64,000 bases of DNA, from positions 17,185,565-17,249,564 of the forward strand of contig NC_049993.1 of NCBI RefSeq assembly GCF_000003815.2. The letters run 5' to 3'. The position numbers and the translations under genes were made by a program. This DNA is from Branchiostoma floridae (taxonomy: Eukaryota; Chordata; Leptocardii; Amphioxiformes; Branchiostomatidae). Within the stretch, counting starts at the first letter, position 1. The number at the start of each line of letters is the position of its first letter. This document shows positions 1 through 64,000 of the stretch, in pieces. A model generated the notes under the pieces. It worked only from the letters and a program-made list of their open reading frames with translations, had not been told where the DNA came from and did no database searches.

Positions 1-672
1 CATCGGGCAGAGACCATTATCACTGATCCTCAGGACAAAGAGGAGGAGAAGGATCACGTGATCCAGTCCCTAAAACGGTGTGGTTACCCCGATTGGGCTA
101 TCAAAAAGGCAGCTACACCTAAGCCACCCCAGTCAGTACAAACCACGAAAACCACCTCTTCCAAACCTAACAAGGGGTTAGTGGTCTTGCCGTATTCTAA
201 GGGTATTTCTGAAGCACTACGTAGGACCTTCGGGAAATATGGAATAAAGACCTGCTTCAAACCGACCCAGACTTTAAGAAACGTACTTGTATCACCGAAA
301 GACAAAACACCTAGGGAGAGCAAATGTGGAGTAGTCTACCATATACGTTGCCAAGGTAATACAAACAAAGGTCAGTGCAAGGAATCGTATATCGGAGAAA
401 CAGAGCGCGCATTAAAAACGAGATTCCTGGAACACCAGCGACCAAGTTCTGTGGGCTCGGAGGTATCCAAACATATACACATTGAGTCGCCAGGACACTC
501 AGTGTCTCTTGAAAAAGTCAAAATCCTTGACTCAGAGCCGGAGTTCTTTGCAAGAGGAGTAAAGGAGGCCGTGTACATTCGTGCCCACCGTCCATCACTA
601 AACAGAGACGGGGGGCGACACAGGTTATCTGGCATCTACGACCCTCTGCTGCAGTCAGTCGTGTGTCCCTGA
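1..672 (+). CDS. Penelope-like retroelement, C-terminal GIY-YIG endonuclease fragment
   Basis: The frame is open from base 1, so the 5' part (reverse transcriptase) lies outside the window; it ends in TGA at 670-672. The last ~130 residues form a GIY-YIG nuclease: VVYHIRC, then SYIGETERALKTRFLEH, a downstream Glu in KEAVYIR and the closing SLNRDGG. The Tyr pair, Arg, Glu and Asn expected for cleavage are all present. This domain at the end of a reverse-transcriptase polypeptide is typical of Penelope-like elements; the RT itself is not seen, so the assignment is partly inferred. Function: nicks target DNA for integration. The element end lies about 330 bp from the last visible exon of Gla gene A and probably removed the rest of that gene. 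Confidence 0.8.
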   Translation, partial: HRAETIITDPQDKEEEKDHVIQSLKRCGYPDWAIKKAATPKPPQSVQTTKTTSSKPNKGLVVLPYSKGISEALRRTFGKYGIKTCFKPTQTLRNVLVSPKDKTPRESKCGVVYHIRCQGNTNKGQCKESYIGETERALKTRFLEHQRPSSVGSEVSKHIHIESPGHSVSLEKVKILDSEPEFFARGVKEAVYIRAHRPSLNRDGGRHRLSGIYDPLLQSVVCP

Positions 673-998
673 CGTCACGTCCGGAAGTTCAGCAGACGGG
701 TCCATTCCGTGAACAAGGCTGACGGAGTCGGCTGAAAATTTGGGGTAAGTCCCAACTAATCTTGGTGTTGGTTAAGTAAAGTTTAGTTTTTCCACAATGT
801 CATTTACCAACACAGATGAACTTTCATGCTAATATACAGAAAGTCTTTTAGCATGAATACGAATAGACCAACCTGAGCTAGAAAAACAGATACGAGTTAT
901 ATGCATGCACGTACACGTAGCACTTAGTACTAGGTTGGTTACTACAAAACCTATCGTCTATGGTTAATATTACCATAGCCGTAGTGTTTCAAACTTAC
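673..998. other. No gene recognised; retroelement tail and flank
   Basis: Probable 3' untranslated tail of the retroelement followed by intron-like sequence. The EGF exon expected here by comparison with Gla gene B (8921-9007) is absent. Confidence 0.4.
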
Positions 999-1782
999 CG
1001 TTACACTCCCTCCAGTGTGGTCCGCTCCCATACATCCCCAGTGGGTGTAACCTGTCGCATGTACAACCAGTCTCACATGGCCATATTCTGCACGCCCAGG
1101 TGTACAGGTACTCTCTCTGGTATGAGAATTTACACACTGTTTATAGGGCCTTCACACTGAAATCGAATCAGCAGGAATCAAGCGGAACCAGCCGGAAATG
1201 AAGTATTTGCAAAATTCGTGCCACATTCGGTGCCATTCCGGGTGGGTATTCCAATGGGCCTTTAATCCCCTTCACACGAGAAGGAATGAGCCGGAATGCC
1301 GTCAGAATGAAAATCCTTTTCTATTCCTGTGAATTCGTAGTGTATTCTAGACATTCTCACTGCATTCGAGATATTCTTTCGGCCACATTCTGGCAGGATT
1401 CGAGATGGCTTGCCGTTTCGGTTCTTCATCGAATGAGATAAGAATGTTTCGAATAATGTTAGAATGCCCCCAGAATGCGGTGGGACTGCAGTTAGAATAG
1501 TTGGAATACACTTAGAATTCACTATGAATGCCATTCGGTATTTCTCCACTTCGAATGCACCTCGACAGTTTTTGACATGTCAAAAACTTTCGAGCCAGCC
1601 AAAAGAACGGGGACGAATATCTGGAATGCAGTAAGAATGTTGAGAATACAGTACGAATTGCCAAGAATTGCCACGAATAGAAAATAATTTTTATTCCGAC
1701 GGCATTCCGGCTCATTCGTGCTCTCGTGTGAAGGCATTACATTCATTACTGTACAATCGAGCTTTTGTTTCCCTATAGTAAG

Positions 1783-1834
<52 letters not shown>

Positions 1835-2383
1835 ACTTCAGTTGTGATTGGCAGTTAGTTGCAGCTCAGAAATTAAGGCACACTATCATGATAATAGTTT
1901 TTTTTTTATTTACGAGTAATTCTACGGTTATTTTCCTCCCGAGTTTAGAGAGTATTAAAATGCGCATTGTTGAATGAACTATGAACAGCCTTACCGTTCT
2001 TTCATAGTTATGGAAATTCTCGTTAGCTTCCCAGAAGCTACAGCGTTCGACAAAACACTCGTGATTCAACCCCCTTTTCTGTCTTGACGGGTATAGGCTC
2101 CTTAGGAAATTTCCTGCTTTTTTCTCGGCCTGGAAGGGTGAAAACTCGCCATTGGCACCGACCTTGTCATTTCTGCCCAAACTGTGTGACAAAAAATATG
2201 TACATTTTATGTACATTTTCCCCTTCCGAAGCCCAGTTTTTACAACAGAGCTGCAAATTGTTCAAATACAGGTCCATAACTTCAATAAAGTGAATGAACT
2301 TACCAAAAGTCTGTGTGAATTATCAGCAAGAATGTCACCAGGCAACGCAGTATCAGGGGACGGGTGGTGTTCAAAAGCCCCAT
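999..2383 (-). CDS. Gla-domain secreted protein gene A, partial (signal, Gla, Cys-rich exons)
   Basis: Three minus-strand exons with canonical splice sites and matching phases. 2383-2304: start ATG and a 26-residue hydrophobic signal peptide beginning MGLLNTTRPL. 2181-1995: Gla-like module with AEKKAGNFL followed by HECFVERCSFWEAN, matching the Gla signature EC-x-E-x-C-x-x-EEA. 1116-999: small Cys-rich unit (ACRIWPC, GCTCDR, SGPHWREC). Both residues after the dibasic KR and the acidic spacing fit a vitamin-K-dependent carboxylation domain, although several Glu positions are Asn, Ser or His. Exon lengths and order match gene B at 8921-10329. Exons after 999 are missing because retroelement sequence occupies 1-672. 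Calcium/phospholipid binding is the family function; activity is unproven. Probably a truncated gene. Confidence 0.7.
1269..1734. mobile_element. Foldback MITE-like element
   Basis: Inverted ends of about 40 bp start with CCTTCACACGAGA (1269) and end with the complement at 1734. The interior is rich in GAATG/GAATA runs and has no real ORF. A degenerate related end begins near 1147 (CCTTCACACTGAA). It lies in intron 2 of Gla gene A. Confidence 0.65.
1783..1830. repeat. (AT)n microsatellite
   Basis: Uninterrupted AT/TA dinucleotide tract of about 48 bp inside an intron of Gla gene A. Confidence 0.95.
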
Positions 2384-3108
2384 GTCTTTCTGTATACATA
2401 AAAACAACTATTTTTGTTTTAGTATTTTTAGTATAAACGTTTCTGTACGCGCTTACGTTTTAGGTATTGGCCTCTTCATGCGCCAAGGGTATATGACAGT
2501 TGTCCTACTAGAAAATACAGTGGCAGCTACTGAGGGACATTCGTACAAAATCCAGATATCTTGTGATGCAAAAAGACTACGGTCGGCGACCGGTCCCGTC
2601 GTAGTCGACATCATGGCTAAAAAACGCTGAGGCAAAAGATATTGTACGACGAATACAGTTGCCTTTAACATATCAACTATCTGTTATGTAAGTGGGTATG
2701 TTACTTACAGGTTACCCAGCTGAGTATTAGGAGAATCTCAGATTCACTCACGGTGGAACAGTCGACTAACGCTCTCTAACTGGTGGCGCTTTTGATTTTC
2801 TGCGTAGGGGGTATTTGTACAATGAATTGGACGTTAAAAATGCCATAGGTCGGCTTTCCATTATTTGGCCAGAAATGACCATTTTAATTAAATCGGGTAC
2901 ATCTGACACTTGAAAAACAACACTGTCGTTTCGTTCTTGACATGAGCTACAATCAAAAGAAGTCGAAAGACATAAAGAAAAATATGTTTGACGTTCCACA
3001 AATATACAGTATAAGCGGAGGTCTATAAATTCAATCTCTACTGAGGTTTGTACGAACCCGCCGATCGCGATGAAGTTTACTTTTTCACGTAATCGGTGAC
3101 TAGGTCCC
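2384..3108. promoter_or_regulatory. Upstream region of Gla gene A, duplicated block
   Basis: No coding exon seen. The segment at 3025-3080 (TCTCTACTG...GCGATGAAGTTTACTTT) is paralogous to 10620-10675 upstream of Gla gene B, so it probably holds shared 5' sequence. The paralogy resumes after the inserted element at about 6688. Confidence 0.45.
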
Positions 3109-3439
3109 TAAAGGCCCCCTCTCACTTGACGTGCGGCACGCTTGCGGCATTGCTGCGTTCGTTCACTGCGTCACTGTTTTGTTATTTTCTTCGATTTTTA
3201 TATTTCAGCCATACATAGTATGGTGAAATATATTGTATTCGTAATGTTTCTTTCTTTCTTTCTTTCTTTCTCCTGTCAAATCTTCAAAGTGATTCATCTC
3301 CGCTGTTCCTGGACCGAATGAGCTGAAATTTGGCACAGGGGTAGAATGGGCCAATACCTTGATGCTTTTTTCTCAGTTTTTTCATATCTGCCTCTAAAAT
3401 GATTTTATTGAGATTTTTTGGTCAATTTTAGACCAAAAC

Positions 3440-4020
3440 TGTATATTTTGGCCCCTGTACCCTGGTATTACAACCAAATGAGCTGAAATTTGACAGAGAT
3501 GTGCCTTGATAATGCCCCCATATAAATTCGATAACACTTTTGGTGTACAGTACAACAAAATGCTTATTTTTGCGAATTTTTGACCAAAAAAGGACACTTT
3601 TGGCCCCTGTACCCTGGTATTACAACCAAATGAGCTGAAATTTGACAGAGATGTGCCTTGATAATGCCCCCATATAAATTCAATAACACTTTTGGTGTAC
3701 AGTACAACAAAATGCTTATTTTTGCGATTTTTTGACCAATTTTTGACCAAAAAAGGACACTTTTGGCTCCTGTACCTTGGTATTGCAACCAAATGAGCTG
3801 AAAATTGACACAGATGTGCCTTGATAATCCCTTCATATAAATTCAATACCACTTTTGGTGTACAGTGCAACAAAATGCTTATTTTTGCGATTTTTGGCCA
3901 ATTTTTGACCAAAAAAGGACACTTTTGGCTCCTGTACCCTGGTATTACAATTAAATGACCTGAAAGTTGGTATAGATAGGCATTAGATACTTGGTAACAA
4001 GATTCAAGTAAAATTTTTGA
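3440..4020. repeat. ~152-163-bp tandem repeat, about four copies
   Basis: The phrase GCYCCTGTACCYTGGTATT recurs at 3451, 3603, 3766 and 3928, each followed by AAATGAGCTGAAA and a shared GGTGTACAGT segment. It lies inside the large TIR element. It produces long spurious minus-strand ORFs. Confidence 0.9.
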
Positions 4021-5290
4021 CATAAACAACTTTAAAATGATTGATTTTGGCACTTTTCTGAGGGGAAATTTGTTTTCTTTTGGCCTCCTGACGTGACCTT
4101 CCGTGACCCCGCACAGAGCCACACCTGTGCGCGTCAGCCGGAGAGTTAATTGAATCGAAGACCTAGCCAATCAGCGAAGAGGAGGCCAAAGGCTAATTAG
4201 TATTCATAACCGGGCCTCATGATCCCGTATATAGCAGTGTTCCCGCCAGGGGGAGCGAAACCCGCCTAAGGCTCTCGCATTTTAGACTATTCAGAAGGCT
4301 TTATATTGTATCAGTTCTTAGGGGCATATCTATGATAATCGCAGCAGTCACTTAACTTCTCTTCAGGAGTTTAGCGTAACACTATTTCAGGTCAAACCGT
4401 CAAAGGCAACTAAAAACAAACTTTAACGTTACTGAGTTCAACAGTACTTATAACTTGTTATCCGAAGTTGAAACGCTAGCGATGGTATTTTCGCTGCGCT
4501 GTTAGCTCCGTGCGACTGTTGTTGACGGTCTTATAACGGTATATTTTGCACCCCTGTACCCTGGTATGAGTAACATTTGGTATAGATAGGCATAAGATAG
4601 TTGGTAAAATGATCCAAGTAAAATTTTTGGCAAAAAGTACTGTAAAAGGCTTAATTACAGCACTTTTTTCAGGGGAAATTGGTTTTCTTTCGTTCTCCAT
4701 GCCATGACCTTTCGGACGTTCACCCCACAGAGCCGACATCTGCACCTGCGTCTAGCCGGCAGGAAGAGTTAATTCAATTAATGGTTCAGCCAATCAGCGA
4801 AGAGGAAAGCGAAGGCTAATTAATATTCATAAGCGGGACCACACAATACGTTAACTTGAAGACTCAGGCCGTACAGACTTCTCGCCAGGATTTTTTCAAA
4901 GCGTCGGACAGGGGTCCGGGGGCCGCCGAATGTCCCTGGCGGGGTCCAGGGGCAGGGCCACTGTGGGGGGGGGGGGGACCCAGGTGGGCGAAGCCCCCCC
5001 GGAAGCTCTTGCATTTTAGACTATTGAGAAGGCTTCTTTTATCAGTTTTTTTAGGGCCATATCTACAATAATCGTAGCAGTCACTTACTTCTCTTCAGCA
5101 GTTTGACTTTAAAATATTTCGGGTCAAAGCTTCAAAGACAACTAAAACCTCATAAACAACAAACTTTACTTAGCTCAACAGTATACAAAAATATTGTACG
5201 GGTTGCCATCCTTAGTTGAAGCGCTTATTTATAGCGCTAGTATCTTCGCTGCGCCGTTAGCCGCCGTGCGACTTTTGTTGACGGTCTGAT
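3930..5290. repeat. Two diverged direct copies of a ~650-740-bp unit
   Basis: Copy 1 (about 3930-4535) and copy 2 (about 4545-5290) share CAGCGAAGAGGA/AATCAGCGAAGAGG, GGCTAATTA, GCATTTTAGACTATT, CTTCTCTTCAG and CGTGCGACTNTTGTTGACGGTCT in the same order. Copy 2 has an extra GC-rich stretch with a poly-G run near 4966. No credible gene in either copy; 5290-6634 also shows none. Confidence 0.75.
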
Positions 5291-6687
5291 ATCCCTACGC
5301 CGCCGCCTTGCTGATATTCCCACGGACATGTTTCAAGAAAAATATCCAGCAAAAAACGCTGTTCTGCGTCAAATTCTATTCTATAAAACATGTGGGACTC
5401 AGTGTTACAGTCTAAATATTTTGTAGAAGCACTGCTGTAGGAAAGAAGGTCCAAGCAATGTAAAACATCACGTAGCATGAAGTTCGCTGTCAACTGGCAC
5501 ACAGCACATGACTGTTTGAAACTCTAAGTCTAATCAACAGCCGTGTTTGATTGATAGCCGGCGGTCCTTTGATGAAGTCGGCGAAAGGTGCGTTAGTTAG
5601 AAAATCTGCGTTTAGTTTTGATACGTAATTATAAGTTAGACAGTGGCGAGAATGATTATTTTCTCATCAATATTTCTCTTCAGAATTATTTGAACTTAAT
5701 TGTACATCTAAACAATTGGCTTACCTGTGCAATGTTTATATGATTAATGATCAGTGTACTGAAATCATGTGTAACGTATGGCTCCTAGTCAATAGATCAG
5801 CATTTTCTCTATAGTGACCACCTGTCTATAGTGGCCACATTTCCTAGTGCTGTTGTTGTTTGACATAAACATTTAAATTGTAAGTAACTTTAAACTGCCA
5901 GAGTTTCAGCCCAATAAAACACTCTCAGCGCCAGGGTATGAACAGACTGACCAGACAGACGAAAATAAATCCTCGAACAAGGTTCAATCGTATCTTCCGG
6001 GTCTGGCAGGAAGTTGTTAAACTAAAATAAGAATAGGCTCGATGGCTGATTGCATACAAAGTAAAACAGTTTAACAGTTTTACAGCTTGAAGAAAACAAA
6101 CGCTCCTACAGTACCTGCACCTGCTTGATAATTATTAAATCGTATGCCCTACTTGAATAAAAAAAGTTCACTGCAATAATAAATGTACCCACATCACAAG
6201 GAGCTTATACTTTTTTAAACTTACACCTAGTTATCGTACTGAAAATTGTTAATGACATTACATGAAGTCATTCAACAATTTTCAGTCATGATGAAAATTT
6301 TCTGAATGGAAGGTGTGATTATTGTCATTTTCTGAAAAATAGAAGCAAGCTCTGTTTTTACCTGGAATCAATTCACAATACCAGTCCACTTTGGGGGATA
6401 ATGTACTGTTAAGAGGATGTTCCATTTTTGCGCAGGGGTGATTTGGAACAGTCCAATGTTGCGTGGGAAGGGGTATGGCTGAAATATGCTGTATTTGCTC
6501 TTAAGCAAATGTCGGCCTTTCTAGTTTATGATTCAGATATTGCGCAATACGTAAAAGTATAACATAAAAGACGACAAAATATACAACAAGTAAGAAAATT
6601 CGTTCTTTATCTCTGAAATTCGTTGAGCATCTTCCGAACGCAGCAATGCCGCAAGCGTGCCGCACGTCAAGTGAGAGGGGGCCTTTA

Positions 6688-8155
6688 CCAACCTTCCACG
6701 TTCATACAGTAGGCCTATCAATCATTGATCCAGACAAATACAAAGACTGCTTTTCAGACAAAGACCAATTGCCGAGTCAACGACCAAGAAGTTTTAACTT
6801 CGAAAAAGGAGTCGAATACAATAACCCAGTACCTAGAGTTAGCTTTTACTAGTTTTAGACTAGAGTCGACACCTTTGATATTTTTTTTTTGTCTGAATCT
6901 CTCATGTTACCTGCAATTAGCCCACAGGCAAGAATTTGCAATAAACATTATCTAAAAAAGAGGGCGGCTATTTTTTTTTTCATTTTACATCTAAACCTTT
7001 GCTTGCGGAGCAGTTAAGTCTCAAACAATTCAAGACATCAACCAAGCACATAGTGTCTTGAGATAGCAGAATAAAGTTTTCGGTCCATGGGGATCCCTAC
7101 AGTTAAGGACCAGAAGGTGACTGACATCGACGTGGAAAAAATATCGTGAGGTGCATTTCTGAAGTACGACAGAGGAATATGTTGAAGTCGAGTGTGCAAT
7201 CTGCAAAGTAATTGAAAACCAATTCTTTCTCCTTTAAATAGGGCAATGTGAGGACACGCAAAATTGCAGCCGACTCACCGAAGCAGTCAGGTCACGCGCA
7301 TTGATACACCAAATGGGCAAACATCGTAATCCTATACAAACGATCTGAAAGGCGACTCATTATACTACTAGTACCATATAGCAAAGTTCATGCCCGCTGT
7401 CTTCGCGTTACGGTGTTTGATACGCCTCAAGATGTCGGTCGCATTACTTTTTTACCCCGGGGATTCGGGGGTCGCGTAGAAATACGATACCCTTCGGCCT
7501 TGAGAAGGCGTGGCTTTAGAGAATATAGGTCACCTTTCCCCGTAGCAACCTTCCTTGTTTGCACAGTAACGCTGTCAATCAAAAAGATTAAAAAGTCTTG
7601 CATGAAAGACCAACGCAAACGCAGGACAAAACGTAGCAAATATCGCATTGTGAGTTGGTGGTCTACGCCAACTTGGGGTGGGAAATTGTGGATTTTTGTC
7701 AATTTCCCTTCGTGGTCACACTGACGTGCGACGCATTTGCACATGAAGCCTATATAAGTCCAGCAAAATGCCACGACCAGAATGTCACATTTTTCGAGAC
7801 TTCTGTATCTGCTTGACGGAACGTCTGTATCAGTCAAACAGAGCTGGAAGCGCTTTACGTTGTGTTTTCAGTGTGTGTTTGAATTAGCTGAGTAGTGATG
7901 TTTTAGAATTATAGTCAGTGAGTATCGACGGCGATACTCTGTCAGTGAGTAATAGTTGCAGTTAAGCCTTATCAGATGAATTTTTCAGAATATTAGCGAT
8001 TTTCTTCATAAGCACGCGTTCAGCATCTCTGCTCACCACGGGAAGATATATTGCGTTACTCTACGCAAACATCGTTACGTCACTTTTTGTTTGATAATCG
8101 CAGACGTCGGCGACGGCGTGACTGACACTGAAATTAATGAGAACCCGCACTGTCG
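6688..8155. promoter_or_regulatory. Duplicated upstream block and spacer without recognisable gene
   Basis: 6688-6790 (AACCTTCC...TCAATCATTGATCCAGAC) continues the upstream block split by the TIR element. 6900-6955 is a LINE-like tail (GCAATTAGCC...TTGCAATAAAC). 7540-7590 carries another copy of the upstream motif. A TATATAAG box is at 7751. 7800-8130 resembles 14165-14600 and 17455-17750 (CTGCTTGACGGAA, AAACAGAGCT), the spacer seen before TSP1 fragments elsewhere. I see no coding exon. Confidence 0.45.
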
Positions 8156-8159
8156 GTAT

Positions 8160-8430
8160 CGCAGACTGTCAGAGCTTCCCACCTCGGCTCGAGTCTGGAC
8201 GAGTTCTGGGCGCATGCTAACCAAAGCAGCAGAACTGGCGTTTCATTCCCCCCAAAGCTAGCGCACAAAAATTGCAATTCCAAAAGCCAATGCATTCGTA
8301 CGTGACTTCCAGATACTTGACCATACACGACACGTACACACAGACACCCAAGCAGGTTGAACGCTGTTAACCTGCATGTGCGGCGAACTTGGCAACAGTC
8401 GACAGACTTGAACAGTCACGTGCACGAAGT
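8160..8430 (-). pseudogene. Decayed SUEL/rhamnose-binding lectin exon
   Basis: Read on the minus strand, CQVRRTC and, after a frame change, KYLEVTYECIG align with CQGRRTC and [11 protein letters not shown] of the lectin exons at 11498-18602. The DPC motif and one reading frame are lost. Flanking sequence near 8170-8250 (CTGGACGAG...AAAGCAGCAGAACTGGCGTTTC) matches that beyond lectin exon 1 (11405-11480). It lies downstream of Gla gene B and may be a relic of its last domain. Confidence 0.55.
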
Positions 8431-8920
8431 TATACTTTGCAAGTTTTCGCAAATAAACATAAAACTCGCGTCTAGGGTAACGTGCGGGGTCGACCGGTCC
8501 TGAGATCAACCAGGCACCAGCCATTCAAGTTTTTTGGGCCAAAAGACGAGCTGTGGCCGAAATTTTATTTTACTTTCTGTCACATTTGTAACAAGAGGTA
8601 TACATGATAAACCATAACACAATTTGCAATGCTCACTATATAGCAATATTCTAGACGCTCTCTCCTCTTTCTTATCTACATTTAATATCGACATTACGAA
8701 CGTTTAATTTGTGCAGCCCTGGCCGACAAGCGTTGCCAAATGGGACCGACAGGAAACTTAAGGTGGCCGCATTTAAGGCATTGAATCAGACATGACGTAC
8801 ATAAAAGCCATAAATCTTTAAAAAATTTTAACGTCTTACCGACCATATAGAGAGAGGTGGAGAGAAAACGAGGGGGGCTGGGAGCAGATCGTTATCTTGT
8901 CCACCGTACTAATATTCTAC

Positions 8921-10329
8921 CTGGACAGGAGTTGCCACATCCACCGTCAACACAGTACTGGTCATCCCGACACCCTCCTTTGTTGGTTAGACACTCGTTG
9001 ATGACATCTACAAACAAAATTGTGTAGTTACCATTTCATTGTAGAAAATGTATTTAAAGGTATGTTAACGCATGCTACAAAATTGAAGCATGTTTCCTTG
9101 CTCTATACGTGTCGAAAGTATATGTACAGAGTTTATTAGGACATGGGTAGAAATATATCAGCCTGAGCTAGAGAGCGAGGTGCATGCACTTACATGCAGT
9201 ACATAGTGAGAGGATATATATACAAAAAACTATCTATTGCAGTGTGAAAAACCGCTGTGTCTCAAACGTACCGGTACACACCCTCCAGTGTGGTCCGCTC
9301 CCAGACAAACCTGGGTGCGCCCTGTCGCATCTACAACCAGCCCCACATGGCCATAGTCTGCACGCCATAGTGTACAGGTACTCCATCTGATATGGGAATT
9401 TACACACTGATTACATTCATCATTGTCCAATCGAGCTTTTTGTAAGTTTGAGAGTATTGAAATGTGCATTGTTGAATGCGACGATGAAGGTTAGACATCT
9501 ATGTAATAAAATATGCCAAAAAGTAGTTACTCAAGCAACTGGATATGACTTTGGAAACGCTCAGACGATTCAACTAGCATCCACTAGTTTTCGTCAGTGA
9601 CGCAGAAGTGACCTGGAAGAAACTGGAAGGTACAGAGAACATTGCAAACTATTCTTAGTTAGGGTATAAAAAGACCAGTTTCTTCCAGATCACTTTAATG
9701 TCACTGACGAAAACTATTAGATGCTAGTTGAAACGTCTGACCGTTTCCAAAACCATATCCAGTTGCTTGAGTAACTACTTTTTGGCACATTGTTGAATGA
9801 ACTATGAACAGCCTTACCGTCCAACCCCAGTCAAGGAAATGGTCGTTAGCTTCATCGAAGCTACAGTGTTCGACAAAACACTCGTGATACAATACCCTTT
9901 TGACCTGCCTTGATGGGCATGGACTCTTTAGGAAATTTCCTGCTTTTTTCTCGGCCTGGAAGGGTGAAAACTCGCCATTGACTCCGGCCTTGTCATTTCT
10001 GCCCAAACTGTGTGTAACAAAAATTATGAAAAATGTTTAAATTTGATATCAATCTAAAAATTAGCAGCAAATGTCATATAGATTTCATAAATCACAGATG
10101 AAAAGAGTACGTTTACTAACAATTAAACAATCAGGACTGATTTGCATGCTCTTAGTCACCTCCAAGCTTACGTGAAATGACTCCTTATCCTATAATATCT
10201 ATTTCCAATCACCATAAATATAAAGAAAAGAATGCACATCTGAACTTACCACAGGTTTGCGTGAGTTATCAGGAAAACTAAGATAAGGCAGTACATCAGC
10301 AAGAGTCCGTTAGTGTCCATGGTCCCCAT
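8921..10329 (-). CDS. Gla-domain secreted protein gene B (signal, Gla, Cys-rich, EGF exons)
   Basis: Exons on the minus strand: 10329-10250 (ATG, 26-residue signal peptide MGTMDTNGLLLMYCLILVF), 10007-9818 (Gla-like: AEKKAGNFL, KRVLYHECFVEHCSFDEAN), 9386-9272 (ACRLWPC, GCRCDR, SGPHWRVC), 9007-8921 (EGF-like: DVINECLTNKGGC, DQYCVDGGCGNSC). Splice phases 2, 0, 1, 1 agree at each junction. The longer acceptor at 10007 (CACACAG/TTTGGG) is chosen because the one 9 nt inside would create a stop across the junction. Gla domains bind calcium and membranes after vitamin-K-dependent carboxylation. Later exons and a stop were not found; a decayed lectin exon lies at 8160-8430. Paralogue of gene A; a MITE (9514-9787) sits in its second intron. 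Confidence 0.72.
9514..9787. mobile_element. Foldback MITE with ~110-bp arms
   Basis: Starts TGCCAAAAAGTAGTTACTCA and ends with the complement at 9787; arms also share GCAACTGGATATG and the CAGTGACG...GAAACTGG segment. Absent from the matching intron of Gla gene A. Diverged relatives occur at 32485-32580, 36165-36265 and 57510-57680. Confidence 0.8.
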
Positions 10330-11014
10330 CGCGCCTTTGCCAGTATTTTCGACGTGGGGGGGGGGGGGGATATGGACAATCAAGCGGGCTTAGTGATGCC
10401 AGAGATCGCCTCTCTCTCCCATAACAACATTTCTTAATCAAACACTGACCTTCCATTTAATAAGTATAAATATATCAATAAATATAACACTTAATATAGA
10501 AAAGCCAAAATGTTAAGAAGAAGGGATTTCTTGACAGCGGCTGCAATCAGACCAGTTCTAATGACTTTTGTAGAAACATTGAGTCACTCCCGTGAACATA
10601 ATGTTAGCAAAGGCCTATGAATTCATTCTCTACTGCTGCTGTTTGAACTCGCAGATTGCGATGAAGTTTACTTTAGCCCAACATGACATTAGGCCGCCTT
10701 TTCTCCCTTGGCAACCTTCCGTGTTCGTGCAGTAGTCCTGTCAATCATCGTTGATACAGATTGCTTTTCATTAGGCCATGTTGATTTGATTGTATGATTG
10801 AAATCCGCGCGCATCACCTTTAATCCGAATCTTTAAAAAAATCACTATACTGCAAATCGTAAAAAAACAGTTGCTAAATATATGCCATACATTGCAAAAA
10901 ATACCGGCAAATAATAAATGGAGACTAATGTCAAGTGTAATGCCAAAGTCAATTCCAAAGTCAAAGAAGAAGATGATAAAGAACAAAAATATTAATTAAA
11001 GTCAATTTAATCTA
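10330..11014. promoter_or_regulatory. Upstream region of Gla gene B; no other gene seen
   Basis: 10609-10790 is the uninterrupted version of the duplicated block also found at 3005-3108 plus 6688-6790 and, more diverged, at 20085-20370. A poly-G run lies at about 10359-10370. Lectin gene 1 may have a last exon here, but none can be recognised. Confidence 0.4.
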
Positions 11015-11020
11015 GAATTT

Positions 11021-11151
11021 GCGGAAACGCAGCTGCAGGCACCCAGACCCGCACGGCTAGCGGCTGTGGGGCGCCGGGACCGCAGACTCAGGCCTATAGC
11101 GCCTGTAACCGGTTCTGCCACAACGGTGCGACGCCTCTGATGCACTACTAA
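11021..11151 (+). pseudogene. TSP1 (thrombospondin type-1) fragment, copy 1
   Basis: Plus-strand reading [19 protein letters not shown] then SACNRFCHNGATPL matches the C-terminal two thirds of a TSP1 repeat, ending at TAA (11149-11151). The N-terminal CS-x-x-CG part is altered, and a short TYSA-type insertion is present. Two further partial 3' copies lie at about 11290-11340 and 11350-11400. It is opposite in strand to the lectin genes. Confidence 0.55.
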
Positions 11152-11497
11152 ATCCTGCTCGTGTCCTGAAAAGTTTTATTCTCCTCACTTATCGATACAA
11201 GAGTCCATCCCGGTGTGAGTGGCTTATACCAATCAGTCACTAACGTGTCTGGTACCAGGCAGATTGCGTCGCTTAAAGAAGAGACTCAGAACTGTGACTT
11301 GTTCTGTCACAACGACGCGACGCCTCTGTCGCACTCCTGATCCTAAAACTACTGGGTAACTTGTAGCTGGTTCTGCCACAACGGTGGAACACAGCTTCCA
11401 CGTTTTGCTCGCGTCTGGACGAGCTCCGGGGAAAATACTAAGCAACGTAATAAAACAACAACGTACCCAGCAAAGGTAGCAGACAGAAATTACTTAC

Positions 11498-12214
11498 AAC
11501 CAAGACATGTATACGTGACCTCCAAGTACTTGTTGGTTCCCCAACAAGGATCCCCGAACACGTCGTTGGACGTTGCGACCATACACGTGCGGCGGCCTTG
11601 ACAGCGGTGTTTCACGGCAGACAGGCTTGACGAACTCCGGCAGTTTGTCGTGCGTATTTTCCAACCGCAGAGTCCGTGTTGGGTCCGACCGTACAGGGCG
11701 TACGATACCTTGATCGTCAGACCCCGTCTACAGGACAGGGACAACGTCTGGTCTTCACAAGCCCGTCGTGTCGTTTGGGCTGTTTCTGTAAATACAGAAG
11801 AAGTTGTTGTCATGTCAGCTTACAGATTTCGGCCTTACCTGTGGAAACAAAAGATAGAAAATACTTAAAAATACACACAGATAATGCCCACGACTATTGT
11901 CTTGTGTAGTTTGGTATCTTTTATATCATACTTTTCGTTCGCGATAGCTGCCCGGCGAAGCCCCGGTTTAGAAATATGACGAAACAAGTTCCACGACGTG
12001 ATACCGAAAACATAAACCTCTCGCTCTAACGATAATTACTATGAAGTTAATTCTCCTAATAGATGAGTGACCAGGGGAAGATTGATTTCTTTATCCTAAG
12101 ACTTACCCCACATATTATCCGGTAGGCTCCATGCTTGGCCCAATGTGACCATGATGGCAAGCGCCAGGAAAACAGTCAGGCGCTTTTTGGAGCTTTGAGA
12201 GGCAAGTAATAGAA
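11498..12214 (-). CDS. SUEL/rhamnose-binding lectin gene 1, partial
   Basis: Exon 12214-12107 encodes a signal-like peptide ([19 protein letters not shown]) ending WSLPDNMWG at a phase-1 donor. Exon 11785-11498 encodes a complete SUEL lectin domain: [45 protein letters not shown]. The YGR and DPC motifs define the galactose/rhamnose-binding fold, so a secreted sugar-binding role is inferred. The codon that is ATG in genes 3 and 4 is AAG here (12186-12184), so translation must start elsewhere or the copy is dead. A good donor ends the lectin exon, so at least one unseen 3' exon is expected. Confidence 0.7.
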
Positions 12215-12374
12215 CTGTAAAGACAAGCAAACATGCTCAGAGATATTGACAATCGGCGGCGGAGCGATTGGTAATGCGGGAACGGCTGGAGCGCCTGAAT
12301 CACGCGCCCTGTGGGAACGCAGGCATGCGATGCAAGTCTTTAAAGTTACTTGAGTAATCAAAATGCAGACGGAG

Positions 12375-12522
12375 TGGAGTGCGTGGAGCACCTGTAGCGC
12401 ACTCTGAGGGAACGCAGGCACCCAGACCCACACGGCTAGCGGCTGTGGGGCGCCGGGACCGCAGGATCAGGCCTGTAACCGCTTCTGTCACAAAGGTGCG
12501 ACGCCTCTGTCACACTCCTGCT
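12375..12522 (+). pseudogene. TSP1 fragment, copy 2, with internal stop
   Basis: Plus strand: [10 protein letters not shown], then TGA at 12405-12407 where other copies have the Cys-Gly of APCGN, then [35 protein letters not shown]. The stop replaces a disulfide cysteine, so this copy is broken. A shorter remnant of the same module lies at about 12280-12325. Confidence 0.7.
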
Positions 12523-12794
12523 CATGTTTGGATCTGTTTTTGGCACCTGCTTTAATCTATTTTTTATTTTATCAAAATTCTCCAAAATACAATGGAAAGT
12601 ATGTCGGAACAAGTGGGAGTGTTTCTCGGTGTGAGTAGCTCATACCAATGAGCCCCTAAAGAAGCTGATGCCGAGGAGGTTTGATCGTTGACAGGGGAGT
12701 GATTGTATCTTCCCTCCTGTATTCTTAATCTTCCTCCTTATATTGACAAAAGCAATTGACACTACAGTAAAGGTAGCCCACGAAAAGGACTTAC

Positions 12795-13474
12795 AGGCAG
12801 CGCAGGTATACGTGACCTCCAAGTACTTGAACGTCTTTGAGCACGGATCCCCAAACACGTCGTTGGACGCTTTTACCATACACTTGCGGCGGCCCTGACA
12901 GCGACGCCTCATGATTGGCAGGCTCGAAGAGCTTCGGCAGTTAGTGGTGTACGCATCCCATTCGGTGCAGACTCCGTACCGGGTCCGACCGTACAGTGCG
13001 TACGACACACGGATAGTTAGACCCCGTCTACAGGATAGGGACAACGTCTGCTCTTCACAAGCCAGTCGTGTCGTTTTGGCTGTTTCTGTAAATAGAGAAG
13101 AAGTGTTTGTAATGCAGTGCCCCTATAATCGTTTTGCAAACGAATCTGTTAATATGTCTGACAAAATAAAAGTTTCAAGAGAGGAAAATAAGATGCAAAT
13201 GCTAATGCAAATTGAATGTCGATGGAGGTATTACAACTGGATATAACCTCCATTAAGTGGTATATGTTAGCACCTAGGTATTCATAAATGTTCAGTTATC
13301 GGTATTACGATGTTCTTAACTCTCCTGACTTGTTGCATATCAAGCTTCTGAAGGCCTTAGACTTACCCCACATATTATCCGGTAGGCTCCACGCTTGCCC
13401 CATTGTCATCAGGATGGCAAGCGCGATTAAAACAGTCAGACGCCTTTTGGAGCTTTGGGATGCAAGTAACAGAA
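12795..13474 (-). CDS. SUEL/rhamnose-binding lectin gene 2, partial
   Basis: Exon 13474-13367 gives a signal-like segment ([26 protein letters not shown]). Exon 13085-12795 gives one SUEL domain with [34 protein letters not shown] and KYLEVTYTC. The phase-1 junction joins them. The start codon of genes 3 and 4 reads AGG at 13445-13443. If a 5' exon supplied the ATG, the frame upstream ([11 protein letters not shown]) would still make a plausible signal peptide. The lectin exon ends at a GTAAGT donor and the next exon is not identified. Very close in sequence to gene 1. Confidence 0.7.
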
Positions 13475-13620
13475 CTGTAAAGACAAGTAAACACACTCAG
13501 AGGCTGTTGGTATTTTTGCAAAAGTTAGAAATAGAAGGGAAAATGTGAGGATAAAACCATTCAAAGATCACCTGAAAACATCTAGTCAGTACGTTAAATA
13601 AATAAAAATATCTACATCGA

Positions 13621-13734
13621 TTCATATAGTAAGGTTCTTTAGGCACAATCAGGGTATATGATGGTGTCTGATAGACATCGAAACGTAGGAAGTAAGTACT
13701 CCTTGGTTGTGCCTAAAGAACCTTACTATATGAA
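13621..13734. repeat. 28-bp perfect inverted repeat (hairpin)
   Basis: 13621-13648 and 13707-13734 are perfect inverted copies (TTCATATAGTAAGGTTCTTT and on to GGCACAA). The loop is 58 bp. It abuts a LINE 3' end and is probably part of a mobile element. Confidence 0.85.
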
Positions 13735-13912
13735 TAATTGCCAACCTGATGAAGTCATTTACGGATATCTACATCAACTCTGTGAAGATGCTCCCTGCTC
13801 GGCTGAAGATCTGCCCAAGGCTATGGAGGATGGGGATGGATGGATGGACAGAGTCATGTGCATCCGTGCAACCAGCACGACCGTATGATGATGATGATGA
13901 TGATGATATACG
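13735..13912 (+). mobile_element. 5'-truncated LINE 3' end with (GAT)n tail
   Basis: The reading CQPDEVIYGYLHQLC, EDLPKAMEDGDGWMDRV, IRATSTTV-stop is a typical C-terminus of an endonuclease/reverse-transcriptase LINE, directly followed by a GATGATGAT tail at 13886-13907. A short relative of its start lies at 60838-60875. Confidence 0.6.
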
Positions 13913-14788
13913 TGAAATTACGAGAGCACAACTCATGTCGTCATGGAAAGTTGCGTGAAAAATGCGTGAAAATTGATGATGAACGCTGCTGAACATTACC
14001 ATCGTCAATCTGTCATAGCTAACAAGTACCCCATGTCATCATCTACGTTGTCACATACGAAGAACAGAATTAACTTACTAAAGTTAGCAATGGTGATATT
14101 AAATATTGACATGTAACATATAGTGTGTGCACCAACATCCTATCCCTTAAGCCATGGGGTGATGATTTTTCTATATCTGCTTGACGGAAAGTGCAAGTCA
14201 AACAGAGCTAGAGGAAATTTGAGTTATACATTGCAGAATGGAATGAAGCGGAGTGAAATATTAGTGTTTGACGGATGTTGGTGGATTTGTGTATCACGAA
14301 GAGCTGAACGCGCTTTGTGTCTTTAAAGCTCATTAAGTTAGAATATTACAGAATGAAATGGGGTGGACTGCAATGTTTGTGTTAGAGGCTTTAAAGTCTG
14401 TTGAGTGCATTAGACAGAGCTAAGCGCGCTTTGTGTCTTTTAATGATAAAGTTACTTGAGTTAGCAAAATGCAAATATTTAGTGTTTGAGGCTTCTATAT
14501 ATGCTTGATGGACATTTGCATCAGCTGGAAACGCTTGGACTCCTAAATGTAAGTCTGAGTGAGTAGCGATATTTTAAAATAATGACGACGATGCCCTGAG
14601 TCTAAATTGTAGGTGAGCATGGATTACGTATTACCTTCAAGCAATTCACTTGAACTATGGAAAAAGTTCAGCATTAGAACCTCACAATAGATAGTTCTGA
14701 CGTTGTTCGGTCATTGTTCGTTTCCCAAGATTAGTTCGATTTTATCTAATGCCAGTACTAAACTTGTAAACGTCGTCGACGGTGTGAC
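13913..14788. other. Duplicated spacer block, no gene recognised
   Basis: 13915-14260 is paralogous to 17165-17500 (GAGCACAACTCATG, ACCCCATGT, AACATATA, AATCCTATCC, TATATCTGCYTGACGGAAAGTGC). 14500-14790 resembles 17460-17750. It marks a tandem repeat unit of roughly 3.3 kb containing one lectin gene and one TSP1 fragment. Confidence 0.6.
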
Positions 14789-14936
14789 TGGACCACTGGG
14801 GAGCTTATGGCGCGCCCTGCGGGAACGCAGGCACTCAGACCCGCACGGCTAGCGGCTGTGGGGCGCCGGGACCGCAGACTCAGGCCTGTAACTGGTTCTG
14901 TCACAACGGCGCGACGAAACTGTCGCACTCCTGCTG
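14789..14936 (+). pseudogene. TSP1 fragment, copy 3
   Basis: Plus-strand reading [46 protein letters not shown] with no stop. It is nearly identical to copy 4, but the first CS-x-x-C half is weak. No partner exon could be linked, so whether it is expressed is unknown. Confidence 0.55.
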
Positions 14937-15150
14937 TATGTACCGAATGTATGAAATGGAACGGAATGAAACAAAATGGAACGAAATGGAAACTACCATT
15001 AAGTCACTAACGTAGTGTAGCTGCTACCAAAGAGGCTGCATGGTTGAAATGAGAGGGATTCCACATGCGTCCTTCCACTCATACTAACCAGAGCAACAAA
15101 ACTGACATTTCATGTACGGCAAAGGAAATGCGCAAAAAAGTACTTACAGC

Positions 15151-15225
15151 CATAACATTTATACGTGACCTCCAAGTACTTGGGTACGGCCCAGCACGGA
15201 TCCCAAAATACATATTTCCACTTCT
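15151..15225 (-). pseudogene. Partial duplicate of lectin exon 3 with 1-nt deletion
   Basis: The minus-strand end of a SUEL exon ([11 protein letters not shown] plus the GTAAGT donor) is repeated about 140 bp before the intact exon at 15290-15571. Relative to it, one G is missing in TTTGGGATCC at the FGDPC motif, shifting the frame, and the rest of the domain is absent. About 60 bp beyond it also matches the flank. Confidence 0.8.
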
Positions 15226-15289
15226 AACAACACAGCAACAAAACTGACATTTCATGTACGGCAAAAGGAAATGCGCAAAAATTACTTAC

Positions 15290-16995
15290 AGCCATAGCAT
15301 TTATACGTGACCTCCAAGTACTTGGGGACGGCCCAGCACGGATCCCCAAACACGTGGTTCGACGCTGGTACACTACAAGAGCTGCGGCCCTGACAGCGGC
15401 CTCTCACGTCAGACAGGCTTGACGAACTCTGGCATTTGATCAGAGACCATTTGCAGTGGTCCTTGTCGTTACGACCGTACATGGCGTACGACACATGGAT
15501 GGTTGAACCGGAGCCGCAAGACAGGTACATCGTGTCGTCTTCACAAACCCGTCTTGACATTAGCGATGATTCTGTGAAATAGAGAAGAAGTCGGTGCAAT
15601 GTGAGAGTGCCGTTAGGTGGAATGGGTGCATAAGCTGACTTGACAACAGTTAAAAAAGTTGAAGTTGCCCGTACATCTGTGCAGATGCTTAGGGGGGGGG
15701 GGGGCACCCATTTTTCCATTTCTATAGCCCTTGGGCCACACATTTGTGCAGATCAATACAGCAGAGGGCAGCAAGTCTTAGCCTCTATCAGAGTCCACAG
15801 GTCGCTGAAAAAAATAGTAGAAACTGTACAAATATACACACATAACATGCCAGAGGATTTAGCTGTCCAATGAGTGTGGTTTGCAACCAGCTTACTTAGC
15901 TAGCATGTTATCTGGCAATTCCTGTCCAATTTCTAATATTTTTCCGGTGACCTGGGCAGCCTAGTAGCCTATAGCTAATAAATGCTAAAGCTTCTATACG
16001 GACCATAAACAGACTTGAATATATACGCAATTAACATCAGCCTTACCGATACATGGCGGTACAGTACAATACTCCCATCTCTGGCCGGGGTTCGTGGTGT
16101 AACACCACGGTTTGGGTTCTCCGTCCGGATTCCGGCAGTAGTTCCTCTCCAGTCCGGAGTACGGATACTTAGCCGGTGTCCTGTCGTGTCCATGCGGTGT
16201 CTGACTGTCCCAGCGTTGACACGCCCTGCCCGTTTTCGTAACGGAGACCGTTCCTCGGTAGGACGCCCCGTCTCCCACCAGGCATTTTTCTTGTAGATGG
16301 AAAAACAGTATTATTAAATAACCACACTCCTCTAGAGCAAATAATCTGTCAATTTTGTAGTTTAGGTAAAGTAGAAGATGAAGTACACTTTACGGTGGAT
16401 TGTCCTTTGTATGATAGCGATAGAAGCATTCTATTTGGCTATGTGTTAAGAAAATATCCCCACTTCAGATACTTGAATAATAGAGAGAAATTTATATTCC
16501 TGACAGCTTTTGATAAACCAACTCTAACCAACCATACAGCTAACTACATTTATACAATTACCATGAAGCGAGAGGAAGTCGAATGTCCTAGAATAGATTA
16601 GAAGTATATATACATATACAGATGTGTATGATTGTTCTCCATTGTTTACATGTTTATGATTGTTTCCATGTGACCTGTACTTGTGCAATAAAGGTCTTCA
16701 TTCTTCTATTATTTATCCATGCCTTCGAGTACCAGAGTTACCAACCTAGGATTGATGTGTTCAAAATTTTTTATTTTCCCAGCACTGTCGTAGAGTGGAA
16801 TATGTTCTCACCAAGCAAAGTAGGGGCATCTTCTCTGAATAGTTTTAAAGAACACTTGCAGATAGATGTGCAAAAGGTAGATGTGCCGGGTCGTTCAGTG
16901 TAATATTCAGTTAGTGTAGTGTTCAGCTTACCCTGTGCTTGAGCCCATGTCCCCAGGATGGCAAGTGCCAGTAAAACACGTACAGTCAGACGCAT
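15290..16995 (-). CDS. Kringle plus SUEL-lectin secreted protein gene 3, partial
   Basis: Start ATG at 16995-16993, signal exon to 16932 ([20 protein letters not shown]). Kringle exon 16289-16047: [55 protein letters not shown], a full-length kringle with the expected six cysteines and the NPDG and PWCYT motifs. Lectin exon 15571-15290: [40 protein letters not shown]. All junctions are phase 1, so the kringle is a clean symmetrical shuffled exon. Kringles bind proteins or lysine-containing ligands; SUEL domains bind galactose or rhamnose. A secreted recognition protein is inferred. The 3' exon after 15290 is not identified. LINE fragments lie in the first intron. Confidence 0.78.
16341..16601 (+). 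mobile_element. LINE C-terminal fragment (zinc-knuckle end)
   Basis: The frame reads [28 protein letters not shown] and on to a stop at 16599-16601. The CxxC...H...C pattern is the usual C-terminus of non-LTR reverse transcriptase proteins. A polyadenylation-like tail follows to about 16695 (AATAAAGG). It lies in the first intron of lectin gene 3. Confidence 0.65.
16720..16903 (+). mobile_element. LINE coding fragment
   Basis: Reads [42 protein letters not shown], the conserved end of a LINE reverse-transcriptase ORF. A decayed copy of the same segment occurs at about 31145-31305 in the giant gene. Confidence 0.6.
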
Positions 16996-17750
16996 TTTGG
17001 AGCTTTGAGAGGCAAGCAATAGAACTGTAAAGACAAGCAAACATACTCAGATATTGACAATGAAAGCATTCAAGATGAGTCAGTTCAGTTCAGGTCATCC
17101 TCTATAGAGAGGTGACACCAAGATTACCACACAGTTGAAATATTTAAATATGGCCAGAAAACATGTCATCAGTGGGTAAAATCACGAGCACAACTCATGG
17201 CGTTATCGAAACTTGCCGAGGGGCAAAAAGGCGTGAAAATTTGTGGTGAATGCCACACAACAGTAGCATTGTAACGTGTCATACTCTTTTTCAGAATCCC
17301 TTTCCTTGTCCAATTTATTTGAGTTACCCCATGTAAAGATGAAAATAAACTCAATAAACTTAGAAATTATAAGTAGGTATGGAATATAAGTATAATGTAA
17401 CATATATGTATGTGTTTGCCAAAATCCTATCCACTTAAAAGCCACGGAGTGATGTGACTTCTATATCTGCCTGACGGAAAGTGCACATCAGTCAAACAGA
17501 GCTAGAAGCGCTTGATGCCTTCAGTGTAATTTTGAGTAGAATAGTGGTGTTTCAGAGTATGGCTGGGGGCGTCGACGGCGATCTCTTGAGTGGAAATGTT
17601 AGTTTTGCATTACCAGGTTAACTATTTAGATTGCCATCAATCTTCTTCACAAACACATGGTCACCAGCTCCGCTCATGTCACCACGAAAATAGTTCTGTT
17701 ACTTTGTGCAGACGTCCTTTCTGAATTTTTTGTTTGTTTGATACTCGCAG

Positions 17751-17930
17751 AATTTGGCGGCGTTGGGGCTGGCGCTCCGACTGCCTTGAGAGCCTGTAGC
17801 GCGCCTTGCGGGAACGCAGGCACCCAGACCCGCACGGCTAGCGGATGTGGGGCGCCGGGACCGCAGACTCAGGCCTGTAACCGGTTCTGTCGCAACGGCT
17901 CGACGCCTCTGTCGCTCTCCTGCTGGGTGC
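17751..17930 (+). CDS. TSP1 module exon-like fragment, copy 4 (most intact)
   Basis: A strong acceptor (TTTGTTTGATACTCGCAG) precedes an open plus-strand reading: [47 protein letters not shown]. This carries the CS-x-x-CG, R-x-x-x-GC and Q-x-CN-x-FC landmarks of TSP1, though the usual Trp ladder at the start is missing. No upstream coding exon or start was recognised, so it may be an orphan exon left by duplication rather than an expressed gene. Confidence 0.45.
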
Positions 17931-18317
17931 ACCGAAAGTGCAAAATGGAAGTAATTGGAACAAAATGAAACATTTATGGAACGAAATGGAAAGTGCGAAA
18001 CGAACGAAATGGAGCAAATATGAAGCAAAATAAAATCGAATTGGTGTTCCTTTTTGTTCCATTTTGTTTCATTTCGCACTTTTAGTACAAGCTCCTGCTT
18101 ATTTCCGGGCAAGTTCTAAACACCCCCACCCCTCCTCACTTATCGATTTAGAAGTAGGAATACGTCCCGGTGTGAGTGGGTTGTATCGATCATTCACTAA
18201 CGTAGCTGGTACCAGGGATGTTGCATCGTTGAAAGAAGAGTGATTGCGCATGCGTCCTTCTACTTATTACCAGAACAACAAAACTGACGTTTCATGCACG
18301 GCAAAAAAAGGACTCAC

Positions 18318-18750
18318 ATCCAAAGCATTTATACGTGACCTCCAAATACTTGGGTACGGCCCAGCACGGTTCCCCAAACACATCGTTAGACGCTGGCACA
18401 CTACACGTGCGGCGGCCCTGGCAGCGGTGTCGCACTGCCGACAGGCTTGACGAACTCCGGCAGTTTGTGATCAGAGACCACTTGCAGTGGTCCTTGCTGC
18501 TACGACCGTACATGGCGTCCGATACCTGGAGAGTTGAACCGGAGTTGCAGGACAGGTGCATCGTGTCATGTTCGCAAACCCTCCGTGTCGTTTGTGGGGT
18601 TTCTGTAAGCAGAGAAGATGTTGTTGTCACTCTGCGTTGCCTTCAAGTTAGTTGTTACAAATGAGACTGACAGTATTTTTGCGACAGTAAGAAATGAAAG
18701 GAAAAAAAGAAGTGGGAATGAAAGAAAGAAAAAAGAGAAAAAGAAACGAA

Positions 18751-18782
<32 letters not shown>

Positions 18783-19153
18783 AAGAAACAAAGAAAGAAT
18801 GAATGAAAGAAGATTGAACAAAGAAAGAGAAAGAAAGAAAAACAAATCATGAAACTAAATAAAGATAGGTAAGAAAATGCTAGTGCGAATCGAATGTTGA
18901 TGGAGTTGATATGATTTTATTATAGACACGTGTTGGACCTTAAAGTAAAGACCATGTCCCACTGACACGAGCGAAATAACGCCAGACGATAAGTAGATAC
19001 ATGTAAAGAAGTCAGTGTTTAGGTGCTGGTATGACATACGACTGGGACTTTGCCGTCCTTCAATACTGACTTACCCCACATATTATCCGGTATGCTCCAA
19101 GCTTGACCGGATGTCACCATGATGAGTATGGCGAGGAAAACAGCCAGACGCAT
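18318..19153 (-). CDS. SUEL/rhamnose-binding lectin gene 4, partial
   Basis: ATG at 19153-19151 begins a 26-codon signal exon to 19075 (MRLAVFLAILIMVTSGQAWS, IPDNMWG). Lectin exon 18602-18318: [52 protein letters not shown] is changed to EPC here, a conservative change at a fold-defining motif. Phase-1 junction as in the other copies. The intron contains a 150-bp polypyrimidine tract on the coding strand. The donor at 18317 (GTGAGT) predicts an unseen 3' exon. The gene is divergent from the giant lipid-transfer gene starting about 1.4 kb away. Confidence 0.75.
18690..18845. repeat. GAAA/GAAAGA purine-rich low-complexity tract
   Basis: About 155 bp of imperfect GAAA repeats on the plus strand, so a long polypyrimidine tract in the sense of lectin gene 4, 90-240 nt before its lectin-exon acceptor. 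ORFs read through it are artefacts. Confidence 0.9.
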
Positions 19154-19285
19154 TTTGGAGCTAATAAAGGGCAAACAATAGATTTGTAAATCTAACTTAA
19201 TACACTTATTATGTTGGCAATCAACGTTCAAAGATTGATAAAAACGTGTCATCAGTAAAGCAGTTTTCACATCCCATCCTTTTGT

Positions 19286-19780
19286 GAGCTGGGCTACTTA
19301 GAAAAACTTGGTTGTCATTATCGCTCCGCAATAAGCAAAGTCAGAATTAGCGCTCATCCTCTAGAAGTGGAAAGAGGGAGATACAAGAGATTACCAGTGT
19401 GTGAAAGGATTTGTAAATATTGTACATCTAAAGCAGTGGGAGACGAAACACATTTCATTTCCAAATGTTCATTCAACGAAACCGAAAGAATCACCCTGTT
19501 TAGAGAAGTCACAAAGACTTATTCCAACTTCCCCACATTGACAGACAAACAGAAGGCCACTTTTCTCTTGAAATCGCAGAACCCACAAATTTTAGAAAAT
19601 GTGGGGCTTTTCGTCTCCCTCTGCTTCCAAAAAAGAAGTCAAACCCAACCTGCTTAGAAATAGCCAACACTAGTATTAGATTAGAACATTGTTTATGACT
19701 GTCCATTGTCACTATGTATATACCATGTACTTGCAATTAGCCCTCGGGCACGAACTTGCAAATAAACTTCTTATATATTA
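19286..19780 (+). mobile_element. 5'-truncated LINE, C-terminal ORF and 3' tail
   Basis: Open frame 19286-19657: GYLEKLGCHYRSAISKVRI, HPLEVERGRYKRLP, CKYCTSKAVGDETHFISKC. The CxxC...HF...C cluster is the end of a LINE ORF2. The tail (GCAATTAGCCCTCGGGCACG, then TTGCAAATAAAC) resembles 6900-6955. It lies between lectin gene 4 and the giant gene. Confidence 0.7.
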
Positions 19781-20547
19781 TCTTCTCATTACTGTAGAAT
19801 TATTGACTAATGCGACATGACACTGTTTCTGTTAAAGCCTTTTATAACAGACGAATAACAGTTTATTTTAGAATTGAAGCTATTTTGGCAATTTGGGCAA
19901 ACGATAGGAACTGATCATGAGATAAGAAAGGTCAGTTAAGCTGATGAGAGTGAGGAAATATTGCGGACGCAGCACCAATATTGTAGCGTAAGAATTGATG
20001 GTACCTCAAATAACTCGGGAGTTCACAAACGAGTTACAGTGTCAACATTGAAACAAAGTGTGAGTCATCTTGTGTAAACATAGAGTTGGCGCAGGTCTAT
20101 ACATGAAATCTCTACTGATGCTTGTTTCAACCCACCGGTTACGTTTGCCTTTCAGGAGACGTCATTACAAATCAATGATTAGTCATCGAGCTGGGCACAA
20201 GCCAGAGCGTCTTTTCCTCCATAGCAACCTTCCTTGTCCGTACAATAGCCACGTCAATCACATTAAAAACCTACACCTGTCTTTGTACGTTCGAGACAAA
20301 GACTGCTTTTTATCAGGAGGGTTTTATGACCAAGTTACCGATTTAATGACCAAGAGGTTTACCAAGATTGTGGCTAGTTTGCCTTTATGTTAAATTCATT
20401 GTTTGAAGAACACAATTTAGGAACTTCTCAGGCATAAAGGACCTTCTGGTTTTAAGGGTCGTACTCAGTCTTAGCAACCGCCCTTCTTTGCGCTGTAACG
20501 ATCAAAAATATTACGTCAGACATTGTTTGAAATACAAATCATTGACC
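19781..20547. other. Divergent intergenic region with duplicated upstream block
   Basis: No exon seen. 20085-20370 (ATGAAATCTCTACTGATGCT, AGCAACCTTCCTTGTCC, AGACTGCTTTT) is a diverged copy of the block upstream of the two Gla genes. Confidence 0.5.
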
Positions 20548-20659
20548 TTTATATAAACGCAGGGCAAACCAATAACTGTCAGTCGGTAGTCTAGACATAA
20601 GTGTGTTTTGACGACGACGTGTTATATTGCAAGGTGCCAACTATGAAAACATGCATGAC
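20548..20659 (+). promoter_or_regulatory. TATA box and possible first exon of the giant gene
   Basis: TTTATATAAACG at 20548-20559 is a good TATA box on the plus strand. About 90 bp downstream are three ATGs (20643-20657) before a GTATAT donor at 20660. One of them (ATGCATGACAG) would join in frame to exon 1 through an acceptor at 21264 (TTCAG), giving MHDS before VIPLRHD, but this would lack a signal peptide. The link is unproven. Confidence 0.4.
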
Positions 20660-20671
20660 AGGTATATAAAA

Positions 20672-20810
20672 ACGATCAACATTGAGTGGGACAATGGAAT
20701 GTGGCTAACATTAGCTCTGCCTTTTTTTATTAGGACTTAATGATCAACATTGAGTGGGACAATGAAATGATCCATGCCTATCTTTTATAAGGACTTAAAA
20801 TGATGTAATT
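20672..20810. repeat. Two direct ~70-bp repeats
   Basis: ATCAACATTGAGTGGGACAA recurs 70 bp apart, each copy followed by AATG and ending near TAAGGACTTA/TTAGGACTTA. 20811-21259 has a LINE-tail motif (GAGCTTCTCATGAATAAACA near 20890) and no recognised exon. Confidence 0.75.
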
Positions 20811-21259
20811 TGTGTCTTTATCAGATCTATCTGTCGCTTCCCTCACCCCTTATGATCTTCATGAAAAGCGGCCTGTGGGCCGATTTGAGCTTCTCATGAA
20901 TAAACAAAGTTTTGCTACTGACACAGTTTAGGCCACGCTAACTTGATTTTATGTGTGACATTCGCGCGCGCATTACTTTTCGACTGTTCTTAAAAGATCT
21001 CCTCCTCATGTCCGGAATAAATTTCCGATTCATATTGCCGCAAAATGGCCGCACAATGAACTAAGTCTACTATATGCATTGCCAGCATGTGCTGGCTTGT
21101 CGCAAACCCTTTGTCTACTATCGCAAAATTTAATTATTTGATGGTTACCATGAATAAATTTTCCAAGTCAAAGAACCTTGGTCAGGTATAGGTACACCTC
21201 CACGAAGTGGTTGATTCAGTCATTTTACTGCAGTCTAAACTTTCTCAATTTTTTTTCAG

Positions 21260-24200
21260 TTCAGCGTCATTCCCCTACGCCATGATGATCAAAACAACAC
21301 AGTCTGCGATCTGATAGTGAATAACGTGGCCCAGGAGATAACACACAGAGATGGTAAGGAAATGCCACTTATTACTGCTTCTTAAAAGTCATAACGTTAC
21401 AACTAGCCTAATTAGTATACTTTAACATACATAGGAATTGTGTTACCAACGGTTTTAGTTTTACGAATCTCCTGTAGATGTACGATTTTGAGTAACATTG
21501 TACCATTTTCATGCAGGAAACCAAGCTGTATTCGATGACCTGGACTACTCCAAAAGGTACTTTTCCATGTCCTAGTTGTCTAGGTGACGTCCATGATTGA
21601 TTCTATAAGGATCACCAATGGCCTTACGTGGTCTTGCATTACCATTTTAGTCGTTAAGTGATAGGTAGATACAACATTCGTGAATAGATACATCAAGTCA
21701 TTGAATAAGGGTGCTATTTTTATACAATCGTTGTTTTATTTCCAACGACGTTTCGGTTACAACATCTGTAAACAGCAACACCTATAGCTGCAGTACAATG
21801 TGAACCATTCAGAACCGCACTAATAATAGAGACTACCGGTCATGAAAACGTCGGTGGAAGGAAAGCAAGGGATGTGTAAAAAGAGTACATTTATTCAATA
21901 TACAAGATTGACCATATGATCATATGCCGTATTAGTGCAGGTAGCTCTTTTAGACAGTCATTAATTTCTAAAGTTCTTATTTGATGCCCTGTATTCTGTC
22001 AGGTTTCTTCATGCTACTAGTATGTGCATATAAATGCATGGGAAGTCTTAAAGTAGATAATGCAGACATTCTTTCGTTAAATTTCTTTATTCATTTTACT
22101 GCTCTTGTCACTACAGGTTTCTTTTCGCCGTGTCTAATAACGGCGAGGTAGTGCGCGTGTTCCATCCCCATGATGAACATCATCACGTGCTGGGCACGAA
22201 GAAGGTCCTGGTGGGACTTCTGTCTGCACGTCTCCATACTACTCCTCAGGTGAGGGGCGTTCTTCGCCTTTTTGGTCCTTCTTCAACCATCCGTTTATCA
22301 ATGTGTAACATTCCCTTACTGGCATTTCAGCACCCGGGTTTGCTCCAACTTCTGTGTAATTTGTGTAAAGATCTGATACGACAATTGTCTGTAGCAAATA
22401 CTCATCGACCATCCTTTTATCAACACTCTGGCAAACCATATGAAATCGATCTATCTCAATGCACAGTCCTATAATCATGTCAAAAACTCGAAGAATATGC
22501 AGTTTATGCAGTACGAGCCCATACAATAAGCCAAACACCAAAACACCATTGCAAACTACAATGGCATCAGGAAGTAATAAAAGTTTCTGGTTGTGAATAG
22601 CTTTTCAGCACCAAGGGTTGCGACAACTCTAGGTATGGCTAGATTATATGAGAGGAGCTGGTGCCAAATAGACCCATTCTCAATGAATCATCGATGTCGC
22701 TGATAAGCAAATCATAATTTTGTTTGATGTTAACGCAACCTTTCTTTCTGTATGTTTCAGACCATTACTCATGGCAAGCCTTGGTCCTACAGTGTGAAAG
22801 AAACTGGACATGAAGGTATGGATCCTTTCGTCTCTGTGTGATTCAAAGCATTCATTAAGTACATTTTTAATTGGGCGCCTCTAAGTCATATCTTGTCTTA
22901 ATGAATTTCCAGGTGAAGATGACCTTACCTACGTGGGCAAGGTCACTCCGGAGGGCATTTTGTTCACAAGGACAAAACATGGTCACTTGGTCCGCAACGC
23001 CAAAGCCAAGAACGAGAAGGTAGGAAGAATGCAGCAAGCATGGGATAAAAACAGCATGGGATAGGCAGCAAATACACTGGAATATCTTTGCAATTCAAAG
23101 TTACAACAGTCATTACATCGCTGCAACGCATTTTGAATAGTCTTTAAAACCGTCAAACACATCATGACTTACAAAAAAAAAACAAGCGGTACTACCTTAC
23201 TTTCTTAGGTGTTAACAGGTATTTCTGTTGTGATTGCAGCAAATTCTCTACCACAAGGATCACGAAGTCCCCCACACGGTCCAAACGAAGGAAACATTCT
23301 CTTCACCAGACCAAGCAACACCAGGGTAAGTCTCTTCATATTGGAATGCTACCTCCTAAAGCTGGAAATGAGCATGCTGGAAATGAGCATGCAAAAGTAC
23401 TTACTTACTTATCCTCTTCATCCCATGTGGGACAACAGTACGAAGCAGAAAATACAAACTGATTTTGATTCAAAAGATAATGATAGTACAGGAGAAGTCA
23501 GTTAATTGCACAATTGATAACCGCACAATTCTATTGATTGCACGGAATTCCCAAATACAAACCGTTGCGGTCTAGCTGAATACCCCGCCAAATGGGATGG
23601 GCAATTGGACGCCTTCTACTGTATTACAGTGCACACTTCGGTCAATTGCACAGAATCCCCAAATCCCGTGGTGATGTGGTCCAACTGGATAACTTCGCAT
23701 TATCGCACACGCCGGATAATTGCACGGAATTCGCTGGCAAATTGGGTGTGCAATTAAGCGGCTTCCATTGTACTCTTACCACTGCTGAGCTCATCTATGC
23801 AGTATTGAGACTAATACTTATGCCCGGTTCAGATATAACCCCAATGCTGGAATACCAGGGAATCCAGCAAAGCTGCAAGAGCTTGAGGACGAGGACTACG
23901 GTAAGTGGCTGTACTTCTATCACTGCTAAACTTTTAATCATCTTTTGATTCTGTATTTATTTCTCACAATGCCAAGCCATACAATGGTCTTGGGTAATGT
24001 TCTTTTCTATACTACAGACTTGCCGTTGATGACAGCTGAATCTGATGGCCATCTGAAGCTCCTGCAGGTCATACCAGCTGACAGACGGGACGGCTACGAA
24101 GATGTTCCTACAGGGTTTAAACATGGATCTCTCGTCATTGATGAGGTAGCTACAGACTACGATCCCTTTCTCCTTATATATAATATTCCAGTCATGCTTA

Positions 24201-26054
24201 CGTTGATGCTTTGGGAGGAGTAATGGGAACACTCGTTGAAAAAGAAACATAGTACTTGCTGCTAACTGGCATGTACAAAAGATGTACGAATTCAATTAAA
24301 GCTGTGTGTGTGCTTATCCACCACTGCATTGTTACATAAAGCTCCTCAATACATTTATACTAAAGTGGAAAGCTATAGCTTGAATGCCAGAACTGCATGA
24401 TATGTACATGTTCTTGTTGCAATTCGTTCACTTTGCGTTTCAGCCCCCAAAACATATCCTGACCCTGGAAGACCAAGAAGACACCATCGTTGGTAACCTG
24501 ACGTGTATGAGAACGGTCAGGCCTAAAGGTGAGCCCTCAACTCACATTTCACGTTTTTATGTGATACTTCTACACACTTGATTGTTTGCTGTCAATTTGT
24601 ACATGTGACACTTTCAGCCTCCTTATAACTACCATCATGGCCGTCCTCTCATCATCATCTTGGGTTGATTACCTATATCCTGGGCGAGTCCATTCGAATT
24701 CTCAACTGCTTCTGATCGTCCGTTGTTGGTTACATTAGACTCAACATCTCTAAAATACGTTCTGGTATATACAAATATCATCTCCAATTCGTATCTTTCA
24801 CATAATCATAGTCATCAGGTGCCACATCATTTACCACCACTCTATCTTTAAACACTACAGAATCCCAGGAGAGGATCACGTGTTTCCATAACATCGTGGA
24901 GGCGCTGCATCACCTATCGTCTGACAATCTTACCACAGTGGCCAACACCTACATACCGGCCAACTCAACCTCGGAGGATGACATAGAGAACCGTGACGTC
25001 ATTGCTGACGCACTCGGCGCCATGGCAACCAACGCCTCCCTGACCCTGCTGACCCAGCTGGTGCTGACGCCTCAGCAGAAGGACGCGAAGCTTGTCCTCA
25101 GGACGCTCTTCCATTTCTTCGGGCTGGAACGTCCGCCGCCTGAGGTATTTACTTTTCAATGGCAACACATTTGTGACAGTTAAAAGTATATATGGCCGTT
25201 GATTTTTATTCCTCGGCAAAAGAACTGAACCAAAGGATTCCATTCAATAACAGAATGCTCGACTAACTTTCAGTAGCTACTGTAAATGCAGAAATGTTCG
25301 CGGTGGTTTTATGTTCGCTGTTTTCGCGTTGGCCACTTCACCGCGAACATTTTTCCATGGCAGTAATAGACTACATTGCATGGTGCTACCGCGAACTTAA
25401 AACCACCGCGAAAAGTCATTTTCCCCGCTCCCACGAAATTAAATCCCCGCGAACTTAAATGCTTATTAGAGTCATACTTGTAAACAGTTCATACTTGAAA
25501 ATTACCATGTGATGTTATGGTTTGTTTCAGATCACCATTGAAACAGTAGAGAACATGTGCTTCAAATGGAAGATTCAGTTTGATGGTAAGTTATCTACTC
25601 AACATCTATCAAAATTCACCTCTGTGACAAATAAGGAAGTCGTAGGTAGGGTTACATAGGTGGGGCTTGGTAAACTATAACTTTGTACTGGTTTCTGATC
25701 TCATATTGAATTAAGTTAAGTTGAGCTGATTTCAATTCTACTATAGCATATGCCGCATTTTATGCTTCTAGTAGTATAGTATTCATAAGTATTGAACATT
25801 CAAACATCAAGCTTAAGTTTATGTTACTGCTGCCACCAGACGAGGAGGACGGTCGGCACGTGTGGACCCGGACACACCTGCTGCTCGGGACTCTGGCGGG
25901 AAACATCCACACCATCGACCCTGCACGGGCTGACGGCATCATAGACAGGCTACACGGGATGGTGGAGACTCACGGTGAGCAAATTCATATTCAACTCTTT
26001 CCTGTATGCCGGTCTCTATATCTTATCCCTGTCTCTGTCTGTCTCTGTCTATCT

Positions 26055-26128
<74 letters not shown>

Positions 26129-29100
26129 CTCTCTTTCTCGTTTAGCTGGATGTATTATCTTCAACTAAGCAAGCTTGGAAATATTCTAATTATGTTCTTG
26201 ATCTAAATTCACATTCCGTTCCCCAAAGACCCATGGAAGCACCGGCAGCTGCGATCCGTGCTGACAGAAGAGGAGTACAGCAGTCACCTGCACGAGAAGG
26301 CCACGATCCTGGGCGCCCTGGGGAACGCCGGGATGGACAGGTCCTATGACTACCTGGTGTCCTACATAAACAGTACTGACGCACCTTCTGTGCTGAAGAG
26401 GACCAGCATGACCGCGCTGAAAAGCTATGATCATCAGAAGGTAAATAAAACCCTACCAAATCTTTTATCTATTTGACTACGGTGCATTTTAATTCATTAC
26501 TTGAGGAAGAAGGAATTATAATTTTCAGCACAATGGAGAATGGCAGGTTACTTTCGCATCAATCAAAATGTAGTAGTAGGCATCCGTTCATCTCGAAAGA
26601 TCAAAATATATCTCTTAGAAAAAAGTGTTTCTAAGCATGAGACTTTCTTTTGATATCTTTCAAATCGAAAAGGTAGAAATGGATTAATCCGTTAATCTCT
26701 CCTAATCCGCCTAATCCAGTTCTTTAATCCTATCACACGACAGGCAGCAGACGAGATCCTCCGTGTGGCACTAGAGGATCCGGACGGCCACGTGCGGTAC
26801 GCAGCCGCTCTGGACTACCTGGGACATCCCCGGGCAAACCAACTGTGGACGGCTCAGCAACAAATCAACGATAGGTACGGGTTACGAAGGATCAAATCTT
26901 GTTCCAGCTGAAGTAAAAGAATAATGTGTTTGGTCTAAAATATTTCATACAATAGATGAAAATAAATATCTTGTCTGGTGTCCTTGTCTATAACGTAACA
27001 ATACAAACTTTGCAATCCTACATCTATCTGCTTGTCAATCTTCAAGTTCAGTTGCACTGACATTTTTCTACCTTTTATGTTGATAATGTTATGGTTCGAT
27101 TAATGATTGTTTCCAGATATCTGAACCAAACGGCCATCGCAGAAGAAAGAGAAAGGAGGGGACTGACGGACGTCATAGAAAAGATAGAAAAGTTGTTTAA
27201 GCCCTTCCACTTCAAGCTGGAGACGCCGAGCATGGACTGGCACAAGCGGATCGGCTCCAGCAAGGTGGGCGCGTCCATGGGGCTGGTCATCAGGAACGAG
27301 ATGGAACTGGATCTGAGTGAGTTCAAGTCTTACTACCGGCGATTTTCTATAAAACCGCCAATATTTTGAGACTATCAATGTTTTGTCATCTTGTGACGTG
27401 TTAAAAAATATATTGTGACATATTTGAAAATGTTATAATATGGCCGGAAAATGATATCCTTCTTTACACATTGCCGAAACAGCAAAAATGTCAGCGAAAA
27501 ACAATTTGCAGTATTTGTGATCGTGAGCAAAAAAAAGTAACTGGCATGTGATTAGAATAGCTGTTATTGGCCTATTTCTATGATGGAAATTACGGGTCTG
27601 TACAAAAGTCCTACTTGGCTTTGCCCCTCTACATACAGGTCCGCTGAGAGGAGGGTTTTATGTGGACGCACTTGATATGGCGTATGCCAAGGTGCATGTG
27701 GGGATTATCGGAATCGATTACAAATTCCTGGATGCGAGAGTCTGCTTCAAGGGAAAGGCGCAATACGAATTCAACATCTTCCAGGTATGGCAGCTATTAT
27801 TTTGTGCAAATGTACCCTAGACTATCTCTAACATTTTGACATGTATTGAGCCAACTGCATGTATATGTTTCATACATACTGTGTCCATGATGTCCTGAGC
27901 CTACCACTGGACAATAGCTTGAGTAAAGGCAGCTACAAGTGGATCCAGTAAGCTCAAAAGAACTGCATTGTAGGATATTTAATTCATTTGCATTGGCAGA
28001 TTCATATGTTATGATTTTCAGATTGAAGTCAAACAAATGAACAAGAAAATTGTTGTGAACGCAGAACTTTATAGAATTACGTCATTTTTATGCATGCTGA
28101 GCTCTTGCTTATAATTTCATTCTGCAGGAGTTCAACTTTGAAGAGGTTTTCCGACTGGTTAAGCTGTTTGACCGCGTGATCAACCAGGTCGTTGGGAACG
28201 TTAAGAACAACATCATCCGTTTCAAGCAACTTCTGGGAAGGTAAGCTAATGTATTGTCACCTGACGCCGTAACAAAAATATACATATCTGTAAATCTAAG
28301 GCAGGCATGTTCAGGTAGATGTAGATCATATGTAAAAGTTCTTATGTTATGACTTTGCACTCGTCGACAACCAACCAATATGGAAAACACAATGACTGCA
28401 GAATAATGCCAATATACACAGAATATCTCTGGCCGACAAAACACTATGCATAACCCAAGCAAAAGGAGAAACCTAAACCTTATAGATGGATCTCCACTTA
28501 CATGATATTGTATCTAGCATTTATACCAGTACGGATGGGGACTAATTTGACAGTTTAGCAAAACCGTAACTACACCAGTCTGTGAATTGCTGTAGATCCT
28601 AGCAAATTGCATTTATAGCTATAGTGTACTACTAGAACTTTTATGATAGTGACGTGATAACCCAACAATTAATACTCTTTCAATAGAACCACTGGCTCCA
28701 TAGACGGCATCTTCCGGGACATCATAGAAGCGGTGAAGAACCTTCCTAACCAAGTTCGAGAGTTCAGAGTCAAGGCCAAAGAGTTCATCCGAAAAGCCGG
28801 GGAGTACACCAACCTCCCTCCGGTCGTGGAAAACGTGAAGCAAGTGGTCCAGCGTGTCAGCACGCTCATCAGTGACGTCAAGGCCGAAGTCATGGAGTTC
28901 TACAATGTACGTATGACACATCAAGTTCTCACGCCTACTCAGTTGATGTTGTTGTCCTTGTTTTATGTCTAATTCTCCACTAGACGTGGGCTCATGGTGC
29001 TCATGATTGTGTAAGCGTCACCTAGTATGTATTCAGCATTTCGTCGCGTCTATTTCTAATTTGCCTATCACAATGAAAAAAAAAAACATCGGAAAGTAAC

Positions 29101-32100
29101 GTGGCGAAAGCTGGAAGCTTGTCTCAAGTTTTCAATACTTTTTTTCTCCATTTCTTATTGTACAATCAATTCAACCGCTAAAACTTTCACACCGCTCTAT
29201 TGGATACCAATCTTTCCCAGGTACTTGATTGCCATTCATTTCTAGGCCTGCCATTCTCTGAACTAAAAATAGAACAATTAGGCATTGTCTATGATTGTGA
29301 ACTAAAAATCTTTACACACTCGACGGACAGTTCCAGGTCTCACAGAACATCATGTAGAGCATGAAAGCTAAGAGAAGGAGAGTGTCAACTTAGTTTTGAC
29401 AAGAGGCCCGTAATGATAATGATGTTGGTTCATTCATTCATTGTTGTTCTACAGTCCATCGTAGATGCAGTCACCATCACGCTCCCCTGGGCTGCCGACC
29501 AGATCAAGAACGGTGTGAAGATGATCGTCTCCTCCATCGGGAAGCTGATCAGAACACCGAAAACTGCTATAGAAGACATCTTCAAAGGAGTAACAATGTG
29601 AGTAGCAATGGCCTGTATGTGTAATCAATAGGACTGAAGAATACCAATGGTTAAGTTTCCATCATGATGGGTAAAATGTTCTTTGTGATTACATTTGTCC
29701 GATAAGATGTTTTATCTTTTTTTTCAGGATCAAGTTTGCAGTGAGGGGTGTCATTGAGGCAAAGGAGCGAATTGAGAAAGCTCTCTTGTTCAACGAAGGT
29801 ACGTTTGACCAATACAACTACTCCGCCGATAGTGTATAATTATATAATGAAGTTAGTCCTGACGATGACCAAGAACCACAGTCTTCAGTACGTCATGTTT
29901 GTATATTGGCGGGCATTTATTTTCTATAGAAGATTCAAAACTGTCATAATTCTAATACCTCTAAAGTATAATTAGCTTAAACCACCATAGGCCGCATCCG
30001 ATCTTAAGCAGACAATAGGTTTGGTCATGGAAGGCACTGGCATCTTCTTTGATGACTGACCATTAGCCTATGCAATCGTGGCCATCTCTATCACACTTTG
30101 TGCCAGTGGTCTTCTTCTGGTTTCTTGAATCTGGCAGTGTCTGATTCTTTAACCATGTTGGAATAGCTTGTCTCCACGTTGAAAGATGAGGTGACGCTGC
30201 CTCTCAGGAGTTGACATCGACAAATACAATAATTTTAAACAGTGCCTTCAAATCACGATGTTTATTTTGAATCCCAGACAAGACGCTCCATTGGATGAAC
30301 CTGCGAGAAGATCTGACACAGATCGGTGATGACATCTCTGTGGCGTGGGACTCCCTCCTGACGCTGGACGACTGGGCGCTGCAACAGGTGGAGTCTACGG
30401 ACTTCACCAGGCGTTTCTTTGGAATCGACATTGTAAGTTGTTATCGGCTTTATTGTAACTACAAGCCAGAAAAAATAAACATATGCAACACATTGTGCAG
30501 AGACGTTAGAGTCTTTCCTCGCCAAATATACGCCTCTGTGGCCTCTGTGTTGTAAAGCCTTGCAAGAACTACTAAAGTAAGGGACAAGTCCACTGCTAGT
30601 GGCATGTATTCAACTTTTGTTACCATTCCGCATATGCTGAATACTTGGCCGAATAGCCACACCACGTGAGAGTTATACCTATGTAGCTGTCAGCTATCTA
30701 TTTATTACCGGGTCCCTGGTTAATCTTAAGTTCAAATCAGATTCACCTGATTCTTGAGTGGGCCCAAAATACCCCAGTAGCCGTAAGGGAAGTGGGGTCA
30801 CGCCCAATAGTAAAAGGAAATCCGTGAACTGCCCGGCAAGGCCTATTTTTCCAGATGGAACGTAAGCCTAAGTGGGTAAAATACTTGTCTGTATACAAAG
30901 AATACTGTAAAGCTGTATATGTTGCTGTTTCAGAACGCAGTGAGACAACAGATTGTGAATGAGTTGCGTGAACTGATGAACGGACTTCTTGGTCCCGTAC
31001 AAGAAGTCCGGCGGATTCCCGATATCTTCCTCTCCGCGTTCGAGGAGACGGTGGACATCATCAAGTCCATCAAAGACGGCTACCAGGCGATTAAAAACGG
31101 GTAAGTCACCGCTGTCGGACATAATTCGATGGCCCCCAGACAAATAGATGCGTACCAGAATTACCAACCAAGGATTGATGTGTTCAAAAATTCGGATTTC
31201 CTCAGAACTATCATAGAGTGAATTCATTATCACCAAGCACAGTAGGGGTATCTTCGTTGGGTATTTTTAAAGGAAATTTGTAGATGGATGTGCAAAAGCT
31301 AGGTTAGAACGTTAGCAAGCATGCGATTTCGAATGCAACCGAAAAATCATTTCAAGCACATAGATGACCTTTAAAACTAGATACTATCAACGGACGAATT
31401 GCGACAACTGTGGCCATCAGGCGGTCAGTATTGGTAATGTCAAAGGTCAAATATAGGTCAGCCTTCTTTACCTGATTACACATGTATTGTCATATTCCGA
31501 GTCACTATGATTCCTAATTACTTGTGATACACACAAACATATGCCTTCTTTCCCCATTTTAGTTACGACGAAGCTAAATCCCTGATTGAACAAATCTTCG
31601 GGAACAAGGCTGACCAGGATTTCCCCAGAAAGTACCTGGAGTCCGACTCCTGTGGAGACGGTTTCTACCCGAGCACGGGACAGGGGCGGTACGCTGAACA
31701 AGGGGTGCTTCTGGAGGCAGCCGCCGGACAACAGGTAAGCAAGTGTTTACTCTTCATGGCTTACGTATCACGTCTTCAATATTTCCAATATTTGATCACT
31801 CAAGCTTTACATACTTAATGGGGACCATTTTTGACAGTATCATGCAAGCAACGTATATATCTTGCTAGATACTTTGTGATCCATATCGTAACCAACTAGT
31901 GTCGAGACAAACTTTCAGGTATTTTCCAGTTCGCTTCGTTTTACGACGTCTTTTCCTCACATGCAGATGAATCAACTGTAAAGGTACATATTTATGGACA
32001 ACCATAACCTACTTCTAAAGCAAAATCTTCATTATGACTTTCCGGTGAGATTGAAATCTGCTTTCACAAGCTTTATTTGTCCATGTTCAACTTAACTTTT

Positions 32101-35100
32101 CCTTACAGATCGGTGCGCCATTTTCCGGCATCATTAGAAGGTCGGGAAGTAACCAAGTGACCATAACGACGGACTCGATGGAAAAACTAGAAGTCATCAT
32201 TACTAACGTGGACTTCCTCACCGAGAAAGAGATGAAACGGGTAAGTTGATATCTTATATATAAGCAATCATAAATGACAATGTACACCTTTATGCGTCTT
32301 TTATATACCAAGGAGATGTAATTCATCTTGGAGCTTGAGGCTTCAATTCATAAAGTATGTTTTACACTAGATTGAAAGCTATCGTACCCGGCTAGCCAAT
32401 CTTCAAAACAAATTGAAAATATAATGGCGAACTATTCTTTGATATCTTTGATATATCTTTGATATTTATAAGAAAATTAAAGATACGCCAAAAAGCAGTT
32501 ACGCAAGCAACTGGATTTGGTTTTGGAATCATATCCATTTACTTAAGGAATTGCTTTTTGCCATATGTTACTACCTAGATGTCCAAATTCATCGACCAAA
32601 TCAAAGATATGTCTAAAATCATTTGCTGATATATTTGAAAGGTTTTCAAGGGAAGCCTGATCGGCACAGTATCCTCCTCCGCCTGCCAACCGAACCACAT
32701 CCACATGGCGATCAGGAACATCGAGTCTGGGGGGTTGGTGGACCCCACGCGCTTCACGGAGAAGAGAGACATGGTAGTACCGGGCTGGGAACAGGAGTGC
32801 GGGGACTGGAACCTGGAGTTTAAGGTATGTTTTTAAACCTGACAGGTGGGTAGGTTAAATTACCTGAGTAATTTTCTGGCCACAGAATTATTCATTTGAC
32901 GTCAAAGGTCGGATGAATTGTACTCCAATGAATTGTACTTTGTGGCGTCGGATGTGGTGTAACTGGTATTGGGTTCGGCTCGAATCCATAGGTCCCGAGT
33001 TCGAGCCCCGCTCTGCCCCCGACGTTGTGTCCTTGGGAAAGGCATTTAACACGACCTTCCTTACTTCAACCAGGTGTAAAAAAACGGGCACCTGACTTCG
33101 GTCGGGGAGGTAAAAGGCTACCTTTACCTTCTGTCTGTACAGTGCATGTGGCACTGTTAATATAAATTACAAAACTCGAGTGCAGTGCCACATTGTCCTC
33201 GTTGTACTCCAAACCAATTGGAACTATGATCTCTTTACCAAGTGTCCCTATTTTGGCCGATTTTTCTTTTTTATCTAATCGGGTAGAAACAACTTGAAGT
33301 ACTTCATCTCCATGTGGGTTTGAATGATCTACATAAAAAAGATTTTATTTTTTTGTGTTGTTGCATAGTTTAGGATAATATTGTTAGTTGGGAGGTCTTA
33401 GTTCATTTGCATGTTTGATTGTTTGTAAGTGAAGACAGTAGACGAAGATAAGGGATGAAACGCCATCAATAGTATTCAAGATGTGGAACGGTTTTGATCT
33501 AAATGAATAATAGAGGACTTGGGGCTTCGTTAAAATCTTCAGTTTTTCATGTTATTTGTAAGAAGATGTGTTTAACATCTTATATCAAGAGGCCTCTTAT
33601 TCCGCTTGTGAATGTATTGGACTTTATGTTGACTCTTACAGAATAGGGTCATATCCAGAGGAAACTTTGGAGGCTCCAGAGAGGAGGACACCTCACCGGC
33701 TAGAGTCGAACCGGACATCTCCGATCTAGACCAAGAGTTTCCTGATGTCAATGAAAGAAAGAAAAGGGACGTGGGGCAATGGTTTGACCAGGCAAAGGGT
33801 AATTCAACAAGTGTTCGGACATTGTTTGACAGCGATATCCCACTTTCTTAAAAACCTTCTACTGCTAGGCTTATTTTACAGTCTTCTCATTTAGTCCTGA
33901 TGTAACGATATATATCAATGAATAACACAGATAACATGTACGCACTAAAACATCACTGACGCTATTCTGTCAACTGACAGCATGCGAGGTTGTTAGGGTA
34001 ACCAGGTGACCAAAGTTGACCTCTGCTATTGGGTGGACGAAATGTGACATTTTTTTGAGTAATCAGGTGGACAAAGTTGACCTGGTCGATTTTGCAAGTT
34101 GGCTCTCGACTCATGGGAGCAAATGACCAGCGACTCGACAGAAAAATCGCGCTGATAGCGACCCGGCCAACATCGTTGGAACCATATAGAGGCAGGGATG
34201 CGGCAGTCAAAGCCCTGGACAGCGGAGTTTGCATCACACAGACCAGCTAGCGACCGAGCAGAGTGATGGGGCAAAGTCAAAGAGGGTGCCTACGACTAGT
34301 ATTGAGGGCCCCGGGCGCTGTGCTGCTAGCCTGAGTACCATCCCTCCGGAGTGACAACTGGCTCAATCTTTTCGCTATTTTAAGTGCTAACCGAAAGGAT
34401 TAAGCCAGCGGTGACTACGGAGGATGGTACTGTGGAAGCCCAGACTTCGAATTCACTCTCGCAGTTCTTTGTGCCGAACTCGTCATGAGTCGTCACTGTT
34501 ATCCCAGAGTTTATCCAACCTCGTCTTGACAGTTTATCCAACCTCGTCTTGACATCATCGACAGTTCCCTTCCCTGTCCACATTGCAACCGGCACCGTGC
34601 AAGAAATATTTTATAGGACTGTACATCTCAGGACTCATGCGACCCAACCCACCCAGCCGAATGATGGCTGACATTGACAAAGCGGTTCCGTCGTCAACTA
34701 AATGGACGTCCAAGGTTTCAATGTTATTCAACGAGTTTTATGACCATTTGCAGTCGCCGTAGAAGGAGGGGTGGGTGGGCTGATATGACCCATGAAAAGG
34801 TCAAATACGGGTCAACTTTTCTAACCTGATTATACAATCAGTGTCGCATTAACCGTTATCAGACAATGGCAAATATGTGATATTGAATAGTCCATTTTTC
34901 CCTGCTGTAGGCTTTGTGAGCAGCCTGGACCTTCCAGACTTGAATGAAATCGTCTCGCTACTTGATTTTGACTTCCGGAGTCTGAAACTCTCCAAAGTTT
35001 TTGAGTTCATGGTCGAGTCAGGACTGTCAGAGGCTAAGGCTCGGCTTGAACGGATAGTGGAACGACTTCTGGTTAGTGATTTTGCGGAATGTGTTTATGG

Positions 35101-38100
35101 GCATGTAGCCTCCTTTGCAGCCTTCTGTGTGCACTGGCGTTTGCTGTTGTTGGTGGAATGCAGTTGTCAACAATATTGGGACTAGGTTGGGACTAGTGAG
35201 TGAGTGAGCTAGGTTCTTATGCTGGGAAGGTCTTGTCTGTGCCCACTATACATATACCCCAAACTGAGATAGAGTCAGACTATGACAGAGTCAGACTACC
35301 TTTCCATCATAACAACCTGGCCCCAACAAAAATCGAAAATTGGCACTACCACAAAAATAAATGCCAGTGCTCTTGAAAGGTCGCAAAGGAGGCTAAGCTT
35401 ATTTATCAATTAAAGAATTGTATGATTTATCACTTAAACATTTCTTTTGCAGGGTGCTTGATATATTTGTTCTTTGAATGTATGATTTTAAACCTTTTTA
35501 AGGAAGTCACAATGTAAAACTAATGTAGTAAAATATGATGTATATCATAATGTTCAACGTTCAGAAGTGATGTTTACTTGCAGCAAATGTTTTGCCTACG
35601 TTGACAAAGAGTAAGTTCTAAAGGACAGTTGAAATACTGTAAATGCATTTAAGTTCGCAGAGATTTAATTTCGCGGTAGCGGGAAAAAGGACTTCTTGCG
35701 ATGGTTTTAAGTTCGCGGCAGCACCATGCACTGTAGTCTCTTAGTACTGCCAGGGAAAAATGTTTGCGGCAGTTTTAAATTCGCGGTGAAGGGGCCAGCA
35801 CAAAAAACGCAAACATTAAACCACCGCAAAAGTTTCTGCATTTACAATATATGCTAATGTTTCTCTTCAGGACTCACTCCATCTAGAGAAGACGTCCTGT
35901 CCTGTACCTGAGACACTCGATGACGCAGCTCTGAAGAGAATTCTGCGTGACGGTGGAAACCCCGCTACTGGGTCCAGAAACACTCTGATTAAAAACTACA
36001 GGAAACCAGAAAACAGTATGTACTTAATCTGAACAGCATATTTCTCATTTCTCTTTACGTACTAAACTTTTTCCTATAAGTGGACTACTAAAATGTTGTC
36101 ATTTTATCCTTTGCATATCAATTCATATCAGGATATAAAACCTACTCTACTACAGGATCTCTTCCGTGACACTGATGAAAGATAATGGATGTTATCTGAA
36201 ATGTCTTACCGTGGCCAAAATCATATCCAATTGCTTTAGCAATTGCTATTTGGCATATTTTATCACCTTGATGTCTAAACTTCATCGACATTTCACTTCA
36301 TTCTGTCTCATAGTATTGTGTTTCTCTGTAATGTTTTAAAAACATTCTTTAATATGACATATTGAAAGTTCAAACATTACACCAGTAGACCTGGTGACTG
36401 TTTACATTGTACAGTGTAAATCAAATGCTGACATTTGTGACAGTTTCCAAATTCTATGAAATTGGTAACTGTTACCATGTGTATCTTACTACCTGAATGT
36501 CTATCTTCATCCACATATCAACAAACCAATGTTACACATGGTGTTGACAGATTGAAATATTGACTTGTTTATTAAGTTTGTTTTGACTTTCTGTTCCCTC
36601 TACTAGAATGTCCGGATTTACGAGAGCACCTGCCCCAGAACATGCACTGTTTCTTCGATGACAACTGCCTGGGAGTGACGTGCTGTGTGGAGCTGAATCT
36701 TGTCTTCACCAAGCGCTCCATTAGTGCGTTTGCAAAGATTGACCCTTGTAACAACCAGCTGACCCTAGGTTTGGGATCATGGAGGAAGACCTTCAACATC
36801 ATCGACCCTTCCTTTGGTAGGCAATGGTCTATCATTCTATGCAGCTCTGTTTAGCTACATCATAGTTTCTTAACTACACAACCGTGCGCATGAAGTATTC
36901 TTTGCCAAAGTTTGTATCATACACTATCATTGTCAAATGCTGCAGAAATGATGGCAGACAAAAGCACATATCCTGTCCCCAGCCACATTAAAATAGTGTA
37001 GGCCATATTTACATACTATAGTTTGAGTGTTTGTTGAATCAGGTTTGTCTGTACCTCATGAGTGTATTCATGGACATTTTCACTGTTTAACTACACTATG
37101 CATTGATAGAAATATCCCATTATAAAGTATGAAGTAAGACTCACACTTTTATCTACTAGGCAAGCTATGATCATTGTGTTGAATGCTTTTTACTAAGATG
37201 TACTTCTTTCAAACAGCGGAAGAAGGTGTTGGACCGACAGAAGAAAACCTACAGATTTTGGACATGGCACAAGTGATCTTCAAGTACAAAATTTCCAGCA
37301 TTCCAGGTGGTATCGAGGTAAGAAAGTGAGGCTTTTTGAACAAGCAAAAATATTGCAATAAGCCCATAAAGATTATTGAATTGCTGTGTCTTTGGTCTAT
37401 TGATATAGTTCCATTCTTCTTCTCTTTATTCATTTGTTCAGTCATATTTACTTTTTTAGTCATACACAAAGCTACCTGACTACCTGACCCTTACCTCCCC
37501 TATGACCTCGATGAAAAGTGGCCTGCAGGCTGATTTGAGCTTCTCATGAATAACTAAATGTAAGGTTCAAACAAACAAACAAACATAAACTGCTCTTGCA
37601 GCTCACCTTCCAAGTGACCCTGTGCTCAGTACGGGACGACCTGTGCCTCCCCTATGTGAGCGTCTTGAGCAACACAAGACTGCAGCTGGGAATTTGTCAA
37701 ACAACAGGCCTGGCACCGTCTGGAAGGAGAAAGAGAAGTAGGCATTTTTCTTTTCCTCTTTAATTACCTCCATGAAATGTCATGGAATGGAGGTTATATT
37801 TTCTGTTATGTGTCTCTGTCTGTGTAGATGATTACTCAAGAACGGCTGGATGGATTGGTTTCATACTTGTTGTGTTGGTGGGGTGTGATGAAAGCTCGAA
37901 TCGATGAGATCTTGGGAGCCGTATCTGTCGTTATAATTGATGTAATAATATCAGAAATCACCCCTATATTTGAGATATATTGGTACAGGCATCGTGCTGT
38001 ATGTGTTTGTTAATGGGCTTAGCTGCAAGCAGATAGTGAGGTGACAGCTGTTTGATGAACCCCCAGTAGTTTTATTTATGTCTGCTTAGGACTGTTTGAA

Positions 38101-41100
38101 ATATTTGTAACAGTTGGCACAGTAGTTACCTCCATGAAATGTCATGGAATGGAGGTTATATTTTCTGTTTATGTGTCTCTGTCTGTGTACAAGATTACTC
38201 AAGAACGGCTGGATGGATTGGTTTCATACTTGTTGTGTTGGTGGAGTGTGATGAAAGCTCAAATTCGGAGGTATGTCCAGAAAAGGGGTAATTGTACGAA
38301 GTTAGTGTGTACGAACTTGTACGAACTTGTACGAAGTTAAAGGTAGATATAGACCGTAATCGGTAAACTTCGGAAGTTTCAAGTGACGTCATCTAACTTT
38401 GTACAGGTAGGCAGGGTTGGTGTACGATGTACGATGTACGATGTACGAACTTAAAAAATCTAACTTAGTACAGAGGGGCAGGGTTGATGTACGATGTACG
38501 ATGTACGAACTTAAAAAATCTAACTTAGTACAGAGGGGCAGGGTTGATGTACGATGTACGATGTACGAACTTAAAAAATCTAACTTAGTACAGAGGGGCA
38601 GGGTTGATGTACGATGTACGATGTACGAAGTTAAAAAATCTAACTTAGTACAGAGGGGCAGGGTTGATGTACGATGTACGATGTACGAACTTGAAAAATC
38701 TAACTTAGTACAGAGGGGCAGGGTTGGTGTACGATGTACGATGTACGAACTTAAAAAATCTAACTTAGTACAGAGGGGCAGGGTTGATGTACGATGTACG
38801 ATGTACGAACTTAAAAAATCTAACTTAGTACATAGGGGCAGGGTTGTTGTACGATGTACGATGTACGAACTTAAAAAATCAGAGAAAACTGGAGAGAGCA
38901 GGACTGCTGACCTTGTAAATTATCAAAATTAATGTTCAACAAAAGATAAATGCAATACATGTTGCATTTTTATTATTTTCAGACAAAACATCATTATTCT
39001 ACATGTTTCACATTTACCATGTGCGACAGGTGAAAGTAGTATAGAATGCTGCGTACAGAGTTAGCATAACCCACAGCATAGTCAAAATATCTTAACTTCG
39101 TACATCGTACATCGTACATTAGGTCCGCCCCATGTACGAACTTAGCATAACCCACAAAATAGAAAAATCTTAACTTCGAACATCGTACATCGTACATTAG
39201 GTCCGCCCCATGTACGAACTTAGCATAACCCACAAAGTAGAAAACATATTAACTTCGAACATCGTACATCGTACATTAGGTCGGCCCCATGTACGAACTT
39301 AGCGTAGCTACGTCACGGATAATTGTCGACGTTTCCCGAACTTTGCCGACAGCGGTTGTCAGAAGTTGTCGGAAGCTAGAAGTTGTCGGAAATTACGTGT
39401 GACGTAGGCTGATCCAAACTTCGTACATTTCACCCATTTCTGGACATGTATGCAAATTCGATGTGATTTTGGGCGCCGTATCTGTCGTTATAATCGATGT
39501 AATAATATCAGAAATCCCCCCTATATCTGCAATATATTGGAACAGGCATCGTGCTTTAAGTGTTTGTTAATGGGCTTAGCTCCAAGCAGATAGTGAGGTG
39601 ATTTGTATGACAGCTGTTTGGGGAACCCCGAGTTTTTTTAATATGATGATTAGTTTTATTTATGTCTGCTTAGGATATCATGGAGATGTGAAGCGTAAGT
39701 ATAATTGTACAGGGTTCTAGCTAGTGCATTTTAGCGTAGTGGGCCACTACGCTAAAATTTGTGACCACTACGCTAAAATAAGGCCCACTACGCTCATTTT
39801 TAACTAGTGTAGTGGTGCTTTACTATCATTTACTTGTTCAACAATGTCTAAACAATGAAAAATGATGATATGCCATTCAAAACTGACTGTGCTGTTAACA
39901 GAATACCAACTTTTTAACTCAACATTATCAAAATCTCACCGTGGAGGGGCCAAGACCCCCCTTCCACACCAATCTCCTGATGGGTCACTTTGCTACCATG
40001 CCATTCCCACCACGCTAAAATAAAATCCTGGCTAGAACCCTGATTGTAAGAAGTTGAGGTACATTTAACGGTAATGATTAACAGGTATGGATGTCTCACA
40101 TACTGTACTGCTGATTTGAGTGACATGGTGATTAAAATGCCATTAGGTCCTCTCATCTTAGATGGGTTGGGTGTCAGAAGTTTTATGGGCGATACAGATG
40201 TTCTGATTTCGTTACGATAAGGGACAGTTGTTAGTTGTCTCTTTCGTAGCCAATGGTACTTGTTTTTTAGCAGACGGGGTTGGCGCCAAGTATTCATCTT
40301 ACAGTTGATGTAGGGCTATCAGAGGAAAGTGTGCATCTCATTTTTGTACCGTGTGAACAGCTGATGTTATGACATATTGGTGGAAAATCAAATCACCATC
40401 TGACTAAAGTTGGCCACATCCCTTCTTCTTTCTGAGTTTCCCAACTTCCTCCCACCACACCGCTCTGAGGCACATAGTCGAACCTCAATAATACTGACAA
40501 CCTTAGACAGTTTAAATGCCAAACATCAAGCTTAAGGAACACCACGCTACCATATACCATCGACCTCTTAAACGCACATTACACAATTAAGTGTCACATT
40601 TTAATAATTACTAATCAGATGGACATCCTCTGTGTCATTAAATAAATACACCACTACTTTCCCATAACATTTATAACCATTACTCTCAAATACAACCGAC
40701 TATAAACATACATACCATCCACCAAAAAGTAATAAATATTTAATGGAGGTATGAGGTCCCCGAACTCTAGTTATCAATCAAATTTGTGAATAATTTCATC
40801 AGATGGTAAGTCACTAGATAAAGAGACTATTTTTTCACAACCGTTGTTTTGAAAAATGAGAAGAAGTAAAGTAACAATAAAATTATTGTGGAAAAAAAAG
40901 AGTCTCAGACTTTATTCTATGGATAAAATTAGTATTATGCAGTTACATATATATGACATGTTTTATTCAGCTAATTCAGTAAGGAAATGGCAATTGTAAT
41001 TAAAATCTTGTGCAGCATACATATCAGTCTATAATCTAGCTATAATTTATCAATTTATTGCCAATCCTACCTATTGGCTTTGGTCCCTTTTTTTCCTCTC

Positions 41101-44100
41101 ATACACCAGGTATTGCAGACTTGCAGCAATTGTCAATAGGCGACATTGAGAAGCTGATAGATGAAGCCAATATGCTGGCAGACGATGTTACCGATGTCCT
41201 ACGGGAACTACGAACACTTTATCGCGACATTGTATGTGAAGGCTTTCCAAGTATTTTCTTTCAGTAAGGTAGACAATGCATTGACAGGAGAATAATTATG
41301 TAATCCACATTGCCAATAATTTGATTCAATTTGATTTCATCATCTGTCGTCCCCGGCGGGCGGAGTAAGACAACGCACAATGTCTTACCCCGATTTATTG
41401 AGATTGCCACAAGACAATACAAGTCGGTCACAAGTTTTTATTGATAATGTTGTGACCCACAAGATAAGACATACACATGTACAATGTAAGAGGTTGAAAC
41501 AAACATTGAATTCAGTCTCAAATATCATGATAATATATAATCTTCCAAACAGTCATTTTGCATGGTGTAGTCCACTAGCCCAGGTACCATCCGGATGGTG
41601 GTTTGCTCCAACATTTATTATACAATGCACAAGATATATGCACTCGCTTCTCTGCTATTCCGTCCTAGACATCTCTAATGCTACTCTCTTAGCAGAGGTT
41701 AGGCTCCGGCTGTTTTTTTACGTTTTTTTTTTTTGTCGTTTTTATCGGGCTTTCTTTTTTGTCATTTTTCTTGAAGTACGCCAGCCATTATTAGGTTTTG
41801 ACACAGCAAGATAAATACAAAATACTAAGCCCGCTAAAAACGACTAAAAAAAACCCTTATAAAATAGCCGGAGCCTAACCTCTGCTTGGAGAGTGCATTA
41901 ATGCCTGGAATGTTCAATTCTAGTCCAAATTTTGGGGTAGCAGAAATTTAAGTGACTGGTACCTACTCTTAGACTTATAGTTCATGTTGTCTCTAGCCAC
42001 TAGCTGTTGTTGTGTCTTGGGCCACATCTCCGGTGCCGACTGTATTGCTCACCCAACATGCATGCTATTGGAAAGGGTTCCTTAGAACAGGACGTTAAGC
42101 TGTGATTCACTGTTCGATATAGCTTGTTTAAAAGAGCTAGTAGGCAAATCAACTTTTCCTAACCTCCTTGGTACAATGAATCTGTAAATACAGTACATAC
42201 TAGAGTAGCATCTGTCCTCTCTGTCATAACCAGTGGAAGACTAGCTCTTTAGTGAGCTAAAACTACGTAGATTGTGATCACTTTCCTTTCCCTTCCCTTA
42301 TATGCTTTTCTTAATCTCTTTAGGCCTTAGCAGCTATTGACAATGCCCTGCACCAAGTCTTCAAGGATCAGTTCACGTCTCTGGACAAGAAGCTAACTTT
42401 TAGAATTCCGTTTGGGCCGTACAATGTCAAGTTCTTCGAGTACACAGTCTTCTTCCCACTTGGGCCTATTCTCCATGTTTTTCCGTAAGTACCGCTTACA
42501 TTTATAGCACAATCATAGTTTCAACTCATTACCAGGTCAAAAGATTTAGAGTTCAATTTGTAACTTTGTGTATTTTGTAATACTTTTGGAACCAGCTATA
42601 TCATAACTGATTATAATGACAATTAATGACAATGATCTTTGCAGGTTGGGGAGCAGGTGGAAGCTATGGAATGGTTTTCTCCACCGACGTTCGACTGCTA
42701 TCAATGGAAGCTGCTGTGAGTCACTCTGATTTTTCAGTATGTCCAATATGCATTGTGCTAGGTGAGCATTTGTAAAGTTTTATATGGATTTTATGGAGGT
42801 ACTAATCATTTATGATTTTTAGATCATTTTAAGAGCATTTTCCATCTAGTGCAGTTTAGAATTATTGTTACAGTATAAGTTAAACTTTTTTCCTTTTAAT
42901 CCATTAGACTACATGTGGTCATTTGAGCATAAACATGCAATAAAGATCATCATCATTAATTGGTGGCGTTAGTGTGGCATAACTGGTAGAGCGTTTGGCT
43001 CGGAATCAACAGGTTCCGAGTTTGATACCCACCATGCCCCAACGTTGTGCCCTTGGGAAAAGCACTTTAAACTAAAAACACAGCTAAAGATTTGGTGCGT
43101 TGACGTGCAAACATCTGCATGTTCCAATTGGTCTCCCACCAAGAATCGTTAATTTATATTTATTTGTCTTTAACCCTCTCAACACGTCATAAAATTTTTT
43201 CCTGTATACCATATACGACATATAATTTCAGTCTATACAGGTGTCAATTAGTACTTTTTGTGTATTATTATTACAGCTGTTATGTAAGGAGTAGATTAGG
43301 AAAACTATATATTGCTGGAAAGCTCACAGAATGGCCTTTCCAAAACAAGCAAAATAAATATCATACCATCAATCTGAGGACAGCAATCGTCATGGAAACC
43401 ACTCAAAAACACATTTGCATCACTCCCAAAAAAGTTTCACAAAAGAAAATATTTGGCTAGGGGCTGAGTTTTTTGTGTCATTTATCATAAAACTATGTAG
43501 AAATACTCAACCATACATACACAATGCTGGTATGCTGTTAGAATGACCAAAAACTAAAAATCAAAGCATGATTTCAAATAAGTTCAGTGTTGACAAACAA
43601 ATGTTACCCCAATAAACAGTTGTGCCCCCCTCCCCACACCTGTAGTTGTACTATTAAAATAATGAATATGCTTTGTGCTAAATGGCAAATTATTTTTCTG
43701 GATGTTCTCCACATATCAGGGAGTCAAATAAATCCATTTACTATGACTTGGGTAGAGAAACAGGTATCAGAGTATACAAAATGTCAATTTGGACCAGTGA
43801 CCTATCTGACCTGACCTGGACCTCCTTCTGCCCCAAGAAAAACAACAAGGAAGCATGCATGTAGAACTCATTAGACACGGTGATATCAGCTCATTTGATC
43901 TCAACAAAAACAGCTGGGTGTTTGCCTTGCTGTCCCTCAAGGATTTCCCTGTCATCACTCCTGTAAGCCTCCAACAAAATTATCCACCAAACTGTCTCCA
44001 TTTCTGCTAAATTTACTAAATAAACCTGTAGAAAACTGAAGCCAAAACACACGCTGGAGGCCTCATTAAATGCTAGATCCCTTCTGGTTGGTCAAAGATA

Positions 44101-47100
44101 CAAGCATCCTGATTGGCAGACTCTGCCAAATTTCCCATTTCACAGTAGTCAGTTTGAATTTCCCGCCGGAATTAAACCTGAAGCCACGATCGTGGCTTCT
44201 CGTGTCCTATGGGAAAGCCATGATAGTGGCTTCTCGTGCTGAGAGGTTTAAGAATAAATAGAATAATTTCCTCCTTCCAGGTTACAGTAACCCCCACGGT
44301 GGGCTGCCAGGTGTGGGGATCTCTGACCATCTGGCTCGGACTGTTTGAGGGGAGGCTGGAGATCAGGGGCTTCATCATGACCACCTCGTTCCCATGCACG
44401 GCCGAGCTACAGTTCACCAAGTTCCCCTTGGATGTGGGGTGAGAAAATGTTCGTTGATTGAAACGAGTCTCTCTTGGAGCTACATGTATATGGTGGTCGG
44501 CAATTGTTAGCGACCGAGAATTAGAAGTCATGTCAGATCAGTTCCCAGTTATTATTCGGGATGGCGATTTCTTAAAAAAATATGTGACTTTACTCAATCC
44601 CAGAGCAGAATGGAAGGGTCTTGAGCAGGGTAGGGCACCCAATGAGCCACCCTTGCAAACCTTGAACTCAAGAACAACTTACCATGGACCATAGAGGTTT
44701 GCATGGGTAAGGGAAGAGGAGCCACTCTTTACATAGCCTGATTTAATCGCGCTTCTTAGGCCCGTCCTACATTGCCCCGGAGGAGTCTACAAGCTCCGGA
44801 TAGTGGAGTTTGCGTTACACAGACTACTCTTTACATTGTTGTCTCAATGCAGCCTTATATTCCTTCTATACTGATAGCATTCTTCAGCTTTTGTATAGCA
44901 GAAGAATAAGGTTGTTTACATAAGGCCAATTAACCTAGCTGATGAAACTTTACAAGAATAATGAAGAATGATTTCACAACGTTACCTGTAATGTTTACTC
45001 CGCTGCGCTGTTTTCCAGTATCCGTATGGACATGAACCTGGTTCCTCTGAGGCTAGAGCTCCGGGGAATCCTGAAGTTGACTATCCCGCTGGTGTTCAAG
45101 ACTATCAGAAAGACGCTGATCAACAAGCTGATCTGGCAATACTCCACTCCAACTATACACGCGACGATATTCGCAATCAATTCGGACGAACCGGACGAAT
45201 CGCCTCCTGATTTCAAAGTCTATGCATCGGTAAGTTCCTTATATAGACTGGTTACTTAGCAAAGAGCGAGGGTTATTATATACACTAGATTTATAGATTT
45301 ACATATGGGGTTAAGTGATCACTTGTAACATTTTAGGGTGATCAGGTGGACAATGTTGAACTTTGTGGGCCTTCAATATAAAGCCTTTAAGGGGTAACCA
45401 AACACCATGTTTGCCCTGTGGGCTTATTTCTATAGTTACTTGTAAATGCTACAACAGAACTGGCTTTGATGTTGTGAAATCATGTACATGTAAAAAGAGA
45501 TCATATCAACTGATCATTGGCCATATTTTTGCGTGATCAGACAAACAACTTTGAACTTTGAGGGTCTTCAATATAAAAAGCCTTTAAACTGAGATGGTTT
45601 CCGCCTTGTGGGGATTTCCTTGATGAATAAGGACTACAAAGCAACTGCCTTTGAAGTGTTAAAACCATACTAGGTAAAATCATATTAACTCATTACAGAC
45701 CTTATTTTAGTGTGGTCTGACCGACGACATTGAGCTTTGAGAGTCTTCAATATATAAGCTTTTAAAAGGTAGTTGAACACTGTATCCGCCCTATGGGCCC
45801 CACGGATTTCTATTCATAAAGACAGACTTTAACATATAGCCTTAACATGGTACAAGTTATGGTAGTATAGGGTGTAAAACGAAAATGAATGGTTTATTGC
45901 CAGTCTATAACCAAGAGGCTGAATTGTATTAAGAATTTAATTTCTTAAAAAATAAGACAAATTGAGCAATCAAATATAAGAATCATGTATTTTGCAATTT
46001 AACATTTCCTCATGAACTCAATATGTATTTACTATAGCCATTTGAGAGCGGAGTTGCCTGGCAAGTAGTGCAGGCAACCAACAGCTCTGCTTCCTTTTAA
46101 AGACAGAATGCAAAAAAATGCTGCCGGTGTTTCAATATTCATCAACATACATTGTAGTCATTTTCTGTGTTTCATAATGAGCTATTATATATTATCTCTT
46201 TGTCGTAATTGATTATGTATTTTGCAATTTAACATTTTATGACAAACTCAACCTGCATTTGTGTAGCCATTTGAGAGCGGTGTGGCGAAACGAGCAGCCC
46301 AGACGACCAGCTGCATCGTGCAGCAGCAGTATGGTCGGGACTACACGGAACCCGCCTTCCTGCTGGAGCTGGCTGTGGATGATGACAGGAGCGAGGTGGG
46401 TGTTTCTTCCTTTATTCTTACTTTTGATTGCAAATACCTCTTCTCTTACATTAGCATGAAAGCTCTTTTGTGTTGGGTATAGTCCATGTTGAAGTTTTAG
46501 CTGTCTTTCAACATAAAAAATTGCTTACCTCGAATTTTCCGTCGCTCATCCGTCGACTTTCGACAGGAGTGGTGATGCAATTACTCTGAGCACGTGACCT
46601 TGGGACACGTGACTCGAGTAAAGAATCGTAGATGCCTGACAAGCGGTATTGGTCCCTGTCTCTTTCTCAGCAAAAACTTATACCTCTTCTCTTCTTCCGA
46701 TTAAAGCGATCACAACCATTGTGTCGACTGCTCTTGACACAAAGGTGTTGATGGTGGCAAGCTCCCCAGTTGCTTAGGGTGGGGCATTCCTTGGGCAGTC
46801 CTTGATACTTGTAGTACAATATTATGTACCAGGCCTTACATAGAATGCTGATGTGCACCATTCACATTTAAGGCACATTCACAATGGAGTATTATGTAAA
46901 CTTACAAGTTCAAACTTTATATCGGATTCCGTACACAAAATAGAGTGCTTACCAAGAAGTTTTCAATTAGTCTTCAAATCCTTATCAAGTTGACAGCAAA
47001 GTGTAACATCAGCAATGGGTCAAAGGTGATTGGCATGTGATTGATACATTTTGTAAAAGACTTAATACAATGTTTTAATACAACTTGTAGGTGGATCTCA

Positions 47101-50100
47101 CCTACTCTGTTGGAGTTACCAGAGGTGGCAGCGACCAGGTGTCAAATCAACCGCTAGGAGGTTTCACAACGATCGTGGCACAGGTATTTACGTTTATGAA
47201 AATTAGACATCCGAGGTAAACAATTTTCAAATACAATAATTCAATCTTTACAACAGGATAAAACCAGAGAGATTTACTTCTGGACGTATTGGTCTTCTGA
47301 AGGTATTGTCTTGAAAGTACTAGTACCTTCTTTCCAATATGCAAAGCATACCCAAATTCAAATTTTAGCCAGTACTTTTGCTTTCAATGGGCAACTGACT
47401 CATTCACTGCTTCACATATCACATCCAGTATGTGAGTTTTCCTGACAAAGGCTTTAATTAAAGGAGGCTGTGGAAACATTAACTGTGTCAGAAAACATTA
47501 TTATGAGGCTTTATGAATCTTTTGTAAACATTATGAGTAACTCAATATCAAATATGTGATTCCGAAGGTTCTGCGAGGAGGAGTCCCCCTTTACTTCACC
47601 GTAACGGCCACCAACTCGGCCCAACAGACCTCCCTGGCCACGTGTGAGCTGCCTACCTATGACGTCACCCTGCCTGGGGGTAGGGTCACACCTGACTTCA
47701 TCTCCACCAGCCATCCCAGCATCCTTCGCTCCTCGGCTGTCGCCTTGGATGATGCAGCCTTAGTGAATCAGAAGGTAAGATACAGTCTATGCTTATCATA
47801 TGGTGAGGTTACTGTGAATTAGGACATGGTACTGTATACTGGCTGCAGTACTGGCATGGAACTATATGATGAGCACATAGTACTGTATACAAAAACACAG
47901 TTCAAACTTCATATTAAGCAGTTGAAAATTTTCTGTGAGGATGCTACCGTTTAACCTCTCGGTTTTAACCCGTACCCTGTAAAATGGCTTCAATGGTGTG
48001 TCCTTGGAAGACAATACTGCCCACCATCATACTACAGAACTGATATAGCGCTGATGCAGGAAGGGGACATTACACCCCTTCTTTGTGGTGCATTACTTCA
48101 AGAACTCTACAGTATGATTGCTGGCAATACAGATGAGCTTTTGTTTTATAGCTTTACAATTTTGTGTTCTGTAGGAAGCCATAGGGTTTGGGCGGCAGGT
48201 TTACGGAGATCAAGTTGTGCCATGGATGGACATCAACATCACAAAGATCCACGTAGACATCAGTATCGGGCATGACCCGCATGATACTCGCAATCTGGAG
48301 TACTTTGCAGCCCCACGTCTTGGTAAGTCATAGACTTGATCCTGACTGTCCATCAAAATTTGCATTTCAACCAAGGATACCGCTGAAATTTGCTTTTTGC
48401 CCAGTGTCTTTAGAATATCAGAGTCTTCATGTTTTTTTTGTTTTTTTCTTGTTTTAGTTCTGTCTTGCTATGTTTTGACAGATGTAGACAGTGCACTGGG
48501 ATCAACCTTATTTTCTTTCCTGGTCGTACAGACCTTTTCTGCCAACTCATCAAATCCAATGTCATGTATTGGTAAATCTCAACCAGACATCAGCTAACAA
48601 AGGCTTATTTAAGCTTGAACATGAAAATTTCATGAACATGGAACATGGAACATGAAAATTAGATCATAGTGCTTCGTTTGCTAGTATCTAGCTTAGGTTT
48701 ATTTGCAATCTTAATCTGGGGTATTCGACGCTGCTATAAGATTAACCTTCCTCCATTAAGATCCTGGCTAAGAACATGTTGTGTCCTGTTTTATCCAGGG
48801 AGAGTGCTCTCAAAGCCTCACCACGTAGCTCACTATCCCTACGCACAGAAGTGTGCCCGGGACTGCCTGGCGCTGCCCCCGACAAAATGCCTCAGCTTCA
48901 ACTACGACTACAGCGACAACGGGCGCTGTGAACTGCTGGAGGAGATAGAGGGACACGACGTCGTCATGTACACGGTACGGTTAATCTCCAGGCAGATCTA
49001 CCGGTGGCATATGATAGTATCAAAGCTGCCCAAGGAGTCAAATGGCCACCCCTGATACCATCTTATGTCACCTGTAAATCTACCTTGAGATAAGGGTACG
49101 GTGACATAGATTTAATTGGTGCTGATAACTTTTTACACACAGGGAACAGGCCTGTCCTTGGTGCTGAAGGATGTTGTTACACACAGGGAACAGGCCTGTC
49201 ATTGGTGCTGAAGGATGTTGTTACAAACAGGGAACAGGCCTGTCATTGGTGCTGAAGGATGTTGTTACAAACAGGGAACAGGCCTGTCATTGGTGCTGAA
49301 GGATGTTGTTACAAACAGGGAACAGGCCTGTCATTGGTGCTGAAGGATGTTGTTACACACAGGGAACAGGCCTGTCATTGGTGCTGAAGGATGTTGTTAC
49401 ACACAGGGAACAGGCCTGTCCTTGGTGCTGAAGGATGTTGTTACACACAGGGAACAGACCTGTCCTTGGTGCTTAAGAGTGTTTAAACACAGGGAACAAG
49501 CCTGTTCTTGGTGCTGAAGACTGTTAACATGCAGGGATCAGTTTTCTTCTGAACTTCGATATAATTACATTTGCTGTTTTTCTAATGAACATTATAATAA
49601 TTCATAACTAGTTGTGATTTGGATTACACTGGCTCAAAAGATCACTCAGGCCATCCTTATGCCATGTCCATGTTGTGTAATATGTCTCACAACTTCAACA
49701 TTATATACATACAAAATGCATGCACTAACATATGTATCTGTTTTCCAAAGGATGGCATTTTCCACAACTTTGAACGTCTGGGGATCGGCCACGCTGTGGA
49801 GGTGGTTCACGAGGATCTGAACCTGATACACAACCAGCTGTACTACTATAACCTGTTCCTCAACAACACTGTGGGTAAGTCTGTTGATAACTTGTTGCAC
49901 TTAAATCAGAAAAAAAACAGCAACATTCTCCGATAGATAAGGAATACCCTTAATTGCCCGAGAACAAATATTGGCAAAATTGAAATGTTGAACAGGAATA
50001 GCCTTGAAATGTGATGTACGGTATATGAGAAAGGCTTTTTGAGAGTACAGACTTTTATGGACTTTTATACTGGAACTTAACTGACGGGAGACCTGGCGAT

Positions 50101-53100
50101 CCCCGTCTTGTAATTAGCCATACAAAAGGGTATGTCATGTGCGAACATGTTTACATTTGATCACGTCGACCGATGATGATGATGATGATGATGACTGACA
50201 GTGCATACTTTTCTCTGTAATGGTTTGTGAATGTTTTGATGCGTGTGATACGTCTTTGTGTTTGTTTGTTTATTTTCATTCATTTGTTTAAACCTTTGCT
50301 CATTCATGAATACTCAAATTGACCTGCAAGCCATTTTTCATTGAGGTCATAAGGGAAGACACAAGGGCACATAACAGACAATGTGTCTCTCCTCGCCAGA
50401 TCAGTAGCTCTTCATGTGTGGCTATCCTGTATAATAGTGGATCTAAATACTATTAGACTAACACATTTTCTTGTTACTATGATTTAGGCTACACGAACAT
50501 CCTGACATCCCCGGGGGTGATAGTCGACTTCGTCCCCCCGTCCCCCGGCCCGCTGGAGAACGTGAGCCTGGACGTGACGTCAGCGGAGGTGTGTGAGGAG
50601 TTTGTACCAGACGAGTGGGAGGATCGATGTGTGGAGCAGACACCTCTCCCCAACCACAGGTAGGGCTTTATTTTTTATTTTTTATTTATTTATTTATTTC
50701 ACCAAAGCAAAATGACATGCTTAGGAAGTGCCTTCCAGGCTTCCTGAATTGGGTAATTTTGTTACAATCGGCAAATTACAAACAAACAGACAAATTACAA
50801 TGCAAATCATTATACAGACATTCAACAATTAACAGGAAAAAAACAGCAGGAGGGCCAGCAAGCCTAACCTACAATGTGTCATTATACAGTCTAACTGCTG
50901 CGTGCACGAACAACCTTCTTAGCCATTCGGTTTTGGCCTTTGGCACAGTGAACGAGTAGACCTACCTACAACTTAACTACAGCTTCTTTCTCTTTTGTGA
51001 TTATGTACATCTTCATCAAGTTATGTATAAGCAATTGGCAGAGTATAATGCGATATTCCAGCTATAACATTTTACTCACATAGTGTCTCTCTACGATTTC
51101 TGTTTTTTATATTATAACATGTGGAAGAGAATAATCATTTTGCATACATCATGTTGTACTTTCCAGATACAGTTAGCCATGGTACCATTCTAGTTAGCTT
51201 ACTGTGACTGTTTGAGCCCTGGCAACCTAGCTAAAATCATCGCTAACAGGTTGATGCCCTTTGATGTTGAATTGTACAAAAGTAGTGGGGTTGGAAATAT
51301 ACAGAACAAAAAAGTTACAGTTGTACAAAATAGTTATACGAAATAAAACCTCCCTTGTAGTTGTCATTAAAAAAGTTGGACGAAGAATGCAGGTTGAGCT
51401 CAAATGACCTCCTTAAATCTTATTTTGTCCATACAGGGCCATCATAGACGGAGAAGGATCTGGGACTGTGTTTAATGGAAACAAGCCTCTTGAAGATCTG
51501 CGCTATTTCAGACCAAACACTTACGTCACCGGTGAGAAAGTCATTATATCTTTGGGTATCTGCTTACAATCAGAACAGCCAGTGACAATGTGCCTTTGTT
51601 GAATCTTGAAATTACTAAAATGTTCATGGCATTAAATTTTGCTATTGCTAAGACTTAGTCTTACTAAGATTTGATTTCGAGCTTCTTGTTTTTTTTACAC
51701 ATGTTATAAGTAAAGCTCATAAAACATTACTTATCTATTTGTGCAGCAAATTGGGACGGTTTCCATGACAACGAGACGGGTATTTTCGGGTACACGTGGA
51801 CAGTGGGGACGGACCACTGCCAGGATGACGTCCATCCGCACAAGGACCCGCACTCCCACCTGTACGGGGAGGACGAATGGACACACCAGGGGCTTGCTTA
51901 CCCTCTGGAACTGGACGGTCAGTAGACAGTCTGTCAACACAGCCACTGTTGGATTCTCTTGATAAAGTCTCAAAGTTTCAGTCACTGACTGCTCAAGGTA
52001 CATGTAGTTGCAGGAAATAGCCACAATACACAGGTGGTATGTAAGGATTGTTAAAGCTTGCAGCAATGGGAAAATAATCTACAGGACGTTCCAAAAGTTG
52101 CAACAATTGTCGTTTGCTCCTTATGAAGAGTTGTACATACTTCATACGTGTTTACATTTGCAATGCCATGTACTATGTAGAGGAATCAAGAGTGTGATAA
52201 CTTTAAACAAATATTACATGCATTATGAAGCTTTCTTCACACAAAATTTTATTCCAAAATTTAGATGGCTTCTACCATGTGTCCGTCCGTGCCTTGAACA
52301 AGGTAGAATTTGGAGGCCCCCTAGCGACCACCGTGTGCCACACCACCCCCTACATTATCGACACCACGCCTCCATTCGTTAACCATGTCAAACTCATTAG
52401 TTACAACGAGGTCAGCTACGAACTCATTGTGGAGTACAATGTCAGGTAAGGACCATAAAATGACTTCTAAGCATTGCAATATTTTATTACTGCAATTGTA
52501 AAATCTAGTCATACAAATGTAGTGACTACTTAAAGGGCTTGGGGATAGTTTACATTGCATGCTTGGATCAGTGGACTGATAAAATAATCTATGAAATCAT
52601 TAAATTATGGCAACACTTGTACACTGGGACATGAATGTAAATATTTTTTGATTTCAATTCCACATACCCTAACTGTTAATGGAATATTTCCATTCAAAAT
52701 AGCCATTATGGGGAACAGGCCTGTCCTTGGTGCTGAAGACTGTTTACACACAAGGAACATTAGTTCTTCTTTTTGTTAAAAATGTCGACGTGATTTCAGT
52801 GACCCCCTGTCCAACATCCGCGAGGTTGACATCGGACTCGGGAAGAGTCCCAGGGACGTGTTCATCAAGGACTGGCATCGCCATTACAACCTGACCCACG
52901 TGACCATGTTCTACCGCATTCCGGACGGAATCCCTACATGGATCAAAGTTAGAGCTATCAACAATGGTAAGGGTTTAACACACATGCATGGACGTCTTCC
53001 TTCATATGGATGGAGGCCATTTTTTCAATTTCTCCCTTCCTTCTTAAACTTTTATAGAGGACGTTGTTAAGCCGTCAACACAAAAAACAGTATAGGTGAC

Positions 53101-56100
53101 CCAGTGTACTTGAGCTGACATTGTTCTGGCATCAGCTATCGGGAAGCATTAAGTTTTGCATCACTAGAGGACAACAGTCTAAGTCTTATGGTGACATGAA
53201 AAGATTCAATGACACTCGTCAGGAATATGATGCAATGGACTAACAGCGTATAGCACAGCACATGGCAATGAGGAGATGACTAATTAGCTCTTAACTGCAT
53301 TTACAGCAAAATCTAGGAAGAAACTCACAAAAGATTTTCTACAACAACCAGTTACTCTTTTGACGATTGTTGTAATGACAAGCCTTTCTGCCTTGTCTGT
53401 CTAGTGGACCTGAGAACAGCCAGTCATGCACCTCGACCAATCATAGTGGACGTGACTCCGCCCATCCCGGGGACAGTCCATGACGGGGAGACCTACAGCA
53501 GGGACCGCGCCTTCCAGGCGGTGGGGAACCGGGTCTGTGCCAGCTGGAAGGACTTCCATGATGAGGAGAGCGGCATTGGTAACTCTCCTTTTACTAAAAA
53601 TCTCTACAATAGTCAACCTAACTACAGATAAATACTTGGCATTTTCTCGAGTTCATCTAGCTGACAAGTGTTCATCTAAGGTTTCATGCTTTAACGAATT
53701 AGGTTTTAGAAAGATGCTATTAGATATTGCTTTTGATTACAACAAGGACAGAATGCACTGGTTTTATGATATTCTTTCCATTCATGTTAGGTTTTTACCT
53801 GTGGGGAGTGGGCACGTCAGTCGGTGTAGACGACATCGTCTCATTTCACGAGCTGCCGCACACCCAACACGCCGCTTGTGCTGAGCTGAACCAGACCCTG
53901 CAGCACGGCGGGACCTACTACAGCACTCTGGTCGCCTTCAACCTGGGGCATGCCAGGAAGAACGTGTCTGTGTCTAGCAATGGAGGTAAATAAAAACCTA
54001 ACCCTAACCCTAACCCTAACTACATGTATCACCATAACCATAACCCTATTACAGCACCCTGGTTGCCTTCAACCTGGGGCATGCCAGGAAGAACGTGTCT
54101 GTGTCTAGCGATGGAGGTACGTACGACAACCCTTTCTAACAGTTGCCAGGTGTTTTGAGTAAGCAATTGCCAGTGTTCGATGGACTTACTTTGGGGCAAA
54201 TGTTTCGAATATATATGATGGCAAAATATGATGAACAGTAGCAAAAGCAATAAAATCAATGCACATCAACAATGTTGTGGGATGTTATAAACTTCGCGAA
54301 ACATTAAACTTATTACTGATGTCACTTATCTGTAAGACCAAGTGTCCCAAATGGACTTGATGCTAACAGCAAGATTCAGATACATGTAGCTTGAAAGTTC
54401 ATCTGTGTTGGTAGAAGTCATTGTGGATCAAAAATGATTTGCAATTTTTGACACAAAAATTGGACTCATTCAAATTTTGTGTGTTGGAAATTACAGTTCA
54501 ACCTTGCTCAGCAGATCCAGACAGACTTAAGGTCTTGCTTATGGTACTGGCACAAAATTTAGTGTTTTTCTGCAAAAATGGTTGATGTTCTATTTCGTTG
54601 TTTCCAGTGATGTACGATGCCACCCCACCGGAGGAAGGCTGGGTGAAGGACGGACTTGACCCGAACCATGACGTCACGTACTCGTCAGAACTCGCGAGCG
54701 TCAGCGCGATCTGGGGAGACTTCCGGGATCCGGAGTCTGACATTGCTGACTATGAAGTTACCGTGTGGAGAAGACTCTCCAACAATGGCAAGTGTCTCGT
54801 TCTCACCATTCTCATCTACTATTATATGATCTAGCAAAAGACAAGAGGCAGTGGAAAACAATGCTAGCCTGCTTCAGTGCCAGTCTGATAAGTGGCAGTG
54901 TTGATGATCTCTTGCCAATATGAAAGATTTCTAAGTTTAAGAATTCTTTGCATTGTTTTTTACTTTTCTACCCATAAATATAAGAGTGCTTCTTTTAAAA
55001 GATGTCTGTAAGGACTTCATTTCTTCTTGTTAAACAGGTAACAGCAGTGCTGATACTGCTCCTCACATCATTCATGAAGCGACCTCTGTTGGAAAGGAAG
55101 CGAACAGCATCAACTGGCACCACTTCCACCTTCATGACGGAGACTTTGTGTACGTTGTTGTGAACGTCTCGAACGGGGCAGGCAGCGTTGTCTTGACTGA
55201 GTCGGACGGGTACACGCTGGACACTACCGCTCCTGAGATGGGCTTCATCGGAGATGGTAGCCAGGCAGGGACGGACCTTCAATACTCGGTAAGGCATCAA
55301 TCTTACACTTGCGGAGGCGATGTGATAGAATTCAGTGTTTTACAAGTTAGTTTTAGTTTCAGTTCTCAGCAAAGAAGCAGCATAAAGTAAGATACCCGAC
55401 TTAAAAACTTTGGAGAGAGGTAAAAGAGCTCTACCAGACTGCAGAAAGCAAGTCTCTTTTAGCCATAAAAAGTAATAGAAGTCATTTTTTTTCAAATTGG
55501 TATTATCACAGCCAAGCGTCACAAATCTGTCCGTGAACTGGGAGTTTGAAGATGTGGAGTCTGGTCTGGACCACTACAAACTGGCCGTGTTCCAGCATCA
55601 GGGAGGAAGCCGTCTGCAGATCCACCCGGCACAGAAGTTAGTGAACATGTCCTACCCTTCTGTTTCAAGTTGGCAATTTGTTACCTTTAGTTAGTAATCA
55701 TGTTTTTGCTTCCATTGATTTAGCTGATAAACAGTTTGTCTCAAGAAGCTGGTTCGATTTTTTGTAACACTAGAATTAATAGACTAAGTGTGACATTTCA
55801 TACCTAATACTCTATTATGCTCCTGGTTACCGTAGTGACTACCTTAAATTCCAGTTGAATAATTAAGGGTTAATGACCCGCCCCGAGGTGTATATGGTGT
55901 CATAACGCCTGGTCCTTTGCTATAACCACCGAATAAAACCACCGAGTGAGCGAAGCGAACGAGGTGGTTTTATGAGGCCTGGTCCTTTGCTTATAACGCC
56001 TGATCCTTTGCTATAACCACCGAATAAAACCACCGAGTGAGCGAAGCGAACGAGGTGGTTTTATGAGGTGGTAATAGCAAAGGCCCAGGCGTTATGACAC

Positions 56101-59100
56101 CATATATACCGAGGAACAGGCAGGTCATTAACCCTATTATCATATAGCCTACCCACACTGACCCATTTAAGAGTAGAATAGAGTAGAGTAGAGTTTCCGG
56201 TTGAGTAGGAGCGACAAATTCCTTTATAAAACATACATCTTTTATTCAGTACATAAATTTGAACAGTGAATTTGAACAACATAAAACTTGTACGTGAAAT
56301 GTATTTCTGTTCCAAGGCTTGAAATAAGAACAAAGTCGATTCATCATGTTACAACTGTTGCACGCTCCGTATTTCTCTACTCGCCCATTCTCCAGTTTGT
56401 CGTTCGTTCGTATCAGGCGCTAAATCTCTGCCGGCTTTCCTGAGGCATTCCGGGATCCCTGTGCTTCACAGCTCTTGAGAATCTCGTTCACTATGAACTC
56501 AGACACGTTTTCTCCGAAGAAAGGTAGCATTTTGGTCCTCCAGCGCCATGACCGCTACTCAATGGCGGACCGTGGTGTTATTGTCGTCTGAACTTGAATG
56601 GGCGGGGGTGCAAATAATTTTATTTTCCATTTGTAGTTTAAATTGGACATGACTTGAAATAGATTTTATTGTCTTAAATATTATAGGTAATTCAATGTTG
56701 TTTTAAGATGGCAAATGTTTTCTTTGAACAAAGAAACTCGCACTACCGATGTTAATAGAGGGAGCCATCCCCCCTGCCATGCCTGTACTTATTCCCATAT
56801 CTTGGCAGATGGACGATTCCTGGATATCTCATTCTGATTGGCCAGCGTCCTGTTTGTCCTTCTGATTGGTTTAAACTTTCAAAAGTCATTAATGCACACG
56901 TGCAATAATCAAAAATTTAATGCACGGCTGTTACGGCATCATAACCAGCATGAAATGGGGCCTTCTGATTGGCCCACGTCCCCTGGCTATATGATAATAT
57001 ATATTATTATTCAATCTAATCCTGCTGTAACATATAAAGCTGTATTTATAAAATGCCATAAGACCACAAGGTCTCCAAGGTGCCTCTATCAGTTTTTGGT
57101 TGATGAACTTGCATCGCAACAGCAAACACTTTCAAATTTAGGATTAACGTTCTTTGTGTTAAACAGGAATGACTGGGTGATTGTTGAAGGCAGTGCTGGG
57201 GGATGGACCAACAATGAACCGCTGAACCTTGTACCGGGCACGCGGTACAGTGTGCGGGTGTCCGCTGTCAACAGGGCTGGGCTGACGACTACACATGACA
57301 CGGACGGTGTCATCGTGGATCCTACTCCCCCTTCGGTTAGACTACTTCCTTTTTATGTTACAAGTACAGTATTACATTTAATTTAGTTAAAACACAATAC
57401 ACTTTTAGTTTTGGTTTGGGCAGGGATCACCCAGCTATTCCAAGCAAATGCCATTTGAAGCTATCATTATATGGGTAGTTGGCTCCTTTTGTTTGAAGCA
57501 AAATTAAACAGTAACCAATTACTCATTGACAAGCAACTGGATATGATTTTGGAAACGGTCAAACATTTTAGTTCACTAAGCATCCACTACATTTCGTCAG
57601 TGAAACTGTGACATGTTCAATGGTGTCACAGATTAAAGGTAGCAGATGCTACCTGAAACGATCAATTGCTATCTGGCTAAGTTGAAATTCCCAACACAAA
57701 AATGTTGGAACCTAAATTTTTGACTTTCCAAATGTAGTCTAGAATGAGCCATCAATTGCTTCTAACAAAATAAAAATGTGTACCTATGATGTCGCTGTAG
57801 AATCTACATGTTGCCATTGACGTGATGCCTGGTGAGCTGGAGGAGCTGTACGATGGGTATATTCTACACACTGACCTGTCCGCCATCTTGGTGTCATGGC
57901 GGGCCACTGACGGGGAGAGCAAGGTCACGGCGTACTGGGCGGCTCTGGGGACGTCACCAGGTTTGGACTTCTGTTTCATTGGCATGATGGGGTGGTCGGG
58001 TTGTTTGAACAGTGCTTAGACATAAGCCGTCATGCTCTTAGTTTTGCGTGATCTCACCAGGTTTGTGCACTTAGGCATATATGAACATTTTGTACTTGTA
58101 CTATTGTGTAGTTGTACTTTGTATGTTGTATGTGTACTGGTTGTTCAGTGTAATAAAACCAGCTACTGTGCCACATGCCTATGAAGGTGGTGTGTTACGA
58201 CAAAGGCCAGTTAAACCTGCTATATAGATACAGAAACAGATGGTATTGGTAGAAATACTGATTTACAATTATGATGTTTGCCATACAAAAGATTCCCCTC
58301 AGTTGTTTTATTTCATCTTGATCTATATACATGGACCCAAGAGAGTTTTCAACTAAATAATTATTCATTTATTCCTATTGACAGGTGGCACTGACGTCAT
58401 GCCGTTCGAAAACATGGGAGCCGACAGAAGTGCCTACATCAACAACCTGCAGCTGCAGCTGTACGACGAGGTCACGGGGTCACCTGTCTACTATGTCACA
58501 GTAAAGGCACAGAACGGGGCTGGGGCATTTTCTACTGAAGTGGTTTCAAGGTAAATTTAGCAACTTGTTGCAATATCTTATCTGCTTTGTCCCGTGGTAC
58601 GTAAAAAAAGAAAATAAGTGACCAGGAACTAGTTTTGACAAGAATATCAAGGTTCGATGAATAGATTTCTACAGCTTGGATTGGAAATAAACAACTCCAG
58701 TTCATAGCTGCAGTTAATAACCTTTTATCTTAATTCAAAGATCATGAATTGTCTGTTGGCAAGACAATTAAGATTATGATTATTAGAAACTACAACCTTG
58801 TAATTAGTCATCTTGATATGTATTGAGTTTTATATTTTGTTTGCATATCCTAGAATTCCAGAAAGTGTATCAATACTTGTTAATGGAGATCCGAACAAGC
58901 AAAGAAAGAAAGTCTCAGTCTATTTCACTTTTATCCCAGCCCGATTAAGGTAGTCCCCGGTGATAAGGCGGGAGTGGTTGTGGACGGCCCACACATGGCG
59001 GACAGCCAGGCTGATGACGTGGCCACAGTAGACGTGGACTACCAACTTCACACGGGCACTGTCACTGTGCGCTTCAAGGTTAGTTTGTAGGGGACATTTG

Positions 59101-62100
59101 GACAGGCTCAGGCTTATATGCTTAAGAAGACTTCTGTTCTAACTTGGTGAAACAAATGTCACTTAATCTGAAAAACGAAGGCAATGCTTTCAGAAGATCG
59201 GGGAAGACATCTTTTGCTCTCAAGGAAGTTGTCAATGAGGAAAATAGTCACAGTTACTGTAGGCAAGTTGATACTAAGGGATAACGAAAAATTCGCAGTG
59301 GACATGATGGTTATGATGGTTTGCAGAGGATGTCACAGCTTTATGAATGTCATTTGTTACACATAACTTTTTGGTAACCAAACAAGTTACAATCTTTATA
59401 CAGGGATTTGAGAGTGCGAGACATGGCATTGTGCACTACGAGTGGGCGGTTGGTACTGCCGCGCTCTGGGATGACGTACAGCCGTACTCATCTGCAGGGA
59501 TAGTGCTGTATGAAGACAATGCTGACATGGAAGGTAAGAGATGCTACAGCATACATGAGATCTAGTGGCAAAGTGACTAGTCCAGTGGTAAAATACTGTA
59601 CACAGCACCTGTCTTCTGTCATTACTTAGACCTTAGACCTTAAGTCTTCCTGTGCCGTAAGGCACATAAGGCAGCAAGCTTCCATCGTCCTCTGTCGTTT
59701 GCAGCCATTTATGCCTGTACCCAAGGGATGCCAGCTCTTTTCAGATCCTCAGTGAAAGTCCTCCTCCATGTGTTTTTGGGTCTGCCTCTTTTCCGTTTTC
59801 CACCTGGAGGAATTCAAGTCATGGCTGTCATTACTTAGTGGACGATTAATGCTCTTCAGTGAGCTAAACTGGTTTGATATCACTGTCACCTTTTTTGTTG
59901 ATGGCAGCGATGATTGTCTCTTTGCTTTTAGAGGATAGAACATTATGAATTTAAGACCAAGGACTGTCATTTTGCATGTGTGACCTGCATAACTATGGAG
60001 GAGAAGACAGATAAGGTTTGTCAAGATTTAGAAAGCATTCTGCTATTGTGGAATATGGGAATCATTATCTGATTCATGCTTAAGGTATCTCGGTTGGCTA
60101 AATTGGCATTTTGACCTTCCACTATTTTGTTATTAATGAATTAAGAAAGAATGGAGCCGTAACGAATGTTGATAGATGGGCATTAAAGAATTCTAAATCT
60201 GATTTTGTGGGGGCCAAATTGATGACGTCATCATTTTTATTGCCTCTGATATTATTTTTTTCTATGACAAAATACAGCACTTTGGTACATACCACTGTAA
60301 TGAAACTTCGTTTTTCGTTGCATAATGATAAAAGCTACAAAGTCACGGTTGCGCAAACTGATATTTACTAACGATCTGTGGTTATTAAGAATTAATTTTT
60401 TTTAATTAGATGAAAACAAACATTTTCTAATTACAACAGATCGTTAGTAGATATCAGTTTGCGCAACCGTGGCTTTGTAGCTTTTATCATTATGCAACGA
60501 AAAACGAAGTTTCATTACAGTGGTATGTACCAAAGTGCTGTATTTTGTCATAGAAAAAAATAATATCAGAGGCAATAAAAATGATGACGTCATCAATTTG
60601 GCCCCAAAAAGTCAGATTTAGAATTCTTTAATGCCCATCTACCAACATTCGTTACGGCTCCATTCTTTCTTAATTCATTAATAAGAAAATAGTGGAAGGT
60701 CAAAATGCCAATTTAGCCAACCGAGATACCTTAAGTTTAGTTTGACAATGGTATTTCTGTATACTGTCTGTATGTATAAAGTTCTTGTAAACACAACCAA
60801 CTTGAAGGTAATACTCATATCCAACGTCACAACTTTCCAATTACCAACCTGATGAAATTATTTGCGGATGTCTGTATGTATTTTTCCTTTTCTAATGTCT
60901 ATATTGTCCTGTGTTTCCCTGTTCGTAAACCAAAGAAAAACAGGTTCTTGACCATCTAACACAAGACAGGTAAACTGATGTTTGTGGTACTCTAAAATCT
61001 CCACAGGAATCGGGGGAGAAGGCCACGCCCAAGCCCTGCTGCCCCTTCGTCCTGGACAGCTCTACTACACAACAGTCCGGGCAATCACCGGCGCTGGGGA
61101 CATCCTAGAGTCATCGTCAGACGGCTTCACTGTAGACGTCACGCCTCCACAGGTGTGTGGAGGATTGTATGATTATATTAGATTACCAATCACAAGGAAC
61201 AACAGCGGGAGGAGGACATTTAATTACAGATCAGTTAAACTGTGGAATCTTCTATGTATACGCAGAGATTTCAAGATTGTCTTCAAAACACGATTGTTTA
61301 GGAGGATGATAGACCAATTTTTTGGATCATAATGGTTTTAGTGTACATAACCCTCTAACCTCACTCATGATTTTAAACATAATGTAATATGTAATATTTT
61401 GTATCTAAGTCTGATCTGTTTTGAGTGGATGTTATTGTATCTGTTCCTGTATTTGTCAGAATGTATAACTTCTTATTTGCATGAGCCCTAGAAGATTAGC
61501 CCAATCTGAGCTAAAGGGCTGATCTCAATAAACTCATATTCAATAAACTCAACTCACAGATCGACTTCCTCGGCTTCGGTGTCACGTCTGAAGATGAAGA
61601 GTTCACCTTCGGGCCTGACATGTCGCGGTACCAGCTGTCAGCAGACTACATCACGGCGGAATGGGGCTACAGGGAGGAGGAGAGTGACGTGGTGTTCGCT
61701 TCGTTTGCGTACGGAACGTTCCCAGGCAGCCATGACGTGTATAACCGGACTGTGACGAGCCAGAGGACATCGGTGCCAAATGGTCGGGTGCATCCATCGA
61801 CACAGGGGCGGCCCAACATCCTCAGCCTTACGGCAATCAACTCCGTAAGATTTTTTTCATTATCATTAATAGATGTAGATTACAATCTGCTTTAAGGACA
61901 GAGGCGGCAAATGGATGGATGGATGGATGGAGGGATGGATGGATGGAGGGATGGATGGATGGATGGATGGATGGATGGACGGACGGATGGAAGTATTTAG
62001 CAGCTCTAGATGACTAACCATATTATGCAACACACCAGCAGGCATGTGCACATCATGGCATCAGCTGACCTTACATGTAGTGCTAATGAGGGTTTTTCTT

Positions 62101-64000
62101 ATGTGCTTTAAGTGGTATAATCAAACTTGACATACCAACCAAATAGAATGGAAAGTGCCATTGAGGCCAAACCTTTGTTTTTCTTCCCTTATATGTAGGT
62201 ACATATGTAGGTGTATGATGATATTTTTAAAACCATTTCAGGTCGGCCTGCGCACTGTTGCCCTTTCCCCAAGTCTGACGGTAGACTCGACCACGCCGGA
62301 GGCTGGTGACGTCATCTGCCCACGTCACATCCCCGGCACAGACGAATTATCCTGCACCTGGCACGGCTTCCGGGACGAGGAGAGCCACATCCACCACTTC
62401 CTGTTCGGGGTCGGCACGGAGGAGGGAGATGACTCCATATTCCCATTCACGAGGGTGTCGGGGAAAGCGGACAGGTTCAAGGCCAAAGGTGTACCTTCCG
62501 TTGCCTTCAATATGGTATCCGTAGCATTTGCCATGAGGGATGTAGTCATGATTAGCATTAATTATCCTTCTAAGAAAGAAAGGATGCAAATGTATGGAAT
62601 TACTGTAGATAGGCCAGAGTAGAAACTTTAAGACAATTTTACATTATACAACAGGAAAGAGATATTTGCAAAGAAAGGGACACCAGCATTTGACCTGAAA
62701 ACAATGCAAATCAGAGAGAAGGGGATGCATGAGGGTTGATGATGAGTTACTTTTTCTTTACTACTTGTGAACTATTGGTTCAGGCCTTTGCAGTAAAAGC
62801 TCTTAGGAGGGACGTGCTGTAGTCCTTAATGTCAGATTTCTATTATCTACCTCATGTGCAAAAATGTAATAATTATTGTATTGTTTGAAATCCTAGGATT
62901 TGCTGGACAGTTTTTGCGTCACCAGGAAAGCTACTATGCCACAGTGATCGCGTATAATGCAGTGGGAGGGAAAACATCAGCCTACTCAGAGGCGATCGTT
63001 GTTGATGACACCCCACCTGTTCCTGGGACTGTGGTGGAGCTGGACAGTATCTACCATGCTGACTTAGAGGGGGATGATGCAGATGGTAGAGGAAAGTGTG
63101 ACAATGAAGAAGGTAATTTTACTATGCAATTACATGTACCTAATATTAGAATGCTAAATTATCATAATTCAATCATGAATGTTTGATCAAGATTTTTATT
63201 GTAGAGATTCTTTCTTAAATATTGCTGCTTTATCAATAGACCAATTGATTGATTGACTGATTTACTTATTGATTGATTGATTGGTTGGTTAGTAAGGTAT
63301 CACTAGCTTCTTTTCAGAAAATGATATTAGCTGGAAATCCAAGCAGCCAGATTCTGCATATTGAAAAAAACTACATCCTGTATACAACAGGGGAGCTAAT
63401 ACCTGTATCCCTAAAATTAATGAGGAATTACACAAACTGTGAATACTGCCCATTGCAAAGACATAATTATAGAGATGTTTTCTGATTGTTTCAGACTGCC
63501 AGGAGATGGATGCCAGGTGTCAGGCTTCTGTCAGTCAAGTCACTGTTGCCTGGCAACCATTCATGGACCCAGAGACACCGATCATCAGGTGGAAATTTCT
63601 TTTTATATCAACAATCATTCATTTAAAATTAACAATATGATTGTGCAATGCACTGTACACAGCCACTGTACAGTGTACTTTGTGTACAAATGTAAGTACT
63701 AGCATGTCAAAAATAGGCTGGCCCTAATAGCCACAGGCTGCGCCCTGGTTGTGCATGCTGAACAGCCAAACCAATAAATAAATGAATAAATGTCAAACAT
63801 TGCAGACAAAATTTCAATTGAAGATGCCATGGGTGATACAGGTAATTTGGATAGGATGATCCAGACCAAGTCAAAGACACTCATATTCACACACTTTCAT
63901 GTATTTAATGCAAAAAATGGCTGATCTATTTCAGGTACGAAGTAGCTGTAGGAACTGTGCCAGGAGCAGCAGACCTGCACAGCTTCCACCAGGTTCCCCA
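21260..64000 (+). CDS. Giant large-lipid-transfer-protein gene with LECT2-like, PAN and TPP-repeat domains (63 exons, 3' end outside)
   Basis: Sixty-three plus-strand exons were assembled by following AG/GT sites with matching phase; only exon 34 breaks the frame. They encode about 3,118 residues in the window. Order: LPD_N/vitellogenin_N lipid-transfer module (1-653), helix-rich part (653-943), LECT2/M23-like domain (about 970-1105), RKKR site (1144-1147), Cys-rich beta domain, RRKR site (1405-1408), second beta unit, FN3-like unit, PAN/apple domain, then about ten TPP-type FN3-like repeats to the end. LPD_N proteins bind lipid (vitellogenin, apoB, MTP); the C-terminal part suggests adhesion or recognition. 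The N-terminus is incomplete: about 60-80 residues of LPD_N and the signal peptide are not found. I know no named gene of this architecture. Introns not listed separately hold no recognised gene. See block entries for exon positions. Confidence 0.85.
25278..25465. mobile_element. MITE with TACTGTAAATGCA ends
   Basis: Inverted structure built from GTTCGCGGTGGTTTTA and its complement, ends TACTGTAAATGCA / ATTTAAGTTCGCGG. An opposite-oriented relative is at 35635-35850. Confidence 0.7.
26058..26124. repeat. (CT)n microsatellite
   Basis: About 67 bp of uninterrupted CT, 80 bp after the exon 12 donor. Imperfect CTGTCT precedes it. Confidence 0.95.
28128..31100 (+). other. Exons 17-22: helix-rich amphipathic segment
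   Basis: Exons 28128-28240, 28687-28906, 29455-29597, 29728-29798, 30278-30432, 30934-31100. About 290 residues dominated by charged/hydrophobic alternation without Pro or Cys ([73 protein letters not shown]). Long amphipathic helices, possibly lipid-associating as in apolipoproteins or a coiled stalk; no named domain recognised. Confidence 0.65.
31145..31305 (+). mobile_element. Decayed LINE coding fragment
   Basis: [16 protein letters not shown] followed by frame breaks; same segment as 16720-16903. Confidence 0.6.
31563..32824 (+). other. Exons 23-25: LECT2 / M23-peptidase-like domain, zinc site degenerate
   Basis: Exons 31563-31734, 32109-32240, 32642-32824. [20 protein letters not shown], then [29 protein letters not shown] and LVDPTRF follow the order of LECT2 and M23 beta-lytic peptidases (Cys-Gly start, HQGVD, APF-x-G-x-I, KG-x-x-LGT, HVH, DPT). 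Of the three zinc ligands, the first His is Glu988 and the Asp is Leu992, while H-x-H (1063, 1065) remains. Hence probably non-catalytic; LECT2 itself binds zinc but is a cytokine, so a binding role is plausible. This is a remote match made by eye. Confidence 0.65.
32943..33165 (+). mobile_element. tRNA-derived SINE
   Basis: Box A-like TGGTGTAACTGG (32954) and box B-like GAGTTCGAGCC (32998), followed by the body CCTTGGGAAAGGCATTTAAC and ACCTGACTTCGGTCGGGGAG. A sister copy at 42962-43075 shares the head and CCTTGGGAAA body. Not a functional tRNA gene. Confidence 0.75.
34325..34435. repeat. Short foldback element
   Basis: TGAGTACCATCCCTCCGGAG (34331 on) pairs with ACGGAGGATGGTACT near 34420-34434, with partly complementary inner sequence. 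A 24-bp direct duplication (AGTTTATCCAACCTCGTCTTGA, twice) follows at about 34505-34555. Confidence 0.6.
35635..35850. mobile_element. MITE, relative of 25278-25465
   Basis: Ends TACTGTAAATGCA and TGCATTTACA; interior TTCGCGG motifs in inverted order. It abuts the exon 28 acceptor region (35870) within 20 bp. Confidence 0.7.
37490..37600 (+). mobile_element. LINE 3' tail
   Basis: CGATGAAAAGTGGCCTGCAG...GAGCTTCTCATGAATAACTA matches the tail near 20850-20910. A minus-strand relative lies at about 50305-50395. Confidence 0.6.
38268..39452. mobile_element. 1,185-bp element with 8-bp target duplication
   Basis: Flanked by CAAATTCG at 38260-38267 and 39453-39460, within a repeat whose uninterrupted copy exists next to it. 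Ends carry inverted GTCCAGAAANGGG. Interior is the 60-bp minisatellite and related inverted GTACGATGTACG arrays (39095-39300). No transposase. Eight-bp duplication fits hAT-like non-autonomous elements, by inference. Confidence 0.8.
38401..38885. repeat. 60-bp minisatellite, about eight copies
   Basis: Exact 60-bp period with TTAGTACAGAGGGGCAGGGT and a GTACGAT triplet in each unit; very low divergence. Because 60 is a multiple of 3, it creates a 171-codon ORF with a 20-residue period. Confidence 0.95.
39712..40041. mobile_element. Foldback element with AGGGTTCTAGC ends
   Basis: Starts AGGGTTCTAGCTAG, ends CTGGCTAGAACCCT; both sides have TTTTAGCGTNGTGG. 40042-41100 shows AT-rich intron sequence and no recognised gene. 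Confidence 0.75.
41688..41888. mobile_element. ~200-bp MITE
   Basis: Inverted ends AGCAGAGGTTAGGCTCCGGC and the complement near 41867-41886; T-rich and A-rich inner arms. Confidence 0.8.
42962..43075 (+). mobile_element. tRNA-derived SINE, truncated
   Basis: Box A TGGCATAACTGGTAGAGCG and box B-like GGTTCCGAGTTTGATACCC, then CCTTGGGAAAAGCACTTTAA. Relative of 32943-33165. Confidence 0.75.
45335..45850. repeat. ~190-bp diverged tandem repeat, three copies
   Basis: Copies start near 45341, 45536 and 45718, each with TTGAACTTTG/TTGAGCTTTG, CTTCAATATA, CTTTTAAA and a CCTRTGGG segment. Confidence 0.7.
46038..46100 (+). pseudogene. Partial duplicate of exon 37 with stop
   Basis: An AG acceptor and CCATTTGAGAGCGG start identical to exon 37 at 46267, preceded by duplicated intron (GCAATTTAACATTT). 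The frame then reads [17 protein letters not shown] and stops at 46098-46100. Confidence 0.7.
46267..48322 (+). other. Exons 37-40: FN3-like unit
   Basis: Exons 46267-46395, 47091-47183, 47568-47774, 48175-48322. Reads ...[41 protein letters not shown], then [20 protein letters not shown] with an H-D-P-H-D tail. The pattern of a 'Y-x-V-G-T/V' strand and a 'P-x-Y-F-T-V-x-A-x-N' strand is the same as in the later repeats, so this is probably the first, diverged repeat. Confidence 0.55.
48799..48974 (+). other. Exon 41: PAN/apple-type domain
   Basis: Single exon with [35 protein letters not shown]. The spacing C-x3-C-x7-C-x-SF-x-Y...C-x-L is that of PAN/apple domains, which bind proteins or carbohydrates. 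The outermost cysteine pair is not visible, so it is a short form. Confidence 0.65.
49137..49535. repeat. 44-bp minisatellite, nine copies
   Basis: GGAACAGGCCTGTCNTTGGT recurs at 49143, 49187, 49231, 49275, 49319, 49363, 49407, 49451 and, degenerate, about 49493. A single copy lies in a distant intron at about 52710-52755. Confidence 0.95.
53997..54020. repeat. Telomere-like (CCTAAC)4 tract
   Basis: Four perfect CCTAAC units, equal to TTAGGG on the other strand, starting 12 bp after the exon 49 donor and followed by CATAACCATAACCC variants. Confidence 0.9.
54050..54116 (+). pseudogene. Duplicated 3' half of exon 49
   Basis: ACAGCACCCTGGTTGCCTTC to GGATGGAG plus GT donor repeats 53920-53985 with few changes. 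The upstream half of the exon is absent, and splicing after exon 49 would shift frame. Confidence 0.8.
55866..56135. mobile_element. Foldback element with internal 81-bp duplication
   Basis: Ends AGGGTTAATGACC and GGTCATTAACCCT, with GGTGTCATAACGCCTGG inside. The core ACCACCGAGTGAGCGAAGCG is present twice in direct order. Confidence 0.8.
57510..57685. mobile_element. Diverged MITE, relative of 9514-9787
   Basis: CAAGCAACTGGATATGATTT, GGAAACGGTCAAACATTT and TTTCGTCAGTGAAAC match the element in Gla gene B. Confidence 0.65.
60079..60735. mobile_element. 657-bp near-perfect palindrome
   Basis: Arms of about 308 bp (60079-60386 and 60428-60735) are almost fully complementary, with ends CTTAAGGTATCTCGGTTGGC. 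The loop is about 41 bp. Non-coding foldback element in the intron after exon 57. Confidence 0.9.
61165..61545 (+). mobile_element. 5'-truncated LINE filling an intron
   Basis: [40 protein letters not shown], stop, then tail CAATCTGAGCTAAAGGGCTG and AATAAACTCAT repeats. Confidence 0.7.
61912..61985. repeat. (ATGG)n microsatellite
   Basis: About 74 bp of GATG/GATGGAGG units after the exon 59 donor. Confidence 0.9.

Follow-up and report, generated by a model that had tools for sequence, protein, structure and literature searches.

A predicted giant membrane protein with a large lipid transfer protein-type head, recurring at ten loci in Branchiostoma floridae

The locus and its exon chain

The window analysed here (C15:17185565-17249564, 64,000 nucleotides of the Branchiostoma floridae genome) lies inside a predicted gene of about 104 kb that extends from C15:17174610 to about 17278272; negative positions and those above 64,000 are window coordinates outside it. 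The region from 15 to 124 kb was modelled with a gene finder based on splice-site matrices and codon bias, with no homology. Its first training set was 24 ORF pieces chosen by eye from this region, and its own output served for a second round of training. A weak exon penalty produced 227 exons for 20.5-64 kb, many of them small, and a stronger one a single phase-consistent plus-strand chain of 119 exons, from 17751 to 110232, that runs on past the window edge at 64000. We retained 103 of the 119 (21265-92659), dropping three before 21265 and 13 after 92659. The original prediction, made from the letters of the window, had counted 63 phase-consistent exons, and the homology-free chain agrees well with it (62 retained exons start and 61 end inside the window), the count depending on the penalty. 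The coordinates given then, 21260..64000, do fall inside the gene and are incomplete, as the coding gene extends from about -10954 to 92708. The acceptor of the chain is at 21265, and later runs took the earlier 21260, phase 0. A final exon with a stop at 92708 fits the chain, and an AATAAA lies at 93370.

The predicted protein has about 5,200 residues (5121 in the window model), a length made uncertain by a few doubtful exons. From N- to C-terminus, the predicted order is a signal peptide, LPD_N (Vitellogenin_N), amphipathic helices, a LECT2-like M23 domain, a Cys/beta block and PAN, and after these about 18 FN3-like repeats, cadherin/Big_9-like domains, EGFs, one transmembrane (TM) helix and a tail. 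The features are as follows.

About -10954 to -10787 (C15:17174610-17174777, locus L009), plus strand: exon 1 with ATG and signal peptide, found by a flank scan
1..21259, plus strand: part of intron 1 (about 32 kb as a whole), with exon 1 upstream of the window
21260..24528, plus strand: N-terminal (N-sheet side) half of LPD_N in the gene model, 9 exons, all nine aligning in order in the C17 copy
24861..26874, plus strand: helical (HEAT-like) domain of LPD_N, 5 exons, part matched by Vitellogenin_N
27117..27316, plus strand: exon opening with a furin-type site, RERR/GL (motif R-X-[KR]-R-G), model residue 547
27639..31100, plus strand: one post-helical exon, then an amphipathic alpha-helix block, 7 exons in all, conserved in other copies
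31563..32824, plus strand: LECT2-like M23 domain, 3 exons, HxH kept, first His and Asp replaced (PF01551, 31.1 bits)
33642..36015, plus strand: linker exons and a second furin-type site, RKKR/D, model residue 1139 (21-bp exon at 34754 doubtful)
36607..42715, plus strand: Cys-rich block (CLGVTCC) and next exons, including four conserved ones at about 37602, 41127, 42324 and 42645
44281..47183, plus strand: beta-rich exons, parts of which match at all ten loci
47568..48322, plus strand: exons between the beta block and PAN, partly FN3-like
48799..49874, plus strand: PAN/apple-type domain (PAN_1)
50488..64000, plus strand: FN3-like (DxTPP) repeats, about ten starting here (fn3, repeat HMM; exon 61897-61992 a simple repeat, doubtful)
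Beyond the window to about 84.5 kb, plus strand: further FN3-like repeats
88367-90000, plus strand: cadherin/Big_9-like exons, then EGFs
90369-90538, plus strand: TM exon, by hydropathy
91239-91377, plus strand: tail exon with FLNPAY (AFLNPAYERM)
92529-92708, plus strand: last exon, stop at 92708

The four conserved exons of the Cys-rich stretch were absent from the first model. Doubtful exons left in the 5121-residue model are those at 34754 (no match in the comparison with the neighbouring copy), 61897-61992, 64901, 86355 and 86443, together with exon 54055, which duplicates the last part of 53791, and a run of five 54-bp exons, nearly identical to one another, at 81646-82388. These five (GDNSSIAVYWEGYDKESE), spaced 161-183 bp, repeat the end of exon 81342-81517, and they may be a recent exon-carrying tandem repeat that varies among individuals. 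Tandem repeats in introns at 38411-38929 and 49143-49522, with units near 60 bp and 88 bp, mimic short exons and open frames. A rerun of the model with conservation gave 134 exons, several of them small and probably false, and this count was not used.

Exon 1 lies 11 kb before the start of the window, and its phase-0 end matches the acceptor at 21260. The same exon is present at C15:17081008 (minus strand, 95% identical) and C17:4928806 (minus strand, 70%), in both cases upstream of exon 2 of that copy; as a query it was matched at three of the ten loci described below, with no match at the other seven. A second signal-peptide exon, 92% identical, lies at C15:17163341-17163526 (plus strand), about 11 kb upstream of exon 1, and is presumably a duplicated or alternative first exon, or the remnant of a gene.

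Other coding sequence lies on the minus strand. Within intron 1, window 11520-16289 contains a Kringle exon (16047-16289, 106 bits) and two SUEL-lectin exons (11520-11785, 74 bits, and 12795-13085, 83 bits), which we interpret as a gene or genes nested on the opposite strand. Downstream of the window, open exons at 66582-67374 look by eye like remnants of a LINE-type endonuclease; the one exon scanned had no Pfam match at E<=0.01. Protein kinase exons at 107525-114365 (Pkinase, 53.6 bits on two exons) probably belong to the next gene downstream.

Domains of the head, stalk and membrane end

The original prediction had named a Pfam HMM search of the predicted protein as a check of its domains, and in this search Vitellogenin_N, Peptidase_M23, PAN_1 and fn3 each scored over their cut-offs. 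On the N-terminal 709 residues of the window copy, including exon 1, Vitellogenin_N (PF01347) reaches 30.7 bits (cut-off 24); in a 1780-residue segment it reaches 21.9 bits, below the cut-off. HEAT_2 scores 30.2 bits in the same copy. Six of the ten copies were scanned for Vitellogenin_N as spliced proteins, built after removal of predicted exons in C14- and C2 (three each) and in C19+ and C4 (one each). The scores were 28.7 bits in C17, 55.8 in C14-, 38.9 in C2 and 26.7 in C4, all above 24, and 19.8 in C19+, below it, the match falling mainly on the helical half of the profile. The N-sheet-side half by itself had no significant Pfam match. By its N-terminal LPD_N/Vitellogenin_N module, the protein carries the feature of a member of the large lipid transfer proteins (LLTPs). 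An exon-by-exon search of the genome with PF01347 gave 27 matches, none of them at the ten loci. A PDB sequence search with the LPD_N part returned mostly artificial HEAT-repeat proteins and no LLTP structure, with weak matches to the proteasome subunit RPN2 and to pesticin at E 0.35 or worse.

Near the end of the helical domain, a furin-type R-X-[KR]-R-G motif was found at all of the seven loci, out of ten, that were read. In the window, neighbour, C17 and C19+ copies it lies in exons aligned to the window exon. The C4 site is in an exon predicted without support from homology, and the C2 and C14- sites are in open frames read from the unspliced DNA that separates the flanking exons. The window model contains four R-X-[KR]-R motifs, compared with an average of 0.87 in shuffled versions. 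The second site, RKKR, is common to both C15 copies, the two that were read there.

The amphipathic block that follows comprises about 290 residues (model residues 651-941) with a helical moment of z=8.6 against shuffles, compared with 0.1-0.6 in five other regions. ApoLp-III matches to it are weak and far below the family cut-off (E=0.0044 in the window, 0.041 in C17 and 0.061 in C2), and ApoLp-III was not listed for the C14- or C19+ block; a coiled coil is an alternative reading of these helices. A scan at E<=5 did not recognise the open beta-sheet of the LLTP lipid cavity (PF09172) in the post-helical part of the spliced window, C17, C2, C14- or C19+ copies, nor in the window Cys/beta block. 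An exon-by-exon genome search for PF09172 at E<=0.1 gave 23 matches, none at the ten loci, and is a weak test by itself because the same kind of search with PF01347 also missed these loci. It is possible that a PF09172-type sheet has diverged beyond recognition. Neither VWD nor DUF1081 is among the Pfam matches at E<=0.1 in the 5121-residue window model.

Peptidase_M23 (PF01551) scores 31.1 bits on the window domain alone (cut-off 28.7) and 20.1 in a long segment. Nine copies were aligned, C4 being omitted because only its last M23 exon was found. PF01551 matched seven of the nine at E<=1 (best 1.9e-12), giving an M23 fold by profile. Against PDB, the nine-copy profile found LECT2 as its nearest solved relative (9non, 5b0h, E=5e-5), and the window domain alone found nothing convincing (best E=0.29). 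The zinc ligands of M23 peptidases and LECT2 are a His, an Asp and a second His. In the window copy the HxGxD part of the motif, the source of the first His and the Asp, reads YAEQGVLLE, so that two of the three ligands are lost and HxH is kept. The C14, C2 and C19 copies keep the Asp and have lost the His at this motif, and the motif is YKHQGVDLE in one C18 exon copy, which has a single His of HxH. Both C15 copies, the C17 copy and both C19 copies have HxH intact, unlike those of C18, C14, C2 and C4. The domain thus appears to be conserved more as a fold than as an enzyme, and with two of its zinc ligands lost the window copy is unlikely to be an active metallopeptidase. The C18 copy (C18:8311560-8314150, L034) has its first M23 exon in duplicate, with the His and Asp of the zinc motif retained in one of them.

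Downstream of the linker, model residues 1262-1632 have a beta moment of z=2.8, and a Pfam scan of the beta-rich exons, from CPDL to VYAS, gave no match. PAN_1 scores 23.7 bits (cut-off 21.4) on two exons of the window copy, 18.4 and 17.7 in long segments, and 28.8 in the C4 copy. In the stalk, fn3 scores 39.7 bits in one stretch and 23.4 in the next, below the cut-off of 25. A repeat HMM trained on the window protein itself marked 22 FN3-like segments at i-E<0.01, or about 18 after fragments were removed or merged, and 12 of the segments start in the window. At the end of the stalk, Big_9 scores 46.8 bits, Cadherin_5 27.6 and EGF 20.7, the last just below its cut-off of 21.5.

The model contains a single strong TM helix (hydropathy 3.2, next highest stretch 1.47), in an exon 77% identical in the neighbouring copy. 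A single-pass TM helix with an FxNPxY tail was found in these two copies only, reading FLNPAY in the window and FDNPAY in its neighbour. Of the five tails or 3' pieces that were read, those of C17, C4 and C18 do not show the motif, each of these three being 2.4-2.7 kb long and perhaps short of the complete tail. By eye the C18 piece resembles a sushi domain, and together these differences suggest that the ends of the family have diverged.

Recurrence of the layout at ten loci

The whole genome was searched with four queries (LPD_N helical, M23, Cys/beta/PAN and cadherin-EGF-TM) at a threshold of E<=0.001. Matches to the LPD_N helical query numbered 35 and fell at ten loci on seven contigs. C15, C14 and C19 have two loci apiece, and C17, C2, C4 and C18 have one; C14+ and C19- are each defined by a single match. 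All 22 M23 matches (27 of 27 candidates scored) belong to these ten loci, where they follow LPD_N on its own strand at a distance of about 7-16 kb. All 77 Cys/beta/PAN matches lie there as well, downstream of M23 on the same strand, and since 76 of 105 candidates were scored, a site elsewhere may have been missed. The cadherin-EGF-TM query, with 87 of 1051 candidates scored, gave 114 matches, mostly to EGF alone. Eight of the ten LPD_N loci have a match to its non-EGF part, on their own strand and 41-70 kb downstream, and among the candidates scored both C19 loci had only an EGF-region match, 94-100 kb downstream. C4:23190900 carries the C-terminal module with no LPD_N match, and C4:32836368 has an isolated 37-residue match to the last part of the tail. 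Six of the ten loci are arranged as inverted neighbours, in a head-to-head pair on each of C15 and C19 and a tail-to-tail pair on C14.

In the comparison of the window with its inverted neighbour, 35 of 44 exons examined aligned in place, including exons across 31.5-46 kb. Left out were e1, e4 and e5, which matched the wrong place, and e2, e3, e6, e27, e43 and e44, which had no match; all of these nine but e27 lie outside the DNA compared, and the overall total, which includes the three wrong rows, was not used. In 34 aligned exons dN/dS was 0.03-0.67, and one was saturated, suggesting that purifying selection acts across 31.5-46 kb. Between homology-free models of five other loci and the window, 45 of 53 homologous exon pairs agree in phase at both ends, neighbouring exons not being independent.

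The gene models of lancelets are known for false fusions (PMC4967905), and the same layout could arise if a secreted LPD_N/LECT2-like gene (about 21-34 or 21-45 kb) had been joined to a neighbouring PAN/FN3/cadherin/EGF membrane gene. The weakest point for one gene is the gap at 37.3-44.3 kb: when 102 introns were scanned for a stop-plus-start boundary with our own crude scoring, the intron 37317-44281 scored highest, at -1.9. However, no intron scored above zero, the four additional conserved exons fill this gap, and among the best 14 of the 102, the two that fall within 31.5-46 kb offer starts only two residues long. One of these 14 has a hydrophobic start, at 91389 in the last intron, after the TM exon. 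Moreover, all ten LPD_N loci retain M23 and Cys/beta/PAN in the same order and on the same strand, and the C14-, C2, C19+ and C4 heads are just 35% to 41% identical to the window head. The loci therefore look like old duplications, a pattern poorly explained by two separate genes that were repeatedly duplicated together, and a layout that recurs ten times looks like one old gene design rather than an accident of gene prediction. From the boundary scan and the linkage at ten loci, we judge a split into two genes very unlikely. The single chimeric gene of the original prediction, with an LLTP-type N-terminus joined to LECT2-like, PAN and FN3-like domains, is thus upheld at the genome level, by this linkage and by the conserved exons at 31.5-46 kb, which make transcripts that end before 31.5 kb or begin after 46 kb, the case first set against it, unlikely.

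Possible function and relation to known proteins

Given its cadherin-like domains, EGFs, TM helix and tail, the protein is predicted to sit on cells, most likely as a furin-processed type I surface receptor or adhesion protein rather than a secreted lipoprotein. The reading that we favour, with some reservation, is that of a type I membrane protein of about 5,200 residues from a ten-locus family, made as a proprotein that a furin-like protease would cut just after the helical domain, with the cut head either remaining bound or being released. The LLTP head, the LECT2-like domain and PAN would together form a binding tip atop a very long stalk. Where an NPxY tail is present, it may couple the receptor to clathrin adaptors, through which bound ligands (lipoprotein particles, matrix or microbial surfaces) would be taken up. 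The lack of NPxY in the C17, C4 and C18 pieces suggests that such uptake may not be general. The terms "lipid-transfer protein" and "lipoprotein" used at first find no backing, as PF09172 was not found in five spliced copies or, by the weaker genome search, at the ten loci. With the TM end and no recognised PF09172, a classical secreted lipoprotein is unlikely.

The other readings that accept one gene differ in what the head does. It has a real, if distinctly smaller, chance of being purely a cell-cell or cell-matrix adhesion molecule in which the LLTP head and LECT2-like domain are protein-binding modules, with neither endocytosis nor lipid involved. Most of the protein consists of FN3-like, cadherin-like and EGF repeats, a composition that, together with the unrecognised PF09172 and the tails or 3' pieces in which NPxY was not seen, would fit such a role, whereas the strong amphipathic helix block adjoining the head and the FxNPxY of two copies would not. 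The helices and the furin-type site found at every locus read bear also on a soluble lipoprotein, in which an apoLp-II-like head and its helices would carry lipid after release and the membrane part would serve only as an anchor during biosynthesis; apoLp-II/I and decapod apolipocrustacein are reported to have a functional subtilisin-like site in a similar location (PMC1783640). However, after the first cut the helices would still be attached to the membrane part, their release would require the second site (RKKR, residue 1139), and no cavity sheet is recognised. We regard this reading as improbable. Somewhat less doubtful, and still speculative, is the idea that lipoprotein and endocytic receptor are combined in one chain: a tethered, furin-processed, apolipophorin-like head with a helix block replacing the LLTP cavity, a stalk of about 4,000 residues and a tail signal of the LDLR type. 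If so, the family would be a fourth, membrane-bound branch of the LLTP superfamily.

To our knowledge, the LLTP families are soluble, being secreted or, in the case of MTP, located in the endoplasmic reticulum. The predicted protein differs from them in adding LECT2-like, PAN, FN3, cadherin and EGF domains, a TM helix and a tail, in having no recognisable PF09172 (five copies) and in having no VWD or DUF1081 (window model); MTP also has no VWD. What it shares with the LLTPs (vitellogenin/clotting protein, apoB/apolipophorin II/I and the MTP large subunit; PMC1783640) is LPD_N with its helical domain after a signal peptide, and a furin-type site near the end of the module, perhaps comparable to the subtilisin-like site of apoLp-II/I. 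The same source describes another LLTP chimera, a Daphnia vitellogenin fused to superoxide dismutase (PMC1783640). Compared with LECT2 (leukocyte cell-derived chemotaxin-2), which has the same M23 metallopeptidase fold by profile, with PF01551 above its cut-off, the domain is embedded in a giant protein and its HxGxD part reads AEQGVLL with HxH kept, other copies having degenerated differently.

The type I topology, the EGF modules near the membrane and the NPxY-type tail (two copies only) are also those of endocytic receptors of the LDL-receptor type, including vitellogenin receptors. Unlike these, the predicted protein has no LDL-A or YWTD in the Pfam scan, and the ligand-like LLTP module is carried by the receptor itself. 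All LDLRs are reported to carry at least one NPXY (PMC4394447), and fish vitellogenin to recognise bacteria and a fungus (PMC2277463). A long FN3-like stalk, cadherin/Big_9-like domains, EGFs and a TM helix are shared with giant FN3/cadherin adhesion proteins, from which the predicted protein differs by its LLTP and LECT2-like N-terminus. Such adhesion proteins exist as a class, and similar domain mixes may occur in brachiopods and molluscs. We found no description of the present architecture among titles and abstracts in searches of the open-access literature, which does not by itself make it unpublished or unannotated.

These proteins are best placed as LLTP-headed giant type I membrane proteins, an architecture that is well supported at the genome level. 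Given the problem of false fusions (PMC4967905), the case tests whether a giant lancelet chimera is real. A ten-locus family with an LLTP head on a giant membrane receptor would show that the LPD_N module is also a cell-surface binding domain.
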